A stretch of DNA of 44,069 nucleotides, taken from positions 48,058 through 92,126 of the forward strand of contig PKVY01000137.1 of the NCBI GenBank assembly GCA_003131625.1, in the 5' to 3' direction. A program made the translations under genes and the position numbers. Position 1 is the stretch's first letter. Each line of letters starts with the position of its first letter. Source of the DNA: Acidobacterium sp. GTDB lineage: Bacteria; Acidobacteriota; Terriglobia; Terriglobales; Acidobacteriaceae. Shown one piece after another: positions 1-44,069 of the stretch. Below the pieces are notes generated by a model, which saw only the letters and a list, made by a program, of their open reading frames with translations, made no database searches and was not told the DNA's origin.

Positions 1-1
1 C

Positions 2-1609
2 AACATCGTCGACACGCCCGGCCATGCCGATTTTGGCGGCGAAGTCGAGCGCGCGCTCAAAATGGTCGACGGCGTCATGCTGCTCGTCGACGCCTCCGAA
101 GGCCCGCTGCCGCAAACCCGCTACGTACTCTCGAAAGCGCTCGAAGCCAGGCTGCCGCCCATCCTCGTCATCAACAAAATCGACCGCCACGACGCGCGTC
201 CTCAGGAAGTACTCAATGAGGTCTACGACCTCTTCATCGATCTCGACGCCCACGAAGATCAACTCGACTTCCCGGTGCTCTATACCAACGCCAAGCTCGG
301 TCAGGCCAGCCCCGATCCGGCTCGGCCCGGCACGGACCTGATGCCGCTCTTCGACGCGATCCTCAGCACCATCCCCACCGGCAAGGGCGACCCCAGCGGG
401 ATTCTGCAAATCCAGGTCGCCAACCTCGACTACTCCGACTACCTCGGCCGCCTCGCCATCGCCCGCGTCTACCAGGGCACCCTCCACACCGGGGACGACG
501 TTGCCATTTCCAAACGCGACGGCTCGCTCCAGAAGACCCGCATCACCAAACTGTTCAGCTTCGCCGGCCTCCATCGCGTCGATATCGTCGAGACAGAAAT
601 CGACGACATCGTCGCGGTCGCGGGCGTCGAGGGCATCACCATCGGCGAAACCATCACCAGCGCCGAGACGCCCGAGCCGCTTCCGCCCATCATCATCGAC
701 GAGCCGACCATTGCCATGCAGTTTTCCGTCAATAACTCGCCCACGGCCGGCCGCGAAGGCCAATGGGTCACCTCGCGCAACCTGCGCGAGCGCCTCGATA
801 AAGAATTGCTCACCAACGTGTCCGTCCGCGTCGAGGAATCCGGCAGCCCCGACAGCTTCAAAGTCATGGGACGCGGAGAGCTCCAGTTGGCGATTCTCAT
901 CGAGATGATGCGCCGCGAGGGCTATGAACTGATGGTGGGCCGCCCGGAAATCGTCACGAAAGAAGTCGACGGCAAGCTGATGGAGCCGATCGAACACCTC
1001 ACCATCGACATTCCCGAGGCCTTCATCGGCACCGTCATTGAGCACCTTGGCCCGCGCCGCGGCGAGATGGTCAAGATGCACAACCACGGCTACGGCCGCG
1101 TGCGCCTCGAGTTTCGTGTGCCCTCCCGCGGCCTCATCGGCCTGCGCAGCGATCTTCTCACCGAGACGCGCGGCACCATGGTCATGAATTCCCTCTTCGA
1201 CGGCTACATGCCGCATCAGGGACAAATCCCGCAACGCCCCACCGGCGCGCTGGTCGCCGATCGCCCCGGCCTCACCACCGCCTACGCCCTCGAAGGCCTC
1301 GAAGACCGCGGCGTGCTTTTCTTACCCCCGGGCGTGGAAGTCTACGAAGGCATGGTCATCGGCGAGCACTCCCGCGACAACGATCTCGACGTCAACGTCG
1401 TCCGCGAAAAAAAGCTCACCAACATGCGCGCTTCCACCGCCGACGATGCCATCCGCCTCGCGCCGCCGCGCCTGCTCAACCTCGAACAGGCCATCGAGTT
1501 TATCGCCGACGACGAGATGGTCGAGGTGACCCCGAAATCCCTGCGGCTGCGCAAGAAAATCCTCCAGGCCAACCGCCGTCCGCGCCGCAATCCGACCGTC
1601 CCGGCATAA
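2..1609 (+). CDS. typA: Translational GTPase TypA/BipA, 5' end missing
   Basis: Ribosome-associated GTPase of the EF-G/LepA superfamily, involved in 50S assembly and stress adaptation. The open frame runs in from the left edge; the first visible residues are [20 protein letters not shown], the G3 region, followed by the G4 motif NKID near residue 60. After the GTPase domain come a translation-factor domain II (visible residues about 140-215), the EF-G-like alpha-beta domains, and the BipA-specific C-terminal domain ([30 protein letters not shown]). 535 residues are visible against about 605 for the family, so roughly 70 N-terminal residues including the P-loop lie outside the window. It ends in a basic tail, [11 protein letters not shown]. 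The truncation is only the window edge; no frameshift was seen. Confidence 0.97.
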
Positions 1610-1659
1610 GTTGCCGACGAATCCGCTGTTGGGGATCCGCACACGGTGAGCCGCTGCGG

Positions 1660-2172
1660 TTACGGCAACCGCACCACAATTCCCGTGCTCACCATCTGCG
1701 GATCGAAATCCTCTCCGGTGGTCCGGACCGATCCCCAGGCATATTCCACGGCGCGCCAGTCAAGGTGGGGCGCCAGCGTCACGTCCACTCCGCCCAGCAG
1801 CTGATACTGGAAACCATTGGCGTTCGTGAACGCAGCCCCCTGACCGACGTTAACGTGCGCCAGGCCCCCTAAGGCCTCCGCGTAGGGCATGACCGGAACT
1901 ACGTGAGGATGCAGTTGCACACGCACTCCGCCGAGGATGCTGTCTAACTTTTCATTGCCACTGCCCAGCAAAGACGCACGGATGTCCAGCCCCACTTTCA
2001 CAAAGGGAACCCCGAACGGCTCGGAGTACAGGCCGAAAGTCGGCCCATACTTCCAGCCGATGTTCGGCAGGTTGTAGTTGGCGGCGCTGAAGGCCCCGTA
2101 CACCCCGGTTTGCGCCTGCACGCACCATGAGCCAGCGACCAGAATGGTAATAAGACAGAAAAGCCTTTTCAC
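1660..2172 (-). CDS. Secreted beta-barrel-like protein, about 170 aa
   Basis: The frame extends upstream to 2214, but I prefer the GTG at 2172. An AGGGGGA ribosome-binding site lies about 10 bases before it, and the protein then starts directly with a signal peptide (VKRLFCLITILVAGSWCVQAQ). The mature part alternates aromatic and polar residues, has many glycines and ends in VVRLP, as small eight-stranded outer-membrane barrels do (compare the OmpA-like/porin-family fold). Phrases such as VGLDIRASLLG and FQYQLLGGVDVTL look like transmembrane strands. It is convergent with typA. Function unknown; the barrel assignment is inferred from composition and strand pattern, not from a recognised motif. 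Confidence 0.7.
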   Translation of the reverse strand: MKRLFCLITILVAGSWCVQAQTGVYGAFSAANYNLPNIGWKYGPTFGLYSEPFGVPFVKVGLDIRASLLGSGNEKLDSILGGVRVQLHPHVVPVMPYAEALGGLAHVNVGQGAAFTNANGFQYQLLGGVDVTLAPHLDWRAVEYAWGSVRTTGEDFDPQMVSTGIVVRLP

Positions 2173-2761
2173 GCGGATTATTCCCCCTGCGCTGATGGTA
2201 GATGCAAAACCCACCCCGAAATAACGCTAAAGGTGAAGAAAGCCGAGGGCCGGCTCCCAACGCCTACCACAATTGCCGCGAAAAGATTTCCGCAGTCGCC
2301 CGGAATTCCTCCCGTTCGTAACTTTCAACTTTTGCTTCTGCCGGGGTAGCATCCTCTCCATTGCGGAGCCGAACTCGACCATCGAGCGGGCTCACGCAGA
2401 ACGTCTGGCGGGTGATTCTCCTTTCGGCAGGAGACCACACCCGCCATGACAGACCCCTCAGCAATGGGTCAACAGCAGTCAACTTCCCCGGATTTGTCCC
2501 AGGTCTGTTTCCCCTGCGAAGGCTGAGTCACATCCAGCCCTGACCAGGAACCCCGCGCGGCCAGGTTCGCTCGCTGGCGTGGATGGTGAAAAGGTCCGCT
2601 GTAAACGCGAACGACAATTCGTTACGCAGTGCATGCCCGGGTGCTGCCCGGAGCCTCTGACTCTGCCCGCCGTGCTGGTGGCGAGGGACCGCCGCATCGG
2701 CCTGTGGCCCGTCCCGAGTCCACGTCTGTGAACCGCAGTTCTTTCAAGAGGAGTGAACACC
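2173..2761. other. Gene-free interval with one strong hairpin
   Basis: About 590 bases lie between two divergently oriented starts. Short open frames exist on both strands, but none has a ribosome-binding site or a recognisable product. The interval must hold the promoters of both flanking genes. The only clear structure is the hairpin at 2406-2446; a smaller CCGGG/CCCGG stem lies near 2638-2653. AAGAGGAG at 2746-2753 is the ribosome-binding site of the protease gene. Confidence 0.6.
2406..2446. other. Long interrupted hairpin upstream of the protease gene
   Basis: TGGCGGGTG (2406-2414) pairs perfectly with CACCCGCCA (2438-2446). Inside it TCTCCT (2417-2422) pairs with AGGAGA (2429-2434) around a TTCGGC loop. 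This gives 15 base pairs with a small asymmetric internal loop. No T-run follows on either strand, so it does not look like an intrinsic terminator. It could be a structured 5' leader, an operator or a dispersed hairpin. Confidence 0.55.
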
Positions 2762-4369
2762 ATGGCAAGATTGCAGAAAGTTTCGTTGAAGGGGACCGAG
2801 CACACCCCGATGCCGGGAGCGCGTGCCATCGGACCAACTTCTCCGCATCAGATCATCGAAATCTCCGTGATCCTGAAGCACCGTCAGACCCTGAACCTCG
2901 CGCAACATCGAGGCCAGACTCTTACCCACAGCGATTTCGCCAGAATGTACGGAGCCGATCCCACCAGCGTCGACAAAATCAAACAGTTTGCCCGCGAGAA
3001 CAATTTGCAGGTCCTCGAGCGCGGCGACGAGGTTCTCCGCCGCACCGTCACCCTTGCCGGCACCGCGGCCGACATGGAAAAAACTTTCTCCGTCGAACTC
3101 ATCGGCTTCGAGCATCCAGACGGGACCTACCGCGGCCACACCGGGCCCATTCAGGTTCCGGAGGCCTACGCGTCCCTGATCCAGGCTGTCTTCGGCCTGG
3201 ACAACCGGCCGGTCGCCCATCCTCACCTGCGTATGCGCAACACCAACCGCACCTTCGGCTCGCGCACCGCAACCACAACCTACACGCCGGTCCAGATCGC
3301 CTCGCTGTACGACTTCCCGCGGGATGCCGACGGCAACGGGCAGACGATCGGCGTCATCGAGCTGGGCGGCGGCTTCCGGCCGGCCGACCTGCAGCAGTAT
3401 TTCCAGAGCCTCAATTTGAAGACCCCGCCGGTCCGCGCGGTCCTCGTCAACGAGGCCAACAACCGGCCCACCACGCCCAACAGCATGGACGCCGAGGTCA
3501 TGCTCGACATCGAAATCGCAGGGGCCATCGCGAACGGCGCCTCGATGGCCGTCTACTTCACCACCAATTCGGCACGCGGCTTCCAGGATGCCCTCAGCAC
3601 CGCCGTGCACGACCAGATCCATACCCCCTCGGTCCTCTCCCTCAGCTGGGGCAATGCCGAGGAGACCTGGACCCAGCAATCCATGGAATGCTTCGACCAG
3701 GTGGCGCAGGAGGCAGCTCTGCTGGGCATCACCGTCGTGGCGGCGTCCGGCGACCAGGGCACGACCGACGGTCTCCCCGGCACGAAAAACCACGTCGACT
3801 TCCCGGCCTCCTGCCCCCATGTACTGGGAGTCGGCGGCACGCGGATCGTCTCCGCCAACGGCGTCATCCAGAATGAGACGGTCTGGAATGACGGCCCAAC
3901 TGGCGGAGCCACCGGAGGAGGATACAGCAACCTCTTCCAGCGTCCGGAATGGCAGTCTGCCGTCGCCACGCAGCCCAGCCGCGGCGTGCCCGACACGGCC
4001 GGCAATGCCGATCCCGACACCGGCTACACCATCCTTGTGGATGGCGAGCAGCTGGTCGTCGGCGGTACCAGCGCGGTCGCCCCGCTGTGGGCCGGCCTCG
4101 TGGCCCGCTGCAACCAGATGTTGAGTGCGCGCCTGGGATTTATCAACCCCTCCCTCTACGCCATCAACCAAAATAACGGCTTCCGCGACATCACCCACGG
4201 CAACAACGGCGCGTACTCGGCCACGCCCGGCTGGGATCCATGCACCGGCCTCGGTTCCCCGCTCGGCTCCAGGCTCCTGCAAGCCCTCTCGACCGCGACC
4301 GGGAAACCCGTGTCACGGGCACAGACTGGCGAAGCAGCATACACGGGCCGTCCGCATTCCGCGGCCTGA
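2762..4369 (+). CDS. S53 family serine-carboxyl peptidase (sedolisin/kumamolisin-like)
   Basis: Predicted acid-acting endopeptidase made as a proenzyme, 535 residues. ATG 2762 is chosen because AAGAGGAG sits 8 bases upstream; a GTG at 2753 is in frame but overlaps that site. Residues 1 to about 150 form the pro-kumamolisin activation domain (YGADPTSVDKIKQFARENNL, TFSVELIGFEHPDGTYRGHTG). The catalytic residues of the Ser-Glu-Asp type are visible: E245 and D249 in DAEVMLDIEIAGAIANGA, the oxyanion Asp D331 in AASGDQG, and S437 in GGTSAVAPLWAG. The C-terminal calcium site is present (FRDITHGNNG, GWDPCTGLGSP). No signal peptide is seen, as in kumamolisins. An intrinsic terminator follows at 4481-4508. 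Confidence 0.93.
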   Translation: MARLQKVSLKGTEHTPMPGARAIGPTSPHQIIEISVILKHRQTLNLAQHRGQTLTHSDFARMYGADPTSVDKIKQFARENNLQVLERGDEVLRRTVTLAGTAADMEKTFSVELIGFEHPDGTYRGHTGPIQVPEAYASLIQAVFGLDNRPVAHPHLRMRNTNRTFGSRTATTTYTPVQIASLYDFPRDADGNGQTIGVIELGGGFRPADLQQYFQSLNLKTPPVRAVLVNEANNRPTTPNSMDAEVMLDIEIAGAIANGASMAVYFTTNSARGFQDALSTAVHDQIHTPSVLSLSWGNAEETWTQQSMECFDQVAQEAALLGITVVAASGDQGTTDGLPGTKNHVDFPASCPHVLGVGGTRIVSANGVIQNETVWNDGPTGGATGGGYSNLFQRPEWQSAVATQPSRGVPDTAGNADPDTGYTILVDGEQLVVGGTSAVAPLWAGLVARCNQMLSARLGFINPSLYAINQNNGFRDITHGNNGAYSATPGWDPCTGLGSPLGSRLLQALSTATGKPVSRAQTGEAAYTGRPHSAA

Positions 4370-4480
4370 CCCGCTCTCCCACCAGGAGGAACCGATCATC
4401 CTTCCCTCCTCCCACCGCGGTGCAGCTCTCTCTTTCCCTCCCTCGAGGGAGTCGCACCAGAGATGCATCCCTCGCAGGAA

Positions 4481-4513
4481 AAGGGCCGAGCTTCTCAGCT
4501 CGGCCCTTCATTT
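4481..4513 (+). terminator. Intrinsic terminator after the S53 protease gene
   Basis: AAGGGCCGAGC (4481-4491) and GCTCGGCCCTT (4498-4508) form a perfect 11-bp stem with a TTCTCA loop, followed by CATTT. It closes the protease transcript immediately before the VapBC promoter. Confidence 0.85.
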
Positions 4514-4565
4514 ACCTGGCAGGGCAAGTTACACGTATAATACGTGTAACACGTGTCGCACGTGC
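4512..4565 (+). promoter_or_regulatory. Promoter/operator of the vapBC module with overlapping palindromes
   Basis: A perfect 21-bp palindrome lies at 4529-4549: TTACACGTAT, a central A, then ATACGTGTAA. Its centre contains a consensus -10 hexamer TATAAT (4536-4541), with a weak -35 (TTACCT, 4512-4517) 18 bases upstream. Two further 8-bp palindromes follow directly, ACACGTGT (4549-4556) and GCACGTGC (4558-4565), so ACGTG half-sites recur about every 8-10 bases up to the ribosome-binding site. This is the layout expected of conditional autorepression by a ribbon-helix-helix antitoxin bound as several dimers. Confidence 0.8.
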
Positions 4566-4581
4566 CTCCAGGAGCAGGACC

Positions 4582-4833
4582 ATGCCTCAATCCCGCCAAA
4601 AGCGAAACGTCACCATCAGCCTCAGCCCGGAGACGATCCGCAAAGCCCGGATTCTCGCCGCCAGGCGCTCAACTTCGATCAGCGGATTGCTTGCGGAGCA
4701 GATCGAGACGCTGACTGGCGAGGACGAGGCGTATGAGCGCGCCCATCGCTCCGCTCTGGCCTTGCTGGGAAAGGGATTCCATCTTGGGGGAGTGATCTCC
4801 GCCAGCAGGGACGAGCTGCATGAACGGCGATAA
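4582..4833 (+). CDS. VapB-type antitoxin, ribbon-helix-helix
   Basis: 83-residue antitoxin. The N-terminal half has the RHH pattern: the beta strand RNVTISLSPETIRKARILAA, then a helix with RRSTSISGLLAEQIETL. The C-terminal half should wrap the PIN toxin. ATG 4582 has AGGAG just upstream (about 4570-4574). The stop overlaps the start of the toxin gene by 14 bases, indicating translational coupling. It probably binds the palindromic operator just upstream together with the toxin. Confidence 0.85.
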   Translation: MPQSRQKRNVTISLSPETIRKARILAARRSTSISGLLAEQIETLTGEDEAYERAHRSALALLGKGFHLGGVISASRDELHERR

Positions 4834-5245
4834 GACCTTCGTTGATTCCAACATTTTGATCTACGCGCACGACGTGGATGCCGCTTTGAAGCACGCAACA
4901 GCAAAACGCATTCTCGACGATCTATGGAACACGCGTCTTGGCGCGCTGAGCACGCAGGTGCTTCAGGAGTTCTATGTGAACGTCACTCGCAAGATCGCCT
5001 CCCCACTGTCCCGCAAATCCGCTCGCGCCGTGGTGGACGCATACGCGACCTGGTGCGTCGACACAACCCCAGCCGAACTGACAGCCGCCTTTCGCATCGA
5101 AGACGAAGCCCGCATCGGCTTCTGGGATGCGCTGATTGTGGCGACCGCGCTGAAGGCTGGCGCGGAACGCATCCTGTCGGAAGATCTGAACCCCGGCCAG
5201 CGGATCCTCGGCATCCGCGTCGAAAATCCTTTCGCTGGAGCCTGA
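4820..5245 (+). CDS. VapC-type PIN-domain toxin ribonuclease
   Basis: 141-residue PIN-domain protein, a predicted Mg-dependent endoribonuclease held inactive by the preceding antitoxin. The four acidic active-site positions are all present: D9 (FVDSN), E50 (QVLQEF), D103 (FWDALIV) and D122 (LSEDLNPG). The length is typical of VapC. The ATG lies inside the antitoxin gene, a 14-base overlap. The module appears intact, unlike the PIN gene at 41321-41731. Whether it cuts tRNA, rRNA or mRNA cannot be told from sequence. Confidence 0.9.
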   Translation: MNGDKTFVDSNILIYAHDVDAALKHATAKRILDDLWNTRLGALSTQVLQEFYVNVTRKIASPLSRKSARAVVDAYATWCVDTTPAELTAAFRIEDEARIGFWDALIVATALKAGAERILSEDLNPGQRILGIRVENPFAGA

Positions 5246-5246
5246 C

Positions 5247-5286
5247 GCAAAAAGAGGCCTCTCAGCTCGGCCCTCTCCGCTTTTGC
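5247..5286. terminator. Bidirectional terminator between convergent genes
   Basis: GCAAAA and TTTTGC form the base, and AGAGGCC pairs with GGCCCTCT with small bulges around a TCTCAGCTC loop. A-runs and T-runs flank both sides, so it can terminate vapC on the plus strand and the gene ending at 5300 on the minus strand. The core CTCAGCTCGGCCC is shared with the terminator at 4481-4508. Confidence 0.6.
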
Positions 5287-5299
5287 CCATCACGCCAGG

Positions 5300-5740
5300 T
5301 TAAGTCATGCGGGCAAACTTCTGCCGCCGCACTTCCCACTCCTCGGTCGAGAACAGCCGAGGGCCCACCTCGATCAGCCGCGGAATCATGTTGAAGATCG
5401 CGACCGGGCTCCAGCGCCGGCCATCGCGCGTGCGAAAGCCCTTCTCGTTCAGGTCACTCACGATCGCCGAAAATGGGAAATCCTGCACCAGCATCTCCAT
5501 CATCTGCAGCAGCGCCTGGTTTTCGTTGGGATCGATCTCCAGCCGCTTGCAGTCCTCCGAAATGCGGAGACCGTAGGGAATATCTTCCGGGAACGCGCCA
5601 TCGGTGGGCGCTTCGGCTTCGGGCAGCTCCCGCCGCCATTCCAGTGAGACGAGGTGCCATCCCGCTGCCGTGCGCTGCCGGACGATCTCCTCGAGAAGGG
5701 GCTGGGTGATCATGTCACGTATTCGTTCAACGTAAGCCAT
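5300..5740 (-). CDS. Orphan recombinase-domain protein without catalytic domain
   Basis: 146 residues. ATG 5740 is preceded by GGAGG at ideal spacing. The C-terminal part (about residues 90-130: FSAIVSDLNEKGFRTRDGRRWSP, then IFNMIPRLIEVGPRLF) matches the DNA-binding 'Recombinase' domain found after the catalytic domain in large serine recombinases, in particular its LNxxGxRTRxGxxW signature. No resolvase N-terminal catalytic domain or its active-site Ser is present. The N-terminal part (residues 1-60) is acidic and of unknown role. The gene stands alone, convergent with vapC. I infer a DNA-binding protein derived from a recombinase; the function is unknown. Confidence 0.7.
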   Translation of the reverse strand: MAYVERIRDMITQPLLEEIVRQRTAAGWHLVSLEWRRELPEAEAPTDGAFPEDIPYGLRISEDCKRLEIDPNENQALLQMMEMLVQDFPFSAIVSDLNEKGFRTRDGRRWSPVAIFNMIPRLIEVGPRLFSTEEWEVRRQKFARMT

Positions 5741-5926
5741 CGAACGCCTCCTGTATTGGGGCTACTTAAGATGCACGTTTCGGTCCATCCCAGCGCAGGC
5801 TTGGCTCGTCCCTAAGCTCCTGAAAGCCAGCGACATAGACGGGTGAGCGCCACGGCCAAAACTCACCTGAATGTCCACCCTCAGCAAACTCCGTCCGCAT
5901 CTGAACAGCAACCGCAAAGCTGGACC

Positions 5927-7780
5927 CTACTGATCCTCGACCTGCAGCGTCACCACCTGCTGCCCCGTCAGCACCGCATCCATCGGCAGCGACGCCATTG
6001 GAACCGCCGATTCCCCATTCAGCGCCATGCCTTTGTTTTCCCGCAGCGGCGCCAGCGCATTGGCCATCGACAGCGGAATCGCCGTCAGCGTGCGCCCATC
6101 CACCGCCGCCTGTGCTTCCGGAGCCAGCAGCGTCACATACAACTGATCGCTGGTGTGTACGCTGTTCAGCTGGGCAATGGTCGCGGCCACGTCCAGCGGC
6201 TGCGCGTTGAACTGCGGCGGTTGCAACAGCCGATCCAGGGTGCCGCTGTCGCTGATCAAGAGCCGCACCGGACCCTCCGGCAGATTCGAAGGCAGCTTCA
6301 CCGGAACCCGCACGTTGCGGCGCTCGCCGTGCCAGGGGAGAATCGTCGCTTCCACCGTAATGGTGTCGCCGGCATGAACCTCAACGCGGCTGGTGTGCGC
6401 GCTCTCGATCTCCGCCGTCAGCCGCCGCGGAATGGCCGCAACCTCCAGATCGACGCTTTCGATCGGAGTCCGCCGCGCTGCGTTGTCGTAGAGGCGCGTG
6501 AAGCGCTCCCCCAGCGCCAGCGCCGTCTGCAGGTTCGCCGGCAGCGCATCTGTCGGCGCCACCAGACTGTTCAGTTTCACCGAAGGATATCCGCTCAGCT
6601 TTACCGATCCCTGCACGTGGTAGGTCGTCTGCGCGGAATAGGTATTCTCCTGCATCAGTCCCTGGTAGACCGCCACCATTACCGCCATCGGCGTGATCTG
6701 CGGCTGATCGATCACCTCAAAATGCAGCGCCTCAAGCTCCTTGCCCTGCTCGGGTCCCGCTCCTTCGCGCGTCACCCGCAGCGTGACGGGAATCATGTGC
6801 GCCGGTTTTCCGAACTCGCCCATGATGGCCGACTCGCGATCTTCCGTGATCGAGCCCACCGTCTCCGTCGTGTTGATGATCTTGAAAGCTTCCAGCGGCG
6901 AGGGCAGCGTTGCCACCACGTCCGCCTTGGTCATCGGCATCGAAACCGGCCCAAACTGCGTGATCGGGTGCCCGCACGCCAGCATCTTCTTCGGATCGAT
7001 GTAGGTCACCGTACAGGTGGCCGCAATATCCAGGTCTCCGCGCACCAGCACCGCGCTCACCGCCGAGCCGGGGACCAGCGGATCCGGCTGCTTCTCGCTG
7101 CTCTCCGAACCACCGACTCCCTCCACCGGGACCAGTCCCAGGGGTGCATGCTCTTTCCAGAGTTGCAGCGCCGCTGGGCTAAAGCCGCTGAACACCAGCG
7201 GCGTATCCATCGGTTGAATGAGCGGACCCGAGGCATCCCCGCTGCTGACTGCCCCCGCGCCAGGTTCGCTGGGAGCCGTATCGTCCGAGCCGGCCAGTTC
7301 CGTTGCGGGGATCCGGTGTTGCTCCTCCACGCCCATCATCGATCCGATGGGCGTAATCCCGCAGATGGGCTCTTTGCTGAACTGGCCGATGCGGTATGCC
7401 AGGGCGCCCACCAGCCGCCCATCGATATAAACCGGGCTGCCGCTCATCCCCGCCACCACGCCGGTGTATTCAGGCTTCGCGCCCTCAAGGCGCGCAAGAA
7501 TCATGTCCTGCCGCGGGCCGAGCGCGTTATGCAGCACGCCAAGAATCTCCACGCCCATCGGCTCTGGCTTCGTTCCCTCGAAGACGGTGTATGCCACCCC
7601 CTGCAGGCCCCTGTGGATCTCGCTCAGTGGGAAGAACTTCGTCGTTGCCGGCGGGTTAGCGGGCAGCGCCGGCGCGCTGACCGGCTGCACAGACTGGGCC
7701 TGGCTTGCGAGGGAGAACCCCGCAAACGCCGCGACCGCCATCCCCTTGCGGATATCTTTCAGGCGCTTATACACGTCCAT
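5927..7780 (-). CDS. Secreted SpoIVB-like (S55) peptidase-domain protein
   Basis: 617 residues, with a signal peptide to about residue 29 (MAVAAFAGFSLASQAQ). The first domain (45-145) starts LSEIHRGLQGVAYTVFEGT and carries GMSGSPVYIDG (111-121), the nucleophile motif of S55 peptidases, followed by IGQFSKEPICGITPI. A low-complexity stretch (150-190) separates it from a second region (240-330) with CGHPITQFG (269-277), resembling the His motif of SpoIVB. The order Ser then His is opposite to SpoIVB. The C-terminal 280 residues look like beta-rich accessory domains. It probably acts in the periplasm. It is divergent from the VWFA gene, with 68 bases between them. Proteolytic activity is inferred from motifs only. 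Confidence 0.8.
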   Translation of the reverse strand: MDVYKRLKDIRKGMAVAAFAGFSLASQAQSVQPVSAPALPANPPATTKFFPLSEIHRGLQGVAYTVFEGTKPEPMGVEILGVLHNALGPRQDMILARLEGAKPEYTGVVAGMSGSPVYIDGRLVGALAYRIGQFSKEPICGITPIGSMMGVEEQHRIPATELAGSDDTAPSEPGAGAVSSGDASGPLIQPMDTPLVFSGFSPAALQLWKEHAPLGLVPVEGVGGSESSEKQPDPLVPGSAVSAVLVRGDLDIAATCTVTYIDPKKMLACGHPITQFGPVSMPMTKADVVATLPSPLEAFKIINTTETVGSITEDRESAIMGEFGKPAHMIPVTLRVTREGAGPEQGKELEALHFEVIDQPQITPMAVMVAVYQGLMQENTYSAQTTYHVQGSVKLSGYPSVKLNSLVAPTDALPANLQTALALGERFTRLYDNAARRTPIESVDLEVAAIPRRLTAEIESAHTSRVEVHAGDTITVEATILPWHGERRNVRVPVKLPSNLPEGPVRLLISDSGTLDRLLQPPQFNAQPLDVAATIAQLNSVHTSDQLYVTLLAPEAQAAVDGRTLTAIPLSMANALAPLRENKGMALNGESAVPMASLPMDAVLTGQQVVTLQVEDQ

Positions 7781-7848
7781 AGACTAAGCTTCTCCCACGC
7801 TTGCCGCCAGGGCACGTGCGGCACGAAGATTGTTGCAGAGGTCTTTTC

Positions 7849-9063
7849 ATGAGGGTATCCCACCTGCGTCTATCGTTGATCGCCGCCGCCCTGCTGCTCT
7901 TACAGACGCTCTTGCCTGCTCGCTGGTCATGGGCCCAGCAGCCGCAAGCGCCCCCCAGCAATCAGCAAACCCAGAATCCGCCTGCGCAGCCGCAGCAAAC
8001 CACGCCTGCTCAGCAGCCCGATCAGACCGCTCCGGAAGCCGGGGGTCCCGGCAATGACAACGGGCCCATTGCCATTCCGAAGAAAGCCGCGCCCCCAGCG
8101 CCTCCCCCGCCTGAGCCGACTGTGAAGAACCCTCCCGGCCTGAACAACTATTCGCTCCGCGTCGACGTACCCGTCGTCAATGTGGATGTCGGTGTTCTGG
8201 CCGAAAAGACCCATCAGTTCATTCCGAACCTGAAGCAGGACAACTTCCGTGTCTTCGAGGACGGCGTCCCCCAGGACATCGTTAGCTTCCATCAGGTGAA
8301 GGCGCCCATCACCGCTGTTTTGCTCGTCGAGTTCGCCGCCAACAGCTACAACTTCATTTTCGACATGTGGAATTCGGCCTTCGAATTTACCCAGCAGCTG
8401 CGCCCCGATGACTACGTCGCGGTGGTCACCTACGACATGCACACCACCATCCTCACCGACTTCACCCAGAACAAAATGATGATCCAGCAGGCGGTCCAGT
8501 CCCTGCAGATGCCCACCTGGGACGAAACCAACCTGTTCGACGCGCTTTACGAGACGCTGGATCGGCTCTCCCGCATCGACGGGCGCAAGTACGTCATCCT
8601 GGTTTCGTCGGGCCGCGATACCTTCTCCAAAATCACCCTCGACAAGTGCCTGCAGAAGATCAAGGCCACGCCCAATGTCACCATCTTCTCCATCGCTACG
8701 GGCGGTGCCGGCATCATGGGGGGCGGCGGTTTCGCCAGCGGGCGCATGAATACCATCACCATGCTGCAGGCCCAAAACCAGCTGCAGAGCTTCGCCCGTA
8801 TGACCGGCGGCATGTACTTTGAACCTCGGTTCGACGCGGAACTCCCCGACGACTTCTCCGCGATCAACGAATCCATCCGTAACCAATATCAGATTACTTA
8901 TAAGCCATCGAACATCAAGATGGATGGCACCTATCGGCGCATCCGCATCGAACTCGTCGATCAGGAAGGCCACCCCCTGCGCATGCAGGACGAAAAACAC
9001 AAGCCTGTCAAATACGACGTCATCGCTCGCGACGGCTATAAGGCGAAGGAACAAGTGGAGTAA
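7849..9063 (+). CDS. Secreted VWFA-related acidobacterial-type protein
   Basis: 404 residues. ATG 7849 has AGAGG upstream and opens directly on a signal peptide (LRLSLIAAALLLLQTLLPARWSWAQ); an upstream in-frame ATG at 7801 would only add a non-conserved leader. Residues 31-95 are a Pro/Gln-rich linker, probably spanning cell-wall space. The von Willebrand A-type fold follows (about 103-370): VVNVDVGVLAEK, NFRVFEDGVPQ, YVILVSSGRDTFSK. This matches the family widespread in Acidobacteriota. The metal-binding DxSxS of classical VWA domains is replaced by VEFAANS (160-166), so metal-dependent adhesion is doubtful. Function unknown; surface protein interactions are likely. Confidence 0.9.
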   Translation: MRVSHLRLSLIAAALLLLQTLLPARWSWAQQPQAPPSNQQTQNPPAQPQQTTPAQQPDQTAPEAGGPGNDNGPIAIPKKAAPPAPPPPEPTVKNPPGLNNYSLRVDVPVVNVDVGVLAEKTHQFIPNLKQDNFRVFEDGVPQDIVSFHQVKAPITAVLLVEFAANSYNFIFDMWNSAFEFTQQLRPDDYVAVVTYDMHTTILTDFTQNKMMIQQAVQSLQMPTWDETNLFDALYETLDRLSRIDGRKYVILVSSGRDTFSKITLDKCLQKIKATPNVTIFSIATGGAGIMGGGGFASGRMNTITMLQAQNQLQSFARMTGGMYFEPRFDAELPDDFSAINESIRNQYQITYKPSNIKMDGTYRRIRIELVDQEGHPLRMQDEKHKPVKYDVIARDGYKAKEQVE

Positions 9064-9296
9064 GCGGCCCTCCACCGCCTGTTCAGCCGGTCACGATCAT
9101 CCGGCCGCACCGGTTCCTGGGCGATTCTCCCCATCCGGTACAAAAGTTTCGGTACATCGGTCATAAGTAACGCTCGAATGGGTACTTCAGCACTGCTCGA
9201 CCCTCCATGGAAGTGTTATACCCAGGGGGTTGCCCGAACGTCATACTGGATGACGCCAGAGGCAAAGTTGCTCCTTTTCTCCGAGGAAGTGCTGTA
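9064..9296. other. Intergenic interval, no gene seen
   Basis: 233 bases between the VWFA gene and the small protein gene. I find no convincing gene, T-run terminator or paired promoter boxes. GAGGAAG at 9283-9289 is the ribosome-binding site of the next gene. Confidence 0.5.
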
Positions 9297-9566
9297 ATGC
9301 ATGACCTGATTTTTGCCGTAGCCTTCGTTGCAATGGTCGCCACTCCCGCCATGGTCGCCGCAATCGGTGGCCGAAAAGAATACAACCCAGGGCCCGAGGC
9401 TCCTTCTCTTCCTCTTCGTCCCACTACCGCCATCAAGGTGAATCCCGTCACGCCAGTTGCCCGCCCCCGTGCCATGCGGAAAATTGTCCCGGCAGACCAC
9501 CCGCTCGTCACCTGCGACGGGCCAACTCTGCCCATGCACAACGCGCGCGGCATGGCCAACCGCTGA
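9297..9566 (+). CDS. Small hydrophobic-N-terminus protein, 89 aa
   Basis: ATG 9297 follows GAGGAAG by 7 bases. Residues 1-23 (MHDLIFAVAFVAMVATPAMV) form a signal peptide or membrane anchor. The rest is a Pro- and Arg-rich chain with no secondary-structure signature (PGPEAPSLPLRP, TPVARPRAMRKI) and one Cys. The frame extends further upstream, to 9207, without a better start. I recognise no family. Support rests on the ribosome-binding site, the hydrophobic N-terminus and the position between two plus-strand genes. Confidence 0.55.
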   Translation: MHDLIFAVAFVAMVATPAMVAAIGGRKEYNPGPEAPSLPLRPTTAIKVNPVTPVARPRAMRKIVPADHPLVTCDGPTLPMHNARGMANR

Positions 9567-9734
9567 GTTCCTTCTCCGCAACGCGTCCCGGTCTCGCTGG
9601 CGACGACTGAGCCTGGTCCCTGCATACCCGCAGCCCTTCCTGATCTAACCGCTGCGCGTAGCATCTGCTTTGCTACTCTGGCTCGTCGGGGTCCCCGCAA
9701 GCACGCCGTTCGTTCGCCGGGGCGATGGATCTCT

Positions 9735-10658
9735 ATGGAGCCTCTTCTGGTTGTGCTGCTCGGTCCAACCGGCAGCGGCAAAACGGCGCTCTCCCTCACT
9801 CACGCCCGCCGCTTTCCTTCGGAAATCGTCAGCTGCGACTCCGTCGCCGTCTACCGCGACATGGAAGTGGGCACAGCCAAGCCGTCACCCTCGGAGCGCC
9901 GCGAAATCCCGCATCACCTCATCGACGTCCTTACCCCGGACCAGTTCTGTACCGCCGGCGACTACGCGCGTCTCGCACGACAGGCGCTGACCGCCATCGT
10001 CTCCCGTCAGCATCTACCCGTCGTGACCGGCGGCACCGGCCTCTATCTGCGCGCCCTCCTCGAAGGCCTCTTTGCCGGCCCCCAGCGCTCGGAAAAAATC
10101 CGCGCCCGGCTCACGCACAGCGCAAAGCTGCACGGCCCCGCATGGCTCCATCGTGTCCTGCATCGCCTCGATCCCGCCGCCGCACGGCGCATCCACTCCA
10201 ACGACCAACCCAAGCTCATCCGCGCGATCGAAGTCTGCCTCGCTGCCCGCCAGCCTCTCACCGAGGCCTGGAAAACGGGACGCGACCCGCTCACCGGCTA
10301 TCGCATCCTCCGCATCGGACTCAATCCGCCCCGCCCGGATCTCTACGCCCGCATCGATGCGCGCGCCGCGAAGATGTTCGCCGACGGTCTCGTGGAAGAA
10401 ACCCGCGGACTCCTCCGCAAATATGGCGACTCGCCCCCCGCCTTCGATTCCCTCGGCTACCGCCAGGCCCGCGCCGTCCTGCGCGGCGAACTCACCGAAT
10501 CCGAAGCCATCGCCGCAACCGGTCAGGCACACCGCAACTACGCCAAGCGTCAGCTCACCTGGTTTCGCCGGGAACCGGACGTCCGCTGGCTCGAGGGCTT
10601 TGGCGACGACCCCGCCCTCGCTGCCCAGGCCAGCGAGCTTGTACAACAGAGTCTGTAA
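9735..10658 (+). CDS. miaA: tRNA dimethylallyltransferase
   Basis: 307 residues, the usual length. Transfers dimethylallyl from DMAPP to N6 of A37 in tRNAs reading UNN codons, the first step to i6A/ms2i6A. The P-loop GPTGSGKT is at residues 10-17; the DSVAVYRDMEVGTAKPS motif (substrate Asp plus tRNA contact) and VTGGTGLYLRALLEG follow. The C-terminal RQAHRNYAKRQLTWFRRE is characteristic of MiaA. ATG 9735 fits the family N-terminus. A membrane protein gene starts 4 bases after the stop, so the two are probably co-transcribed. Confidence 0.97.
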   Translation: MEPLLVVLLGPTGSGKTALSLTHARRFPSEIVSCDSVAVYRDMEVGTAKPSPSERREIPHHLIDVLTPDQFCTAGDYARLARQALTAIVSRQHLPVVTGGTGLYLRALLEGLFAGPQRSEKIRARLTHSAKLHGPAWLHRVLHRLDPAAARRIHSNDQPKLIRAIEVCLAARQPLTEAWKTGRDPLTGYRILRIGLNPPRPDLYARIDARAAKMFADGLVEETRGLLRKYGDSPPAFDSLGYRQARAVLRGELTESEAIAATGQAHRNYAKRQLTWFRREPDVRWLEGFGDDPALAAQASELVQQSL

Positions 10659-10662
10659 TCGA

Positions 10663-12216
10663 ATGCCGACCGCCTCTGCTCTCAAGACCTCGTCGTCCAA
10701 ACGTGCCGCGCTCGTCATCGACGAGCAATCCCCGAACCACCATCGGACGCGATCCATCCCTTCATCCCTGGCCCCACTCCTGCTCACTCCCATCGTCCTT
10801 CTCGTGCATGGCTATCATCCCTATGCCGGAGACGCGGGCATCTATGTCGCCGGCGTCCGCCACATTCTCGATCCCTCGCTGTACCCGCTCAACGCCGTTT
10901 TCGTAACTGCCTTCACCAGGCTCTCCATTTTCCCGTGGACCATAGCCACCCTCGTTCGCCTTTCGCATGCGCCGTTGTCGTCGGTGCTGCTGGCAGCACA
11001 CCTGCTCTCGATCCTTCTCTTTCTCATCGCCTGCCACCAGCTCGCCGGGCGCCTTTTCAACAACGAGTCAGCTCGCTGGTCCTGCCTGTTGCTCGCAGTC
11101 GGCTGCTTCACCCTTCCCGTCGCAGGAACCGCGCTCTTTGTCATGGACCCTTACGTCACGGCGCGCTCCTTTTCCACGCCCCTGAGCCTGATGGCGGTTG
11201 CCGCCTGCATCGATCGCGCGTGGCTCCGCACCATCCTTCTGCTGGCGCTCACCGCTCTGATCCATCCTCTGATGGCCGCCTACACCGTCGGCTTCGTCGT
11301 TCTCCACACTCTGATCGCCTCAGGACGGACCCGCGAGGCGCTCACCCTCAGCCTCGCTCTGGTCGCCGCCTGCGGCGTAGCATTCGGCCTTGCCCACGGA
11401 ACCCCGGCCTCTCCGGCGTATCGCCAGGCCGTTTCGCTTCCGGCGCGTACGTTTCTTTTTCTCGCACGCTGGCACTGGTATGAAATCCTCGGCCTCGTTC
11501 TGCCTCTGCCGCTCTTTGCGCTCGGCCTGCGCCATCCCGTGTCAGCCAGCCGCAACGGCGCAATCTGCCTGACGTGCCTGCTTCTCGGAACAACGAGCAT
11601 CGTGATTGCCGCCGCGTTTGTCCCGCCCGCCGGCCCTTACCTTTTCGTCCCTCTGCAGATCCTGCGCAGCTTCCATCTGATCTACGCGCTTGGCATCGTG
11701 CTCTGCGGCGGCGTCCTTACTGCCCTGTGGTCTCGCTCCCGCATCGCCGCAATCTGCGTGGTTGTCGTGCTTTTTGCCGGCACGTTCGCCGCGCAGCGCC
11801 TCTCCTGGACCGGCAGCAGCCACATCGAGTGGCCAGTCGCAGGCCCTGCCATCCCTTACCAACAAGCCTTCCTCTGGATTCGCGATCACACTCCGCGCAA
11901 CGCCGTTTTCGCATTCAATCCGCGGCTGGTCTACGTGCCTGAAGAAGACGAGCAGGGCTTCCGCGCGATCGCCGAACGCGACCATCTCGCCGACGATAAG
12001 GATGCCGGCATTGTCGCCGTGATCCCGCGGCTCGCGGACCGCTGGGCGCTTCAGCGCAACGCGGAACTCAATATCGATCGCATGATAGATTCCGAGCGCA
12101 TCGCCACGCTCGCTCCGCTCGGCGCAACCTGGCTCCTGCTCCCGCCCAACGCGAACACAGAATTCCCCTGCCCCTGGCGCAACCGCGTCCTCCAGGTCTG
12201 CAACATGGAGCACTGA
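10663..12216 (+). CDS. Polytopic membrane protein, GT-C-like, 517 aa
   Basis: ATG 10663, four bases after miaA, opens a 517-residue protein. A polar N-terminal tail (about 35 residues) is followed by about 11 hydrophobic helices to residue 390 and a soluble C-terminal part. The first luminal loop has YHPYAGDAGIYVAGVRHILDPSLYP, the position where GT-C membrane glycosyltransferases carry an acidic catalytic motif; the C-terminal region has AFLWIRDHTPRNAVF, similar to the 'W-x-R-x-x-T-P' segment of related proteins. I infer a membrane enzyme or lipid-linked-sugar protein but cannot name a substrate. Co-transcription with miaA is likely but functionally unexplained. Confidence 0.75.
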   Translation: MPTASALKTSSSKRAALVIDEQSPNHHRTRSIPSSLAPLLLTPIVLLVHGYHPYAGDAGIYVAGVRHILDPSLYPLNAVFVTAFTRLSIFPWTIATLVRLSHAPLSSVLLAAHLLSILLFLIACHQLAGRLFNNESARWSCLLLAVGCFTLPVAGTALFVMDPYVTARSFSTPLSLMAVAACIDRAWLRTILLLALTALIHPLMAAYTVGFVVLHTLIASGRTREALTLSLALVAACGVAFGLAHGTPASPAYRQAVSLPARTFLFLARWHWYEILGLVLPLPLFALGLRHPVSASRNGAICLTCLLLGTTSIVIAAAFVPPAGPYLFVPLQILRSFHLIYALGIVLCGGVLTALWSRSRIAAICVVVVLFAGTFAAQRLSWTGSSHIEWPVAGPAIPYQQAFLWIRDHTPRNAVFAFNPRLVYVPEEDEQGFRAIAERDHLADDKDAGIVAVIPRLADRWALQRNAELNIDRMIDSERIATLAPLGATWLLLPPNANTEFPCPWRNRVLQVCNMEH

Positions 12217-12253
12217 CTATTGTGATGAGAACCCAGACGCGGGTCAGGCGATT

Positions 12254-12307
12254 CCCTAAACTCAAATCCCTGTTTTCTAATCCCTAAACTCTAATCCCTA
12301 ATCCCTG
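12254..12307 (-). repeat. Heptanucleotide array, CCCTAAA-type
   Basis: Seven full seven-base units plus a partial one on the plus strand: CCCTAAA, CTCAAAT, CCCTGTT, TTCTAAT, CCCTAAA, CTCTAAT, CCCTAAT, CCCTG. In the sense of the gene ending at 12314 the strand is G-rich (GGGATTA-like) and begins 6 bases after its stop codon. The last 33 bases (12275-12307) are identical to 43368-43400. Confidence 0.9.
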
Positions 12308-12313
12308 CAGTTC

Positions 12314-13300
12314 TCACTGCACCGTCAGCGCCAGACACACCGCTCCCGAGCAGCTTGTATCGGACGAAGTCGCGTACGTGATCGCCGTGCCATCCGTGGA
12401 ATACGCGGAGATGACCACCGTGTAGGTTCCCGCAGCGGTTCCAAAGTTCGGCGACGGCTGGTAATTCAGATATCTGAACCGCGCGCTACAGGCGCTCAAT
12501 CCCAGCGTGCCGGCGGCCAGCAGCATTACCAGGCCCAGTGCCCGAAGCGCTCCGAGGTTCCTCCGCCGGATCGCTCCCACTCCAATCAGCGCCAGAATGC
12601 CCGGAATCACCACCCCATACACCGCGCCCGATCGTCCCAGCCGAGCCTCATTCCCGCCTACACCCGACTCCGCCGTCGTCGTGATCTGCATCGCGCTGAT
12701 GCTCGATCCGCTCGCTGGCGGCGTGACCACAACCGGGTTGAAATTGCAGCTCGAGGCGAGGGGCACACCCGAGCACGATAGGTTCACCTGCTCCGAAAAA
12801 CCGTTTTGCGAAGTCACCGTTAGGTTCACGGTTCCGAATTGGCCCGGTGTCAGCGACAACGACGACGGAGCGGCCGTGACCGTAAATCCCGGCAGCCCGC
12901 TGCTATCCGCGGAGACACCGGCGCTGGCCGCCGACCCGGCGAACGCAGCATCGCCGTGATAAACAGCCGTTACCGTCTTCGCCCACTGCGGCGCATTGTT
13001 CACGTTCAGCGTCGCTGAGCCATCTTTGACGAAGACCGAGCCCAGCGACCCCTTCGCCGTCTCGAAGCTCACCGATCCTTCGGAAACCGGTGCTCCACCG
13101 GCGTCTGCCACCTTCGCCGTGAATGACAGCGCGCCGTCACTCTTCTGCACCGAGACCTGGGTGCGCGTAGTCACCTGCGCTTGTCCTTGAGCGACGGCGC
13201 TAAGAATGGAAAGGCAGGTCAGCAGTCCGCAACAGAGGGTCAGCCGAGGGGCTATGTGCTTCCAGAACAGCGAAATCATTCGTGAGGAACTCTCTGACAT
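12314..13300 (-). CDS. Secreted Ig-like repeat protein with C-terminal membrane helices
   Basis: About 328 residues from ATG 13300; ATG 13279 (starting MISLFWKHIAPRLTLCCGLL) is an equally good choice, and the frame is open to 13447. The signal peptide ends near AVAQGQAQ. A bacterial Ig-like domain follows (SFTAKVADAGGAPVSEGSVSF, ATLNVNNAP, VTAVYHGDAAFAGSAA), a type common in acidobacterial surface proteins. A second beta-rich domain (SLSLTPGQFGTVNLTVTSQNGF) comes next, then a hydrophobic helix with a basic stop (YGVVIPGILALIGVGAIRRR) and another (LGLVMLLAAGTLGLSAC). The last 60 residues form a further beta domain ending SCSGAVCLALTVQ. Probably exported and membrane-anchored. Confidence 0.75.
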   Translation of the reverse strand: MSESSSRMISLFWKHIAPRLTLCCGLLTCLSILSAVAQGQAQVTTRTQVSVQKSDGALSFTAKVADAGGAPVSEGSVSFETAKGSLGSVFVKDGSATLNVNNAPQWAKTVTAVYHGDAAFAGSAASAGVSADSSGLPGFTVTAAPSSLSLTPGQFGTVNLTVTSQNGFSEQVNLSCSGVPLASSCNFNPVVVTPPASGSSISAMQITTTAESGVGGNEARLGRSGAVYGVVIPGILALIGVGAIRRRNLGALRALGLVMLLAAGTLGLSACSARFRYLNYQPSPNFGTAAGTYTVVISAYSTDGTAITYATSSDTSCSGAVCLALTVQ

Positions 13301-13495
13301 CAAACGTCTGCGCCACCATCGTTCCGCCTCGGCCCGTCCTGCCTGCCGAAAGGAATCCTGGCTCTGCGCTGGAAAACTCATTGTATCTGACCGGCAGCGC
13401 CCCCGGCACGTGAGCAGCCCCGGCATTCCCGCCGCGCTCCCTGCCATCTGGAGTTACGATCTTTAGTTGCCCATTCGCAATTTCCCGAGGTCCTC

Positions 13496-14713
13496 ATGAC
13501 CACTTCGCTCTCCGCGCGCCCCCAGCTCCAGTACCTCACCGCCCAGCTCGACGAGCTGAAGCAGAAGGGCACGCACTTCCGCCTGCGCGTCCTCGACGAC
13601 GTGCAGGCCCCGGTCTGCACCTACGACGGCCGCCGCGTCATCAATCTCGCCTCCAACAACTACCTCGGCCTGTGCAATCACCCAAAGCTGCGCGAGGCCG
13701 CCATTCAGGCCATCCGCGACTACGGCGTCGGCTCCGGCGCCGTCCGCACCATCGCCGGCACTATGAAAATCCACATGGAACTGGAAGAAAAAATCGCCAG
13801 CTTCAAGAATGTTGAAGCCTGCGTTGTCTTCCAAAGTGGATTCACCGCCAACGCCGGCACCGTCTCCGCCATCCTCGGCAAAGAAGACTTCATCGTCTCC
13901 GACGAGCTCAACCACGCCTCCATCATCGACGGTGCCCGCCTCTCCCGCGCGAAGATCAAGGTCTTTCGCCACAAAGACGTCACCCATGCCGAAGAGCTGC
14001 TCCGCGAAATTCAGAACGAGCCCGGCCGCAAACTGCTCATCACTGACGGCGTCTTCTCCATGGATGGCGACATCGGCCCCGTCGACAAGCTCGCCGATCT
14101 AGCCGAGAAATACGGCGCCATCATGATGGTCGACGACGCCCACGCCTCAGGCGTGCTGGGCCGCAACGGCCGCGGCACTGTCGACCACTTCCACTGCCAC
14201 GGCCGCGTCGATATCCAGGTTGGCACGCTCTCCAAAGCCATCGGCGCTATCGGCGGTTACGTCTGCGGCTCCAAAGACCTCATCGACTTCCTCTACCACC
14301 GCGCCCGCCCCATCCTCTTCTCCACCTCGCATCCGCCCTCGGTCACGGCCACCTGCATCGCCGCCTTTGATCTGCTGGAATCCGAACCCGAGCGCATCGA
14401 TCGCCTTTGGGAAAATACCCGCTACTTCAAGTCCGAACTCGGCCGTCTGGGCTTCAACATCGGCGGCGTCAATACCCCGGCGAGCGAAACCCCGATCACG
14501 CCCATCATCATCGGCGACGGCCGCCAGACCATGGATTTCTCGCGCGCCCTCTTCGAAGCGGGCGTCCTCGGCACCGGCATCGCCTTCCCGACGGTCCCCG
14601 AAGGCAAAGCCCGCATCCGCACCATCATGACCAGCGAGCACACCCGCGAGCAGCTCGATCAGGCCCTCGAAATCCTTGGGAAAACCGCGAAACCGTTGGG
14701 GATTCTGGGATAG
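13496..14713 (+). CDS. kbl: Glycine C-acetyltransferase / AONS-family PLP enzyme
   Basis: 405 residues, alpha-oxoamine synthase family. The most likely reaction is glycine plus acetyl-CoA to 2-amino-3-oxobutyrate in threonine/glycine metabolism. Visible signatures: NLASNNYLGLCNHP, GSGAVRTIAGT, the PLP-stacking His in DELNHASIIDG, DDAHASGVLGRNGRGT, and the Schiff-base Lys K247 in GTLSKAIGAIGGY. Length and the PILFSTSHPPS segment fit Kbl better than BioF, but no tdh or biotin gene is adjacent. A serine palmitoyltransferase-like role in sphingolipid synthesis cannot be excluded in this phylum. The 3' end (GGGGATT-CTGGGATAG) loosely resembles the heptamer arrays seen elsewhere. Confidence 0.85.
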   Translation: MTTSLSARPQLQYLTAQLDELKQKGTHFRLRVLDDVQAPVCTYDGRRVINLASNNYLGLCNHPKLREAAIQAIRDYGVGSGAVRTIAGTMKIHMELEEKIASFKNVEACVVFQSGFTANAGTVSAILGKEDFIVSDELNHASIIDGARLSRAKIKVFRHKDVTHAEELLREIQNEPGRKLLITDGVFSMDGDIGPVDKLADLAEKYGAIMMVDDAHASGVLGRNGRGTVDHFHCHGRVDIQVGTLSKAIGAIGGYVCGSKDLIDFLYHRARPILFSTSHPPSVTATCIAAFDLLESEPERIDRLWENTRYFKSELGRLGFNIGGVNTPASETPITPIIIGDGRQTMDFSRALFEAGVLGTGIAFPTVPEGKARIRTIMTSEHTREQLDQALEILGKTAKPLGILG

Positions 14714-14718
14714 CAACC

Positions 14719-14994
14719 GTGCGAATCAACAACCCAGCCCATCCTGGTGAAATCCTGCGGGAGCACATCGGGACCATGCCCGTAACGAAATTTGCCGATC
14801 ATCTCGGTGTCTCCCGTGTAACCCTGTCGCGCCTGCTGAACGGAACCTCGGGAGTGTCAGCGGAAATGGCCCTGAAGCTCTCCGAAGCTCTGGAAACCAC
14901 GCTGGAACTCTGGCTGAACCTGCAAATCCAGTACGACCTGTGGCAGGCGTCGATAACGAAACGTAAGAAAGTCGCGCGCCTGGCCGCTGCCTGA
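14719..14994 (+). CDS. Orphan HigA-family HTH antitoxin
   Basis: 91 residues from GTG 14719, five bases after the kbl stop. It matches the HigA family closely: NPAHPGEILREHIG, the XRE helix-turn-helix KFADHLGVSRVTLSRLLNGTSGVS, then MALKLSEALETTLELWLNLQIQYDLW. HigA is normally preceded by the HigB toxin gene; here kbl occupies that position and no HigB-like frame lies within 300 bases on either side. It may be a surviving antitoxin, or a regulator recruited after loss of the toxin. Confidence 0.85.
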   Translation: MRINNPAHPGEILREHIGTMPVTKFADHLGVSRVTLSRLLNGTSGVSAEMALKLSEALETTLELWLNLQIQYDLWQASITKRKKVARLAAA

Positions 14995-15023
14995 GAGGGC
15001 CCCGGTGCATTGCCGCGCCGCTA

Positions 15024-15236
15024 TCAGTGAAACAGGCTGCTGAAGATGATGAGCCCGAGCCCGATCATCGTCACCTCGTGATGGCCGGTGATCGCGCCGC
15101 CGCAAACCAGCAGGACCACGCCGAGAGCAAACAGGAGATGGGAATCCGAATCGCACTCCTTTTCGATCGCCGCCTGCGCCTGATTTGGGGGGACGGTGTT
15201 GGGGGCGAGGGCCGCGTTGGGGAATGTGTTGTTCAT
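15024..15236 (-). CDS. Small membrane protein, 70 aa
   Basis: ATG 15236 is preceded by AGGAGG at five-base spacing, one of the strongest ribosome-binding sites in the window, so this short frame is real. Residues 1-30 are polar (NTVPPNQAQAAIEKECDSDS); then two membrane helices separated by a short turn: LLFALGVVLLVCGGAITG and VTMIGLGLIIFSSLFH at the very end. No family recognised. It is convergent with higA and divergent from the trp cluster. Confidence 0.7.
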   Translation of the reverse strand: MNNTFPNAALAPNTVPPNQAQAAIEKECDSDSHLLFALGVVLLVCGGAITGHHEVTMIGLGLIIFSSLFH

Positions 15237-15382
15237 AAAGCCTCCTGACAAAACCAGCATCGCCCGAAGGCTCCCCTTCCCGGCAGTGCCCTTCGTCAGC
15301 AATCGAGCATGACAAATGTCAGCCGGCGCCGCGCGTCGCGGAGGCATTCCTGGCTTCGAGAGAAGCCCCCCCGCCTCTATAC

Positions 15383-16234
15383 TTGAACCAGAGGACCACA
15401 CGCCTGCATCCTTTTGGCCAGCGTCTTGACCCGATTCTCGCGGAAACGCGCGCCGAAGTGGCCCGCCGCCGCGAGCGCGTCCCCCTGCGCGAACTCGAGA
15501 AGCTGGCCGAGCAACACACGCCTCGCGGATTCGCCCGCGCCCTCCGCGAAGCCGCCGCAAAAGGCCCCGCGATCATCGCCGAGTTGAAGAAGGCCTCGCC
15601 CTCGAAAGGCGTCATCCGTCCCGACTTCGATCCCCAATCCCTCGCAGTCGATCTCGATCGCGCCGGTGCCGCCGCGCTCTCCGTCCTTACCGACGAGCCC
15701 TTTTTCCAGGGCAGCCTCCAGAACCTCGAAATCGCCTCCGCCGCCACCAAAATCCCCTGCCTTCGCAAAGACTTCATCGTCGACGAGTACCAGATCGCCG
15801 AAGCCCGCGCCCATCGCGCTGACGCCATCCTCCTTATCGCGGGCGCGCTCGGCTACGGCTTCCTTTACTACTTCACCGTCATCGCCCATAAATACGGGCT
15901 CGATGTTCTCTGCGAAGTCCACACCACCGAAGAGGCAAAGCTGGTCGAGGACATTGGCTGCGACGCTTATGGCGTCAACAACCGCGACCTGCAAACCTTC
16001 GAGGTTCGCCTCGACACTTCCCTGGAACTCGCCGAGAAGCTTCCGCCCAACGCCGTACGCGTCGCCGAGAGCGGCATTCACACAGCCGCCGATATCCAAA
16101 CCCTGCGCAGCGCAGGCTTCGACGCCTTCCTCATCGGCGAATCGCTCATGCGCCACCCGAGCCCCGGAGCAGCACTCGAAGACTTGCTCAAGGCCGCCAA
16201 CGCAGCACCCGAGCCAACCGCACAGCACACCTAA
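15383..16234 (+). CDS. trpC: Indole-3-glycerol-phosphate synthase
   Basis: About 283 residues, converts carboxyphenylaminodeoxyribulose phosphate to indole-glycerol phosphate. Family motifs: AELKKASPSKGVIRPDFDP with the catalytic Lys, LRKDFIVDEYQI with the second Lys, GVNNRDLQTFEV, and ESGIHTAADI with GFDAFLIGESLM for phosphate binding. The start is uncertain: TTG 15383 has no good ribosome-binding site, whereas AGAGGA (15390-15395) lies 8 bases before an in-frame CTG at 15404 that would give LHPFGQRLDPIL, the usual family beginning. First gene of the tryptophan/aromatic cluster; trpE, trpG and trpD are not in the window. Confidence 0.95.
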   Translation: MNQRTTRLHPFGQRLDPILAETRAEVARRRERVPLRELEKLAEQHTPRGFARALREAAAKGPAIIAELKKASPSKGVIRPDFDPQSLAVDLDRAGAAALSVLTDEPFFQGSLQNLEIASAATKIPCLRKDFIVDEYQIAEARAHRADAILLIAGALGYGFLYYFTVIAHKYGLDVLCEVHTTEEAKLVEDIGCDAYGVNNRDLQTFEVRLDTSLELAEKLPPNAVRVAESGIHTAADIQTLRSAGFDAFLIGESLMRHPSPGAALEDLLKAANAAPEPTAQHT

Positions 16235-16239
16235 AAACC

Positions 16240-16962
16240 ATGTGGATCAAAATCTGCGGCAACACCAATCTCGATGATGTGCGGATGGCCGCCGATGCTG
16301 GTGCGGACGCCGTCGGCTTCGTCTTCGCTTCCAGTCCGCGCCGTGTCACCGCGGGTCACATCGCAGCCATAATGCCCGATCTGCCTGCCGATCTAACAAA
16401 AATCGGCGTCTTTGACACTCAGAATTTCGATGAGATTGCACTCGCTCTCCGGTCTGCGGGACTGCACGGGGTTCAGCTTCACGGAGAACTCGATTTTTCG
16501 CTCGCGGAAAAACTGCGCAACCAGTTCGATCCCGGCTTCTTTCTCATCCAAACCCTGCATTGGGACCTGAACAGCGATCCCGCCCGCGCCGAGGAGCGGC
16601 TCCGCAACGAGCTCCGCGCCATCGCCCGGCATCGTGACATCGATGCGGTCCTGCTGGATACCAGAACGTCAACCGCATCCGGCGGAACGGGCAGAACCCT
16701 GGACTGGGCGCGCGCCAAAGACGTTCTCTCCGCTGAAGCCGGAAAACTGCGCATCATTCTCGCTGGCGGCCTGTATCCGGGCAATATCCGCGAAGCCATC
16801 CTCACCCTCCGCCCCTGGGGTGTCGACGTCTCCAGCGGCGTCGAATCCTCACCTGGCAAAAAGCATCCTGAATTTCTCCACGACTTCGTCCGCGCGGCCC
16901 GCCTCGCCTTCCTCGAAATCGAGCCGCCCCCCATGCTCCCCACTGCTGTGGGTCCGGTGTAA
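16240..16962 (+). CDS. trpF: Phosphoribosylanthranilate isomerase
   Basis: 240 residues, TIM barrel, catalyses the Amadori rearrangement before TrpC. The general base C6 is in KICGNTN and the general acid D140 is in VLLDTRT. Also seen: GADAVGFVFASSPRRVT, GVQLHG, LAGGLYPGNI and GVDVSSGVESSPGKK for phosphate binding. It starts five bases after trpC. The C-terminal 20 residues (LEIEPPPMLPTAVGPV) are an unconserved tail. Confidence 0.97.
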   Translation: MWIKICGNTNLDDVRMAADAGADAVGFVFASSPRRVTAGHIAAIMPDLPADLTKIGVFDTQNFDEIALALRSAGLHGVQLHGELDFSLAEKLRNQFDPGFFLIQTLHWDLNSDPARAEERLRNELRAIARHRDIDAVLLDTRTSTASGGTGRTLDWARAKDVLSAEAGKLRIILAGGLYPGNIREAILTLRPWGVDVSSGVESSPGKKHPEFLHDFVRAARLAFLEIEPPPMLPTAVGPV

Positions 16963-16971
16963 GGTGGAATC

Positions 16972-18174
16972 ATGGCAGCTACCGTGACCAGTCGCGTCGC
17001 AGGGCGCTTCGGCCCCTACGGCGGCCGCTACGTTCCGGAGACCCTCGTCGCCGCGCTCGACGAGCTGGAGCACGCGTACGCCGAGGCCCAGACCGATCCC
17101 GATTTCCACCTGAAACTCGACTCGCTGTTGCGCGACTACGCCGGCCGCCCCACCCCTCTTTATTTCGCCCCCCGCCTCACAGAATCGCTCGGCGGCGCAA
17201 AAATCTATCTCAAGCGCGAAGACCTCCTCCACACCGGCGCACACAAAATCAATAACTGCCTCGGTCAGGCGCTCCTTGCTGTGCGCATGGGCAAAAAACG
17301 CATCATCGCGGAAACCGGCGCGGGCCAGCACGGCGTCGCCACCGCCACCGTCTGCGCGCTCTTCGGCCTCGACTGCGTCGTCTACATGGGCGAAGAAGAC
17401 ATGCGCCGCCAGGAGCTCAACGTCTACCGCATGCGCATGCTCGGCGCGGAGGTCCGCGGCGTCTCCTCCGGCTCGCGCACCCTCAAAGACGCCATCAACG
17501 AAGCCATGCGCGACTGGGTCACCAACGTCCGCACCACCCACTACCTCCTCGGCAGCGTCCTCGGCGCGCACCCGTACCCCACCATGGTCCGGGATTTTCA
17601 TCGCGTCATCGGCCGCGAAGCCCGAGTCCAGATCCTCGAGAAAGAAAATCGCCTGCCCACTGCCATCATCGCCTGCGTCGGCGGCGGCTCCAACGCAATC
17701 GGCGCGTTCTACGAATTCATCCCCGACAAAGACGTCCGCCTCATCGGTGTGGAAGCCGGAGGCCGTGGCTCCGCGCTTGGCGAGCATGCGGCGCGTTTTA
17801 GCGGAGGATCTCCAGGCGTCCTTCAGGGCACCTATTCGTACGTCCTCCAGGATGACAACGGCCAGATCGCCCTCACCCACTCCGTCTCCGCCGGTCTCGA
17901 CTACGCCTCCATCGGCCCCGAACACGCCGCGCTCCACGACTCCGGCCGCGCCGAATATACCTCCGCCACCGACACCGAAGCTCTCGACGCCACCCTGCGC
18001 CTCGCGCGCACTGAGGGCATCATCCCCGCGCTCGAAAGCGCCCACGCCGTCGCCGAATGCCTCCGCCTCGCGCCGAGCCTCACCCCGCGCGACATCCTGC
18101 TCGTCAACATCTCCGGCCGCGGCGACAAGGACATGGGCATCCTCGCCCGCGAACTCCATCTATCGGGAGCCTAG
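16972..18174 (+). CDS. trpB: Tryptophan synthase beta chain
   Basis: 400 residues. Condenses indole with serine using PLP. K92 in [17 protein letters not shown] is the Schiff-base lysine; [15 protein letters not shown] contains the catalytic Glu, and [15 protein letters not shown] binds the PLP phosphate. [13 protein letters not shown] at the N-terminus is typical of TrpB1, the type that pairs with TrpA. It starts nine bases after trpF, and trpA follows six bases after its stop. Confidence 0.98.
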
Positions 18175-18180
18175 CCAGCG

Positions 18181-18972
18181 ATGCCGATCCGTTTCGCCAG
18201 CAAACCCGGCCTCGTCGCCTACATCACCGTCGGCGACCCCGACCTCGCGACCACTCACAACATCGCGATCGCCGCAATTGACGCGGGCGCGGACGTCCTC
18301 GAACTCGGCGTCCCCTTCAGCGATCCACTCGCCGACGGCCCCGTCATCCAGCGCGCCAGCGAGCGCGCCGTGAAGAACGGCACCCGCCTCCACGACGTCC
18401 TCGCCCTCGCCGCCGCTCTGCGCCTCGAGCGCCCCCAGACCGGCCTCATCATCTTCACCTACTACAATCCCGTTCTCCGGTTCGGGCTCGAAAACTTCTG
18501 CGCCGCCGCGGAGCAAGCCGGCGTCGACGGCGTCCTCGTCACCGACATGATCGTCGAAGAAGCCGGCGACTACCTCGCAGCTCTCCATCGCCATCGTCTC
18601 GCGCCCATCTTTCTCGCCGCACCCACCAGTCCCGACGACCGCCTCGAACGCATCTGCGCCGCGTCGCAAGGATTCGTCTACGCCATCTCGCGCTTAGGCA
18701 TCACCGGCACGCGCGCCTCGCTCGAATCCGATGCCGAACAGCTCGTCCGCCGCCTGCGCCGCTTTACCAAACTTCCCATCGCCGTCGGCTTCGGCATCTC
18801 GAATCCCGAACAGTTCGCCGCGGTTGGTGAATTTGCCGACGCCGCCGCCATCGGCAGCGCGCTGGTCGCCACCATCGAGCAGGCCGGACCCAAAGACGCG
18901 CCCAGTTCCATCGCCCGATTTATTTCGGGCTTGCGCGGCGGAATCCGTGAGCCTGCCGTGCCTGCCCGCTGA
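18181..18972 (+). CDS. trpA: Tryptophan synthase alpha chain
   Basis: 263 residues, TIM barrel, cleaves indole-3-glycerol phosphate to indole and glyceraldehyde-3-phosphate and channels indole to TrpB. Catalytic E41 lies in [18 protein letters not shown] and D52 follows in the same loop. [13 protein letters not shown] and [10 protein letters not shown] form the phosphate site. It ends 83 bases before aroQ, the largest gap in the cluster, which could hold a secondary promoter; I see no clear one. Confidence 0.97.
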
Positions 18973-19055
18973 AGAATTCTCCTCTTCGTATACGGTTGTA
19001 GTTGCGGATTTCTCCATGCCCCGGCGCTCCATCGCCCGGGTGGATAGGGAAGACC

Positions 19056-19376
19056 ATGGACTTAGAAACCTTCCGGCGCAAAATCGACGAACTCGATCGG
19101 CGCATCGTCGCCCTTATCAGCGAACGCGCCGCTGCCGCCCAGGAAATCGGCCGTCTGAAACGCGAGACCGACTTGCCCGTCTACGAGCCCAATCGCGAGC
19201 GCGTCATCTTCGACAACGTGCGCAGTCACAATCCTGGCCCGCTGCCCGACATCGAGCTCGTTCATATCTACGAGCGCATCGTCGACGTGATGCGAGCCCT
19301 GCAGCGCAACGAGCTCGCCTCTCGCCCGAACCCGCCCGCATCCGGCGCGCAGATCCAGACAGGAAAAGAAAAATGA
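19056..19376 (+). CDS. aroQ: Chorismate mutase, AroQ class
   Basis: 106 residues, all-helical. Converts chorismate to prephenate at the entry to Phe/Tyr synthesis. [20 protein letters not shown], then [20 protein letters not shown], carries the conserved Arg/Lys/Glu set of the AroQ monofunctional enzymes. ATG 19056 gives the standard N-terminus ([13 protein letters not shown]). The stop overlaps the next start as ATGA, so it is translationally coupled to the DAHP synthase gene. The last 20 residues are a polar tail. Confidence 0.93.
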
Positions 19377-20389
19377 TTGTTGCTATGCAGGATCGCGCGA
19401 CCGAAGAAGAGATCCAGGCCGTTGTCGAGCGCATGATGGAAATCGGCTTCAATGTCCACCGCACCACTGGGACCGTCCAGACCATCCTCGCCGGCGTCGG
19501 CACCCCCGGCGTTTTCGAGCACCAGGAATTCGAGGTCCTCGCCGGAGTCGCGGAAGTCATCCGCATCTCGTCGCCCTATAAACTCGCCGGACGCAGCTTC
19601 CGCCCCGAGGGCACCATCGTCCGCTTTCCCAACGGCGTCAGCATCGGCGGCGACGAAGTCGTCGTCATGGCCGGACCCTGCTCCGTCGAAAGCCGCGAGC
19701 AGATTTTCTCCAGCGCCAAAATCGTCAAAGATGCGGGCGCGAAATTTCTGCGCGGCGGCGCCTTCAAACCCCGCAGCTCGCCCTACTCCTTCCAGGGCCT
19801 CGGCCTCGATGCGCTCAAGCTCCTCCGCGAAGCCGGCGACGCCCACGGCTTGCTCGTCGTCAGCGAGGTCATGGAGATCTCCCAGATCGAACCGATGATG
19901 CCGTACGTCGACCTCTTCCAGGTCGGCGCGCGCAACATGCAGAACTTCAACCTCCTCCGCGAGCTCGGCGCAGTCCGCCGCCCTGTCCTGCTCAAGCGCG
20001 GCATCGCCGCCACCATCGAAGAGTTGCTGCTCTCCGCCGAATACCTCCTCGCCGGCGGCAACTACGACGTCATCCTCTGCGAGCGCGGCATTCGCACCTT
20101 CGAAACCTACACCCGCAACACCATGGATATCTCCGCCATCCCCGTCGTGAAAACGCTCTCGCACCTGCCCATCGTCGGCGATCCCTCCCATGGCACCGGC
20201 CGTCGCGACAAGGTTCCCGCCATGGCGCGCGCCACCGTCGCCGCAGGCGGCGACGGCCTCCTCATCGAAGTCCACCCCAACCCCGACAAAGCGCTTTCCG
20301 ACGGCGCGCAGTCGCTTTTCCCCGAGCAGTTCGCCGAGCTCATGGGCTCGCTGCGCGTGATCGCCTCCGCTGTGGAGCGCACGATTTGA
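19373..20389 (+). CDS. aroF: 3-deoxy-7-phosphoheptulonate synthase, type I-beta with N-terminal ferredoxin-like domain
   Basis: 338 residues, condenses PEP with erythrose-4-phosphate, the first committed step of the shikimate pathway. Residues 1-70 ([20 protein letters not shown], then [16 protein letters not shown]) form the ferredoxin-like regulatory domain known from Thermotoga-type enzymes; the barrel follows with [38 protein letters not shown] and [13 protein letters not shown]. The FL domain implies feedback control by Tyr and/or Phe, which fits its place between aroQ and tyrA. Four-base overlaps with both neighbours. Confidence 0.96.
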
Positions 20390-21309
20390 AGCCCCACAGT
20401 GAAGTCCTGGCGCGAAGCGCCCATCGCCTGGACGGCCAGTCCCGCATCGCGATCCTCGGCACCGGCCTCATCGGCGCATCCGTTGGCCTCGCCTTGCGCT
20501 CCCACGGTTTCTCCGGATCCATCGCCGGCTGGGACCCCAACCCCCAGCAACTCCACGCCGCTCTCCGTCGCGAAGCCATCACCGTCTCAGCCGACGATCC
20601 ACTCACCGCTGCTGCGGAAGCAAACGTCATCCTCCTCGGCGGTCCCGTCTTCACCGTCCTGGAATGGCTCGACCGACTCGCCCCGCTCCTGCGCGAAGAC
20701 CAGCTCGTCACCGACGTGGGCAGCGTCAAAGGCGCGATTTGTGCCCGTGCCCGTGACAAATACAACGCGCCAGGCCAGCCTGGCTTCCTCCCTGGCCATC
20801 CCATGGCGGGCAAAGAAGTCAGCGGCGCCGACCATGCCGACAGTGCGCTCTTCGACGGCGCAGTCTGGCTCTTCGCGGAATGCTCCGACAGCAACATGAA
20901 TCCCGCCGCTCACGTCCTCGCCAACGAATGGCGGGCCTGGGTCGGCCGCTTCGGCTCCCGCGTCCTCGACATCGACCCCGACCGCCATGACGTTCTCTGC
21001 GCCTGGATCAGCCATCTGCCGCAATTCGTCTCCACTGCCATGTGCGCGCTGCTCGAAGACGAATTCGCCGCCAACGCCGACCTGCTCCCCATCGGCGGCC
21101 GCGCCCTGCGCGAGATGACCCGTCTCGGGGAAAGCCCCTTTTCCATGTGGCGCGATATCGCCCACACCAACTCCGAAGCCATCGCCCAAACCCTCCACGC
21201 CCTCGAACAGCGCCTCGCCCACATCCGCGAAAATCTCAAAACCCCCGAACTCCGCGACGAATTCGACCGTGCCAACCGCTTCCGCCTCCGCGATTCACAG
21301 AAACCCTGA
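20386..21309 (+). CDS. tyrA: Prephenate dehydrogenase
   Basis: 307 residues; oxidative decarboxylation of prephenate to hydroxyphenylpyruvate with NAD(P). The Rossmann motif [19 protein letters not shown] is at about 22-40. [27 protein letters not shown] and the helical C-terminal half ([29 protein letters not shown]) are typical. The start is TTG 20386, overlapping the aroF stop as TTGA; no better in-frame start lies near. It is the last gene of the cluster. No pheA is present, so phenylalanine needs a gene outside the window. Confidence 0.94.
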
Positions 21310-21421
21310 GCTTGGCCGGCTCCTGTACAAAACGCTCCGCAGCTGAAATGGCCTGCGATGGCCAACTTGTAACAACACAGGTACACTTGCCATTCGCAAA
21401 TTTTTCATAGTCGGAGGGTCT

Positions 21422-24400
21422 GTGCCGCGCCATCTGCGTCTGGTGTTCCTCGCCCTGTTCGTCCTTCCCCTTGTTGCCTACGCCTCACCGCTGCTCCTCC
21501 TCCATCCCACGCTCAGCAAAGATCAAATCGCCTTTCGCCACGCCGATGACATCTGGGTCGTCGCGCGCACCGGCGGCGATGCGATTCGCCTCACCTCCAC
21601 GGCTTCGGTCGTCGCCGGCCCATTCTTCTCGCCCGACGGCCAGACCCTCGCATACTCCTCCCGCGTTCACGGCAATGTCGATGTCTACACCGTGTCCGTG
21701 AACGGCGGTGTCCCACGCCGCCTCACCTGGCACCCCGGCGATGACAGCGTCGTCGGATGGTCTCCCGACGGCAAAGACATCCTCTTCCTCAGCGGCCGCA
21801 CCGCGTGGAACGACTTCGCCCAGCTCTTCCGCATCCACGCCGACGGCTCCGGGCTTCCCGTCGAGCTTCCGCTGCCCTCCGCCGACAGCGCCTCTCTCTC
21901 GCCCGACGGCAAACAGATTGCCTACACCCCCTTCAACCAGTGGCAGCGTGCCTGGAAGCGCTACCGCGGCGGCCAAACCGAGCCCGTCTGGATCGTCGAC
22001 CTCGCCACACTCGACCTCACCAAAGTCCCCCGCGACAACTCCAACGACTCCAACCCCCTCTGGATCGGCGACAAAGTCTACTTCCTCTCCGATCGCAACG
22101 GTCCCGTCACGCTCTTCAGCTACGACACCAAATCGAAGCAGGTCGAGCAGGTCGTCGAAAACAAGAGCTTCGATCTAAAGTCCGCCAGCGCCGGTCCCGG
22201 CGGCATCGTCTATGAGCAGTTCGGCAGCATCCATCTCTACGACACCGTCGCTGGTGCCCAGCACCCCGTCGACATCACTCTCCACGGCGATCTGCCCGCG
22301 CTCGAACCCAGCCTCGCCGTCATCGATCCGCACCTGATCCTCAACGCCTATATCTCGCCCACCGGCGCGCGCGCCGCGTTTGAAGCCCATGGCGACATCT
22401 TCACCGTTCCCGCCGAGAAGGGCGATGCGCGCAACCTCACCAACACCTCCAACGCCGCCGAGCGCGATCCGGCCTGGTCCACCGACGGCAAATCCATCGC
22501 GTATTTCAGCGACGCCTCCGGCGAATATCAGCTCTACATCCGCGATCAAAACGGCATTGCGCCGCCGAAGGTCATCGACCTCGGTCCCGAACCGTCCTAC
22601 TTCTACTCACCGCGCTGGTCGCCCGATTCGAAGCGCATCCTTTACTCCGACAAGAAGCTGCATCTCTGGTATCTCGACGTCGACAACCCTCATCCCGTCC
22701 TGGTCGATACCGAAAATTACGAAGGCTTCGAATTCGCGGGCAGCGCTACCTGGTCCCCCGACGGCAAATGGATCGCCTACCTCAAGACCCTGCATAACTT
22801 CATGCATGCCGTCTTCCTCTATTCCCTCGACACCCAAAAAACCATGCAGGTCACCGATGGCATGAGCGACGTCGGCAGCATCGCCTTCGATCGCAACGGC
22901 AAGTATCTCTACTTCACCGCCTCCACCAACGTCGGACCCTCGGTCGCCGGTTTCGATCTGTCCAGCCTCGACCGCGCCGTCTCGAGCAACGTCTACGTCG
23001 TCGTGCTTTCCAAAGATCTGCCCTCGCCTCTCCCTCCCGAAAGCGATGACGAAAAGGCCAGGGACGAAAAATCAAAGGACGACACCAAGCCCGCTGCCGA
23101 TGAGGCAAAGAAGACCGACGACCAGGCTGCGAAGGACAAAAAAGACGAAACCGCGAGCAAGGAAAAGAAGGACGAAAAGAAACTGCCCGTCGTCAAGGTC
23201 GACTTCGACGGCATCGACCAGCGCATCCTGGCGCTGCCCATCCCCGCCCGCAACTACGTCGATCTCCAGGCAGGCAAAGAAGGCGTGCTCTACATCGCCG
23301 AAGGCAGCGCGGTCGCCAACCCATCCCAGCGCAACGGGTCCGGCATTCACGCCCTCTGGCGCTTCTCTCTCGAAAAACGCGAGACCACCGAAGTTCTCTC
23401 CGGCATCGACGGCTACTCGATCTCCGCCAACGGCGAAAAGATGCTCTACAAGAAAGGCGATTCATGGCTCATCGCCACCGCGGACGACGTGAAGGAAAAG
23501 CCCGGTAAGCCGCTCAACCTCGGCAGTCTCCAGGCCGACGTCGATCCCCGTGCCGAGTATCGCCAGATGTATCGCGAAACCTGGCGCATCGAGCGCGATT
23601 TCTTCTACGACCCCAACCACCACGGCCTCGACATCGCGAAAGTCGAGAAGCGCTACGAGCCGTACCTTGACGGCATCGGCTCGCGCGACGAGCTGAATTA
23701 CCTCTTCGAAGAAATGCTCGGCGAAATCACCGTCGGCCACATGTTCATTCGCGGTCCCGGCGAACCCGATCACTCGCCGCACACCGGCCTCCTCGGCGCC
23801 GACTACTCCGTCGACCACGACCGTTACCGTTTCGCCCACATCTACAACGGCGAAAACTGGAATCCCGCTCTGCACGCCCCGCTCACCCAGCCCGGCGTCA
23901 ATGTGAAGGAAGGCGAGTATCTGCTCGCCGTCAACGGCCGCGATCTGCACGCCTCCGACAACATCTACAGCTTCTTCGAAGGAACCGCCGGCCACCAGGT
24001 CGTGCTGCACGTCGGTCCAAATCCAGACGGCGCTGGCGCGCGCGATGTCACCGTCGTCGCCATCGAGTCGGAACATGGCCTGCGCAACCTCGCCTTCATT
24101 GAAGGCACCCGTCGCAAAGTCGACGAGATGACCGGCGGTCAGGTCGCGTACGTTTACATCCCGAACACCGCGGGCGCCGGCTTCACCAACTTCAACCGCT
24201 ACTTCTTCGCCCAGGTGCAGAAGAAAGGTGTCATCATCGACGAGCGTTACAACGAAGGCGGCCAGATCGCCGACTACGTCATCGACACGCTGCGCCGCGT
24301 CCCCATGTCCCGCTACGAAACCCGCGAAGGCGAGGACGTCACCGATCCCGCCGGCGCCATCTTCGGTCCCAAGGCGATGCTCATTAACCAGTCCGCTGGC

Positions 24401-24763
24401 TCCGGCGGCGACCTCATGCCCTGGTACTTCCGCAAGGCCGGCCTCGGCCCGCTCATCGGCGTGCGCACCTGGGGAGGACTCGTCGGCATCGGCGGCTATC
24501 CTGTCCTCCTCGATGGCGGCTCGATCACCGCTCCTCGCACTGCGATCTACGGCCTGAAAGGGCAGTTTGAGGTCGAGAACCACGGCATCCCGCCTGACAT
24601 CGAGGTCGAATACGATCCCAAATCTGTCGCCGCCGGTCATGATCCGCAACTCGATCGCGCCGTGCAGTACGTCATGGAGCAGCTCAAAGAACATCCCCTG
24701 CCCACCTGGCCCAAGCCGCCTTACCCGAATTACCACGAGCACGACAGCCTCGGCGTTCACTGA
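21422..24763 (+). CDS. Secreted tricorn-type S41 protease with beta-propeller
   Basis: 1113 residues from GTG 21422, with CGGAGG just upstream. Signal peptide 1-22 (LVFLALFVLPLVAYASP). Residues 25-530 carry PD40/TolB-type propeller blades (SPDGQTLAYSSR, SPDGKDILFLS, SPDGKQIAYTP, STDGKSIAYFS, SPDGKWIAYLK). A highly charged Lys/Asp linker spans about 540-590. The C-terminal half has the tricorn core, a PDZ-like domain (about 800-890) and the S41 catalytic part with the nucleophile region NQSAGSGGDLMPW (S991/S994) and a Glu in VENHGIPPDIEVE. At the usual Ser-His pair it reads ITVGHMF, with H773 kept but Gly in place of Ser. Probably a periplasmic or exported peptidase. Confidence 0.92.
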   Translation: MPRHLRLVFLALFVLPLVAYASPLLLLHPTLSKDQIAFRHADDIWVVARTGGDAIRLTSTASVVAGPFFSPDGQTLAYSSRVHGNVDVYTVSVNGGVPRRLTWHPGDDSVVGWSPDGKDILFLSGRTAWNDFAQLFRIHADGSGLPVELPLPSADSASLSPDGKQIAYTPFNQWQRAWKRYRGGQTEPVWIVDLATLDLTKVPRDNSNDSNPLWIGDKVYFLSDRNGPVTLFSYDTKSKQVEQVVENKSFDLKSASAGPGGIVYEQFGSIHLYDTVAGAQHPVDITLHGDLPALEPSLAVIDPHLILNAYISPTGARAAFEAHGDIFTVPAEKGDARNLTNTSNAAERDPAWSTDGKSIAYFSDASGEYQLYIRDQNGIAPPKVIDLGPEPSYFYSPRWSPDSKRILYSDKKLHLWYLDVDNPHPVLVDTENYEGFEFAGSATWSPDGKWIAYLKTLHNFMHAVFLYSLDTQKTMQVTDGMSDVGSIAFDRNGKYLYFTASTNVGPSVAGFDLSSLDRAVSSNVYVVVLSKDLPSPLPPESDDEKARDEKSKDDTKPAADEAKKTDDQAAKDKKDETASKEKKDEKKLPVVKVDFDGIDQRILALPIPARNYVDLQAGKEGVLYIAEGSAVANPSQRNGSGIHALWRFSLEKRETTEVLSGIDGYSISANGEKMLYKKGDSWLIATADDVKEKPGKPLNLGSLQADVDPRAEYRQMYRETWRIERDFFYDPNHHGLDIAKVEKRYEPYLDGIGSRDELNYLFEEMLGEITVGHMFIRGPGEPDHSPHTGLLGADYSVDHDRYRFAHIYNGENWNPALHAPLTQPGVNVKEGEYLLAVNGRDLHASDNIYSFFEGTAGHQVVLHVGPNPDGAGARDVTVVAIESEHGLRNLAFIEGTRRKVDEMTGGQVAYVYIPNTAGAGFTNFNRYFFAQVQKKGVIIDERYNEGGQIADYVIDTLRRVPMSRYETREGEDVTDPAGAIFGPKAMLINQSAGSGGDLMPWYFRKAGLGPLIGVRTWGGLVGIGGYPVLLDGGSITAPRTAIYGLKGQFEVENHGIPPDIEVEYDPKSVAAGHDPQLDRAVQYVMEQLKEHPLPTWPKPPYPNYHEHDSLGVH

Positions 24764-24788
24764 AGCGAAAGTATTCTCGAAACCCACG

Positions 24789-24819
24789 GGCCGGAGCCAT
24801 CCCTCCGGCCATTTCTTTT
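24789..24819 (+). terminator. Intrinsic terminator after the tricorn protease gene
   Basis: GGCCGGAG (24789-24796) pairs with CTCCGGCC (24803-24810) around CCATCC, followed by ATTTCTTTT. It separates the protease from the GH2 gene, which therefore probably has its own promoter in 24820-24882. Confidence 0.85.
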
Positions 24820-24882
24820 GCGTGCCGCATTGCGGGAACCCCCTGCAGCGCGAGTCGCCCATCGCCCGACAGGCGGATTAAG

Positions 24883-26709
24883 ATGGTCCGCATGTGCCGC
24901 CGTTCTGCGCTCCGCCTTGCTATCTCATCCGCGCTTGCACTCCTCACCACCGCCGCGTACCCGCAGCAAACCACGTTGCTCGTCGACCTCGACCATCGCC
25001 CGCAGGTCTCGCTCGACGGCCCCTGGCACTATATCGCCGATCCCTATCGCGAAGGTTGGGGATCGAACCCCGACCACGCCAGCCTCAACGGCTACGCGAA
25101 GAACGCGCACTACGTCCCGGGCGGCCCCCTCCTCCAGTACGACTTCGCCCGATCGCCCACGCTCGACGTCCCCGGCGACTGGAACTCCCAGAAAGATTCT
25201 CTCTTCTACTACGAAGGCCTGCTCTGGTACCAGCGCGACTTCACGTACCATCCGAAGCCGCACACGCACCTCTTCATCCACTTCGGCGCGGTCAATTACG
25301 CCGCCCACATCTTCGTCAACGGCCAGCACGTCTGCGATCACGAAGGCGGCTTCATTCCCTTTGACTGCGAGATCACCGGCATCGTGAAAGATGGCGACAA
25401 CTTCGTCGTCGCCGCCGTCGATAACCAGCGCACCGTAGACCGCGTTCCCACGCTCCGCACCGATTGGTGGAATTACGGCGGCATCACCCACCCCGTATCC
25501 CTCGTCGAGCTCCCCGACACCTACATCGACGACTACTCTCTCCAGCTCAAACGCGGCAGCTCTAACCAGATCGAAGGCTACGTCCACGTCACCGGAGTTG
25601 ACTCAGGCACTCGCGTCACCCTGCGCATCCCCGACCTGCACATCGAAAAAGATGCCGTCACAGATACAAATGGCCGCGCCGCATTCAGCTTCGCAGTTCC
25701 CGGCCTCGAGCTCTGGTCCCCCGACCATCCCCGCCTTTACTCCATCTCGCTCCACGCCAACCCTGACGATCTAAAGGATGAAATCGGCTTCCGCACCATC
25801 GAGGCCCAGGGCGATCAGATCCTTCTCAACGGCAAGCCCGTCTTCCTGCGCGGCATCGCCTTTCACGACGAAGCCCCCTTCCGCTCCGGCCGCTCCTGGT
25901 CCGACAAAGACGCTGAAACCCTCCTGGGCTGGGCGCACGAGCTCCACTGCAACTTCGTCCGCATGGCCCACTACCCCCACACCGAAAATGAATATCGCCT
26001 CGCCGACAAGCTCGGGCTCATGGTCTGGTCTGAAATCCCCGTCTACTGGGGCATCGACTGGACCAACCCGCCCACCCTCGCCAGCGCCAAACAGCAGCTC
26101 TCGGAAATGATCCGCCGCGACCACAACCACGCCTCGGTGATTATGTGGTCCATGTCCAACGAAACCCCCGAGAGCCCCGAGCGCGACGCCTTCATTCATC
26201 AGCTCGCCGTCGAAGCACGCAGCGAAGACCCCACTCGCCTCATCACCTCCGCCATCGTCACGCATTTCAAAGGGACCACTGCCACGCTCGACGATCCGCT
26301 CGGCAAGGACCTCGACGTCCTCGGCTACAACGAGTACATCGGCTGGTACATGGGCAACGCGGCCACCATCCCCGATTACACCTGGCAAAATCCCATGGGC
26401 AAGCCAGTGATCATCAGCGAATTTGGCGCCGACGCCGAAGCCGGCCTGCACGGCCCCGCCTCTGAAATGTTCACCGAGGAATATCAGGACTACGTCTTCC
26501 GCCAGCAATTCCTTATGCTCGGCAAAATGCCCTTCCTGCGCGGTATGACTCCCTGGGTCCTGATGGATTTCCGCAGCCCCATGCGCCAGCTCCCCGGCAT
26601 CCAGGACGGCTACAACCGCAAAGGCCTGGTCTCTGACAAAGGAGAAAAGAAGAAGGCCTTCTTTACCCTCCAGGACTACTACACGCACAAGCAGGAACAG
26701 CAGCCCTGA
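24883..26709 (+). CDS. Secreted glycoside hydrolase family 2 (beta-glucuronidase/galactosidase-like)
   Basis: 608 residues with a signal peptide ending near AYPQQ. Domain order is typical of GH2: sugar-binding jelly roll (30-210; LWYQRDFTY, HFGAVNYAAHIFVNGQHV, DWWNYGGI), an Ig-like domain (215-300), and a TIM barrel (300-590). The acid/base is E427 in WSMSNETPES and the nucleophile E513 in VIISEFGAD; NFVRMAHYPHTENEYRLADKLGLMVWSEIPVYWG is the usual barrel core. The compact three-domain length is closer to beta-glucuronidases than to LacZ, but the substrate cannot be fixed from sequence. ATG 24892 is an alternative start. Convergent with the MbfA-like gene. Confidence 0.92.
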   Translation: MVRMCRRSALRLAISSALALLTTAAYPQQTTLLVDLDHRPQVSLDGPWHYIADPYREGWGSNPDHASLNGYAKNAHYVPGGPLLQYDFARSPTLDVPGDWNSQKDSLFYYEGLLWYQRDFTYHPKPHTHLFIHFGAVNYAAHIFVNGQHVCDHEGGFIPFDCEITGIVKDGDNFVVAAVDNQRTVDRVPTLRTDWWNYGGITHPVSLVELPDTYIDDYSLQLKRGSSNQIEGYVHVTGVDSGTRVTLRIPDLHIEKDAVTDTNGRAAFSFAVPGLELWSPDHPRLYSISLHANPDDLKDEIGFRTIEAQGDQILLNGKPVFLRGIAFHDEAPFRSGRSWSDKDAETLLGWAHELHCNFVRMAHYPHTENEYRLADKLGLMVWSEIPVYWGIDWTNPPTLASAKQQLSEMIRRDHNHASVIMWSMSNETPESPERDAFIHQLAVEARSEDPTRLITSAIVTHFKGTTATLDDPLGKDLDVLGYNEYIGWYMGNAATIPDYTWQNPMGKPVIISEFGADAEAGLHGPASEMFTEEYQDYVFRQQFLMLGKMPFLRGMTPWVLMDFRSPMRQLPGIQDGYNRKGLVSDKGEKKKAFFTLQDYYTHKQEQQP

Positions 26710-26720
26710 TCCAACTTCCA

Positions 26721-26766
26721 CCGCCGGGTGCCCAACGCCTGCCCGTAATTGGCAGATGCGGGTGCC
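26721..26766. repeat. GGGTGCCC-type dispersed hairpin element
   Basis: GGGTGCCC (26726-26733) and GGGTGCC (26760-26766) flank a small TGCC/GGCA stem. The same GGTGCCCC core opens the hairpin at 39456-39483. Such short hairpins are common between genes in this phylum; here it lies between convergent genes. Confidence 0.45.
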
Positions 26767-26790
26767 TGTACCCTGCACCCTGTACCCCGT
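26766..26790 (-). repeat. Heptanucleotide array, TACCCTG-type
   Basis: On the plus strand the array reads CTG, TACCCTG, CACCCTG, TACCCCG and T. Unlike the CCCTAA-type arrays the unit is TRCCCYG, but the seven-base period and the placement are the same: it ends exactly at the stop codon of the gene at 26791. The mRNA-sense strand is G-rich, with GGGG and two GGG tracts spaced four bases apart. Confidence 0.8.
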
Positions 26791-27987
26791 CTAAGCTCCC
26801 AGTCTTCCCAGCCCAATCCCGATCACATACGTCGCTACACCTTCCGCCGCGCCCACCAGGGTCATCTCCAGTCCGCTGGCCCACCACGACCGCACCGTGA
26901 TCAGCGACTTCGCCGCGCCCACCGCAAAATGCGCAATCAGCGAGACAATCGCCGACAAGATCACCGCCGGATATCCGCTCATGAAGAAAAATGGCATGAT
27001 CGGGATGAACGCCCCCACCGCCGTCGACAGCGCTCCCGACCACGCCGAGACGAAAGGCTTGCTCAGCCCCTCCTCCGTCATCTTCAGCCGCTCGGCCGCC
27101 AGCGCGCGCGTGAATTGAGCCGGTGACTCGGCCAGATGCGCCACCACATGGTCCGCATCGTCGCGCGGAATCCCCTTCACCTGGTAGTACAGCGAAAGCA
27201 GCTCCTGCGCCTCCGGCCCGTTCATCTCGATGGCCTCACGCTCCCGCGCCAGTTCCGCTTCATAAATCTCCCGCTCGCTCTTCGCCGCCAGATACGCGCC
27301 CGATCCCATCGACAACGCGCTCGCAACCATCCCCGCAATCCCCGACAGCAACACCCAGTGGCTGTTGCCCAGCGTCGCGCCCGACACTCCCGACACGATC
27401 CCGAAAATCGCGCCCAACCCGTCATTCACACCGTAGATCGCGTCGCCAATCCACCCCGCCGTCTGTCTCCCCGAGCGATTGCGCCGCGTCAGCAGTTCGT
27501 CCAGCTCCTTGCGCGCCATCTCCGAGCTCACCGGCATCTTTGGATAACGATGCCGGATCAGCTCGCTCAGTTCGCGATAGTGCTCCTGCTCGTCCGCGAT
27601 CACCTGGTTCAGAATGGCGACGCTCGGCTCATCGCCCAGTTCTTTCAGCTGCTGCCCATACCGCGCAATATCGCGGCTCTCGTCGATCTCCAGCCGCCGC
27701 AGCGCCATCTGCGGTCCGCCCAGTCGGTTCACCAGCGTGTCCGCATCCCCCGTCGGCTTGCCGTCGTACTTCGGCAACTCTGCGCCCAGCTCGCGAATGC
27801 GCTTCGCCCACATCGCCGCGTGCTGTGCCTCCGCCTCCGCAATATGTCGCAGCGTCTTGCTGCGGACAGCATCGTCGTCACGCTCCGCCAGCGTGTTGTA
27901 GGTGTGGAAGCCGCGCATCTCCGCCTGCCAGTTCTCGCGCAGCGCTTCCAGCACTTTCTGTTCTTTTTGCGACGAAGTTTGCGTCAT
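26791..27987 (-). CDS. MbfA-like protein: ferritin-like domain fused to VIT1/CCC1 transporter
   Basis: 398 residues. Residues 10-145 form a rubrerythrin-type four-helix diiron domain with E23, E53xxH56 (EAEAQHA), E100/E103 and E133xxH136 (DEQEHYREL). Residues 170-398 form a VIT1/CCC1 membrane domain with about five helices (IYGVNDGLGAIFGIVSGVSGA, LSMGSGAYLAAKSERE, PIMPFFFMSGYPAVILSAIV). This domain pair is that of membrane-bound ferritin A, which exports iron under excess iron or peroxide. Its ATG overlaps the upstream stop as ATGA. The DtxR-family gene 5 kb upstream on the same strand is a plausible regulator. Confidence 0.9.
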   Translation of the reverse strand: MTQTSSQKEQKVLEALRENWQAEMRGFHTYNTLAERDDDAVRSKTLRHIAEAEAQHAAMWAKRIRELGAELPKYDGKPTGDADTLVNRLGGPQMALRRLEIDESRDIARYGQQLKELGDEPSVAILNQVIADEQEHYRELSELIRHRYPKMPVSSEMARKELDELLTRRNRSGRQTAGWIGDAIYGVNDGLGAIFGIVSGVSGATLGNSHWVLLSGIAGMVASALSMGSGAYLAAKSEREIYEAELAREREAIEMNGPEAQELLSLYYQVKGIPRDDADHVVAHLAESPAQFTRALAAERLKMTEEGLSKPFVSAWSGALSTAVGAFIPIMPFFFMSGYPAVILSAIVSLIAHFAVGAAKSLITVRSWWASGLEMTLVGAAEGVATYVIGIGLGRLGA

Positions 27988-28514
27988 GTCCCCTGGCTCC
28001 CAATCTGATAGCCGAACCCGAAGCGCCCAATCTGAATCATGTGCCGGTCTCCCGGTGGCCAGATGCGAATCTCCTCCACCCGCGTGATCCCGGGAATCAG
28101 CGTCGCCGTCACCGTCCCGACCAGCTTTCCCGTCGCCGCCTCGTAGAGATGGATCAGCAGCCCGTTCTCACCGTGCGTGTAGCCCAGCAGATAGTCCCCA
28201 GGCGCCAGCCGCAGATCGTTGCCCACCTTCAGCGGAACCTGCGTCAGAAAAAAGTGCGAGTACTTTCCCTCCGCCGAATACCCCGCCGTGATCAGCACCA
28301 CGCCCGCAATGTATTTCCCGTGTCCATTCGTGATGCCGGACGCCGAGCGCATCTCTGTCTCGATCCGCTCCTGCACCACAGGCGCGCGCGCCGGAATCAC
28401 TGACCGCAGCTCCGTATCGCTGGCCTGGTGCCACTCCGCCAGCCGCGCTTCCTGCGCCCATCCACACACCACCACCGCCGCCACGCCCGCAGCCACGATT
28501 GCGCGCCGCATCTT
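27984..28514 (-). CDS. Secreted protein of unknown function, about 176 aa
   Basis: The frame opens at 28535, but GTG 28514 or ATG 28511 (GTG-AAG-ATG) is the better start: AGGCGGGG precedes it and the signal peptide begins at once (MRRAIVAAGVAAVVVCGWAQ). The mature part is beta-rich and contains GKYIAGVVLITAGYSAEGKYSHFFLTQ, then LRLAPGDYLLGYTHGENGLLIHLYEAATG, suggesting a small periplasmic beta domain. No family recognised. It overlaps the MbfA-like gene by four bases, so the two are translationally coupled and possibly act together at the envelope. Confidence 0.75.
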   Translation of the reverse strand, partial: KMRRAIVAAGVAAVVVCGWAQEARLAEWHQASDTELRSVIPARAPVVQERIETEMRSASGITNGHGKYIAGVVLITAGYSAEGKYSHFFLTQVPLKVGNDLRLAPGDYLLGYTHGENGLLIHLYEAATGKLVGTVTATLIPGITRVEEIRIWPPGDRHMIQIGRFGFGYQIGSQGT

Positions 28515-28535
28515 CACCCCGCCTGACAACGTCAT

Positions 28536-28570
28536 CTCTAAACCCTAACCCCTATCCCCTAAACCCTGGT
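28536..28570 (-). repeat. Heptanucleotide array with four G-tracts in the mRNA sense
   Basis: Five seven-base units on the plus strand: CTCTAAA, CCCTAAC, CCCTATC, CCCTAAA, CCCTGGT. In the sense of the response regulator gene, whose stop is at 28572, this gives GGG, GGGG, GGGG and GGG tracts separated by three- or four-base loops, a standard G-quadruplex pattern. It starts two bases after the stop codon. Confidence 0.9.
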
Positions 28571-28571
28571 T

Positions 28572-29198
28572 TTAGTCCAGATGCACAATCCCCCGCTGCA
28601 GCGCCGTGGTCGCCGCCTGCGTGCGGTCTTCCACACCCATCTTGCTCAACAGGCTGTTCACGTGCGTCTTGACCGTCGCTTCCGAGATAAAAAGCGCGTT
28701 CCCAATATCCTTATTGCTCTTGCCCGCCACAATCAGATGCAGCACCTCCAGCTCGCGCGCCGTCAGCGACGCGCCGCCCATCCGCTCCGCCAGCTTCTCC
28801 GCCACACGTGATGGAATCCGCGATTTCCCTGCATGCACGACCCGCACCGCATCCGTCAGCTCCGTCAGATCCATCCCCTTCAGCAGATATCCCTTCGCGC
28901 CCGCCTGCATCGCACGATAGATATCCTCATCGCCATCGAAAGTCGTCAGCACAATAATCCGGGCCGCCGGAAATTCTCCGCGAATCTTCCCGATGGCCTC
29001 CACGCCGTTCATCTTCGGCAACCGCAGGTCCATCAGCGTCACGTCCGGCCGGTGCTTCCTGAACAGATCCACCGCCTGCTCGCCGTCGGAGGCCTCCGCC
29101 ACCACCGCGAACCCGGGCACGGTCTTCAGCAAAGCCGCCAGCCCCTGGCGCACGATGTGATGATCGTCGACGATCAGGATGTTAATCGTATCTGCCAT
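28572..29198 (-). CDS. NarL/FixJ-family response regulator
   Basis: 208 residues. Receiver domain 1-120 with the acidic pair DD11-12, phosphoacceptor D57 (VTLMDLRLP), T in VLTTFDGD and K in GYLLKG; LuxR-type HTH 143-208 (LTARELEVLHLIVAGKSNKDIGNALFISEATVKTHV). It starts two bases after the kinase stop and is its cognate partner. Targets unknown. Confidence 0.96.
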   Translation of the reverse strand: MADTINILIVDDHHIVRQGLAALLKTVPGFAVVAEASDGEQAVDLFRKHRPDVTLMDLRLPKMNGVEAIGKIRGEFPAARIIVLTTFDGDEDIYRAMQAGAKGYLLKGMDLTELTDAVRVVHAGKSRIPSRVAEKLAERMGGASLTARELEVLHLIVAGKSNKDIGNALFISEATVKTHVNSLLSKMGVEDRTQAATTALQRGIVHLD

Positions 29199-29200
29199 AG

Positions 29201-32200
29201 TTACGTTTTCGTCCCCGTCTCCCCGGCCTGGGAAATATTTAGTCCCACCCGCACCGTGGTGCCCTCGCCCGGGTTGCTCTCCACCGTCAGCGTAGCGCCA
29301 ATGGCTTCCGCTCGTTCCCGCATGCCGGTCAATCCGAAGTGTCCGCTCGAGCCATCCGGTGGCGTCCCCGCAAATCCCCGCCCATCGTCGCGAATCTCCA
29401 TCCCGAACATACTCCCCTCGAATTCCAGCCGCAGCACAATGTTCTCCGCATCCCCGTGACGCACCGCGTTCGTCACTGCCTCGCGCGCAATCCGCATCAA
29501 TTCCCGTTCCACATCCTCATCCAGCGGATGATTCGTCCCCGTCACCTGCATCTGCACGCGCGCCCGCGCCCCGGCTCTCGAGGTCGTTTCCTCCGCCATC
29601 TTCAGAACCCGCACCGCCAGATCCTCGCGCTCGGCCCCCTGCGACCGCAGCTCCCAGATCGACGTCCTCGCATCGTCGAGGCTGCTTCTCACCAGAGCCT
29701 GTGCCCGCGCCAGCTGCTCTCGAGCGGCATCCGCGGAATTCCGCATCAGTTGCGCCACCAGCTCCAGATGTACCGAAACCGCAACGAACCCCTGCGCCAG
29801 CGTATCGTGAATCTCCCGCGCAATGCGCGCCCGCTCCCCCAATACCGCCTGAAATTCACGCTCTGCCCGCATCAGCCGCCGGCGCCAGGCAGCGTAGCCC
29901 AAAGCCGCAATCGCCAGCAAAATCAGCAGCCGGAACCACACCGTCTGATAAAAATGCGGCTCGATCGTCAGCTCCGCCGTCGCCGCCGTCCCGCTCCAAA
30001 CCCCATCGTTGTTGCGCGCGATCACCCGAAACGTGTAGTGCCCATGCGGCAGATTCGTGTAGTACGCCGCACGCCGCGTCCCCGCATCCACCCACCCGCG
30101 ATCGAACCCTTCCAGCTGATACCGGTACTCCACTTTTTGCGGCGCCACAAAGCTCAGCCCCGCGTAGTCGAATTCATAATGGCTGTGCCCCGGCGCCACC
30201 GTCAGATCCGCAATCGACGCCTGCTGCGTATCGTCCACGCTCACCCGCTCCACTACGACCTGCGGCGCCACGCGATTCACCGGCATGTGTTCGGGATCGA
30301 CGCGCGCGATCCCCTTCAGCGTCGCAAACCACAATGACCCATCCTTCAGCTTCACTGCCGCGGGATGTCCGCCGCTCGAGCACTCGCTGATGCGCATCCC
30401 ATCCGCCACCCCGAAGCGCATCACCTCCGCCTCCGCCCCTCCATCCGCCATCCGATCCAGCGCATCGCGGCTCACGCGGTAAATACCAGTATTGGAACTG
30501 ATCCATAGGTACCCGCTGCCGTCTTCCAGAATCCCGATCACCCGTTGCGGCAGCTGCCTCGATGCAATCCTCACAATCTTCCCCGCGTGCCAACGATTCA
30601 ATCCGCCGTCGTTGGTTCCAATCCACAACGTGCCATCGTGATCCTCATAGAGCGCTGTGACCACGTTGCTGGAGAGCCCATCCTTCGTGGTGAAATTCCT
30701 GATCTGCCCGTCGCGAAAGCGGCTCAGCCCTCCCAGCGTCCCAATCCACAACGAACCGTCATGATCCTGTGTCATCGCGCCGATCAGATCGCTGCCCAGC
30801 CCGTCGAGCGCCGTCCACGTCGTGAACCGCCCATTCTCATACCGCGATAACCCCCGCCGCGTCCCAATCCACAACTCTCCGCCGCGCCCCACATAGAGCG
30901 ACCGCACAAAGTCATCCGCCAGGCCATCCGCCGTCGTGAACGCCCGCGCGACATCGCCCTCGTGGAGCAGGTTCAGCCCATCAGGCGTGCCCACCCACAC
31001 ATCGCCATTCGCAGCCGCCGCCATCGTCAGCACCACATTGCTCAACAAGCCCTGAGCCGTCGTTAGCGCGCGGAATTTCCCATCCCGAAATACATTGAGC
31101 CCGCCCCCCTTCGTCCCTGCCGCAACGTGACCGTTGGGAGCCTGCGCCAGCGCCAGCACATACTCGTCCGTCAGCCCGTCTTCTGCCGTCAGGCTGGAGA
31201 ATTTCCGGTCGCGCAACACCGTCAGCCCGCCCGATTCCGTGCCCAGCCACAGATCGCCTTCGCGATCTTCCGTCGCGCTCAGAAAAACATCGCCGCTGCG
31301 CAGCAACTCCGCCGTGCCCTTCTCCGGATCAATCCGCACCAACCCCTGCGCCGTCCCCACCCACAGCATCCCACCCCGATCGCCATACAGAAAATCCACG
31401 CGTCCCGTCTTTTGTCCGAAGGCCTGAACCCGATCGCCATCCCCGACAAACAGCCCCGCCTCAGTTCCGATCCACGCCCGCCCCGCTCGATCCACTGCCA
31501 GCGCGTTCACCGCGCCTTCGCCCGGCACTGCCACACTCCGGCATCGCGTTGATGAACACGCCTCCAACCCCGACCGCATGCCCGCCCACGCCGTCTCGTT
31601 GCGATCCACAGCCAGCGCCAGAACCTCCCCAGCTGACCCCACCGCGTGAAACACATCATCCGCACCTGCGCGCATCAATCCATCTGCCGTCCCCAACCAC
31701 AGCGCTCCATCGGGGCCTGTGGCCATCCTGCTGTTCTCCGTCAGCCCCGCATTTACATCGATCCGCGCTGCCCGCTCACCGTCAATGCGAAACAGCCCCG
31801 CCGCCGTCAGCGCCCACACCGCGCCGTGCCCATCCTGAAACGTCCGCCAAACCTGCGTCGCCGGAATCCCCCGCGCAGCCCCAAATGCCCCGACAACCCC
31901 GCCGCGCATGCGCGCCAGCCCGCCCGACGTGCTGATCCACAGCGTACCGTCGCGGTCCTCCATCAGGTCGTCGATCAGATCGCTGGGCAATCCCGGCGCA
32001 TTCGCCCGCGTGTACGCCCGAAAGTCCACGCCGTCGAAGCGCACCATCCCGCCTTCCGTGGCGATCCACAGATACCCATCGCGCCCCTGCACAATCGCGT
32101 GGACCGTGTTTTGCGGCAGCCCCGAGTCCGTCTGCCACGACTGATACCCGTATTGCGCGAGCGCCGAATGCGGATCGAGAGCCCTCGCCGGAGCCGCCCC

Positions 32201-32251
32201 CAGCGCTATGAACGCAGCGCAAAGCACACCGGCAGCACGGAGCTTGACCAT
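29201..32251 (-). CDS. Histidine kinase with reg_prop beta-propeller sensor
   Basis: 1016 residues from ATG 32251; the frame opens further upstream (32314), but the signal peptide starts here (MVKLRAAGVLCAAFIALGAAPARAL). About 14-15 two-component-regulator propeller repeats follow, with cores such as LWIATEGGMVRFDG, LWIGTLGGLSRF and LWIGTNDGGLNRW, then a Y_Y_Y domain, one membrane helix (VWFRLLILLAIAALGYAAW), a HisKA_3 dimerisation domain with H815 in AREIHDTLAQGF, and a HATPase_c domain (MEIRDDGRGFAG). A periplasmic sensor passes the signal to a NarL-type kinase core. Sensors of this architecture often respond to carbohydrates, but the ligand here is not known. Confidence 0.94.
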   Translation of the reverse strand: MVKLRAAGVLCAAFIALGAAPARALDPHSALAQYGYQSWQTDSGLPQNTVHAIVQGRDGYLWIATEGGMVRFDGVDFRAYTRANAPGLPSDLIDDLMEDRDGTLWISTSGGLARMRGGVVGAFGAARGIPATQVWRTFQDGHGAVWALTAAGLFRIDGERAARIDVNAGLTENSRMATGPDGALWLGTADGLMRAGADDVFHAVGSAGEVLALAVDRNETAWAGMRSGLEACSSTRCRSVAVPGEGAVNALAVDRAGRAWIGTEAGLFVGDGDRVQAFGQKTGRVDFLYGDRGGMLWVGTAQGLVRIDPEKGTAELLRSGDVFLSATEDREGDLWLGTESGGLTVLRDRKFSSLTAEDGLTDEYVLALAQAPNGHVAAGTKGGGLNVFRDGKFRALTTAQGLLSNVVLTMAAAANGDVWVGTPDGLNLLHEGDVARAFTTADGLADDFVRSLYVGRGGELWIGTRRGLSRYENGRFTTWTALDGLGSDLIGAMTQDHDGSLWIGTLGGLSRFRDGQIRNFTTKDGLSSNVVTALYEDHDGTLWIGTNDGGLNRWHAGKIVRIASRQLPQRVIGILEDGSGYLWISSNTGIYRVSRDALDRMADGGAEAEVMRFGVADGMRISECSSGGHPAAVKLKDGSLWFATLKGIARVDPEHMPVNRVAPQVVVERVSVDDTQQASIADLTVAPGHSHYEFDYAGLSFVAPQKVEYRYQLEGFDRGWVDAGTRRAAYYTNLPHGHYTFRVIARNNDGVWSGTAATAELTIEPHFYQTVWFRLLILLAIAALGYAAWRRRLMRAEREFQAVLGERARIAREIHDTLAQGFVAVSVHLELVAQLMRNSADAAREQLARAQALVRSSLDDARTSIWELRSQGAEREDLAVRVLKMAEETTSRAGARARVQMQVTGTNHPLDEDVERELMRIAREAVTNAVRHGDAENIVLRLEFEGSMFGMEIRDDGRGFAGTPPDGSSGHFGLTGMRERAEAIGATLTVESNPGEGTTVRVGLNISQAGETGTKT

Positions 32252-32325
32252 GGCAGCAGTTTCTTCAGAAATTCTATCTACCGGCTCGGCTCTCCGCTCC
32301 GTCCCCAACCACAAACGTGCGCCGT

Positions 32326-33045
32326 TCAGCGGCCGTGCCCGTTGCCGGATCCCTGCCCGGCTCCGCTCGCCCGCACAGCGCCGCGCGACCGCTTCACCCG
32401 CACCTTCTCCGCAGCCGCCGGCCCGATGGTGAACCGCCCCGCCGCCGTCTCAATCCCAACCGTCTGATCGTAATTGCGCTGCACCACCCGCACCGAGCCC
32501 CCCGGCTCAATCCCCGCCTGGTTCAGGAACCGCAGCAGCTTCTCGTCCCGCTCGTACAGGCTGGTCACCGTGCAGTCCGTGCCCTCCGCAACCTCGGCCA
32601 GCGGCCGCACCCCGAGCCGCTTCCGCTTCTCCTCGCTCTCCGGCAGTACCGCGTTCCCGTGCGGGCACGTCCCCTTCTCGCCGAGTTTCTTCATCAGCAG
32701 CGCCTCGAACGCCGGCGAAACCGCATGCTCCAGCCGCTCCGCCTCGTCATGCACCTCGTACCACGGCATCCCGAACATCTCCGAGAGCATGCGCTCGATC
32801 AGATGATGCCGCAGCGCCGTCCGGTACGCCGCCTCATGCCCCTTCGGCGTCAGCCGCACCACGCCGTCCGGCCGCACTTCCACAAATCCGTCGCGCTTCA
32901 GCCGCCGCAGCGCCATCGAAACCGCCGGTGGCGACACCTCCAGCCAGTGCGCCAGCGTCGCCGAAATAACGGTCCGCCCCTCGCTCTCAGCTTCGAGAAT
33001 CGCCTTCAGATAGTCTTCTTTCGATACGCTGATCGCCGTCTTCAC
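32326..33045 (-). CDS. DtxR-family metal-dependent transcription regulator
   Basis: 239 residues from GTG 33045, with AGGA seven bases upstream; the open frame runs further upstream, but the protein family starts here (SVSKEDYLKAILE). Winged helix 1-70 (LAHWLEVSPPAVSMALRRLKRDGFVEV), dimerisation/metal domain 75-145 (HHLIERMLSEMFGMPWYEVHDEAERLEH with the ligand-type Glu, Asp and His residues, and GTCPHGNAV), and a C-terminal FeoA/SH3-like domain (150-220). A basic Gly-rich tail follows. Such proteins repress iron- or manganese-uptake genes when metal-bound. It lies 14 bases after the YcxB-like gene. Confidence 0.92.
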   Translation of the reverse strand: MKTAISVSKEDYLKAILEAESEGRTVISATLAHWLEVSPPAVSMALRRLKRDGFVEVRPDGVVRLTPKGHEAAYRTALRHHLIERMLSEMFGMPWYEVHDEAERLEHAVSPAFEALLMKKLGEKGTCPHGNAVLPESEEKRKRLGVRPLAEVAEGTDCTVTSLYERDEKLLRFLNQAGIEPGGSVRVVQRNYDQTVGIETAAGRFTIGPAAAEKVRVKRSRGAVRASGAGQGSGNGHGR

Positions 33046-33059
33046 AGGATTTCCTGGCT

Positions 33060-33830
33060 CTAGCTTACCGCCGCGGAGGCCGCCCGGTTTCTGGGACCGG
33101 CGGCCGGGATATGGGCCTCCAGGAGTGCGCGAAACTCCTGTTGCTGTTCGGGCGGCATGGCGCGCTTGGGAACGGGAATGAACTGCAGCCGCCCGGGAAA
33201 CAGGATGAACAGGTTCTTCGATTGCACAAAGCGCTCGATTGCGGTCCATCCGTAATGAGACACCGCGTCCTTGTTGGCTCTCTTCACCGTAATTCCTTCG
33301 GAATTCGCCGAAACAGACAGCTCCGTATTGAGGTTTTGCAATCTGTAGTTTCTTCGGATCAACCCGCGGTAGCGCCACGGCGTGGAAACCGCAGCCAACC
33401 CGAATACGACCAGGAGCAACACAAAGGGCTGGTTAGGATGTGGGGTGCCAAAAAGCACGAGCGCCATAAGAAGAATCCACAGTCCCATCACAAGTCCCAG
33501 CCAAGTGAAGTACCAGTAGTTGATCCGGTGCCGAAAGCTCGCCTGTCTCCACATCATGCCGTAGCCTTCTTTGAACTCCGGAATCGTTAGCGTGTAACGA
33601 ATTTCCATCGTTGTCCCCCACTTCCTCGGCCCGGCATCCTCGGGGTCCGTCCTCAACCACTTCAGAAACGCCTCGCCACCGCCGTATTCTGCGAAGTCTT
33701 CCCGCATCAGGCCGTGCAGACGATCCAGCGCCGACATTGCCCGCGCATCCACATCCAGCCGCTCACGCGACGGCGCGTCGCTGTTTGCTTCCCTGGTCGG
33801 CTCCGGTCTCGACTCTGGCCCTGTTGTCAT
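33060..33830 (-). CDS. YcxB-like membrane protein
   Basis: 256 residues. A polar, acidic N-terminal region (1-75) is followed by IRYTLTIPEFKEGYGMM, two closely spaced membrane helices (about 108-150; LGLVMGLWILLMALVLFG and FVLLLVVFGLAAVSTPW), and a PH-like beta domain (165-240; GITVKRANKDAVSHYGWTAIERFVQSKNLFILF), which is the YcxB C-terminal domain. Function of the family is unknown. It starts the minus-strand gene run with dtxR next. Confidence 0.82.
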   Translation of the reverse strand: MTTGPESRPEPTREANSDAPSRERLDVDARAMSALDRLHGLMREDFAEYGGGEAFLKWLRTDPEDAGPRKWGTTMEIRYTLTIPEFKEGYGMMWRQASFRHRINYWYFTWLGLVMGLWILLMALVLFGTPHPNQPFVLLLVVFGLAAVSTPWRYRGLIRRNYRLQNLNTELSVSANSEGITVKRANKDAVSHYGWTAIERFVQSKNLFILFPGRLQFIPVPKRAMPPEQQQEFRALLEAHIPAAGPRNRAASAAVS

Positions 33831-33919
33831 GGCGGATCACCCATATCGTATCTGCCGCAGTCTCAATTGACACTCACTTTTCCGCACGAAGGCTCAGCCG
33901 CCGTTTCGCGGACTACCTT

Positions 33920-33960
33920 TTGTCTCGCCGGGCGGTTTTCTGCCATAATCGATGTGCATA
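33920..33960 (+). promoter_or_regulatory. Promoter of the AbrB-VapC module, probably leaderless
   Basis: TTGTCT (33920-33925) and CATAAT (33944-33949) are 18 bases apart. The ATG at 33960 lies only 10 bases after the -10 box, with no Shine-Dalgarno sequence between, so transcription probably starts within a few bases of the start codon. Confidence 0.55.
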
Positions 33961-34226
33961 TGACAACCGCCGCAAAGCCTCAAGCCATCCGCATGCGCCT
34001 CAATGAAAATGGCCGCATCGTCATCCCCGCCTCCATCAGGGAGGCCGTCGGACTCAAACGGGGTCAGGAAGTCATCCTCTGGGCCGAAAAGGGCGAGGTC
34101 CGTATATCGACGCTGGCTAACCGTGTCCAGCGTGCACGACAGCTCGCTCGCAAATACGTGCCCGAAGGCGTCAGCCTGGCCGACGAATTGATTGCGGAGC
34201 GCCGCCGGGAAGCCGCTGGTGAGTAA
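33960..34226 (+). CDS. AbrB/MazE-type antitoxin
   Basis: 88 residues. The SpoVT-AbrB swapped-hairpin domain is at 12-50 (RLNENGRIVIPASIREAVGLKRG, then EVILWAEKGEVRI). The C-terminal helix (RVQRARQLARKYVPEGVSLADELIAERRREA) should mask the toxin. No ribosome-binding site is visible; initiation on a leaderless mRNA is likely. The stop overlaps the toxin start by eight bases. Confidence 0.9.
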   Translation: MTTAAKPQAIRMRLNENGRIVIPASIREAVGLKRGQEVILWAEKGEVRISTLANRVQRARQLARKYVPEGVSLADELIAERRREAAGE

Positions 34227-34602
34227 AGTTGTTTTTGACGCCTCCGCCATACTGGCAGCTGTCATTGGGGAGCCGGGAGGCGATACGGTCTTGAAACAGA
34301 TCCGCAATTCGACCGTCAGCACCGTCAACCTCTCCGAGGCTCAGGCCAAACTCGTCAGGCGTGGCTTCCCGCCCGATGACGCATGGGAATCCGCGCTGAC
34401 CTTTTGCAATGAAATTGTCGCTTTCGACAGCCGCCAGGCCCGCCTGGCTGGAGCAATGATCGCGACCACACAACCCTTCGGTCTCTCCTTCGGCGATCGG
34501 GCCTGCCTCGCACTCGCCTTACTGCTCGGAGCTCCGGTTTACACCGCCGATCGTTTGTGGAAGAAACTGCCGCTCGATCTGGAGATACGCCCGCTTCGCT
34601 GA
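34219..34602 (+). CDS. VapC-type PIN-domain toxin
   Basis: 127 residues from GTG 34219. PIN active-site residues are D7 (VVFDASA), E40 (NLSEAQ), D93 (SFGDRACLALA) and D111 (YTADRLW), so the enzyme looks intact. The GTG start inside the antitoxin gene couples the two. It differs in subtype from the VapC at 4820-5245 (AbrB rather than RHH partner, GDRACLA motif). Confidence 0.9.
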   Translation: MSKVVFDASAILAAVIGEPGGDTVLKQIRNSTVSTVNLSEAQAKLVRRGFPPDDAWESALTFCNEIVAFDSRQARLAGAMIATTQPFGLSFGDRACLALALLLGAPVYTADRLWKKLPLDLEIRPLR

Positions 34603-34657
34603 ACTCTTCCCCACCCTCCCGTACAATATCCAAAGCCATCTCACCGCGAAGGATTCC

Positions 34658-35695
34658 GTGTCCAACCCCACTCCTGCCCGCAAGCGCGTCCTCAGCGGCA
34701 TGCGCCCCACCGGCAAACCCCACCTCGGCAACTACATGGGCGCCCTGCACAACTGGGTCCGCCTCCAGAACGACCCTCAGTACGAGTGCTACTTCTTCAT
34801 CGCCGACTGGCATGCCCTCACCACCGACTACGCCGACACTTCGCAAATTAAGCAGAACACCCTCGACGTCGCCATCGACTACCTCGCCGCCGGCCTCGAT
34901 CCCGCCGGTTCCGTCCTCTTCGTCCAGAGCCACATCCCCCAGCACGCCGAATTTCACCTGCTCCTGTCGATGATCACTCCCCTCGGCTGGCTCGAGCGCG
35001 TCCCCAGCTACAAAGAGCAGCAGGAGAACCTCAAGGGCAAAGACCTCTCCACCTACGGCTTCCTTGGCTACCCGCTCCTCCAGGCCGCCGACATCCTCAT
35101 CTACCAGCCGGACTTCGTCCCCGTCGGCCAGGATCAGGCCGCCCACGTCGAACTCACCCGCGAAGTCGCCCGCCGCTTCAACCAGTTCTACAAATGCCCC
35201 GACCGCAGCGAAATCCTCCCCGAACCCCAGGTCCTCCTCACCCCCTCACCCAAACTGCCCGGCACCGACGGTCGCAAAATGTCCAAGAGCTACGGCAACA
35301 CCATCCTCCTCAGCGACCCCGAGCCCGAAATTCGCGCCAAGCTCAAGACCATGGTCACCGACACCGCCCGCATCCGCCGCACCGACCCCGGCAACCCCGA
35401 CAAATGCCCCGTCGGCGACCTGCACAAAATCTTCTCGTCCCAGCAAACCCTCGCCAAAGTCTACGAAGGCTGCACAACCGCCGGCATCGGCTGCATCGAA
35501 TGCAAAAGCTGGGCCGCCGACGCCATCGTCTCCGCCCTCGCTCCCATCCAGGAACGCCGCTTGCACTTCGAACAGCATCCCGCGCTCGTCGCCGACATCT
35601 TCAACGACGGCGCCCGCCGCGCCACAGCCCGTGCCGAGCAAACGATGCACGAAGTCCGCGCCGCCATGGGTCTCGCCGGAGCAACCGCCCAGTGA
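34658..35695 (+). CDS. trpS: Tryptophanyl-tRNA synthetase
   Basis: 345 residues from GTG 34658. Class I synthetase: the HIGH-type motif is in TGKPHLGNYMGALHNW, the KMSKS loop is GRKMSKSYGN, and DWHALTTDYAD, PLLQAADILIY, then VPVGQDQAAHVELTREVARRFN are diagnostic for TrpRS. Its stop overlaps the scpA start as GTGA. Confidence 0.98.
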   Translation: MSNPTPARKRVLSGMRPTGKPHLGNYMGALHNWVRLQNDPQYECYFFIADWHALTTDYADTSQIKQNTLDVAIDYLAAGLDPAGSVLFVQSHIPQHAEFHLLLSMITPLGWLERVPSYKEQQENLKGKDLSTYGFLGYPLLQAADILIYQPDFVPVGQDQAAHVELTREVARRFNQFYKCPDRSEILPEPQVLLTPSPKLPGTDGRKMSKSYGNTILLSDPEPEIRAKLKTMVTDTARIRRTDPGNPDKCPVGDLHKIFSSQQTLAKVYEGCTTAGIGCIECKSWAADAIVSALAPIQERRLHFEQHPALVADIFNDGARRATARAEQTMHEVRAAMGLAGATAQ

Positions 35696-36606
35696 CCGAC
35701 GAGACCCGCAATCCCACCGACGCCTCCAGGCCCACGACCGAAGAAGCGAAGCGCGAAGCGCCTCCCGCTGGACGCGAAGTCCCTCACGCCCCCTACGAAA
35801 AAACCACCGCCGACCTCCGCAAAGAAGAAGAATCCGCCTTCCCCTTCTCCGTTTCCGTCGGCCAGGTCTACGAAGGCCCCTACGACCTTCTCCTCGACCT
35901 CGTCCGCCGCCAGAACATCGACATCTACGACATCCCCATCGCCAAAATCACCGCCCAGTTCCTGGCTTACGTCGAGCACCTCAAGGCCTCCGACGTCGAC
36001 ACCGCCGGCGAGTTCATCTACATGTCGGCCCTGCTCATCCACATCAAGAGCAAGATGCTTCTCCCCCGCTCGCCCCTCGAATCCCAGGGCGATGCCGACG
36101 ATCCCCGCCGCGAGCTCGTCGAGCGCCTCCTCGAACACGAGCGCTTCCGCAACGCCGCCCAGATGCTCCAGCAGAAACGCCAGCTCGAAGAAGCCACCTG
36201 GACCAACCCCGGCATCCGCGAATTCCTTCAGGCCGGCGAAGACGATCAGGAAATTGCCGCCGACACTCTCGACCTCGTCCGCGTCTTCCGCGAAGTCATC
36301 GAGCGCGCCAAAAGCCGCCCCGTCCTCGACGTCGAAGAAGACGCCGTCACCGTCCGTCAGATGATCGACTTCATCCGCCGCCGCCTCATGATGGAAGACC
36401 GCCCCGTCGCCCTCTCCAAACTCCTCTCCAATACCCGGTCCGTCAACGCCATCATCGCCATGTTCCTCGCGCTGCTCGAACTCGTCCGGCTCCAGGCCAT
36501 TCTCCTCCGCCAGGACCGCGGCTTCAGCGAGATCTACATCAAGAAAAACGAGCAGTTCGAGCAGGCCATCAACGACCGCCTCAGCATCAAGGATGATTGG
36601 TCCTGA
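35692..36606 (+). CDS. scpA: Segregation and condensation protein A
   Basis: 304 residues from GTG 35692 (GTGA overlap with trpS). Kleisin of the SMC-ScpAB condensin. About 50 charged residues precede the domain core FSVSVGQVYEGPYDLLLDLVRRQNIDIYDIPIAKIT; ALLIHIKSKMLLP and the C-terminal winged helix (VTVRQMIDFIRRRL, LALLELVRLQAILLRQDRGFSEIYI) follow. scpB lies downstream but is separated by the phosphate transporter gene. Confidence 0.95.
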   Translation: MTDETRNPTDASRPTTEEAKREAPPAGREVPHAPYEKTTADLRKEEESAFPFSVSVGQVYEGPYDLLLDLVRRQNIDIYDIPIAKITAQFLAYVEHLKASDVDTAGEFIYMSALLIHIKSKMLLPRSPLESQGDADDPRRELVERLLEHERFRNAAQMLQQKRQLEEATWTNPGIREFLQAGEDDQEIAADTLDLVRVFREVIERAKSRPVLDVEEDAVTVRQMIDFIRRRLMMEDRPVALSKLLSNTRSVNAIIAMFLALLELVRLQAILLRQDRGFSEIYIKKNEQFEQAINDRLSIKDDWS

Positions 36607-36648
36607 TCCTCCCCTCTCAGTAATCTCTGAATAAGACCCCGGCGATTT

Positions 36649-36772
36649 GTTACTTGCGTAACGCCGCGCGATCCCGCAACTCGCGTCCCCCCTTGGGCTT
36701 ACGGATTCACGACTATAGATTCACCGTCTCTTCATTCGGCTTTCATGATTACCCGTAATCCACCCGGGTAAT
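36649..36772 (+). promoter_or_regulatory. Candidate Pho box and inverted repeats upstream of the PiT gene
   Basis: TTCAC (36720), TTCAT (36731) and TTCAT (36742) are spaced exactly 11 bases apart, the period of PhoB/PhoP direct repeats; the unit CTTTCATGATT matches the enterobacterial PhoB half-site CTGTCATAAAT at 8 of 11 positions. A further TTCAC at 36706 is off register (14 bases). Nested inverted repeats follow: ATTAC/GTAAT (36748-36759) and ATTACCC/GGGTAAT (36748-36772). GTTACTTGCGTAAC (36649-36662) is another palindrome. The link to phosphate control is inferred from spacing and gene context. Confidence 0.5.
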
Positions 36773-36816
36773 TTGGCTCAACCCGCCCCCCACCCTACAA
36801 TGGAGCCGCTTTTCGC

Positions 36817-38469
36817 ATGTCCGCAGGAGCCAGAATTCCACTCGAAGAAGTAGTTGAAATTCCCGCCATCCCGGAACACCCAGCCGCCCTCCTTCACGAG
36901 AAGATGAGCAAGTCTCCCGGCGCCATCGGGATGATCGTTTTCGGAATCGCCCTCACCGGCGGCCTCGCCTATGCAGGCCAGCAGCTGGCGTGCGATCTTT
37001 CCGGAACCCACCTCCTCTCCGCCTGGCCTTATGCTCTGCTGGGCCTCGCCTTGCTCATCGCTCTCGGTTTCGAATTCGTCAACGGCTTCCACGACACCGC
37101 CAACGCCGTCGCTACCGTCATCTACACGCATTCGCTTGAGCCCCACGTCGCCGTCGTCTGGTCCGGCTTGTGGAACCTCATCGGCGTCCTCACTTCCTCC
37201 GGCGCGGTCGCCTTCACCATCCTCTCGCTGCTGCCCGTCGAGCTCATCCTCCAGGTCGGCAAGGGCGCTGGCTTCGCTATGGTCTTCTCCCTCCTCATCG
37301 CCGCCATCATCTGGAACCTCAGCACCTGGTGGTTCGGCCTGCCCGCATCCAGTTCCCACACCCTCATCGGCTCCATCATCGGCGTCGGCATCGCCAACCA
37401 GCTCATGAACCCCCATACCGGTACCAGCGGCGTCGACTGGGAGCAGGCCGGCGGCGTCTTCAAAGTTCTGCTGATTTCTCCGCTGGTTGGATTCGGCTGC
37501 GCCGCGATCCTCCTGCTCATCCTCAAACTCTTCGTCAAAAACAAGGCTCTGTACGAGTCGCCGAAAGGCACCGAGCCGCCGCCTCTCTGGATTCGCGCGC
37601 TCCTCATCCTCACCTGTACCAGCGTCAGCTTCGGTCACGGTTCCAACGACGGCCAGAAGGGCATGGGCCTCATCATGCTCATCCTCATCGGCACCGTCCC
37701 CACCGCCTACGCCCTCAACCACGCCGTCGGTTTTAGCCAGGTCCAGAACTTCGCCGTTGTCTCCCAGCAGGCCGAACAGGTCTTCAATCACTACGTCTCG
37801 CCCAACGCCGTCATCGGCGACGCCCGCACCAATCTCACCGATTACATCCGCACCAAACAGTTCGACCAGAACACCATGCTGGCCGCCCGCCAGATGGTCG
37901 AGGAGATCGACAACGAAGTCGTCCTCTACAAATCCCTCAACGGCGTCCCCGCCAATCAGCAGACAAACGTCCGTAACGACATGTACGTCGTCAGCGAAGC
38001 GCTGCGCCTGATCGCGAAATATCCCGGCAAAAACGGCGCTCCCACCTTCACCGCCGCTGAGAACAAATCCCTCGCCGCCTACAAAAAGCAGCTCGACAAC
38101 GCGACGAAGTTTATCCCCACATGGGTTAAGGTCGCCGTCGCCATCGCCCTCGGCCTCGGCACCATGGTCGGCTGGAAACGCATCGTCGTCACCGTCGGCG
38201 AGAAGATCGGCAAGGAGCACCTCACCTACGCTCAGGGAGCGGCCGCCGAAATCACTGCCGCCCTCACCATCCTCGGCGCGGATCATCTCCACATGCCCGT
38301 TTCCACTACCCACGTCCTCTCTTCCGGCGTGGCCGGCACCATGATGGCCAACGGCAGTGGACTCCAGCTCTCCACGATCCGCAACATCGCCCTCGCCTGG
38401 ATCTTCACCCTGCCCGTTGCGGCCCTGCTCTCCGCCGGTATCTTCGTCCTCCTGCGCCACTTCATGTAG
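36817..38469 (+). CDS. PiT-family inorganic phosphate transporter
   Basis: 550 residues with about 10-11 membrane helices. The two PiT signature segments are present: FVNGFHDTANAVATVIYT (about 90-107) and SFGHGSNDGQKGMG (about 270-283); PASSSHTLIGSIIG and MPVSTTHVLSSGVAGTM are the paired SSH/STTH elements of each repeat. A soluble insertion of about 120 residues (310-430, VVSQQAEQVFNH to KKQLDNATKF) sits between the halves. It probably uses H+ or Na+ symport. It interrupts the usual scpA-scpB order and ends at a strong terminator. Confidence 0.95.
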   Translation: MSAGARIPLEEVVEIPAIPEHPAALLHEKMSKSPGAIGMIVFGIALTGGLAYAGQQLACDLSGTHLLSAWPYALLGLALLIALGFEFVNGFHDTANAVATVIYTHSLEPHVAVVWSGLWNLIGVLTSSGAVAFTILSLLPVELILQVGKGAGFAMVFSLLIAAIIWNLSTWWFGLPASSSHTLIGSIIGVGIANQLMNPHTGTSGVDWEQAGGVFKVLLISPLVGFGCAAILLLILKLFVKNKALYESPKGTEPPPLWIRALLILTCTSVSFGHGSNDGQKGMGLIMLILIGTVPTAYALNHAVGFSQVQNFAVVSQQAEQVFNHYVSPNAVIGDARTNLTDYIRTKQFDQNTMLAARQMVEEIDNEVVLYKSLNGVPANQQTNVRNDMYVVSEALRLIAKYPGKNGAPTFTAAENKSLAAYKKQLDNATKFIPTWVKVAVAIALGLGTMVGWKRIVVTVGEKIGKEHLTYAQGAAAEITAALTILGADHLHMPVSTTHVLSSGVAGTMMANGSGLQLSTIRNIALAWIFTLPVAALLSAGIFVLLRHFM

Positions 38470-38492
38470 AACCAGCCTCATCGCATCGACAG

Positions 38493-38533
38493 CGGCGTTT
38501 TCTGTACTATCGAGAAAGCGCCGTTTTCCTTTT
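38493..38533 (+). terminator. Intrinsic terminator after the PiT gene
   Basis: CGGCGTTTTC (38493-38502) pairs with GAAAGCGCCG (38514-38523), ten pairs with one G-U, then TTTTCCTTTT. It lies 28 bases before scpB, so scpB must have its own promoter or depend on read-through. Confidence 0.85.
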
Positions 38534-38560
38534 GCACGGCGCCTGCGACCCTATCCCTCG

Positions 38561-39403
38561 ATGAGTCTTAAAGCCCGCATTGAAGCCGTCATTTACGCCG
38601 CCGAAGAGCCGGTAACTCTGGCTCAACTCGCCTCCCTCTTCCGCGAAGAAGCCCTGGCCAGCCGCCCTCCGGCCGATCCCGACCGTCCCGCCGAAACCCC
38701 CGGACCCGCGCTCGTAGAGGAATTGTCCGAACCCGCCGCGGACCTGCCCCCCGACGACGAGAAGAAAGCTGCACGCCAGCTGGATCGCGCGATCCGCGAC
38801 GAAATCCGCGCCCTCGTCGACGAACTCATCGCCGACTACAACACCCCCGATAGCGGTCTCGAAATTCGCGAAGTGGCCGGCGGCTTCCGCATCGGAACTC
38901 GCCCCGAAAACCACGACGCCGTCCGCGCCTTCGTCAAAACCCTTAAGCCGCCCCTCAAACTCTCCCTTCAGGCGCTCGAAACCCTCGCCGTCATCGCCTA
39001 CAAGCAGCCCGTCACCGCCCCCGAAATCGGCGAGATCCGCGGCGTCGATACCTCCGGCGTCCTCGGCTCCCTCATCGCCCGCAAGCTCATCACCACCGCC
39101 GGACGCAAGCAGGTCGTCGGCCGCCCCATCCTCTACAAAACCACCAAAGAATTTCTCCTCCGCTTCGGCCTCAAAGACGTCAGCGAGCTCCCCTCCATCG
39201 AAGAATTCGAGAAGATGGCCGCCGACCTCGCCGACTCTGACCTCGCCGAACCCGAGGAAGCGGGCGCCCTCGCAACCGAAGAAGAACTCCCCTTCGCGCA
39301 AAACGAGATCGCCGAAATGGAAGACACCGAATCGTCCGAAGATGACTTAGACGCCGACCCCGCACCCACCTCCGAGCACGACATCGCCGAGCAGCCAAAG
39401 TGA
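38561..39403 (+). CDS. scpB: Segregation and condensation protein B
   Basis: 280 residues. Two winged-helix domains: MSLKARIEAVIYAAEEPVTLAQLASLF at the start and LSLQALETLAVIAYKQPVTAPEIGEIRGVDTSGVLGSLIARKLI in the second, followed by GRPILYKTTKEFLLRFGL, all diagnostic. A 45-residue Ala/Pro/Glu-rich insertion (about 28-75) separates the first helices, and the last 70 residues are strongly acidic. The length exceeds the usual 180-220 because of these two low-complexity parts. Confidence 0.95.
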   Translation: MSLKARIEAVIYAAEEPVTLAQLASLFREEALASRPPADPDRPAETPGPALVEELSEPAADLPPDDEKKAARQLDRAIRDEIRALVDELIADYNTPDSGLEIREVAGGFRIGTRPENHDAVRAFVKTLKPPLKLSLQALETLAVIAYKQPVTAPEIGEIRGVDTSGVLGSLIARKLITTAGRKQVVGRPILYKTTKEFLLRFGLKDVSELPSIEEFEKMAADLADSDLAEPEEAGALATEEELPFAQNEIAEMEDTESSEDDLDADPAPTSEHDIAEQPK

Positions 39404-39455
39404 ATCGTTTTGTGTCAGCACACGACTTCACAGGGTGCGGGAGAAAAGCGGGTGC

Positions 39456-39483
39456 CCCGCGTCCCTGGTGTTGGGGACGTGGG
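39456..39483. repeat. GGGTGCCCC-type hairpin
   Basis: CCCGCGTCCC (39456-39465) and GGGACGTGGG (39474-39483) form a ten-pair stem with one G-U, preceded by GGGTGC. No T-run. Same core as the element at 26721-26766. Confidence 0.6.
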
Positions 39484-39517
39484 AATCGCGCGCAGCGCGC
39501 CGCTTTTTCCTGCGTGT

Positions 39518-40175
39518 CAGGGCACGACCTGCAGAGCTTCCGGCAAAGATCCACCGCCCCCCGGCAAGGTTCACCCCACAGCAAGAAGCTTAACCTCAAA
39601 CTGTGTGCTTTCGTAGAACTGAATTCCGGACCTCAACTCCTCAGTACCGTCTCTGAAACCAAAACGGGACGCCACCGGTGCCCCGCTCCCCCTTGGCAAA
39701 CTGGCCCCCGGCTCCAGGGCTCGACTTCGAGTCGGGCCGAAAACGACCAGACAACGTTACAGCTTACGGAAAAAAGCCCCCGCTCCACCCCGCCAGGTTC
39801 ACCCCACAGCAAGAAGCTTAGCCTCAAACCGTGTGCTGTCGTAGAACTGAATTCCGGGCCTCAACTCCTCAGTACTGTCTCTGAAACCAAAACGGGACCC
39901 CACCCGTGCCCCGCTCCGCCCTGGCAAACTGGCTTCAGGCTCCAGGGCTCGACTTCGAGTCGGGCCGAAAACGACCAAACAGTGCTGCAGCTTGCGGAAA
40001 AAAGCCCCCGCCCCACCCGGCAAGGTTCACCCCACAGCAAGAAGCTTAACCTCACACCCCGTGCTGTCGTACAACTGAATTCCGGACCTCAACTCCTCAG
40101 TACTGTCTCTGAACCAAAACGGGACGCCGCCCGTGCCCCGCTCCGCTTTGGCAAACTAGCCCCAGGCGCCAGCGC
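39518..40175. repeat. Tandem array of 228-bp repeats
   Basis: Units begin with AGGTTCACCCCACAGCAAG at 39567, 39795 and 40023, exactly 228 bases apart. Units 1 and 2 are full; unit 3 diverges after about 150 bases. A partial tail of the same unit precedes unit 1 (39518-39566). Within full units a nine-pair hairpin GGCTCGACT-TCG-AGTCGGGCC lies about 149 bases in, followed by GAAAACGACCA and CGGAAAAAAGCCCCC. Units differ by scattered substitutions, so the duplication is not recent. A diverged copy lies at 42629-42795. Confidence 0.92.
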
Positions 40176-40220
40176 ACGACTTGATTTAGCCTGCTCTGAG
40201 CGCAGCGCCGCAACCGGGGC

Positions 40221-40276
40221 CCCCGACACACCCGTAGTTGGTGTGACGGGGTGGCAGCGTGCCCGGTTTTGGCACG
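40221..40276. repeat. Paired hairpins upstream of rluB
   Basis: CCCCGACACACC (40221-40232) pairs with GGTGTGACGGGG (40240-40251) with one mismatch; CGTGCC (40258-40263) pairs with GGCACG (40271-40276). The flanks GGGGTGG recur at 40248-40254 and 40280-40286. They look like dispersed hairpin elements. Confidence 0.55.
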
Positions 40277-40360
40277 ATGGGGTGGAGAAGGCGCGTAGTC
40301 GAATGGGTGCCGAAAACGACCAAATTCGATTTGGGGCGTTAGCCCCTGAGGGATAAACCC

Positions 40361-41314
40361 ATCGCGAACGATCCCGAACCCGAAGCATCTTCTCCTCAGC
40401 GTCTGCAAAAAATCATCGCCGCCGCCGGCATCGCCTCGCGCCGCAAGGCCGAAGAGCTCATCGTCTCCGGACGCGTCCAGGTCAACGGCCAAACCGTCAC
40501 CGAACTCGGCGCCAAAGCGGACCCCGCCCGCGACCACATTCGCGTCGACGGCAAGCTCCTCCATGGCCCCGAGCGCCCCCGCTACTACGTTCTCAACAAG
40601 CCGAAGGGCTACGTCACTACCGCCAGCGACCCCGAACATCGCCCCACCGTCACCGACTTCTTCAAAGGAGGCGAGCGCGTATTCCCCGTCGGCCGCCTCG
40701 ACTACTCGAGCGAAGGCCTCCTCCTCATGACCAACGACGGCGACCTCGCCAACGCCCTCACCCGCGCCGCCGCCCGCGTCGAGAAAACCTACCTCGTCAA
40801 AGTCAGCGGCAAGCCCTCTGACTCGGCGATCAACCAGCTCCGCCACGGCGTCATGATCGATCGCGGTACCCAAATCCGAAAGCCCGGTTCGACGCCCGCC
40901 CGCCGCAATGAGGGCCGCGTCATGACCGCCCCCGCCCGCATCCGGCTCCTGCGAGACGCCGACAATCCCTGGTACGAATTGATCCTCATCGAAGGCCGCA
41001 ATCGCGAAATCCGTAAGATGTTCGAGGAAATCGGCCACCACGTCGAAAAAATTCGCCGCGTCGGCTACGGCCCTTTGGTCCTCGACGTCGAACCCGGCCG
41101 CCATCGCGAGCTCAACCCCGAAGAGGTCGCCCAGCTCCGCCGCGCCGCCGAAGGCAAATCCGTCAAATCCTCCAGACCCGAAAAGCCCGCCCGCAATGCA
41201 CCCCGACCCAGCCGTACTCGCGCCACCCCTCCCTCGCGCCAGAACGACACCCCGAACTCGCCGCGACGAGCCGCTTCGAAGCGCCTTCGCTCCCCTCTCA
41301 GGCGGGGGCGATAA
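40361..41314 (+). CDS. rluB: 23S rRNA pseudouridine synthase RluB, no standard start codon
   Basis: About 317 residues. S4 domain at 15-70 (LQKIIAAAGIASRRKAEELI, VSGRVQVNGQTVTELG), then the RsuA/RluB catalytic domain: YYVLNKPKGYVTTASDP, VGRLDYSSEGLLLMTNDGDLA with catalytic D114, EGRNREIRKMFEEIGHHVEKIRRVGYGPL. The last 60 residues are a basic, Pro/Ser-rich tail. The in-frame stop upstream is TAG 40340; from there to ATG 40727, which lies inside the active-site region, no ATG, GTG or TTG occurs in frame. GAGGGA (40348-40353) sits seven bases before ATC 40361; CTG 40346 is the other candidate. Coordinates assume initiation at ATC 40361. Confidence 0.88.
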   Translation: MANDPEPEASSPQRLQKIIAAAGIASRRKAEELIVSGRVQVNGQTVTELGAKADPARDHIRVDGKLLHGPERPRYYVLNKPKGYVTTASDPEHRPTVTDFFKGGERVFPVGRLDYSSEGLLLMTNDGDLANALTRAAARVEKTYLVKVSGKPSDSAINQLRHGVMIDRGTQIRKPGSTPARRNEGRVMTAPARIRLLRDADNPWYELILIEGRNREIRKMFEEIGHHVEKIRRVGYGPLVLDVEPGRHRELNPEEVAQLRRAAEGKSVKSSRPEKPARNAPRPSRTRATPPSRQNDTPNSPRRAASKRLRSPLRRGR

Positions 41315-41320
41315 CCCGGC

Positions 41321-41731
41321 TCAGACGCCCTTTCTCAGAAGAAAATCCGCGGGGCTGAGAATCTCGCATCCACGAAATTTCTCCATCTTCAACAGATCCC
41401 TGTCGCCAGTAACGATGTATTACGCGTGGCCCTCGACGGCGCACTCCAGCACACTATTATCATCGGGATCCCGGCAGGCTTGAATGACAGCTTGAGGGGT
41501 GACCGGCACGCCAGTGTTCCAGTAAACGTCACACGCGAGGCGCATTTCGTCCTGCGACCAATGAAACTTGTCGGCGAGAATTCTGCCAGCCTCGCTGCGC
41601 AGATCACGCGAATGGATCAGGATCACTGTCCCATCTTCGACAAGGTCGAGGACCAGCCCCGGCTTTCCCCTAAAGAGAAATGCAGAGACGAAAATGTTGG
41701 TGTCGATGACCACCCGGGCACGTTCCGGCAT
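41321..41731 (-). pseudogene. PIN-domain toxin broken by an in-frame stop
   Basis: From ATG 41731 the frame reads a PIN protein of the single-domain COG1569 type: VVIDTNIFVSAFLFRGKPG (D10), HSRDLRSEAGRIL, CRDPDDNSVLECAVEGHA, then TAA at 41420-41422. Directly after that stop the same frame continues YIVTGDRDLLKMEKF, then RGCEILSPADFLLRKGV, the expected end of the family including the last active-site Asp, and stops with TGA at 41321. One nonsense codon therefore separates 103 from 33 residues, at the place where this family normally has A-D-Y. The truncated product lacks the fourth acidic residue and is probably inactive. Nine bases downstream of its antitoxin gene. Confidence 0.88.
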
Positions 41732-41740
41732 GGCGATCGG

Positions 41741-42025
41741 TCAGCCGACCAGATTCGCCGCCGCCCCTGACCTGCGCTTCGCCCGCTGTTCCTGCCGATA
41801 CTCGTGGATCACTCGCACTACATCGTCTTCGTTGTGCACCCCGGCCGCCGCGGCACTCGCTCGCCCCAGCGTGTTCACTTCTTCCCAGTACTTCTCTCTC
41901 TGATACCGTCGCAGCGCCTCCCGCACCAGCTCGCTCATCGTACGGTTCTCCTGCTTCGCCAGCTCCCGAGCCTCCTTCAGCATCGGCGCCGGCAGCGTAA
42001 TCGACAGCACTTTGGTGGTCCGCAT
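41741..42025 (-). CDS. CopG-type ribbon-helix-helix antitoxin
   Basis: 94 residues: the strand TTKVLSITLPAPMLKEARELA and the helix ENRTMSELVREALRRYQ are the RHH dimerisation and DNA-binding unit; the C-terminal half (VVRVIHEYRQEQRAKRR) should bind the toxin. GGAG lies about ten bases before ATG 42025. The gene appears intact although its partner at 41321-41731 is interrupted. Confidence 0.88.
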   Translation of the reverse strand: MRTTKVLSITLPAPMLKEARELAKQENRTMSELVREALRRYQREKYWEEVNTLGRASAAAAGVHNEDDVVRVIHEYRQEQRAKRRSGAAANLVG

Positions 42026-42049
42026 GGATATTACTCCGTAGGACTAAAT

Positions 42050-42077
42050 ATTATCGCTTTGTCGACCCATCCAGCAA
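42050..42077 (-). promoter_or_regulatory. Promoter of the CopG/PIN module
   Basis: On the minus strand TTGCTG (42077-42072) and GATAAT (42055-42050) are 16 bases apart. TAATAT occurs in the -10 region and again just before the start codon (about 42028-42033), possible half-sites for the antitoxin. Confidence 0.5.
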
Positions 42078-42122
42078 GCGTCCAGTTCGCCTTTGCTGTA
42101 TCTAATATGCAGAGAGGTTTCC

Positions 42123-42590
42123 ATGAAAGCCACATTTGCCGCCGGTTGTTTCTGGGGTGTCGAAGCCCGTTTCCAGCAGCTTCCCGGCGTTCTCTCAACC
42201 GCCGTCGGCTACGAAGGCGGCAAGCTCGACAACCCCACCTACCACGATGTCTGTACCGATCGCACCGGCCACGCCGAAGCCGTCGAGATCGACTACGATC
42301 CCGCGAAGATCACCTACGAGCAGCTTCTCGAAGAGTTCTTCCAGCTCCACGACTCCACCCAGCTGAACCGCCAGGGTCCCGACCACGGCACCCAATACCG
42401 CAGCGTCGTATTCTTCCACTCCCCCGAACAGGAAGCCGCCGCGAAACAGACCATCGCCCGCCTCACCGCCGAGAAGCGCTTTTCGAAGCCGATTGCCACC
42501 CAGGTCGTCCCCGCCGAGACCTTCTGGCGCGCCGAGGAATACCACCAGCGATACCTCGAAAAACGCGGCGCCCTTAGCTGCCACATTTAG
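42123..42590 (+). CDS. msrA: Peptide methionine sulfoxide reductase A
   Basis: 155 residues from ATG 42123, with AGAGAGG upstream. Reduces methionine-S-sulfoxide in proteins. The catalytic C9 is in AAGCFWGVEA; VGYEGGKLDNPTYHDVCTDRTGHAEAVEIDYDP and DHGTQYRSVVFFHSPEQ are signature segments; HQRYLEKRG ends the domain, with a further Cys near the C-terminus (SCHI) that may resolve the disulfide. The short length with no signal peptide indicates a cytosolic enzyme. Confidence 0.97.
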   Translation: MKATFAAGCFWGVEARFQQLPGVLSTAVGYEGGKLDNPTYHDVCTDRTGHAEAVEIDYDPAKITYEQLLEEFFQLHDSTQLNRQGPDHGTQYRSVVFFHSPEQEAAAKQTIARLTAEKRFSKPIATQVVPAETFWRAEEYHQRYLEKRGALSCHI

Positions 42591-42628
42591 CTAGAGGCTT
42601 CGCCTCCATTGCGCATCTTCCTGTTTAC

Positions 42629-42795
42629 CAGGGCGCGACCGTACAGGCCAGCACTTGAAGCCAGCCGACCCCCCACTGCCCTGCGGCCAGGTTCACCCCA
42701 CAGCAAGTAGCAAACGCCCTTGGCGCCCCGCCGTCAATAGCCTCGACTGCATGTTTCCACCCCAAAGTACCGCGGAGACCCAAATTGGAACCGGC
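42629..42795. repeat. Diverged copy of the 228-bp repeat
   Basis: AGGTTCACCCCACAGCAAG recurs at 42689 in the same orientation as the array at 39518-40175. AGTACCG follows 77 bases later (76 in the array units) and then GACCCAAATTGGAAC, matching GAAACCAAAACGGGAC. Upstream, AGGGCGCGACC (42629) matches the hairpin-side segment before each unit. The copy is therefore colinear but degenerate. It fills most of the gap between msrA and the membrane protein gene; GAGGC-TTC-GCCTC at 42596-42608 is a small hairpin after msrA without a T-run. Confidence 0.75.
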
Positions 42796-42813
42796 CTCAT
42801 CCGCTCCCTCGTC

Positions 42814-43284
42814 TCAAGAGGCAATTTCGCGCATCCTGTCCCGCCGAGTCAGAACCGCAATCGTCGCTCCGATGCAAAACAGCAGAGCCAGCACCCCGCT
42901 CACCCGCGACGCCAGGGTCACAGCCGCCCGCGCGTGCGGAACCCGCGTCAGCGGCAGCACCACGAAGTTCATGATCACGTAGACCATCGCCCCGTAGACC
43001 AGCCCAGACGCCACCGGTCGCCGAATCAAAACCCCCAACCGCCGGCTCGCCGCGTAAAAGACCGCAGTCCAGAACAACGCAATCGTGTAATGGATCGCCA
43101 CGCCCAGCGCCACCGACTCCATCCCCGCGCGGAACGCCCACGCCCCCGTCAGCCCGCTCGCGATGTACTGGAAGATTTGCACCGGCGTGATGTGCCGGAA
43201 GGCATTGAAGACCAGATTTTCTGTGATGTCCAGCGTCCCCGCGATCAACCCAATCCGCATCACGCTGCCAGTCGCACTCGCCAT
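42814..43284 (-). CDS. Conserved four-helix membrane protein, 156 aa
   Basis: Four predicted membrane helices: MRIGLIAGTLDITENLVFNAF (with polar residues), ALGVAIHYTIALFWTAVFYAAS, VASGLVYGAMVYVIMNFVVLPL and VSGVLALLFCIGATIAVL. The pattern LIAGTLDITENL with a conserved acidic pair, and RRPVASGLVYG, resembles membrane proteins that recur in Acidobacteriota; the role is unknown. No strong ribosome-binding site is seen for ATG 43284; ATG 43260 (MRIGLIAG) is an alternative. Confidence 0.75.
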   Translation of the reverse strand: MASATGSVMRIGLIAGTLDITENLVFNAFRHITPVQIFQYIASGLTGAWAFRAGMESVALGVAIHYTIALFWTAVFYAASRRLGVLIRRPVASGLVYGAMVYVIMNFVVLPLTRVPHARAAVTLASRVSGVLALLFCIGATIAVLTRRDRMREIAS

Positions 43285-43367
43285 CGCCGCATTCTACAAG
43301 CGCATCGGCGCAGCAGCCATGACCGGTTTACTCATCCACGGTCCTTCTAACCCGGCCGAGTCTGCTC

Positions 43368-43400
43368 TTCTAATCCCTAAACTCTAATCCCTAATCCCTG
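43368..43400 (-). repeat. Heptanucleotide array identical to 12275-12307
   Basis: TTCTAAT, CCCTAAA, CTCTAAT, CCCTAAT, CCCTG: 33 bases without one difference from the array near 12300. It overlaps the end of the adjacent minus-strand gene: the last codons AGG-GAT-TAG (Arg-Asp-stop) are part of the repeat. Confidence 0.92.
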
Positions 43401-43996
43401 GCGTTCGTAAAATCCCCGCCGAACTTCGGAATCCCAAAAACTCCGCGCAGATGCAACAAATCCAGCGGGCTGATCATTCCGTCAATTACCACCACATTGA
43501 CGTTCCGCGAATTCGCCACCAGCACGACCATCCCGTCAAAATTCCCACGGTCCATCCGCACCCACACATCGGTCCGCGTCGGGTCGAACGGCTTCGGCGG
43601 TGCTGCCATCGGTGCAGCTGGCCCAACCGCCGCCGTCGTGCTCGCGTCCGGCTGCGCCGGTGGATGCGTCTGCTTCGTCACCAGATGATTCCAGCCGTGC
43701 CCCCCATACTGCGCCCGCACCGCCTCCAGCGCCGCAGGATCGTAGCCCACTGCGGAGTACTTGAAGTTGTGTACGGTGATGCTCCGCAGCTTCGCGATGA
43801 TCGGCCGATCCTCATCCGGCATGATCTGGGACGCCGCATGCAGCATCGACTCGTCAAACGTCAGATCGCTGTGCAGAGTCGCTCGCGCCCCCAGCGCATC
43901 CAGCCCCTGCGGCGCCAGCGGCGCCTCCTGCGCGCAAACCAGTTGAGTTGATATCAGAAAGGCGGCGGCAAACACAACAATCCGGCGGCAGATCAT
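43391..43996 (-). CDS. DUF4252-like secreted protein
   Basis: 201 residues. Signal peptide 1-22 (MICRRIVVFAAAFLISTQLVCAQ). The pattern LDALGARATLHSDLTFDESMLHAASQIM, then IIAKLRSITVHNFKYSAVGYDPAALEAVRAQY, GWNHLVTKQ and, after a Pro/Ala-rich insertion, DVWVRMDRGNFDGMVVLVANSRNVNVVVIDG with LLHLRGVFGIPKF fits DUF4252, a family of small exported proteins often found beside ECF sigma factor genes. No sigma factor gene is visible here; the upstream side is cut by the window edge. The insertion (about 110-138) is unusual. Function unknown. Confidence 0.75.
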   Translation of the reverse strand: MICRRIVVFAAAFLISTQLVCAQEAPLAPQGLDALGARATLHSDLTFDESMLHAASQIMPDEDRPIIAKLRSITVHNFKYSAVGYDPAALEAVRAQYGGHGWNHLVTKQTHPPAQPDASTTAAVGPAAPMAAPPKPFDPTRTDVWVRMDRGNFDGMVVLVANSRNVNVVVIDGMISPLDLLHLRGVFGIPKFGGDFTNARD

Positions 43997-44046
43997 ATCC
44001 CCTCAGACGCAAGTTTCAGAAAAAAGTGGCGCACCAGCGACGAGCT

Positions 44047-44069
44047 ACTGGCTGCTGGCTGCTGGCTGC
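44047..44069. repeat. Heptanucleotide array, CTGCTGG-type, cut by the window edge
   Basis: CTACTGG, CTGCTGG, CTGCTGG, CT: a seven-base period again but a different unit from the CCCTAA and TACCCTG arrays. It runs off the right edge, so its length and flanking gene are unknown. Confidence 0.75.

Follow-up and report, generated by a model that had tools for sequence, protein, structure and literature searches.

Degenerate heptanucleotide arrays at gene edges in Acidobacterium sp. and other bacteria

In the window, by which we mean the whole analyzed stretch of 44,069 nucleotides of DNA from the soil bacterium Acidobacterium sp., a composition-blind autocorrelation scan detected five segments with a period of 7, versus zero to three at every other period from 4 to 12. 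The initial annotation had described four period-7 arrays at stop codons, and all four are present, each adjoining or containing the stop that had been named for it. A fifth array, which had been missed, obeys the same rule of a shared orientation behind a stop. The arrays and the genes that anchor them are as follows.

12254..12307, minus strand: array 1, heptad units AGGGATT, AGAGTTT, and AGAAAAC plus degenerate ones, in phase, with the first AG 7 nt past the stop
12314..13279, minus strand: gene anchoring array 1 by its stop, with a Big_3_5 (Ig-like) domain
26766..26790, minus strand: array 2, heptad units AGGGTGC/AGGGTAC, in a convergent gap
26791..27987, minus strand: gene anchoring array 2 by its stop, with rubrerythrin and VIT1 domains
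28536..28570, minus strand: array 3, heptad units AGGGTTT/AGGGGAT/AGGGGTT, occupying all but one base of a 36-nt gap
28572..29198, minus strand: gene anchoring array 3 by its stop, a response regulator with a GerE domain
43368..43400, minus strand: array 4, heptad, including the stop TAG of its gene, with 32 bases identical to array 1
43391..43996, minus strand: gene terminating within array 4, with a weak DUF4252 match under the curated cut-off
44033..44069, minus strand: array 5, AGCCAGC units without GGG, extending beyond the window end

On the gene strand, array 1 follows its stop (12314) as TGA GAACTGC, then AGGGATTAGGGATTAGAGTTTAGGGATTAG, and it also holds TGAGTTT units. Array 2 (stop 26791) reads TAG ACGGGGTAC, then AGGGTGCAGGGTACAGG, and array 3 (stop 28572) reads TAA AACC, then AGGGTTTAGGGGATAGGGGTTAGGGTTTAG. 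In array 4, units 1 and 2 join at the stop TAG (43391). Array 5, which has two N bases inside it in the assembly, reads TAA CTTC, then AGCCAGCAGCCAGNNG on the minus strand and begins 4 nt past the stop of the next minus-strand gene (contig position 92146). The seven-base period claimed for the arrays was borne out, but the units are degenerate and differ between arrays. Minus-strand stops precede all five arrays, even though 26 of the 40 called genes in the window lie on the plus strand; what the arrays share is the orientation of the G-skewed strand of the contig (skew −0.20).

The arrays consist of degenerate seven-base repeats in intergenic DNA whose units follow the grammar Y-AG-XX-NN, typically about four of them before a closing AG. 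XX is nearly constant within an array, NN is variable, and position 7 is a pyrimidine in 86 of 87 units of arrays lacking GGG and in 160 of 162 units of GGG arrays from genomes G006 and G066. When stop-anchored arrays were scored in a composition-blind manner, YAG occurred in the outward versus the reverse strand in 58/66 versus 8/66 arrays of G000, the window's own genome, 31/36 versus 4/36 of G006, and 16/16 versus 1/16 of G066. Because families without GGG obey this rule (outward versus reverse, 20/21 versus 6/21 in G000 and 12/16 versus 2/16 in G006), G-richness is not what defines it. The number of AGs per array, for which our patterns and lag-7 scan favor arrays of at least 3 to 4 units, had a mode of 5 in G000 (20/58) and G066 (10/16) and of 4 or 5 in G006 (12 each of 31). 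In G000, C preceded the first AG in 47 of the 58 stop-anchored arrays, and in 23 of the 28 whose inner units mostly carry T at that position; this leader C, weaker in G006 (20/31) and G066 (8/16), looks more like a defined element end than like free slippage. Units did not age with distance from the gene edge: adjacent-unit identity was roughly flat along G000 arrays, and stacked modules were equally regular near and far from the edge (0.79 versus 0.80, 12 stacks).

Our results reveal that the AG-bearing strand of an anchored array reads outward from the coding sequence, a few nucleotides past its edge, for stops and starts alike. The loci sampled in G000 were all the listed matches of one search and about 100 of the 164 matches of another, minus places on C85 and C108; those in G006 were about 100 of 103 matches, with C2:570 and C17 omitted, and those in G066 about 100 of 105, taken up to C4:182061. 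Genes were called with a custom codon-pair caller, in which starts are approximate and stops are exact where the call is right. Among the 81 AGGG-type arrays of G000 that were intergenic with both neighbors known, the 5' end of the G-rich strand was nearer to the gene behind in 77, at a median distance of 7 nt versus 99 nt to the gene ahead. If d5 and d3 denote the distances to the flanking genes on the 5' and 3' sides of that strand, d5 was smaller in 24/24 convergent, 29/31 tandem sense, 15/17 tandem antisense, and 9/9 divergent gaps, a pattern repeated at the sampled loci of G006 (54/62) and G066 (23/26). Position and strand relative to stops were strongly nonrandom, with 50 of the 81 arrays in sense and no more than 12 nt after a stop, versus 3.5% under random placement in the same gaps. 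The fixed place at gene ends that had been proposed from the window is therefore far above chance, and it extends beyond the window in G000, G006, and G066. The polarity is outward from coding sequence because the same arrays also adjoin start codons, where their G-rich strand is antisense: in G000, 51 arrays lay within 30 nt of a stop in sense, and 16 within 30 nt of a start in antisense. After stops, sense arrays numbered 51 versus 5 antisense in G000 and 36 versus 3 in G006. Start-anchored arrays formed the smaller class, with 13 of the 79 anchored arrays that the composition-blind scan gave in G000.

Outside genes, period-7 segments numbered 143 in G000, 69 in G006, and 28 in G066, versus no more than 8 at each of the other periods between 5 and 13, in counts that come from loci picked for AGGG arrays. 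Both ends lay more than 15 nt from coding edges in 47/135, 22/65, and 9/27 arrays, respectively, and 12 of 97 AGGG arrays of G000 fell inside called genes. Gaps with two arrays held inward pairs in 21/21 cases in G006 and 11/11 in G066, with 18/21 and 10/11 of these pairs from one XX family (expected, 0.45 and 0.52), and in just 6/18 cases in G000; these counts include three overlapping self-complementary detections, one artifact in each genome. One three-array gap of G066 was arranged − + −.

In congeners, the same gene ends often carry arrays again, with units that have changed and are sometimes different. Specifically, a heptad, taken as a lag-7 score of at least 10 of 14 (a cut-off chosen after the scores had been seen), was present at 15/30 orthologous stops of three array genes versus 2/100 at 14 other genes, in a comparison made without array 1 of G085; for many of the 14 control genes the gap is too short to accommodate an array, and one of the two positives is a counted array seen again from the other strand. 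Such recurrence could reflect function. Congener loci chosen by homology (19 loci, 137 kb) yielded six arrays of period 7 outside genes, with periods 5, 6, and 8 to 11 giving none, and among these few arrays YAG was outward-only in two and reverse-only in one. Cyanobacterial heptanucleotide tandem repeats are known as STRR. In three sets of cyanobacterial loci, 40/54, 37/51, and 11/24 arrays were unanchored. At these loci and at those from other phyla and other Acidobacteriota, each picked for an AGGG array that is itself counted, the outward-only to reverse-only ratio of YAG among anchored arrays was 7:0, 7:0, and 7:1 in the cyanobacterial sets, 17:0 in the pooled other phyla, and 9:0 in other Acidobacteriota.

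It is conceivable, if rather doubtful, that gene-edge heptad arrays constitute a single class of element throughout bacteria, recognizable by position, period, and polarity and not by sequence. In this class, a 7-nt unit (Y-AG-XX-NN in Acidobacteriaceae and several other phyla) would be repeated a few times, read outward from a coding sequence, and be rewritten over time, with its place, period, and polarity conserved. If so, some dedicated process or factor would have to sense the 7-nt spacing at the edges of coding sequences. The sequence part of this reading has against it that Xanthomonas and Nostoc units lack AG and that most observed cyanobacterial arrays are unanchored.

The strand of the arrays bears on their origin. 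In G000, which is strongly GC skewed, the G-rich strand lay on the G-skewed strand in 90 of 97 arrays versus 326 of 617 genes, which speaks against gene strand as the cause of the window's shared orientation, and the array strand matched the skew in 24/24 convergent gaps. For these comparisons, contig skew was computed from the fetched stretches alone, and the G-skewed strand was presumed to be leading. The share of 90/97 suffices to yield the window's common orientation; a same-strand pattern in a single window can arise from replication-linked skew. Array strand had no significant link with skew in the low-skew genomes G006 (17/24 among G-rich arrays whose loci had a skew of at least 0.05; p = 0.064) and G066 (6/15), and it agreed with skew in 8/11 arrays of the small G034 sample. 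The direction of the window's arrays follows the strand composition that replication imposes, which makes simple messenger RNA end signals an unlikely explanation for them. The role specific to mRNA 3' ends that the initial annotation had suggested is not supported, given the 16 start-adjoining antisense copies, a strand that tracks GC skew, and a lack of hairpin enrichment. Terminator-like hairpins were no more common at array-bearing than at other stops in G000 (4/16 versus 20/88 convergent; 6/24 versus 33/198 tandem), nor did they differ in G006 or G066, and an association with intrinsic terminators (a GC hairpin with a T-run) is thus unsupported. By reasoning, we also set aside back-up stop codons (TAG in three frames), as the CAG families contain no TAG, and Rho loading by the inward C-rich strand, as the inward strand of the CAGCT and CAGTT families is not rich in C.

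We tentatively lean toward a DNA-level account, at slightly under even confidence, in which the arrays are by-products or weakly selected spacers and not an mRNA 3'-end signal. The G-skewed strand would be the leading strand, and DNA-level turnover, comprising slippage in 7-nt steps and copying between arrays, would rewrite units in place. Selection against invasion of coding sequence and against G-rich units before start codons would set edge and polarity, while strand-biased mutation would remove or prevent C-rich copies on the leading strand. More speculatively, a directional growth or copying step might put the 5' end of the repeat strand, not its 3' end, at the gene. Mutation and selection by themselves leave unexplained the rarity of the antisense orientation after stops (51 versus 5 and 36 versus 3 in G000 and G006). 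Furthermore, growth from the edge predicts that units age outward, and the flat identity along G000 arrays counts against the DNA-level account, as do unanchored and intragenic arrays, the leader C, and recurrence at the same stops.

Alternatively, sense YAG heptads past the stop could be recognized by a protein or influence RNA polymerase, so that the mRNA is terminated, protected, or processed, with the copies at starts doing likewise for antisense transcripts that run out of the gene at its 5' end, a scenario that we consider unlikely. It is consistent with the tight spacing after stops (in G000, a median d5 of 4 to 5 nt for convergent and tandem-sense gaps) and with the reappearance of arrays at these stops in congeners as the remainder of the gap changes. 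AGGG arrays of either strand also lie by 19/50 convergent versus 10/91 tandem stops with gaps of 45 to 100 nt, yet this convergent preference is absent for non-AGGG heptads. Rehm et al. (PMC4692102) report that transcript starts or stops coincide with G4-forming repeats more frequently than with control repeats, whichever the strand. Arguing against such an RNA element are the antisense copies anchored at starts, the array strand that follows skew in G000, and the absence of any terminator association.

A small mobile element, placed at gene edges and moved in trans by a transposase, is improbable, even though a leader base is common in G000, 32 bp are identical between arrays 1 and 4, and inward pairs are of the same family. 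Across 80 genomes, counts of IS200/RAYT-type transposases (PF01797) do not track array matches (Spearman −0.07, p = 0.53); G066 has one and G035 none, yet G059 has 42 with three array matches. In this respect the arrays are unlike REP elements, which are moved by RAYT (Y1_Tnp). No target duplication was established, and no clean pair of filled and empty sites turned up for the insertion mechanism that the initial annotation had named as an alternative.

It is highly doubtful that the selected property is the folding of four G-tracts per array into a DNA or RNA G-quadruplex. AGGG-pattern arrays do carry at least three G-tracts, often four, although at least three follows from the search pattern itself, and related repeats fold as G4 in vitro according to Rehm et al. 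(PMC4692102). But G-tracts are confined to AGGG arrays, and the same rule is obeyed by families without GGG: G087 has AGGCAAC and AGCCTGT arrays, devoid of GGG, at two orthologous stops, and array 5 of the window consists of AGCCAGC. G-quadruplex potential is thus not what is kept in the arrays. A polar, translocase-read chromosome-orientation signal like KOPS (GGGNAGGG) is scarcely credible: the G-skewed strand carries 90/97 G000 arrays, but base composition alone would bias G-rich units likewise, and the preference is not significant in G006 (17/24, p = 0.064) or G066 (6/15), with 8/11 among the few arrays of G034.

Many bacteria have an excess of heptameric repeats, for which there is no accepted explanation. 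Among the papers listed by our searches of the open-licence literature, none addressed such arrays in Acidobacteria or a link with replication strand. We judge that heptad arrays anchored at gene edges are a kind already described in 2015 by Rehm et al. and by MacGregor, still unexplained, and that the present ones are a variant. The outward-heptad rule connects these two separate reports, and it yields testable predictions regarding strand, unit turnover, and transcript ends.

Rehm et al. (2015; PMC4692102) describe GGGNATC-type heptameric intergenic repeats in Xanthomonas and Nostoc, with 70 inward inverted pairs in Xcc and 75 in Xac and with 83% of Xcc repeats keeping their gene context in Xac; their introduction cites heptanucleotide repeats of Calothrix. 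Like ours, those repeats have a period of 7, are mostly intergenic, and lie nearer to the 5' neighbor whatever its orientation (here 77/81, 54/62, and 23/26), 0 to 50 bp past stops when on the coding strand and ahead of starts when on the noncoding one. Inward pairs are likewise shared with G006 (21/21) and G066 (11/11), but not to the same degree with G000 (6/18). The Rehm repeats prefer four units; the AG count here is most often 5 in G000 and G066 and 4 or 5 in G006, with detection favoring at least 3 to 4 units. Their units, including GGGAATC and GGGGA(C/T)T, are without AG, unlike the AGGGNNY and several non-G-rich YAG families found here, and their average spacing is 28 nt versus a tighter median of 7 nt here. 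By that account the Xanthomonas repeats have no leading or lagging preference, whereas the strand here follows GC skew in G000, though not significantly in G006 and G066.

MacGregor (2015; PMC4679880) reports TAACTGA direct repeats in Beggiatoaceae, Cyanobacteria, and Bacteroidetes. Unlike the present arrays, they lie mostly at starts and have a single dominant unit, with related heptamers rarely repeated; TAACTGA directly upstream of starts is not the case here, where the units are others and 13/79 anchored arrays in G000 are at starts. A sample from M. aeruginosa was mixed (6 forward, 8 reverse, and 8 between stops) and departs from a strict outward rule. Nevertheless, heptamers of the BOGUAY genome are flush with start codons, as here, and TAACTGA read outward is TCAGTTA, which on our reading fits Y-AG-XX-NN. 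In F. litoralis, one TAACTGA set lies just past a stop in reverse orientation, like the arrays described here (PMC4679880).

Our analysis reveals that the heptanucleotide arrays of this Acidobacterium genome (G000) share a period and a place, that arrays anchored to genes point outward, that the strand of arrays in G000 depends on GC skew, and that arrays recur at stops with a change of unit. The four arrays reported in the initial annotation, at the minus-strand stops 12314, 26791, 28572, and 43391, are present in the window as it stated. In a composition-blind scan of the window, five segments had period 7, and no other period between 4 and 12 gave more than three. There is also a fifth array at the window's edge:

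44033-44069, crossing the window end; minus strand; heptad array of AGCCAGC units, beginning 4 nt past the stop codon of the adjacent minus-strand gene, which lies just beyond the window

Its assembly sequence contains two N bases. Minus-strand stops precede all five arrays, even though 26 of the 40 called window genes are on the plus strand. Elsewhere in the window, a 228-bp tandem repeat (2.9 copies, 88% matches) occupies 39535-40182, between called genes 38561-39403 and 40727-41314.

A genome scan supports the earlier proposal that arrays have a fixed place and polarity at gene ends. In G000 (5.39 Mb, 148 contigs), AGGGNNTAGGGNNTAGGG matched 66 times versus 18 for the reversed pattern, and CAGGGNNCAGGGNNCAGGG 164 times versus 0. 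Stretches around the listed matches were retrieved, and a codon-pair model, trained on the long ORFs that they contained, was used to call genes. Called genes contained 12 of 97 AGGG arrays; of the 85 outside, 81 had both neighbors. The 5' end of the G-rich strand was closer to the gene behind it in 77 of these 81 (24/24 in convergent gaps), and 50 of the 81 were sense arrays no more than 12 nt past a stop, compared to 3.5% under random placement in the same gaps. The 5'-end-nearer rule was repeated in two other genera of the family (G006, 54/62; G066, 23/26). Within 30 nt of stops, 51 G000 arrays were sense and 5 antisense; within 30 nt of starts, the orientation was reversed. Thus, array polarity is outward from coding sequence. 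Arrays sit mostly at stops, as originally described, but not exclusively: starts carry them too, with the G-rich strand antisense (16 versus 6 sense, P = 0.052). In G000, TAGGG-type arrays were found 35 times at stops and once at a start (n = 41), and CAGGG-type arrays 16 times at stops and 15 at starts (n = 40). The base before the first AG was C in 47/58 (G000), 20/31 (G006), and 8/16 (G066) stop-anchored arrays. By eye, no Shine-Dalgarno-like sequence seems to remain where a G000 array lies 5 to 10 nt upstream of a called start codon; for some arrays at 22 to 24 nt, one is retained in the intervening DNA.

The rule of placement and polarity is not about G-richness, and families without GGG follow it. 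Outside genes in the G000 stretches, period 7 dominates, with 143 segments; none of periods 5, 6, and 8 to 13 exceeded 8. At stops that had 45 nt of space or more and no AGGG array, a period-7 repeat occurred at 38 of 303, and periods 5, 6, and 8 to 10 at 3 or fewer; the same test found period-7 repeats at 18/366 sites before starts and 9/230 in mid-gap. Families included AGGTTAC, AGCGTTC, AGTGATC, AGCCGGT, CAGCTNN, and CAGTTCT. The composition-blind scan gave 135 arrays in G000: 79 came within 15 nt of a coding edge at just one end (66 at stops, 13 at starts), 9 at both ends, and 47 at neither. When the stop-anchored arrays were oriented by gene edge only, YAG occurred on the outward strand in 58/66 and on the reverse strand in 8/66; for those lacking GGG, the values were 20/21 versus 6/21 in G000 and 12/16 versus 2/16 in G006. 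Units in G000, G006, and G066 follow a Y-AG-XX-NN grammar, where XX is nearly fixed within an array and NN varies. Among 87 units from arrays without GGG, 86 had a pyrimidine at position 7. Variation within these arrays (n = 23) was mainly at position 5 (minority fraction of 0.28 versus 0.04-0.09 at 3, 4, 6, and 7); in G006 and G066, GGG arrays varied chiefly at positions 5 and 6. A and G were preset by the chain definition and, in GGG arrays, positions 3 and 4 (in G000 also 7) by the search patterns. GGGCTCA arrays in G066 (L115, L116, L117, L123, L127, and L128) have 7 to 19 near-perfect units and differ from its shorter degenerate arrays; every listed match lies on the plus strand, across three contigs.

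Gaps with exactly two arrays held inward-pointing pairs in 21/21 cases in G006 and 11/11 in G066, with one overlap artifact in each. Both members belonged to a single XX family in 18/21 and 10/11 pairs, against expected fractions of 0.45 and 0.52. Several compact gaps (79-98 nt) are almost completely occupied by the pair. Such pairs resemble the inverted repeat pairs described for Xanthomonas by Rehm et al. 2015 (PMC4692102). Two-array gaps in G000 were mixed (6 inward, 8 ++, 3 --, 1 -+).

Array strand in G000 follows GC skew, whose median absolute value per locus is 0.19 and whose sign varies by contig, independent of gene strand. The G-skewed strand is presumably the leading one. Mean coding-strand skew was +0.183 for genes on the G-skewed strand (n = 320) and -0.176 for those on the opposite strand (n = 297). 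Arrays matched the sign of contig skew in 90/97 cases (convergent gaps, 24/24), compared to 326/617 genes (53%). At loci with skew of at least 0.05, agreement was 79/84 for strongly G-rich, 18/18 for intermediate, and 5/7 for balanced or C-rich arrays; below 0.05, it was 2/4, 2/3, and 1/2. Where locus skew was 0.05 or more, G-rich arrays showed no significant association in G006 (17/24, P = 0.064) or G066 (6/15); median skew is low in both (0.06 and 0.08). In another genome, G034, 8/11 arrays agreed. We interpret the strand bias in G000 as the effect of strand-biased mutation on the arrays rather than as a signal, because composition alone would strongly favor one strand for G-rich arrays in such skewed DNA. 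Given this dependence on skew, all window arrays point one way.

Eleven congeners had stretches matching window 11500-31000. Heptads accompanied the stop in 5/9, 2/11, and 8/10 congener copies of the three array genes and in 2/100 copies of 14 other genes, one of the two being an opposite-strand view of a counted array, with a cutoff chosen after scores were seen and many of the 14 lacking room for an array. Protein ends at the three stops were unchanged. At stop 12314, the unit is AGGGATT in G000, AGGGAAT in G081, and AGGCAAC in G087; at stop 26791, where most congeners have no array, it is AGGGTGC in G000 and AGCCTGT in G087. Place, period, and polarity can thus outlast unit sequence. Turnover of arrays may occur in place and at the DNA level, coding sequence perhaps acting as its wall. 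Alternatively, arrays could serve as mRNA 3'-end elements. This explanation is still live because of the tight spacing after stops, the recurrence at congener stops, and transcript data of Rehm et al. (PMC4692102), yet start-anchored copies and the link to skew would not be expected from it.

In a broader search, AGCAGGGNNTAGGGNNTAGGGNNTAG (20 specified bases) matched at least 119 stretches, and the 80 titles listed included Acidobacteria, Cyanobacteria, Planctomycetes, Chloroflexi, Chryseobacterium, Gemmatimonadetes, and others. Of 122 matches at 119 loci, 57 had a same-strand frame of 150 codons or more that ended from 26 nt inside to 60 nt before the array (median, 5 nt), versus 9 with an opposite-strand frame on the far side; for the 80 listed loci only, the values were 36/83 and 7/83. 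The remaining matches had neither, and most such cyanobacterial ones were not at a long frame's stop. In contrast to the outward polarity of anchored arrays here, TAACTGA-type repeats in an M. aeruginosa sample have mixed orientation to starts, according to MacGregor 2015 (PMC4679880), and unlike the YAG units here, the Xanthomonas and Nostoc heptamers of Rehm et al. (PMC4692102) lack AG. Therefore, universality can be claimed neither for a strictly outward polarity nor for the YAG grammar.
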